This document shows, in pieces, positions 1 to 16,518 of a stretch of 16,518 nt of DNA. Within the stretch, counting starts at the first letter, position 1. Each line of letters opens with the position of its first letter. The DNA is taken from positions 1 to 16,518 of the forward strand of contig JAFGBW010000251.1 of NCBI GenBank assembly GCA_016932965.1, given 5' to 3'. This DNA comes from Candidatus Auribacterota bacterium. GTDB taxonomy: Bacteria; Auribacterota; JAFGBW01. The notes beneath the pieces were generated by a model that made no database searches, had not been told where the DNA came from, and saw nothing but the letters and a program-made list of their open reading frames with translations. A program made the position numbers and the translations under genes.

Positions 1-419
1 CCAAACTTGCGGGCAACATCGCCGGTGGTGTCCGCACCCATCGTGAGCTTCAGTCCCTTCAGCAGGGGTTCCGTCTCCACGAAGCGCTTGTGGCTGAACT
101 TGGTGTCGCCCGAAACAGGCACCACTTCCACGCCCAGCTTCTTAAGCGTGCCAAGATGAGCGTTCATCGCAGCGATTTCCGTGGGGCAAACGAAGGTAAA
201 ATCGGCCGGGTAGAAGCACACCACAGCCCACTTGCCCTTGAGCTGCTTGCTGGAAACCTTTGTATAGCGGCCAGTGGCGGCGTTATAGGCGTCCATTTCG
301 AATTCCGGCATGCGCCGCATGACTAAAGTTGTACTCATTTTCTTCATCTCCTGTTTGGGTTTGTTTTCCGTTGCGACTGGCTCTGCGTCCTCGATCACTT
401 TCATTTTGTCACATGGCAT
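1..419 (-). CDS. ahpC: AhpC/Prx-type 2-Cys peroxiredoxin, N-terminal part (runs off left edge)
   Basis: Reduces hydrogen peroxide and organic peroxides in the cytoplasm through a cysteine thiol. The reverse strand is open from 419 to the window edge (139 codons, no stop). It contains the peroxidatic site FYPADFTFVCPTE (Cys78 from the 419 start), followed by VVPVSGDTKFSHKRF and a KLTMGADTTG segment, the usual thioredoxin-fold order of typical 2-Cys peroxiredoxins. The resolving Cys lies outside the window. I chose the ATG at 417-419 because AGGAG (complement of 427-431) lies 7 nt upstream. An internal ATG at 336-338, also preceded by AGGAG, would give a normal-length N-terminus. The extra 27 residues (MPCDKMKVIEDAEPVATENK onward) are charged and have no signal-peptide character. 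GC content is clearly higher than in the AT-rich genes that follow, so recent acquisition is possible. Confidence 0.93.
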   Translation of the reverse strand, partial: MPCDKMKVIEDAEPVATENKPKQEMKKMSTTLVMRRMPEFEMDAYNAATGRYTKVSSKQLKGKWAVVCFYPADFTFVCPTEIAAMNAHLGTLKKLGVEVVPVSGDTKFSHKRFVETEPLLKGLKLTMGADTTGDVARKF

Positions 420-448
420 AGTTTTTCTCCTTTCACTATTGAATATAT

Positions 449-757
449 TCAGACTTCATCTTGAACAGGAAATTCCCGGTATTTAGAAAGTAATAAAGGG
501 TCATGCCCATATATATGATCTTTATGCACGACAACTGCATGATAACCCCTTGCTAAATTTTTTTCTGAACCTGTTATAGTAAAATAGTTATCGTAAGAAT
601 CATCAAATAAAACAAATTTTCCGGTAACCCCTTCATATTTTCTTCCTAAGGGTTTTGTTACAATATTTCTAAAACCGGCTAACTCCGCGTTTTTAAAACC
701 AAAATCCCACAGTAAATTTCTCAAACCCAAGGATAAATCATGACAATTTACAATCAT
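449..757 (-). CDS. Small transglutaminase-like cysteine protein (possibly a 5'-truncated remnant)
   Basis: A 102-residue protein with a pattern reminiscent of transglutaminase-like cysteine folds. Cys5 sits in NCHDLSLGLRNLLWDFGF, resembling the nucleophile helix followed by a Gly-aromatic turn. His73 is in GYHAVVVHKDHIYGHDPLL, and Asp86 of the HDP unit would complete a Cys-His-Asp triad. The family assignment is inference from this spacing only. Full domains usually have more sequence before the Cys helix, and here only four residues precede it. The start ATG overlaps the stop of another minus-strand reading frame (754-876) in an ATGA arrangement, so this is either a translationally coupled second gene or the back half of a frameshifted one. 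It ends 29 nt before the peroxiredoxin start on the same strand. The AT-rich codon use differs from the peroxiredoxin. It has no signal peptide, and its C-terminus (QDEV) lacks the Ala/Ser ending of the tagged proteins. Confidence 0.5.
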   Translation of the reverse strand: MIVNCHDLSLGLRNLLWDFGFKNAELAGFRNIVTKPLGRKYEGVTGKFVLFDDSYDNYFTITGSEKNLARGYHAVVVHKDHIYGHDPLLLSKYREFPVQDEV

Positions 758-876
758 TCCATTTCGGATTTCTTTTGAAAAGGAAATACATTACGGGCAT
801 CATTATCTCTTGGATATTTCCATTTATTTTGGATGATGGAGACAAAGATGCGCGGGAACAGGTAAGGTCGGATCAT
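754..876 (-). pseudogene. Possible upstream fragment of the transglutaminase-like gene, in another frame
   Basis: This 40-codon frame encodes MIRPYLFPRIFVSIIQNKWK followed by YPRDNDARNVFPFQKKSEME. The frame is open back to a TAG just beyond 900, so a GTG start at 898-900 is also possible. The stop TGA at 754-756 overlaps the ATG at 755-757 of the next frame. A +1 or -1 slip near the CCTTTTCAAAAG stretch (772-783) would join NVFPF to SKEIRNGMIVNCHDLS and give one longer protein. No good ribosome binding site is visible before 876. I see no recognisable domain in this piece alone, so it could equally be a short independent peptide or non-coding. Confidence 0.3.
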
Positions 877-943
877 GTCATCGAAATCCGGAAGGCGCAC
901 GAACCGAGCCGACTAAACGGTTGAATTCCCGTATTGGAGCGAT

Positions 944-972
944 TTGACATATGCTGGATAAAGGTGTAAACA
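944..972 (+). promoter_or_regulatory. Candidate promoter of the exported GNAT-like gene
   Basis: A perfect -35 hexamer TTGACA (944-949) lies 36 nt before the ATG at 980. The -10 is weak: TAAACA at 967-972 with a 17-nt spacer, or TGTAAA at 965-970 with 15. If used, transcription would start at or next to the start codon, as for several other tagged genes here. Confidence 0.35.
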
Positions 973-979
973 TCCAGGT

Positions 980-1633
980 ATGAAACATTTTTATGCTTTT
1001 TTCTGTTTATTTTGTTTATCTGTAACTCTTTTTGCTTTGGCGCCTTTATCAAACACCACAAAAAATCGAGTTCAAGCGGATAATTCAGATGAAATATCAA
1101 GAATAATATCTCAATTAGTCAATGAGGGGACAATATCCCTGAGGGCCAAAGGCGACAACGAAGAATTTATTTTTACTTATGAAAAAATTGACGAAAATAA
1201 GTATATCATCAGGGTTAAGAATAGGGAAAGGGTTATAGGATATTACGAAGTAGGTGACAGTCAGGGCATGAGATATTCTACATATCCTCCGATTGATAAT
1301 GACTATAAATCAGCATTAAATGTCGCGCGTGAAATGCGTTCAAAATATCACGGCATTGGAACGACAATCCTTTCCATGGCAATGCATATTGATAAATTGA
1401 TGTATCACGCTAAAGCGTATACCCTTATTGCAACGTATAAATCGTATCAATTTTATGAAAAATTGGGTTTTCGTACTTATTATGTAGAAAGAGAGGATGA
1501 TGGTCTCGGAAGGAGAGAAGCTCAAATGATTATTCTTTGGTACATGGCATTTGATTGGGTCAACCGTCCCATTCCAAAAATGGAAATATCTCAAATGACC
1601 TATCATAAGGATGAAATTGAAATGGCCGCATAA
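980..1633 (+). CDS. GNAT-fold acetyltransferase-like protein with signal-like N-terminus and LAPLS motif
   Basis: A 217-residue protein. Residues 1-19 form a hydrophobic, signal-peptide-like stretch ending TLFA, followed at once by LAPLS (20-24). The body resembles the GNAT N-acetyltransferase fold: KYHGIGTTILSMAM (122-135) matches the acetyl-CoA pyrophosphate loop, and SYQFYEKLGF (155-164) matches the last conserved GNAT motif. GNAT enzymes transfer an acyl group from acyl-CoA, a cytoplasmic cofactor, so a signal-like N-terminus is unexpected. It may have lost activity, sit at the inner face of the membrane, or use another donor. The C-terminus is EMAA. There is no clear Shine-Dalgarno sequence, and a TTGACA box lies 36 nt upstream. 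It is AT-rich compared with the 2085-5715 genes. The substrate is unknown. The fold call is fairly sure; catalysis is not. Confidence 0.8.
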   Translation: MKHFYAFFCLFCLSVTLFALAPLSNTTKNRVQADNSDEISRIISQLVNEGTISLRAKGDNEEFIFTYEKIDENKYIIRVKNRERVIGYYEVGDSQGMRYSTYPPIDNDYKSALNVAREMRSKYHGIGTTILSMAMHIDKLMYHAKAYTLIATYKSYQFYEKLGFRTYYVEREDDGLGRREAQMIILWYMAFDWVNRPIPKMEISQMTYHKDEIEMAA

Positions 1634-2044
1634 AGGGGAAGGAATACTTAGGATTGTTCATAGGCTGATTCGAGAAGAGCAGGACCAAGATTTTTATGAA
1701 CCCCAATCACAAAAAAATCATTCACTCGAAAATCCTATCGGGGTCATAAGCCTTCACCGGAAAATCATTTTGATACCTTTTACTTTTTCAAAAGAGATAA
1801 AATAGATCGGATCAAATAAAAACAGGAATTCGTGAGAGTGGCCTCATGACAAAATCAAAAAATGGAATATATTCAAACCGCGCAGAGTCTCGAAAAGGGG
1901 TGGGGCCTTGGAGACTCTTATTCATCCATCTGTTCCAGCTAAAAAACCTTGATAAATACCCCATGTTTATCCCAATAATAAATATTTTTCATAACCTAAA
2001 AGGGGACATTTCTATTTTGCGTTGACACCAAAAACCCACGCCCA
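1634..2044 (+). other. Intergenic stretch without a supported gene
   Basis: About 410 bases before the next promoter. It contains a large inverted repeat (1884-1918), a GGGGACATTTCTATTTTG stretch (2002-2019) that resembles repeat remnants often seen in such genomes, and a weak 59-codon ORF (1846-2025) that runs through the inverted repeat and is not accepted as a gene. Nothing else is recognisable. Confidence 0.4.
1884..1918 (+). terminator. Large stem-loop downstream of the GNAT-like gene
   Basis: AGAGTCTC (1884-1891) pairs perfectly with GAGACTCT (1911-1918). Inside, AAGG can pair with CCTT around a GGTGGGG loop. It lies about 250 nt after the stop at 1633 and is followed by TATTCATCC rather than a real T run. 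Termination is therefore only one option; it may be a repeat remnant. Confidence 0.35.
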
Positions 2045-2073
2045 TTGCCAATTCTTGTTTCATCGTGTATAAT
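2045..2073 (+). promoter_or_regulatory. Sigma70-type promoter abutting the 2085 gene
   Basis: TTGCCA (2045-2050), a 17-nt spacer and a perfect TATAAT (2068-2073). Transcription would start near 2080, leaving a leader of only about five bases before the ATG at 2085 and no room for a normal Shine-Dalgarno sequence. Confidence 0.62.
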
Positions 2074-2084
2074 GATATAGGCTT

Positions 2085-3164
2085 ATGAATAGGACCATGA
2101 AACTTTCTTTTTTATCTGCGATGATGATTCTTTTTTCAAATGGATCATTTTGTTTTGAGAATCAGGCAGACACATGTTCAACCTGTCTGGCGCCCCGGAC
2201 TTATAAAAATCAGCCTATTTCCGGTTCAACAACTGATTACGATAAGGTCACAGATGCCCAGGCGGACAGGATCATGGAAATACTCACCCGGCATGTCCAG
2301 AACCTTCCCCGACGAAAGGATTTCAGTTATTCAGTGAACATCAAGACACAAGTCAACGGGCTGAACATCCGGGCGGCGAGGATAACCGGAAAACGGGGTG
2401 TATTCATCAGGGTCGGCCGATTTTTCATCGTGGATGATGATGATTTTCCCCAGGATTTGCCGGACCCAGTCAGGAATTATCCGTTATTGATCCATTTAAG
2501 GGCTGTTCAGGACACGGTAAACGGCATTTTTTCCTCAGGGGGCTGGGGCGGATGGACCATTGCCGCGATTGCGGCCATGATAGTCTGTCAGGACGTATTG
2601 AAGGACTCTTTATTTGTGGATTTCGGGGCGGGAGACAGCGCGATTTTTTCCATTGTCGCAAAAAAATTGGGGGCAGGCCCTTTATTGATCATCGAAGAGA
2701 ATACAGAGGCGGTTCCCGTGTTGAAGGCGAACGCCTTGTCCAACGGGGTAATAATAGAAGATGACAGCATCATGAATAAAAAAATGTCAGCCATCACTCA
2801 ATCTGATGTGGCCGCTTTTTGTGATTTCCGCCGCATGGTCATCGCATCCAATATTCCCTACGGCGGGGCCCCGCTGAACAACGGGAATGCGGGAACAAAA
2901 AAAACAAGGGGAGATCTGGAACAAATTCTGGATGTTTTAGGAATTCCGGATTTATATATCGATACAGGCGGCCCTGCGGAAGATATAGGTGATGCCGAAG
3001 AAATACTCAACATGAGAAACGGCATCGTAACTCGTCTTGGTTTCATGCAGAAGGCGCTGTCCTGGATAGATCATCCCAGGGAGATAATCGCCTTGATCGC
3101 CCGTTTTCCGAATAGGCCGGAGCGTTACCAAAAACCCGGATCAGGCACGGAAAATTCTTCCTGA
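2085..3164 (+). CDS. Signal-bearing PrmA-like SAM methyltransferase homolog with LAPRT motif
   Basis: A 359-residue protein. Residues 5-24 form a hydrophobic signal-like segment, and CLAPRT lies at 34-39. The middle resembles ribosomal protein L11 methyltransferase (PrmA) and related class I SAM methyltransferases: DSLFVDFGAGDSAIFSIVAK (174-193) is motif I, an acidic pair EE (204-205) ends the next strand, and ASNIPYG (254-260) stands where N-[IL/P]-P-Y occurs. The substrate is unknown. A SAM enzyme behind an export-type N-terminus is odd because SAM is cytoplasmic. The start at 2085 is preferred because the promoter leaves a roughly 5-nt leader. ATG 2097 is the alternative, but AGGA lies only 2 nt before it. 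Base composition is near balanced, unlike the AT-rich neighbours. The C-terminus is ENSS. The next gene starts 168 nt later on the same strand. Confidence 0.82.
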   Translation: MNRTMKLSFLSAMMILFSNGSFCFENQADTCSTCLAPRTYKNQPISGSTTDYDKVTDAQADRIMEILTRHVQNLPRRKDFSYSVNIKTQVNGLNIRAARITGKRGVFIRVGRFFIVDDDDFPQDLPDPVRNYPLLIHLRAVQDTVNGIFSSGGWGGWTIAAIAAMIVCQDVLKDSLFVDFGAGDSAIFSIVAKKLGAGPLLIIEENTEAVPVLKANALSNGVIIEDDSIMNKKMSAITQSDVAAFCDFRRMVIASNIPYGGAPLNNGNAGTKKTRGDLEQILDVLGIPDLYIDTGGPAEDIGDAEEILNMRNGIVTRLGFMQKALSWIDHPREIIALIARFPNRPERYQKPGSGTENSS

Positions 3165-3332
3165 CCGGCAGTCAAGGAACACTTTTTATGCTGACTTGTC
3201 ATCAGGCACAAAACAGGATTCCAGATGAAAGGACGGTGCAGGCCCCCGGAGCCTGTCGGTACGGGTTGGTTTGGATGGAGACTGCTTCCATGCCGGAAAA
3301 AAGAATCCTTTGAATAAACAGGGAACGATCAT

Positions 3333-5069
3333 GTGATGATCCGTCTATCAAAAAATATAATTTATCTGGTTCAATTTCATGCATTTATTTTCATGATTTT
3401 TCATGCATGGGGTTTGGCTCCCGGCTCCATATCGAATCAAAAGCAGCTGCGATTGACTGACTATAGATTTCAGAGAAATTCCGCCGGTCATCGTTATCAG
3501 ACGGACATGCAATCCTGGGCGCCGCTGCAGATAAGCGGCTTTGTCAATGAACAGGGGCAATTGCGGCCGTTACAACCAATCGTCAGAGACGAAATCTCCC
3601 AGTTTTACTGCCGGGTGCTCAGAAGAAGAGGGGTTTCATGGAGACTCCCGCTGAATTCCGGAATTCCTGTCTTAAACGATGACCAGGGGAATAAGCTTTT
3701 ACCCCTGATGGGAAATATTCATTTAAATGGAAGCGTCGTGAGCAGGGAATTTCTGTCCGCGCATGATCTGGAATATATCGATGAAGATGACGAACCTTTT
3801 ATGATTGTTGTTTATTCCGGCTCTTACATGCAGAGGGTATTTTTCATGCCTCTCAAAATCAGCCTGTATGTTCAACGTTTTGAAAACGGAATCAGGATGG
3901 TTTATCCGGATGAGCTTGATCCTTTGATTGAGGCGAATCAGGAACAATTATCATCTGTTGGTCATCCTTTATTGACCGATGAACAAAAAATACAGGCCCT
4001 GCTGGAGATCGGTGTTTTACAGGAAATCCATGGTTCGGCATTACAGTTTAAAAACTCAGGCATGTATCCGTGGGGGCTTACCATTTATCCCGGGGAATCA
4101 TCCATTGACAGATACAGAACCATTCCATTCATCATTCGGCTGGCTGAACCCTATTTAAAGTATTCCCGGCAAGGCTATCCCTCACGTATTGCCTTGCAAT
4201 TAGCTTTCAATGAACTGGACCATGACCCTGCAATGAATCCGGATTATTTCACTTCCCGGTACAGGGGGGGGATTCATCTGGATGAGCCTTATGAACAAGC
4301 CGAGTCCATTATCGGTGCCGGTGCTTATTTTGAAAAAGCCATGATGAATGACAGGATTCTTTTAACCAACGGCGCAAGGCTTTCCACCCTGTCCCTGGAT
4401 TTCGAGGTTCTTTTTGAAAGAGCCGATATTGGGTCAATGCCTGTCGAAAAATCCGTATCCGGAATCAGGGTTCTGGTAGGCGATCCCAGGAGAATAGACG
4501 TTGTGACTCATGAGTACTGGTTCGGCGACCGACTGGAGACGGCGAAAAGATACAAAAGCGCCATTGCTGAACTGTACGGGAAAAGCGAAATCATTCAGGA
4601 GGACCTTGATGCTTACTTGCGGCATTTTTTTGAAAATTTAAGCATCAATCTCAGTGCGTTGCGCAGATGCGGTTTCATGGTGCCTGAAGAAAATTATTAT
4701 GACCAGAACATCGATTTACTGGGATTCATAACCGATACCGGTGACCTGCGTGAATACGAGGATATAAATGAATTCAGGATCACCATAATGAAATTTCTTG
4801 AAGTGGCATTCATCGTGCATGATCTGTGCGTTTCCGAACAACCCGGGGGGAGGGATGAAGCGGGTTTCACCAGATTCATCAACAGTCCGTACTTCAAGTT
4901 GTTCCTGACGAATTTTTTACCGTTGCCTGAAGGTGAAATTTCTGATGTTGTTCATTCGATACTTGGAAATCTGAGAACCGGGAGTTTTGCTGATGCCATG
5001 GATTCCATTGCGTCTGTCATGATTGAAAAAATGAAAAGAGGCAATCCGTCGGTGGAGGATGCCGCCTGA
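3333..5069 (+). CDS. Tagged protein of unknown function (LAPGS N-terminus, 578 residues)
   Basis: I do not recognise this protein. Residues 9-27 are a hydrophobic signal-like stretch ending HAWG, followed at once by LAPGS (28-32). Ala-Trp-Gly would be an acceptable signal peptidase I site, leaving LAPGS as the mature N-terminus. The remainder is a soluble, mixed alpha/beta-looking chain with no transmembrane segments or repeats. A C-terminal part with NLSINLSALRRCGFMVPEEN, then QNIDLLGFITDTG and a later HDLC, has scattered conserved-looking His, Asn and Asp residues, but I could not match it to a family. The C-terminus is EDAA. The start is GTG 3333 with AGGGA 8 nt upstream; ATG 3336 is equally possible and changes the protein by one residue. 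The DUF502 gene follows after 49 nt and may be co-transcribed. Confidence 0.85.
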   Translation: MMIRLSKNIIYLVQFHAFIFMIFHAWGLAPGSISNQKQLRLTDYRFQRNSAGHRYQTDMQSWAPLQISGFVNEQGQLRPLQPIVRDEISQFYCRVLRRRGVSWRLPLNSGIPVLNDDQGNKLLPLMGNIHLNGSVVSREFLSAHDLEYIDEDDEPFMIVVYSGSYMQRVFFMPLKISLYVQRFENGIRMVYPDELDPLIEANQEQLSSVGHPLLTDEQKIQALLEIGVLQEIHGSALQFKNSGMYPWGLTIYPGESSIDRYRTIPFIIRLAEPYLKYSRQGYPSRIALQLAFNELDHDPAMNPDYFTSRYRGGIHLDEPYEQAESIIGAGAYFEKAMMNDRILLTNGARLSTLSLDFEVLFERADIGSMPVEKSVSGIRVLVGDPRRIDVVTHEYWFGDRLETAKRYKSAIAELYGKSEIIQEDLDAYLRHFFENLSINLSALRRCGFMVPEENYYDQNIDLLGFITDTGDLREYEDINEFRITIMKFLEVAFIVHDLCVSEQPGGRDEAGFTRFINSPYFKLFLTNFLPLPEGEISDVVHSILGNLRTGSFADAMDSIASVMIEKMKRGNPSVEDAA

Positions 5070-5118
5070 GATTTCCGTGAAAAAGATTGGGAGACGAACA
5101 CCATGAGGAACAAATGAG

Positions 5119-5715
5119 ATGAAAAAAATATATAAGCATATTGTCAACAGCCTGATAGCAGGGGTCGTGGCGATACTGCCTCTGGGCGGCATGATCCTGA
5201 TGATCGGTTATCTCGAATCCACGATTTCGAATTCAGGGCTGTCCCGGCTGCCTTTTTATTTTCCCGGGTTGGGGCTTTTGGCGGCAGTTGTTTTTATTTA
5301 CCTGATCGGACTTTTGGTCACGACGTTTATCGGAAAGTGGATATGGAAGAAGGTGGATCAGATATTGGACATGCTGCCCCTGCTTGGCCGTATTTATCAG
5401 ACCTTAAAACAGATACTGGGCTACGGTGAAGGAAAGGATGCCATTTTCTATGAGGCCGTCTTGGTGCCCAGTAAAGATACCCGGGCGGAAGAGCTGGGTC
5501 TGGTAACCAACACCATCATGGATGCTGAAGGCAAAACAAAGTCTGTTGTGTTTATTCCCGGGGTCCCCAATCCGACTTCCGGCCGTCTCTTGATCATGGA
5601 TAAGGAATCCATGAAACCGTTGTCCATCAGTGTTAATGAAGCTTTAAAGGCGCTGGTTTCTATCGGGAAGACGGATATTGAACTGAAGTCCGGGGATGGG
5701 GGATCAGGAAATTAG
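5119..5715 (+). CDS. DUF502 family inner-membrane protein
   Basis: A 198-residue protein matching DUF502 in order of features. An N-terminal amphipathic start leads into a first membrane helix (about 10-32, GVVAILPLGGMILMIGY). Then come a short loop and a second helix (about 50-72, GLGLLAAVVFIYLIGLLVT), an IGKWIWKKVDQILDMLPLLG segment, IYQTLKQI, and the soluble domain with VVFIPGVPNPTSGRLLIMDK and ISVNEALKALVSIG. The FIPGVPNPTSG and S-x-G elements are the family hallmark. The cellular role of DUF502 proteins is not established. GAGGA (5105-5109) 9 nt before the ATG is a proper Shine-Dalgarno sequence, unlike the tagged genes. It ends in GSGN and carries no LAP-type motif. It probably shares a transcript with the 3333 gene, since the gap is 49 nt and no terminator is seen between them. 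Confidence 0.92.
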   Translation: MKKIYKHIVNSLIAGVVAILPLGGMILMIGYLESTISNSGLSRLPFYFPGLGLLAAVVFIYLIGLLVTTFIGKWIWKKVDQILDMLPLLGRIYQTLKQILGYGEGKDAIFYEAVLVPSKDTRAEELGLVTNTIMDAEGKTKSVVFIPGVPNPTSGRLLIMDKESMKPLSISVNEALKALVSIGKTDIELKSGDGGSGN

Positions 5716-5937
5716 GCGGGCAGGAAGGAAGCGGTTTCAACCGGCGCATCGGACCGGTTCACGACTCTGTGCGGTTTGAACGGATCCTGTACGGGATGTG
5801 AGAGGAAATAAACTCGGTTTATTAGTAAACTTTGGACACTTTCCAGAGCCTGGAGTATGAAAGAATGGTAGTATAAATTTCACGAAGTGAAAACTTTCGT
5901 GCTTTTTGTGGATTTCGTGGTTAAATAAAATAAAAAA
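5716..5937 (+). other. Intergenic region before the cassette array
   Basis: No gene is supported here. AACCGG (5739-5744) and CCGGTT (5754-5759) form a short inverted repeat after the DUF502 gene without a T run. A palindrome TTTCACGAAGTGAAA (5878-5892) overlaps a second inverted pair, CACGAA (5881-5886) with TTCGTG (5896-5901). TTTTTGTGG and TTTCGTGG follow, giving a run of degenerate TTCGTGG-like units up to 5920. Confidence 0.4.
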
Positions 5938-6008
5938 AGATAACAAATCATTCGAGTTGATCCTCATGCGGCTCCCGCGCATTCGGACAACTCAATTCTA
6001 TGTTGGAA
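5938..6008 (+). repeat. attC-like recombination site 1 (integron cassette type)
   Basis: Inverted-repeat architecture of an integron attC: outer AAC (5942-5944) and GTT (6002-6004). The inner arms are GAGTTG-a-TCC and GGA-CAACTC, which pair with one extrahelical A. Inside them, ATGCG pairs with CGCAT around a GCTCCCG loop. The flanking CATTC and CTCAATT match attC-like site 3 at comparable positions. The outer 7-mers are degenerate. The cassette ORF starts 14 nt after it. Confidence 0.62.
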
Positions 6009-6017
6009 ATAAAAAAT

Positions 6018-6632
6018 ATGAAAAAATATTTTTTAATCTTAATATTTATATCCACGGTAACAACATTTGTTTTTTCAAGCACATGTTTGTCTCCTAAAAC
6101 CAATAAATCAACATTTGATTTTATTTCTGTTTTGCTTAAACGTTATAATGATTCAGGTTTTCAAGTTTTTTTTGGGGATGAAATCGAAAATTCTGAATTT
6201 AGTGAATTAATAAAAAAAATAAATGCCACACGAAAGTGGGGAGAATATGATGAAGATGTTATTGCAAACAAATCAAGAACATTAGTTCTGTACAGAAATA
6301 ATGTCCCGGTTGCTTATATAAGCTATGTGGATAATGGTCACGTAGATCTTATTGCAACAGATAAAAATGCAAATATAAATTCCGGAGTATTGTATTTGAT
6401 CTTGGAATTAGTTGACCATTTTGGAAGTATTGGAATAACAAAATTGACTTTGCATTATAGAGAAGAAAATTTCAGATTAAAATCTTTGTATTTTAGATTA
6501 TTTAAATTTGTTAAATTATTATATGGCCCTGTACAGGTTGATATGTACCCGAATGGGGATAAAAAAATGAGAGCTGAACTTGATATTTCAGAACTTTATG
6601 CTATAAAAAAAATGTTATCTGTTAGCACCTAA
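6018..6632 (+). CDS. Cassette-borne GNAT-like protein with signal-like N-terminus and LSPKT motif
   Basis: A 204-residue AT-rich protein. From the ATG at 6018, residues 1-20 are a typical signal-like stretch (MKKYFLILIFISTVTTFVFS), and CLSPKT follows at 23-28. TLVLYRNNVPVAYISYVDNG, a GVLYLILELVDHF helix and a LTLHYREENFRLKSLYFRLF segment follow the strand-helix order of a GNAT acetyltransferase domain. The acetyl-CoA loop is degenerate, so activity is doubtful. ATG 6000 is in frame but lies inside the attC-like site and has no ribosome binding site. ATG 6018 has TTGGA about 10 nt upstream and starts the signal peptide cleanly. The stop is 4 nt before attC-like site 2. The C-terminus is SVST, the only tagged protein here not ending strictly in Ala/Ser pairs. 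Its low GC contrasts with the 2085-5715 genes, as expected for an acquired cassette. Confidence 0.75.
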   Translation: MKKYFLILIFISTVTTFVFSSTCLSPKTNKSTFDFISVLLKRYNDSGFQVFFGDEIENSEFSELIKKINATRKWGEYDEDVIANKSRTLVLYRNNVPVAYISYVDNGHVDLIATDKNANINSGVLYLILELVDHFGSIGITKLTLHYREENFRLKSLYFRLFKFVKLLYGPVQVDMYPNGDKKMRAELDISELYAIKKMLSVST

Positions 6633-6636
6633 AAAT

Positions 6637-6693
6637 TTCCAACCAAACACTCCAGCCGACCGCGTACCGCGGCGGCTGAGTTTAATGTTCTGC
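6637..6693 (+). repeat. attC-like recombination site 2
   Basis: A 57-bp site with TTCCAAC (6637-6643) and GTTCTGC (6687-6693) as outer cores. Arms CTCCAGCCG (6650-6658) and CGGCTG-AG (6673-6680) pair with one extrahelical base. The central hairpin is CCGCG (6660-6664) with CGCGG (6668-6672). Arm sequence, length and bulge match integron attC sites closely. The outer cores are only partly complementary beyond AAC/GTT. Confidence 0.72.
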
Positions 6694-6710
6694 GCTAGAA
6701 TAATGTGTAA

Positions 6711-6732
6711 CAGGTAGACTTTTAGTCACCTG
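6711..6732 (+). promoter_or_regulatory. Stem-loop in the leader of the RAM-domain gene
   Basis: CAGGT (6711-6715) pairs with ACCTG (6728-6732), and GACT (6717-6720) pairs with AGTC (6724-6727), with a bulged A and a TTT loop. It lies between attC-like site 2 and the Shine-Dalgarno sequence of the next gene. It could modulate or protect the transcript; no T run follows, so it is not a classical terminator. Confidence 0.4.
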
Positions 6733-6748
6733 CTAGAAAGGAAAAATT

Positions 6749-7024
6749 ATGACGACAGCTATTGTATTAATGAAGGTAGCAAGAAAAGAAATAAACAACG
6801 TTGCAGAGGAATTGGCTGAGTTGAAAAGCATTTCTGAAGTATATTCTGTAAGTGGGAAATATGATTTAGTCGCAATAATTCGCGTGAAAAATAATGATGA
6901 CCTTTCGGTATTCGTCACAAAAGAACTTGCTGTAATAAATTCGATTATTGAAACAGAGACTATGCTTGCTTTTAAAGCATATTCAAGACATGACTTAGAG
7001 GCAATGTTCGACATCGGTAATTAA
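6749..7024 (+). CDS. Stand-alone Lrp/AsnC ligand-binding (RAM) domain protein
   Basis: A 91-residue protein that is essentially the RAM/AsnC_trans_reg domain alone. It has an opening strand MTTAIVLMKVA, a helix with AEELAELKSISEVYSVSGKY, the hallmark GKYDLVAIIRV, a helix DDLSVFVTKELAVINSI, and a closing strand ETETMLAFKAYS. The helix-turn-helix DNA-binding domain of Lrp/AsnC regulators is absent, so direct regulation of a promoter is unlikely. Stand-alone RAM proteins form oligomers that bind amino acids and can pair with full-length regulators. AAGGA (6738-6742) lies 6 nt before the ATG. No signal or LAP motif is present and it ends in DIGN. It sits between attC-like site 2 and the 3' core at 7175, so it is probably the payload of one cassette. 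Confidence 0.88.
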   Translation: MTTAIVLMKVARKEINNVAEELAELKSISEVYSVSGKYDLVAIIRVKNNDDLSVFVTKELAVINSIIETETMLAFKAYSRHDLEAMFDIGN

Positions 7025-7051
7025 GAACGTTTTTTTCCGATGACCTGGCGC

Positions 7052-7076
7052 GATCCCCCCCCCCCTCGGTGGGATC
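7052..7076 (+). terminator. Stem-loop with an 11-C homopolymer downstream of the RAM gene
   Basis: GATCCC (7052-7057) pairs with GGGATC (7071-7076). The loop includes the rest of a C tract (7055-7065, eleven Cs) and TCGGT. It lies 28 nt after the stop at 7024. AGGGG follows instead of Ts, so termination is uncertain. The C tract is a likely place for length variation or assembly error. Confidence 0.35.
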
Positions 7077-7174
7077 AGGGGAAGAATTATGAAATCCTTT
7101 CCCAACAATCCGATTTTAATGTATTAACCCGGAAGAACTCTCCTTAAGTTCGGTTCAGTAAAGGGGTCAGCGCA

Positions 7175-7183
7175 GTTAGATGC
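7175..7183 (+). repeat. Possible attC 3' core remnant
   Basis: GTTAGATGC is the textbook 3' core of integron attC sites. It occurs where a cassette boundary between the RAM gene and the methyltransferase gene would be expected. I could not find a convincing matching 5' half: TGACC near 7041 pairs with GGTCA near 7165, but the outer arms do not. It is either a long divergent attC or chance. Confidence 0.3.
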
Positions 7184-7205
7184 AAAAAAGTACAGGAATA
7201 AAATT

Positions 7206-7994
7206 ATGAGTGATGAAAATAAATCCATACATGAATTTGATCTTGAGTTGATTTGCGAATATTATTCACAATTGGAACGACAAGGGCCGGGAAGTCCTGA
7301 AACAACCATAAAAGCATTGAGCTTTATAGAAAACCTTACTGATGATTCGCTTATCGCTGACATCGGTTGTGGATCTGGCGGCCAAACAATGATTTTGGCA
7401 CAGCATACCAAGGGGAAAATCACAGGACTTGATCTTTTTCCGCGGTTTATAGACATTTTTAATTCTAACGTTAAGAAGAGTAATTTTCAGGACAAGGTGA
7501 AAGGCATAGTTGGTTCAATGGATGATCTCCCTTTTGGAGACGAAGAATTAGATCTGATATGGTCAGAAGGGGCAATTTATAATATTGGATTTGAACGGGG
7601 TCTTAATGAATGGAGGAAATTTTTAAAAACAGGTGGTTATATTTCTGTTTCTGAAGCCTCATGGTTTACAGAAAAACGTCCCGCGGAAATAGAAGAATTC
7701 TGGATGGATGCTTATCCAGAAATAGATACTATCCCGAATAAAGTAGCACAAATGCAGAAAGCCGGGTATATCCCGGTTGCAAATTTTATTTTACCTGAAA
7801 ATTGCTGGATAGATGATTTCTATGCACCGCAAATAAATGCAGAAAAAGTTTTTTTAGAAAAAAAGGCGGGGAATAAAGCTGCTGCTGAATTTATTGCCAA
7901 TCAAAGGCATGAGACTCAGTTGTACTATAAATACAAAGAATATTACGGTTATGTTTTCTATATTGGCAAAAAATTAAATAAAAATAACATCTAA
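7206..7994 (+). CDS. Cassette-borne class I SAM-dependent methyltransferase
   Basis: A 262-residue cytoplasmic-type methyltransferase. Motif [14 protein letters not shown] is at 49-61, the post-I acidic residue Asp76 is in [10 protein letters not shown], and a motif II-like [20 protein letters not shown] lies at 104-123. [16 protein letters not shown] strand-turn matches the motif III region. A C-terminal cap (about 140-245) rich in aromatic residues probably sets substrate choice. The layout fits UbiE/SmtA-like small-molecule methyltransferases; the substrate is unknown. AGGA (7194-7197) lies 8 nt before the ATG. It has no signal or LAP motif and ends in KNNI. Its TAA (7992-7994) lies within the ATCTAAC 5' core of attC-like site 3, a typical cassette arrangement. 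Confidence 0.88.
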
Positions 7995-8043
7995 CAACGC
8001 ATTCCAGCGGACAGTGAAGCGCCGCTCAATTTGAATGTTATCT
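7989..8043 (+). repeat. attC-like recombination site 3
   Basis: A 55-bp site with 5' core ATCTAAC (7989-7995) and 3' core GTTATCT (8037-8043). Outer arms CATTC (8000-8004) and GAATG (8033-8037) pair, as do inner arms AGCGG (8006-8010) and CCGCT (8022-8026), with an 11-nt loop. It contains the stop codon of the upstream methyltransferase and ends one base before the ATG of the next gene. Confidence 0.75.
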
Positions 8044-8044
8044 T

Positions 8045-8632
8045 ATGTTTATTAAAAAATCGTTATTAATAATTTTGTGTTTAACAATACTCGGCCCGTG
8101 CTTTGCCTTATCACCCCGATCAGATGTTGATTCAATTCCCGAATCCGAAGCATTAAGTAAAATATTCGAATATAATTGGAAAACTATCCAAAGTGTGGCC
8201 TTATTGATAAAGAATCTTTATGATATGCCTGATAATTATGTTTATGTTAAGGATGAATATCGTGAAAAATACAGGACTATGATCAATGAATTCGAAACAA
8301 CCATCAAAGAAAATTATTATCGTCTACATAGACATGATTCATCAATATATAGAGTTATTACCGGGGAAGATATGTTTATAAATACTGATGAACAGCTAGA
8401 AATTATTTCGGATTGTGTTGATTTATTTGAAAAATTTATTTTACAAATGAGAGAAGATGACTTCAAAAGAGAATATCAACAGAGATTTGTAACTTTTAAA
8501 TCAATTGCTGAAGAATCAAGGCAACAATATAATAATTTGAAAAAAGCAGTATATTTTTGGATTGATACATTTAAAGATACTCCTAAAAGAATTGAATTTG
8601 ATAGAAAATACGCAACGCAACAATCATCATAG
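8045..8632 (+). CDS. Tagged, mostly helical protein of unknown function (LSPRS N-terminus)
   Basis: A 195-residue protein that I do not recognise. Residues 3-21 are a hydrophobic signal-like stretch ending CFA, a good signal peptidase I site, and LSPRS (22-26) follows directly. The rest appears to be all-helical and charged, for example EKYRTMINEFETTIKENYYR, a LEIISDCVDLFEKFI helix and EESRQQYNNLKKAV, suggesting a helical bundle or partner-binding protein. The C-terminus is QQSS. The ATG is one base after attC-like site 3 and has no Shine-Dalgarno sequence of its own, so expression may depend on read-through from the methyltransferase. No attC follows it, so it may be the last cassette or the edge of the chromosome. 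It converges with the large minus-strand gene, with a hairpin between them. Confidence 0.75.
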   Translation: MFIKKSLLIILCLTILGPCFALSPRSDVDSIPESEALSKIFEYNWKTIQSVALLIKNLYDMPDNYVYVKDEYREKYRTMINEFETTIKENYYRLHRHDSSIYRVITGEDMFINTDEQLEIISDCVDLFEKFILQMREDDFKREYQQRFVTFKSIAEESRQQYNNLKKAVYFWIDTFKDTPKRIEFDRKYATQQSS

Positions 8633-8667
8633 AATTCCGGGGACAGGATACGCAATTATTTCCTCAA

Positions 8668-8689
8668 AAAGGAAGGAATCCCCTCCTTT
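8668..8689. terminator. Hairpin between convergent genes (copy 1 of an AAAGGAAGG repeat)
   Basis: AAAGGAAGG (8668-8676), loop AATC, and CCCTCCTTT (8681-8689) form a 9-bp stem with one mismatch. GCCCTTTT follows on the plus side, and A-rich sequence on the other side gives Ts on the minus strand. It lies in the 79-bp gap between the stops at 8632 and 8712, so it may serve both genes. It is related in sequence to 11685-11710 and 13924-13945. Confidence 0.55.
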
Positions 8690-8711
8690 GCCCTTTTGTC
8701 CGTTGTCAAAA

Positions 8712-11057
8712 TCAGGCTGAAGTAGCCGTCTGTGCTGGGGGGGTGAAATTGACCGGAGATTCCAAAGGAATATTCAAACCCTGAATCAGGGTTTGAACCT
8801 GCAGGATAAAATCCTTCAGCTGGTCAGGCTTCATTTTTGTTAATATAACCTTGCCATCGCGTTTATCTTTATCCAGCTGTCTATCTATCAGATCTTTTAA
8901 AAGATTCAGTCTACATCTTTCATTCATGAAAACTTCCGCCTGGGGATTGAGTCTTGCTGCCCGGGAACGGGAAAGAACATCCAGATAGGTGTCGATTGTT
9001 TCATTGAGACGATTCATTAAAACGATCAGATCGTCTATATGGTCCTCAAGATCTTTATAAGAACGCCTGATTTCTCTCAACGCCTTTTTCTTCTTTTTCT
9101 CTTCCGGCCCTGAATCTGGATAGGCTGCCAGCGACTGCAGAAGAGTATTCGCAATGGGCCCCATTTTTTTCTTTATTTCTTCAACTTTCCGGATTTGTTG
9201 ATCGATGTCAAAGGAGGCTTCCGGAGTACTTTTCAGTTTCTCTAAATTAGCTGAAGCTTCGCTGAAGGGATCTGATACATCGCTTGAAGAAATCTTGGGG
9301 AGAAATGCCCTGCCGTCGTAAGTATAAAAAATCCTTTTATGCCCCTCTGTGATGACTTCTACAGCCATGACACCCAATCCATTGGATCTTTGAGCAAGGG
9401 CTAAAATCTCCTCGAGATCCACATTTTTATTTCCGTTACTGTTTATGGGAATCCTTATCCCTGAATTGTCATTGGTGAGATAATATTGACCGTTCGTTTT
9501 GTCCATGACCAGCCGCACGGTCTGGTTCCCGCCCCTGATACGGCTGAGACCTTGTACAAGGGTGCTGTTGGAAGCTGAGTTTGCCGCTGCGACTTCCTGG
9601 TCAGTCGCGCGATCGTATACCAGGGAATCAATTCGCTTTGATCTTCTGTACGTCATTCCGGAATTGACGAACGAGCCCATTTGTATTTCTATTCCTGCCA
9701 TGAATGTTAAAGCATCCGTTCTATCCTTTAAATTAAGGGTTACATTTCCAAATATACTGGGTAAAAAAGACCTGGAAGAAGTCAACGATAAATCGAAAGA
9801 CACCTGATTCAGGGGATCTGTAAACGGATCCGCTGAACTTCTGTACAAATAGCCGGCTTTAACGTTTATAAATCTCCAGCTTAAATCCATTTCCGGGTTC
9901 ACGGTAACGGTTGACAGGGGGCCGAATAAAGCCCTGACTGTCAGCTGGGGATGGATCTTACCGACATATTCATATTCGCCAATGACACCGACTCCCTGAA
10001 AACTGTTATTGATCAGCGAGGCATTAAAAGCGAGGGAAAATTGATTGGGTCCCAGCTGAGTCACGGCATCTGCGCCGAAATCCCATGTGGCTATATCGAT
10101 GTTGGGTAATTTTGCATAGTTCATGGTGACACGCGGCCTGGCAATCAATAGTCCATCCTCCCTGAAGTTCAGAACAAACGGATACCCTACATTGCCGCTT
10201 AAATTGAAAAGGGAAGAGCCTTCCATTTCTATACTTTCTTCAGACTTCCTGTCTGGATCTATTTCAGAAATCGGCTCTGTTTGACTGGGGGAATGATTAT
10301 GTGTTCTGAAATAGCCCCCGTTAATGCTCAATTTGTAAAATGGATTTTCAGCCTCGGCTGTTCCTCCCGTGTAGCCCTGATGGACATTGTAAAGGCCTTG
10401 CGTTTCATAAGACTTTGCTGCCAAATAGAGTGAAGAAGGTTTAAAATACCTCAGGACTCTTTTTTCCATGCTCCGGTCCGTGCCGTTTGGATTTAAAAGG
10501 ATCAATCTTCCTCCGAGTCCCATCCAGACATTAAATGAAGGATCCCCCCTCGTCTCACTGTTTTCTAATTTTACATTAAGTTCCACATCATCAAAAAATA
10601 ATTTGGGTCTTGATGTGTCAGTATCATCCGTGGCAGTAGAAACAGCATCTTTCGGGCTGGTATCCCTTGTCTGCGCACGGGCATCAGAGTTCCATGTCAG
10701 AACCATCAGGAAAAGAGCCGGAATAATTCCAAAGTATAAGTAGAACAATGTTCTTATATCAAATACTCTTCTTGCGGATGGATTATCCGGACTGAAAAAC
10801 TCCATTACAGATGATACAACTTCCGCTGAAGAAATGGTTCTTTCCCCAGGGGGATTTTTTGGTTTATGTCTTTCAAAAATAGAATTCGGTGCAAGAACGG
10901 TTATGGAATTATTTTCAAGCCGGATAGTTGTCGTTTTTAATAGGGTTTTAAATTCTGCAGATGCTGAAGAAGCACTTTTTAAAACAGGCATATCAAGGAT
11001 AAACACCTGATGAAAAAAAATAATTAACGCCAATATAAATTGAAGTTTTGATTTCAT
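8712..11057 (-). CDS. Large predicted outer-membrane beta-barrel/coiled-coil protein with LAPNS motif in a long N-terminal region
   Basis: A 781-residue protein that I do not recognise by name. Residues 5-22 are a first hydrophobic segment, and VLAPNS is at 54-59. A second hydrophobic segment at 101-120 ends in DARA|QT (125-130), a good signal peptidase I site. Residues 155-475 show alternating polar/hydrophobic strands with Gly and aromatic ends (FNVWMGLGGRLILL, LYLAAKSYETQGLY, LSGNVGYPFVLNF, FINVKAGYLYRSS), typical of a transmembrane beta-barrel. A Ser/Asn-rich linker follows. Residues 600-760 are charged helices (IRKVEEIKKKMG, EEKKKKKALREIRRSYKDLE) probably forming a coiled coil. The C-terminus is TATSA, not the aromatic ending of a canonical BamA-dependent barrel, which makes the barrel call tentative. 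A promoter on this strand (11073-11101) leaves a leader of about 8 nt with only a weak GAGAG. Confidence 0.82.
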   Translation of the reverse strand: MKSKLQFILALIIFFHQVFILDMPVLKSASSASAEFKTLLKTTTIRLENNSITVLAPNSIFERHKPKNPPGERTISSAEVVSSVMEFFSPDNPSARRVFDIRTLFYLYFGIIPALFLMVLTWNSDARAQTRDTSPKDAVSTATDDTDTSRPKLFFDDVELNVKLENSETRGDPSFNVWMGLGGRLILLNPNGTDRSMEKRVLRYFKPSSLYLAAKSYETQGLYNVHQGYTGGTAEAENPFYKLSINGGYFRTHNHSPSQTEPISEIDPDRKSEESIEMEGSSLFNLSGNVGYPFVLNFREDGLLIARPRVTMNYAKLPNIDIATWDFGADAVTQLGPNQFSLAFNASLINNSFQGVGVIGEYEYVGKIHPQLTVRALFGPLSTVTVNPEMDLSWRFINVKAGYLYRSSADPFTDPLNQVSFDLSLTSSRSFLPSIFGNVTLNLKDRTDALTFMAGIEIQMGSFVNSGMTYRRSKRIDSLVYDRATDQEVAAANSASNSTLVQGLSRIRGGNQTVRLVMDKTNGQYYLTNDNSGIRIPINSNGNKNVDLEEILALAQRSNGLGVMAVEVITEGHKRIFYTYDGRAFLPKISSSDVSDPFSEASANLEKLKSTPEASFDIDQQIRKVEEIKKKMGPIANTLLQSLAAYPDSGPEEKKKKKALREIRRSYKDLEDHIDDLIVLMNRLNETIDTYLDVLSRSRAARLNPQAEVFMNERCRLNLLKDLIDRQLDKDKRDGKVILTKMKPDQLKDFILQVQTLIQGLNIPLESPVNFTPPAQTATSA

Positions 11058-11072
11058 GTGACTCTCAGTTAT

Positions 11073-11101
11073 ATTATATCCTATATTTGAATTTTTTGCA
11101 A
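11073..11101 (-). promoter_or_regulatory. Sigma70-type promoter of the 781-residue protein gene
   Basis: Read on the minus strand: TTGCAA (11101-11096), a 17-nt spacer, and a perfect TATAAT (11078-11073). The ATG is at 11057, so transcription should start about 8-9 nt before the start codon, leaving a very short leader. Confidence 0.65.
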
Positions 11102-11151
11102 GATTCTTACAGTGATTTCTTAGAGTGTAAATATTACGAACGAATCGAGTT

Positions 11152-11188
11152 GGCGGATTGGGGACGTTTATGCGGCGTTCCCCCCGCC
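11152..11188 (+). other. Two-part stem-loop upstream of the 11261 gene
   Basis: GGCGG (11152-11156) pairs with CCGCC (11184-11188), and GGGGACG (11160-11166) pairs with CGTTCCCC (11176-11183) with one bulged T. The loop is TTTATGCGG. The GGGGACG arm resembles GGGGAC units elsewhere in the window (2002, 8639). This may be a small palindromic repeat remnant or a structure between the divergent genes. Confidence 0.4.
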
Positions 11189-11225
11189 CAGCAGGGGAAG
11201 CGATTTTTGGAAAAAAACCTGACTC

Positions 11226-11253
11226 TTGATTTTTTTATAAAAATATATTAAAT
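11226..11253 (+). promoter_or_regulatory. Candidate promoter abutting the 11261 gene
   Basis: TTGATT (11226-11231), a 16-nt spacer and TTAAAT (11248-11253), 7 nt before the ATG. The -10 is weak (4 of 6), but the position matches the same arrangement at 12471 and 14395. Confidence 0.35.
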
Positions 11254-11260
11254 CATTATC

Positions 11261-11575
11261 ATGATTATAAAAAGGTTAATATCTCAAATACTGGTTCTAT
11301 TCATGATTCATAACAATATGAGTTATGCAGAAAACATTTTCTGTCTGTCACCAAGCACCATGGTTAATGATGAAACGATTATCGATGATGCAGTATTGAA
11401 CGAATGGCAGGATTCGCCTCTTCGTTCCGAGGGTATGTATTATCGCCTGGGACCAGACCGTCAGGCATGGAGTGTTGCAACTGCAATCTATGCATTCAGA
11501 TGGTTTGATCAGATGAGACATAATAAATTAAAAGGTCTTGAGATGACAGAAACTCCAAATAATACAGCAGCATAA
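11261..11575 (+). CDS. Short tagged protein of unknown function (LSPST N-terminus)
   Basis: A 104-residue protein that I do not recognise. Residues 5-22 are a hydrophobic signal-like segment (KRLISQILVLFMIHNNMSYA), and CLSPST lies at 28-33. If cleaved before Leu29, the mature chain would be about 76 residues, acidic at its start (NDETIIDDAVLNEWQDSPLR) with a YRLGPDRQAWSVATAIYAFRW segment that could be one amphipathic helix. The C-terminus is NTAA. There is no Shine-Dalgarno sequence, and a TTGATT box lies 35 nt before the ATG. Its short length suggests either a small exported factor or the kept front end of a longer family. A hairpin followed by seven Ts about 110 nt downstream should terminate it. 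Confidence 0.7.
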   Translation: MIIKRLISQILVLFMIHNNMSYAENIFCLSPSTMVNDETIIDDAVLNEWQDSPLRSEGMYYRLGPDRQAWSVATAIYAFRWFDQMRHNKLKGLEMTETPNNTAA

Positions 11576-11890
11576 TCCGGGTCGCTATTAATTCCAAGAA
11601 AATTTCGATGACAGTATTCATAATTATTGATAATTCGTGCAAAAGCTCGCGGGCCATGATATGACTGGCATGCCGGCGGAGTTTAAAGGAAGGAATCTTC
11701 CCCTTTTTTTCGACAGGATTTCATGCAATGCTCATCCCCTAAAGGGTGAAGCTAATGTTATCTTTAAGGAAAAATGATGAAGATTAAAGGTATTTATCCT
11801 ATACGAATATTCAGACAATATTAGAAAAATAATAATTCAAAATAGATAAATTTATAATATAGTAACAATGAAATGAAATTAAGAGTAGTT
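11576..11890 (+). other. Intergenic region upstream of the RRM gene
   Basis: No gene is supported. It holds a terminator-like hairpin (11685-11710), a palindrome GGCATGCC (11668-11675) and a CCCTAAAGGG hairpin followed by AATGTTATCTT (near 11738-11763). The last element copies the 3' end of attC-like site 3 but has no recognisable left half. The rest is AT-rich. Confidence 0.4.
11685..11710 (+). terminator. Terminator-like hairpin plus T run (copy 2 of the AAAGGAAGG repeat)
   Basis: AAAGGAAG (11685-11692) pairs imperfectly with CTTCCCCTTT, and the strand runs into seven Ts ending at 11710. It has the form of an intrinsic terminator for the 11261 gene and shares AAAGGAAGGAATC with the hairpin at 8668. 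Confidence 0.55.
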
Positions 11891-11891
11891 T

Positions 11892-11920
11892 CTGTCAGTC
11901 CTCAATTCCTATGCTATGAT
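11892..11920 (+). promoter_or_regulatory. Candidate promoter of the RRM gene
   Basis: CTGTCA (11892-11897), a 17-nt spacer and TATGAT (11915-11920). Transcription from about 11927 would give a leader of about 39 nt that includes the Shine-Dalgarno sequence. Unlike the promoters of tagged genes, this one leaves a normal leader. Confidence 0.42.
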
Positions 11921-11965
11921 TGAGTATTGAAAATAAAAAAAATAGCATAAGAAGAGGTGAAAAAT

Positions 11966-12283
11966 ATGAAACTTTATGTGGGAAACATTTCGTACAACAC
12001 AGACGAAAACATGTTGAGTGAACTGTTCAGTCAATCCGGTCAGGTGAAAGAAGTCAAGGTAATAACTGACAGAGATACCGGAAGGTCAAAAGGATTTGCT
12101 TTTGTTGAAATGGAAAACAAGGAAGCCGGAGAAAAGGCAATCAATGATCTGAACGGTAAGGAAATCGACGGCAGAGCAATTAAAGTCAATGAAGCAAGAC
12201 CCCAGGAGAAAAGAAGTTTTGGTGGAGGCGGCATGGGCCCAAGAAGGGGAGGGAGAGGAGACAGGCACGGCGGAAGGTTCTAA
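11966..12283 (+). CDS. RRM-domain RNA-binding protein with Gly/Arg-rich tail
   Basis: A 105-residue single-RRM protein like the bacterial RNA-binding proteins related to cyanobacterial Rbp and plant glycine-rich proteins. RNP2 LYVGNI is at 3-8, and RNP1 KGFAFVEM (42-49) carries the two aromatic residues that stack on RNA. The domain ends near KVNEARPQ (about residue 79), and a tail rich in Gly and Arg (from about 83, GGGGMGPRRGGRGDRHGGRF) adds non-specific RNA affinity. It acts in the cytoplasm, probably as an RNA chaperone, often cold-induced in relatives. I chose ATG 11966, with GAGG 8 nt upstream, over the in-frame GTG at 11957, which overlaps the Shine-Dalgarno sequence. A strong stem-loop follows. 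It has no signal or LAP motif and ends in GGRF. Confidence 0.95.
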   Translation: MKLYVGNISYNTDENMLSELFSQSGQVKEVKVITDRDTGRSKGFAFVEMENKEAGEKAINDLNGKEIDGRAIKVNEARPQEKRSFGGGGMGPRRGGRGDRHGGRF

Positions 12284-12345
12284 ACGGACCTGCTATTAAG
12301 ATAAGAAAAAACAAGTTTCTTTAATTTTAGGAAAACAAACACATC

Positions 12346-12381
12346 GAGCCCTTCCGGGCGCACCAGCGCCCGGAAGGGCTC
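12346..12381 (+). terminator. Strong stem-loop terminator after the RRM gene
   Basis: A perfect 15-bp stem, GAGCCCTTCCGGGCG (12346-12360) with CGCCCGGAAGGGCTC (12367-12381), around CACCAG. Beyond a bulged C, ACAT (12341-12344) pairs with ATGT (12382-12385). The tract after it is ATGTTTATGTT, so T-richness is modest, but the stem is the strongest in the window. Confidence 0.72.
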
Positions 12382-12470
12382 ATGTTTATGTTATCCGAAT
12401 AAAGAAAAGCAGCCGCGTACCGGAGCGAAGCGGAGATGTTGGGATGCATGATTTAAACCGGTTCATGCTA

Positions 12471-12499
12471 TTGATTCGAAGGTCAAGATCAGATATATA
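12471..12499 (+). promoter_or_regulatory. Promoter placing the start site on the amidohydrolase ATG
   Basis: TTGATT (12471-12476), a 17-nt spacer and TATATA (12494-12499). The ATG at 12506 is seven bases after the last -10 base, where transcription normally begins, so the mRNA would be leaderless. Confidence 0.55.
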
Positions 12500-12505
12500 A
12501 CCAGC

Positions 12506-13885
12506 ATGAAAAAATTTCGTTCATTTATTATATTGATTTGTTTCTATTCAAGCCTGGCTTACTCAGTAAATACCCCGTATGACTTTTCTAATTCTTTTCT
12601 TGCTCCAGGCACCTTTATCAACCAGAATCGATTGATGATACAGGGATTACATATCGGCAGAATGCCGGTCGTTTGTGATAAAAGCAGGCTTAAAGACGGA
12701 AAGATCATTATTATTTATAATCCTGAAGGCGCTAAAGACTTTCCGGGTTTGAATCGGGTCATTACCAATTCATTGAACGTGATGATCGCCTATGCTTTCA
12801 ACGGCGACTGGAATAAAAAAGTCGAAACGCCCATGCTGCTAACCTCTTTTCAGGGAATGTATGTGCTGGAACTGGAGGTCAGGCCTGGACAATATATGAT
12901 CGAGTTCAGCTTTACCTCACCGGAAGGAGGATATGATCCGGTATGCGAGATGTACGGCCAGCCTGCGAATTACCGTGAATGGCTGTTTACGGATTCGCAG
13001 GGTTCTCCGGTGATCATCACTGACAGTCATTGTCATCTGAGCATCGGCCTTGATGTTCAAGGGATGCCGCGGGGGGCTCAACATTATCTCCTGCCGGCTT
13101 TATTGTCCGGCGGCATGGAAAGAGCGATGATCGTCTGCCGTGATGCAGATTGGTTATGTGATATGCTGGGGCAGTTTCCTCAGCTGCGTGCCATGCCCTG
13201 GGTTCATCCCCGCGACGGTGATGTGCAGCAGACCATAGATTGTATCACTGAAAATCCCGGTATTGTCGGTATGAAATTTCATCCATGCTGGGACAAGTCT
13301 CCGATCAACAGCCCGGAATATGCCAGATATCTGGATGCTTTATCCCTGCTTTGTCACACTCAGGGAATCCGTTACAATGTTTTAACCCATTCCGGCAACC
13401 ATGACGAGCCCGGTTATGTTGATCCGGATCAGGTCAGGGAGGTGGCTGGAAAATATCCCGGGATCAATTTTATTCTTGGCCATGTTTATCTGGGTGATGA
13501 TTGGGGCAAGCAGCGGGAGATGGCCTTCATTGCCAGGGATTATCCCAATGTTTACCTGGAGACATCCTGGCTCAACCCCTGGGAGAGAGTTTTAGAAGTC
13601 ATCAAAATAGCCGGGGCCGGAAAAGTTTTATTCGGTTCGGATACCCAGGGCCTCGAGCATTACCGCCAGGACTACGATCATTACTGCAGGCAGGTAAAAT
13701 ATCTTGCCGGTGTCATCGAAGGCGTACCGCAAAATATGCGTTTATCTCAGGATGATTTCGCCCTGGTCATGTGCCAAAATGCCAGACGCTTATTCGGATT
13801 TACAGGAGACAGCTTTGTTGTCTATCATGCTCCCATAGAGAGAGTTGATGATTCAGGAAGCGATCCGGCCGGCTGTTCGGCATGA
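12506..13885 (+). CDS. Tagged amidohydrolase-family metal hydrolase with carbohydrate-binding-like N-domain
   Basis: A 459-residue protein. Residues 3-20 are signal-like and FLAPGT is at 31-36. Residues 62-165 resemble a starch-binding-type beta-sandwich: KIIIIYNPEG, NVMIAYAFNGDWN, MYVLELEVRPGQYMIEFSFT, then NYREWLF. I think of CBM25-like domains, as inference. Residues 170-450 match the amidohydrolase-2 TIM barrel: DSHCHL gives the His-x-His pair (175, 177), GMKFHP has Lys257 and His259, LTHSG has His295, ILGHVY has His326, and FGSDTQ has Asp379. Together these form a divalent-metal hydrolase or decarboxylase site. The substrate is unknown, and a sugar- or lactone-like one would suit the N-domain. 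There is no Shine-Dalgarno sequence; the promoter at 12471 would give a leaderless message. The C-terminus is GCSA. All catalytic residues appear present, so it is probably active. Confidence 0.88.
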   Translation: MKKFRSFIILICFYSSLAYSVNTPYDFSNSFLAPGTFINQNRLMIQGLHIGRMPVVCDKSRLKDGKIIIIYNPEGAKDFPGLNRVITNSLNVMIAYAFNGDWNKKVETPMLLTSFQGMYVLELEVRPGQYMIEFSFTSPEGGYDPVCEMYGQPANYREWLFTDSQGSPVIITDSHCHLSIGLDVQGMPRGAQHYLLPALLSGGMERAMIVCRDADWLCDMLGQFPQLRAMPWVHPRDGDVQQTIDCITENPGIVGMKFHPCWDKSPINSPEYARYLDALSLLCHTQGIRYNVLTHSGNHDEPGYVDPDQVREVAGKYPGINFILGHVYLGDDWGKQREMAFIARDYPNVYLETSWLNPWERVLEVIKIAGAGKVLFGSDTQGLEHYRQDYDHYCRQVKYLAGVIEGVPQNMRLSQDDFALVMCQNARRLFGFTGDSFVVYHAPIERVDDSGSDPAGCSA

Positions 13886-13923
13886 CTTGATCCGGGGTCA
13901 GTATATTAGATCATTTAAAATCA

Positions 13924-13945
13924 AAAGGAAGGAACCCCTTCCTTT
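13924..13945 (+). terminator. Perfect hairpin after the amidohydrolase gene (copy 3 of the AAAGGAAGG repeat)
   Basis: AAAGGAAGG (13924-13932) pairs over nine bases with CCTTCCTTT (13937-13945) around AACC. It lies 39 nt after the stop at 13885. GCTTTCGCC follows, so T-richness is weak. A second GC-rich pair, GGAAGGGG with CCCCTTC, lies just beyond. Confidence 0.5.
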
Positions 13946-14145
13946 GCTTTCGCCGGAAGGGGGACCACGCAGCGGGGTTTGAGGCAGCCTTACGGCCCCT
14001 TCTTGTGAAGGGAATGCTGGAAATAATAATGGATTTGTAAATGGATGCCATAAAACCTTATTATTAATATGTCTTTTTTCAATTTCTTGTTTTTCTTAAC
14101 AATTAAAACTATCCGAAAAATTTTCTGTCGGCTTAATCACTTCTG

Positions 14146-14316
14146 ATGCCAGTTAAGAAAAAATATATCGAGTGTTATTTTCGAAGTAATCAGAAAACGA
14201 GATATGAATTTTATAGAATTGAAGATCAATTTACATATCTATCTGTCTGGAATAACAATGAATATAACTCAAGCCATAAAGGTTTTAACTATATCCCCCT
14301 TGAAAAATCCTGTTGA
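14146..14316 (+). CDS. Small 56-residue protein of unknown function
   Basis: The short frame MPVKKKYIECYFRSNQKTRY continues with EFYRIEDQFTYLSVW, a polar stretch and SSHKGFNYIPLEKSC. The composition is protein-like, rich in aromatic residues and Lys/Arg, with alternating strands suggesting a small beta-rich fold. A stop codon lies in frame 12 nt upstream. I see no Shine-Dalgarno sequence and no promoter I trust. It is the only plausible gene between the amidohydrolase and the 14429 gene and is strongly AT-rich. It lacks a signal or LAP motif. It could be a real small gene or a remnant. Confidence 0.42.
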   Translation: MPVKKKYIECYFRSNQKTRYEFYRIEDQFTYLSVWNNNEYNSSHKGFNYIPLEKSC

Positions 14317-14394
14317 TCCTGTAAATTCTGTCTAAAAATATCTCCCCGTCCTCTTCTCAACTCAACATTCACAAGTCTTTTAACTTTAGGCTCC

Positions 14395-14422
14395 TTGATA
14401 AAACCGGATTGTATGGTATAAT
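14395..14422 (+). promoter_or_regulatory. Promoter placing the start site on the ATG of the 450-residue gene
   Basis: TTGATA (14395-14400), a 16-nt spacer and a perfect TATAAT (14417-14422). The ATG at 14429 is seven bases after the -10 box, so the message would begin at or next to the start codon and be leaderless. Confidence 0.65.
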
Positions 14423-14428
14423 GATGCT

Positions 14429-15781
14429 ATGCAGATAAATAGCATCATGATTCATTTGAAACAGATTTCCCTTTGCCTCCCGGCGATATTCTTTTTCATG
14501 CTTTTGACGAACGTTCCGGCTTTGGCCATGCCGGAGGCCCTTGCCCCTCAGACAATCGCCGACACGGTCAATACGCCTGAGGGGAGAATTTATTCCCTGC
14601 TCAGAAAGGAGCACCCGGAGCTCTTTTACAGACTGGATGACGGGCGCATCAGAACAGCGGTTTCTAAAATGGCTCATTTTCTAGTTCGACGCGGGTTTCA
14701 GGATGGTTTAATAAAAAAACTGGTGACCCTTAATGGTATCCTTCTTATCGAATACATGGGTGACAATCAGGTTTTTTTTCATATGAACAAACGGATAAGC
14801 CGGACAGTACGGCCCCTTTCTTTTAGCTCCACGGACAGCGAACTTGTTCATGTTAGTTTCAGGCTTGCGAGCGGAAAGGATTTATACAGGAAATATTACG
14901 GTGAGGCTGAACTCGATAAATTAACGGCTGTCATCAACAGACGCTCCGCCATGCAGTTTGCCATCGGGAATGTTCACGGCATCAACGCGGGTTTTCTCTA
15001 CCTCAGTGAGGGATTGGTATTCCCTTTGATCGCTGAAATATTGTTGAGGTCAGATGAATGCGGAATCAGCTATGCCGGCAGAAACATGATCTGGTATGCC
15101 ATGGCTTATTTTCAGTATCATGCCAATTCGCCTTTAACAGGGCTTGAGATTCTGGTTTCGATGTTCGAAAACCTCCAGAACGGGGGAACAATAGGCCCTC
15201 ACTCTGACAGAAGGGATCTGAATGCCTTCAGAAACCATCCCGATGCCATGGAAGGGATTTTTACAACGCATCTGGCTTTTCAGTATCACTCGGATAGAAT
15301 AAGAAAATTACATGGGGATCTCAGTCCTTCCCCGGATATTCAGGATCTTACCCGCTTGTACGGGCCGATGGGCGCTTTTTCTGTCAGAGAGATGGCTGAC
15401 AGGCTGCGTCGAACAGGTATGACCGGCACTTACTGGATGAGGAATATAGTCAGACCGTATCAGGAGCATTTGTCGATGATGCCAAATAACAGCCATTACA
15501 CAATTGAACAGGACCTGACTTATCAGATTACCTGTCCCCGTGAATTCGCTAATGACATGGTATTGAAGCAGCTTTTATTTGCCGTGTTCTATCAGAGCGA
15601 CAATAAAAAAAGAGCTGATCCTGATATTCAAAACATTGCCGGTCATGTGGCGGATATTCTGGGATATCATCCTGAAAATTCCGGATCTGTCCCCTCCAGT
15701 CCCGCCCCTTTTGTCAGTGCACCTAAAACGCAACACCCGCGCAGTTCCTGGCGTGATTTGTGGGGATTACGGTCAGCCTGA
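14429..15781 (+). CDS. Tagged protein of unknown function (LAPQT N-terminus, 450 residues)
   Basis: I do not recognise this protein. Residues 10-33 are a hydrophobic signal-like segment with a classical Ala-Leu-Ala site at 31-33. Four residues later LAPQT lies at 38-42 (PEALAPQT). The rest is soluble-looking and partly helical, with a stretch NRRSAMQFAIGNVHGINAGF and a SEGLVFPLIAEILLRSDECG segment that may form a hydrophobic core. The tail is Pro/Ser-rich (VPSSPAPFVSAPKTQHPRSS) and looks unstructured. The C-terminus is LRSA. The start at 14429 is favoured because the promoter puts transcription initiation there; ATG 14447 in the same frame also lacks a ribosome binding site. No close neighbour suggests an operon. 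Confidence 0.82.
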   Translation: MQINSIMIHLKQISLCLPAIFFFMLLTNVPALAMPEALAPQTIADTVNTPEGRIYSLLRKEHPELFYRLDDGRIRTAVSKMAHFLVRRGFQDGLIKKLVTLNGILLIEYMGDNQVFFHMNKRISRTVRPLSFSSTDSELVHVSFRLASGKDLYRKYYGEAELDKLTAVINRRSAMQFAIGNVHGINAGFLYLSEGLVFPLIAEILLRSDECGISYAGRNMIWYAMAYFQYHANSPLTGLEILVSMFENLQNGGTIGPHSDRRDLNAFRNHPDAMEGIFTTHLAFQYHSDRIRKLHGDLSPSPDIQDLTRLYGPMGAFSVREMADRLRRTGMTGTYWMRNIVRPYQEHLSMMPNNSHYTIEQDLTYQITCPREFANDMVLKQLLFAVFYQSDNKKRADPDIQNIAGHVADILGYHPENSGSVPSSPAPFVSAPKTQHPRSSWRDLWGLRSA

Positions 15782-15920
15782 ATCCGTTGGATGTAAATTG
15801 CTTCGCTGATGCCCGCAAGAAAACAACTGCTCCCGCAGAGGCTTGGAAGGCGCAGAGAAATATTGTTATGAATTATAAGTCGGAATGATGAAACTTCTTT
15901 TAACTCAAAACTTTCATATT

Positions 15921-16517
15921 TCACGCCGCGCCGGCAACCAGGCGCTGTGAAGACGCGGACTCATCCACTGAGATGGTCCCGCTTGCGGCTCTTATCCCGC
16001 TGAACGCTTTCACGACCGCTGAAGATACGGCTGAATAATAGGTTCTATAACTCTCTGAATCTGCAGTGGATGCAGGACTTTCCAGAACCATGCTTGCCCG
16101 AACCAGTGCATGAATGTCCGCGCCGGATTCCCTGATGATATTCAGGGTGACCAGGATGTCTTCAACAGACGGGTCCCCGGTGTTATTACCCTTCCACATG
16201 TCATAGGCCACCCTGACATACCTCGCAGGCTCCTCACCTTGAACCGGAGTCTGGATCAGACCAAGCTGTCTTGACAGGTAATGGCGGTAGCCGTTAGTGT
16301 TTTCCATGACCATATTGGATGTGGCAGACAAAAAATGCCTGAGATACAGGCCGAAAGTATTGTAAGGGCTGTCTTCGGCATTCTGCGCATTGTGCAGATG
16401 TTCCAGCCCGTTTATCATTTGGGCAAATACAGACCCGATATAATCCTGTACGGTCATGTACTGTAAATCCGGATTCTGTGACATGCCCTGAACGATATAT
16501 TGCAGGATTGTTCCCAT
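15921..16517 (-). CDS. C-terminal part of a hypothetical protein (enters from right edge)
   Basis: At least 198 residues read from the right edge. The Met at 16517 touches the window end, so it is probably internal. The visible part is helical and rich in Ala/Ser, with pieces such as VQDYIGSVFAQMINGLEHLH, a DILVTLNIIRESGADIH helix and SYRTYYSAVSSAVVKAFSGI. I do not recognise a family. Part of it (YLSRQLGLI, GNNTGDPSVEDILVTL) looks like a helical-repeat or bundle protein. The C-terminus is AGAA, the same small-residue ending as the tagged proteins in this window, so I predict that its unseen N-terminus carries an L-[A/S]-P-x-[S/T] motif. It converges with the 14429 gene across a 139-bp gap. 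Confidence 0.7.
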   Translation of the reverse strand: MGTILQYIVQGMSQNPDLQYMTVQDYIGSVFAQMINGLEHLHNAQNAEDSPYNTFGLYLRHFLSATSNMVMENTNGYRHYLSRQLGLIQTPVQGEEPARYVRVAYDMWKGNNTGDPSVEDILVTLNIIRESGADIHALVRASMVLESPASTADSESYRTYYSAVSSAVVKAFSGIRAASGTISVDESASSQRLVAGAA

Positions 16518-16518
16518 C

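Follow-up and report, generated by a model that had tools for sequence, protein, structure and literature searches.

A two-ended sequence signature on leader-bearing, apparently unrelated proteins of a Candidatus Auribacterota genome

INTRODUCTION

Few protein-sorting signals are known, and the discovery of several has pointed the way to the machinery behind them (sortase, exosortase, the T9SS and PTEX). The LPXTG, PEP-CTERM/exosortase and T9SS CTD signals require either a C-terminal transmembrane (TM) helix with a basic tail or a folded domain. The lipobox and the Bacteroidetes lipoprotein export signal (LES) lie beside the mature N terminus and direct the next envelope step, with a lipidated Cys at position +1.

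Short motifs behind an N-terminal leader are also known. The PEXEL/HT motif of Plasmodium (RxLxE/Q/D), which is cleaved by plasmepsin V, is a pentamer found soon after the signal sequence of many unrelated proteins, which it defines as one export class (PMC10900883). Plastid precursors of heterokonts and cryptophytes carry the bipartite ASAFAP signal, in which a leader is followed by an aromatic residue or Leu and then Ala-Pro, for a second translocation (PMC2567999). At the other end of proteins, the tail-specific protease Prc/Tsp reads small or apolar free C termini (PMC7481392).

Here we describe a pentapeptide, L-[A/S]-P-x-[S/T], that follows hydrophobic leaders in a Candidatus Auribacterota genome and is coupled to a C-terminal dipeptide. 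We found no description of this tag, or of sorting in Auribacterota or Omnitrophota, in the open-access literature.

RESULTS

Tagged genes in the window

The window, i.e., the whole stretch of DNA analyzed here, is an entire contig of 16,518 bp within a 3.14-Mb, 300-contig genome (MAG). The original prediction described the pentapeptide on nine of its proteins, and all nine motifs were found where predicted (Table 1). The residue preceding Leu is Ala, Gly or Cys in seven of the nine, also as claimed. A tenth ORF is predicted to carry an N-terminal tag as well, its N terminus being missing from the assembly.

In ORF 8712-11057, a second hydrophobic stretch at residue 101 ends in DARA before Q (cleavage site called by eye) and is followed by a long region of repetitive sequence, possibly a barrel, and by a coiled coil. 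A small RRM RNA-binding protein (11957-12283, plus strand), itself without the tag, is encoded between tagged genes, and an AhpC/peroxiredoxin-like frame (3-455, minus strand) runs off the contig start.

Table 1. Positions in the window of the N-terminal tags, the C-terminal dipeptides and the internal leader-like segment
Feature	Coordinates	Strand	Gene
Tag LAPLS, residues 20-24	1037..1051	+	GNAT-like ORF 980-1633
C-terminal Ala-Ala	1625..1630	+	ORF 980-1633
Tag LAPRT, residues 35-39	2187..2201	+	PrmA-like methyltransferase ORF 2085-3164
C-terminal Ser-Ser	3156..3161	+	ORF 2085-3164
Tag LAPGS, residues 28-32	3414..3428	+	Orphan ORF 3333-5069
C-terminal Ala-Ala	5061..5066	+	ORF 3333-5069
Tag LSPKT, residues 24-28 counted from start at 6018	6087..6101	+	ORF 6018-6632
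C-terminal Ser-Thr	6624..6629	+	ORF 6018-6632
Tag LSPRS, residues 22-26	8108..8122	+	ORF 8045-8632
C-terminal Ser-Ser	8624..8629	+	ORF 8045-8632
Tag LAPNS, residues 55-59	10881..10895	-	ORF 8712-11057
Second, internal signal-peptide-like segment, ~residues 96-128, ...ALFLMVLTWNSDARA before Q	10674..10772	-	ORF 8712-11057, 3′ of tag
C-terminal Ser-Ala	8715..8720	-	ORF 8712-11057
Tag LSPST, residues 29-33	11345..11359	+	ORF 11261-11575
C-terminal Ala-Ala	11567..11572	+	ORF 11261-11575
Tag LAPGT, residues 32-36	12599..12613	+	Amidohydrolase-2 ORF 12506-13885
C-terminal Ser-Ala	13877..13882	+	ORF 12506-13885
Tag LAPQT, residues 38-42	14540..14554	+	Orphan ORF 14429-15781
C-terminal Ser-Ala	15773..15778	+	ORF 14429-15781
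C-terminal Ala-Ala	15924..15929	-	Tenth ORF 15921-16517, 5′ end cut by contig end

The tag follows hydrophobic N termini beyond chance

For the chance test, we read another 80 stretches of this genome, picked by contig number and not by content. Sampling was done in two rounds, of 630 kb (window included) and then 180 kb more, for a total of 810 kb, and leaders were called by hydropathy rather than by a signal-peptide predictor. The 630 kb contained 195 ORFs with a hydrophobic N terminus, and 26 of these had L[AS]P.[STN] after the hydrophobic segment. Composition shuffles of the same segments gave a mean of 1.2 matches (maximum 7 in 1000 shuffles), the expectation from protein bodies was 0.75, and ORFs without a hydrophobic N terminus matched in only 3/290 cases. 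Exclusion of the window left 17 matches among 184 leader-bearing ORFs. Among the 4437 tripeptides seen after hydrophobic N termini, none was more enriched than LAP (p 4e-13 in the 630 kb, window included). The enrichment over shuffled and leaderless sets on which the original prediction had staked the tag was thus observed, and the N-terminal tag stands beyond chance.

At the DNA level, the pattern ATGARR-N{72,102}-LAP.[ST], i.e., a start codon and a basic or similar second residue ahead of the motif, matched the whole genome 36 times, versus 4 times for the reversed control. By our own reading of the table, its density per Mb is the highest among 384 genomes; two genomes of the same order had 7 and 3 matches. 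The L-S-P version of this pattern was dropped because its counts were swamped by background.

Thirty-six tagged proteins were curated by hand from the 810 kb, and their counts describe the class but do not test it; the tests proper are the 630-kb enrichment and, below, the rule applied to new contigs and the coupling of both ends outside the window. In this set Leu and Pro are invariant by selection, the middle position is Ala, Ser or Gly in 24, 11 and 1 proteins, and position 5 is Ser or Thr in 32. The gap that separates the tag Leu from the end of the core is 1 to 40 residues long (median, 12.5), which argues that the tag usually lies within the mature N-terminal region and not on the cut. 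The original proposal, in which signal peptidase cuts directly before Leu and so exposes Leu-[A/S]-Pro at the N terminus, is therefore not supported as a general rule. The residue before Leu does not point to such a cut either, as Thr or Phe occurs there as often as Cys or Ala (Cys in 7, Thr in 7, Ala in 5, Phe in 5 and Ser in 4 of the 36).

With 27 tagged proteins in the 794 kb outside the window, extrapolation leads us to expect roughly 100 genome-wide.

The signature has a C-terminal half

A second feature of the tagged proteins, which the original prediction had missed, is the C-terminal dipeptide [S/A]-[A/S]-COOH. All nine proteins of the window end in two residues from Ala, Ser and Thr, one of them with Thr (Table 1). 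In the first sample, such a C terminus was present in 15/22 ORFs tagged by the regular expression and in 21/449 others. Applied to new contigs, the C-terminal rule, which had been fixed before they were looked at, held in 3/5 versus 11/127 ORFs (p 0.0085).

Coupling of the two ends was analyzed by seeking L[ASG]P among residues 1 to 85 of complete, leader-bearing ORFs. Outside the window, it was found in 14 of the 16 ORFs ending in [AS][AS], as opposed to 20 of the 242 with other ends (p 3e-12). The two exceptions are an ATPase of cytosolic type that lacks a genuine leader and a debranching-enzyme homologue that adjoins two tagged ones and has DHLATIS where the tag would be expected. Conversely, several ORFs that match the regular expression without having the C-terminal dipeptide are explainable as false matches: a BtuF-like protein ('SLAPATTEI'), an ATP-synthase-c-like protein and a membrane protein. 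Another false match is a motif that lies 40 residues downstream. In the curated set, Ser or Ala occupies position -2 in 25/30 proteins and position -1 in 25/30, and Ser-Ala is the most frequent pair.

The tag is written with five Leu codons, all four Pro codons and nine codons at the Ala/Ser/Gly position, and the C-terminal Ser and Ala codons vary as well. This use of many synonymous codons at both ends indicates selection on the protein, not on the DNA. An origin in repeats or cassette ends was considered and rejected, as the codons differ and the sequences 3′ of the stop codons look unrelated.

Types of tagged proteins

Judged from their sequences, the tagged bodies appear unrelated, soluble and of cytosolic type, and they are often enzyme-like. 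Pfam matches in the window are GNAT (gene at 980), a weak PrmA-like methyltransferase (2085) and an amidohydrolase (12506). Elsewhere in the genome, the tag occurs on radical SAM, isochorismatase, uridine kinase + CYTH and P-loop proteins, a weak NDK-like match, two glycogen debranching enzymes, a metallo-beta-lactamase fold and many orphans. One of the tagged debranching enzymes is fused to a 4-alpha-glucanotransferase, for 1,960 residues. Two tagged proteins exceed 2,700 residues; both contain AAA_5 and one WD40 repeats (L005:8166-16508 and L013:1171-9768, cut by contig ends). The Walker A motif is intact in the uridine-kinase-like protein, and the Cys region is kept in the isochorismatase. 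A further TM segment is lacking in 34/36 tagged bodies and present in 51/159 other leader proteins, and paralogy among the tagged proteins of the first sample was limited to one short match. AlphaFold models of two tagged proteins, computed without alignments, had pLDDT values of 42 and 37, too low for them to be used.

The debranching-enzyme homologues that are readable in other genomes start without a leader, whereas those of this genome have one; at L125:4463-14318 (contig C165), three leader-bearing relatives of glycogen debranching enzymes lie in a row. Related loci were not found for the amidohydrolase in named genomes, or for two orphans in viral contigs. The C-terminal 79 residues of the tagged metallo-beta-lactamase-fold protein (L052:1042-3231) match the beginning of a different ORF (L023:8068-8757) at 82% identity. 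Both ORFs are cut at contig ends, and the two contigs could be neighbors in the genome or recent duplicates.

Distribution and host genome

So far, only this MAG is known to carry the tag. The tagged class was not seen in the sampled stretches of two genomes of the same order and five of the same phylum, nor in the named Auribacterota loci examined. Six genomes with a raised count of the DNA pattern (G335, G188, G014, G205, G145 and G186) had no tagged ORF in the stretches sampled. As all of these are samples, the tag may still occur in other groups, such as Omnitrophota.

Tagged contigs have tetranucleotide profiles (r 0.71-0.79) that match those of untagged contigs (5th to 75th percentile, 0.72-0.77), making mis-binning unlikely, and their GC content matches the rest of the MAG. 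On one contig, a tagged gene is accompanied by a gene that has 77% identity to a same-order genome. The genome also has biosynthetic and pilus genes, and thus a parasitic life is not indicated.

DISCUSSION

We propose that the two ends form a bipartite protein-sorting signal, both of them recognized by a putative machinery after Sec-like insertion, a reading to which we assign a probability of roughly 0.55. The hydrophobic leader, Sec-like in form, would take the protein as far as the inner membrane or through it. The tag, 1 to 40 residues past the core, and the free C-terminal [S/A]-[A/S], mostly Ser-Ala, would then mark about 100 otherwise unrelated soluble proteins as one class. Finally, the putative machinery would read both ends and send the proteins to one shared destination, perhaps with a cut at the tag and a PDZ-like pocket for the tail. 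The original idea of a sorting or processing signal shared by unrelated bodies is supported in that the signature is specific to leader-bearing proteins, is conserved at the protein level, is coupled to the C-terminal dipeptide and is absent from the sampled relatives, but a cut before Leu is not supported as a rule.

The ends might instead serve proteolytic maturation or turnover, a signal peptidase removing the leader, the tag being a second cleavage site, and the tail being read by a PDZ-type Prc/CtpB-like protease that trims or degrades the proteins in the periplasm. A canonical S41 peptidase is indeed present. The S41 count is ordinary, however: there is a strong match and a weak one, and relatives in which we saw no tag are alike in this. 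No expansion of S41 or S26 was seen that could account for a reader of the tag. Moreover, a degradation tail on some 100 catalytically plausible enzymes makes little sense, and the N-terminal tag would be left unexplained. We regard this explanation as unlikely.

An equally improbable alternative is anchoring without export, in which an uncleaved leader would hold the enzymes where they reach cytosolic cofactors and the two ends would assemble a membrane-attached enzyme array. The need of the cargo for such cofactors and the near absence of further TM segments agree with it. On the other hand, the leaders look by eye like ordinary signal peptides, with Lys or Arg before the core and, in many, an A-x-A-like end; the positive-inside rule predicts an outward-facing body; and an anchor alone needs neither a conserved L-[A/S]-P nor a conserved C terminus.

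The idea that one of the known secretion systems (T2SS, T3SS, T4SS or T6SS) targets the proteins to another cell, the tag being incidental, has still less in its favor. The genome encodes several secretins and one FHIPEP protein (flagellar or T3SS), but neither VipB of the T6SS nor the VirB4-type ATPase of the T4SS had a match in it, and relatives have many secretins and no tag in their sampled stretches. To our knowledge, Sec leaders are not used by T3SS substrates, and no linear tag is known for those of the T2SS.

Lastly, an artefact is highly improbable, be it chance, which the 630-kb test excludes, or foreign contigs binned into the MAG, for instance from an alga whose ASAFAP leaders are similar (Leu rarely replaces Phe there; PMC2567999), given the matching profiles and GC, the compact, bacterial genes and the tagged gene beside an Auribacterota gene.

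If the signature is a bipartite sorting signal, its destination is probably not an ordinary periplasm: proteins that are cytosolic elsewhere and use ATP, SAM, acetyl-CoA or polyglucan argue against it as the final site. Tentatively, the destination could be the cytoplasm of another cell, host or prey, or an internal compartment. A more specific version, which we consider rather doubtful, is a two-ended address label by which about 100 cytosol-type enzymes and other soluble proteins, the two giants included, would be delivered by undescribed machinery to a compartment with its own cytosol, in another cell or an organelle-like interior. ORF 8712-11057, with its tagged leader before a second signal peptide, would then be cargo re-exported at the destination.

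The strongly supported two-ended signature points to a so far undescribed step of protein sorting in Auribacterota, a phylum about which little is known. As a sequence handle for finding the machine, it tells which proteins and which residues to follow, and it is relevant to the use that PVC bacteria make of giant and enzyme-like proteins after export.

The tag fits no targeting signal that we considered. Like LPXTG, PEP-CTERM and the T9SS CTD, it is one short or small element on many unrelated, here putatively exported proteins, but a TM segment downstream of the tag is missing from 34 of the 36, and the tails are [S/A]-[A/S]. An exosortase gene is present (PF09721, contig C157:2474-3232, E 1.8e-55), yet these tails do not fit exosortase. 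As to the C-terminal beta-sandwich domain shared by T9SS CTD cargo, Pfam showed no domain common to the tagged proteins. The lipobox and LES differ in that no Cys is invariant here, Cys preceding Leu in 7/36 proteins. To judge by eye, the n-region, hydrophobic core and A-x-A end may be those of type I signal peptidase substrates; signal peptidase I itself (S26, PF10502) had no match at E 0.001 in the 92.6%-complete MAG. Most relatives have one, and the enzyme may have fallen into an assembly gap or be divergent. For Prc/Tsp, the tails would fit and S41 is present without being expanded, but nothing links this protease to the N-terminal tag.

Closest are the two eukaryotic leaders. PEXEL resembles the tag in being a pentamer that many unrelated proteins carry a short way behind their signal sequence, which we take as a working analogy only. 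Its R-x-L-x-[E/Q/D] differs from the L-[AS]-P-x-[ST] consensus, its protease is that of a eukaryotic ER whereas the tag is bacterial, and PEXEL has, as far as we know, no C-terminal partner signal. ASAFAP is likewise a leader followed by a motif of Leu-Ala-Pro type; there, the key Phe (rarely Trp, Tyr or Leu) stands directly at +1 of the signal-peptide cut, while here Leu is found in all proteins (by selection), 1 to 40 residues from the core, in a bacterium and with a C-terminal half. By analogy, the tag would thus work most like PEXEL or ASAFAP leaders among known systems, yet it departs from both in their defining residues and positions.
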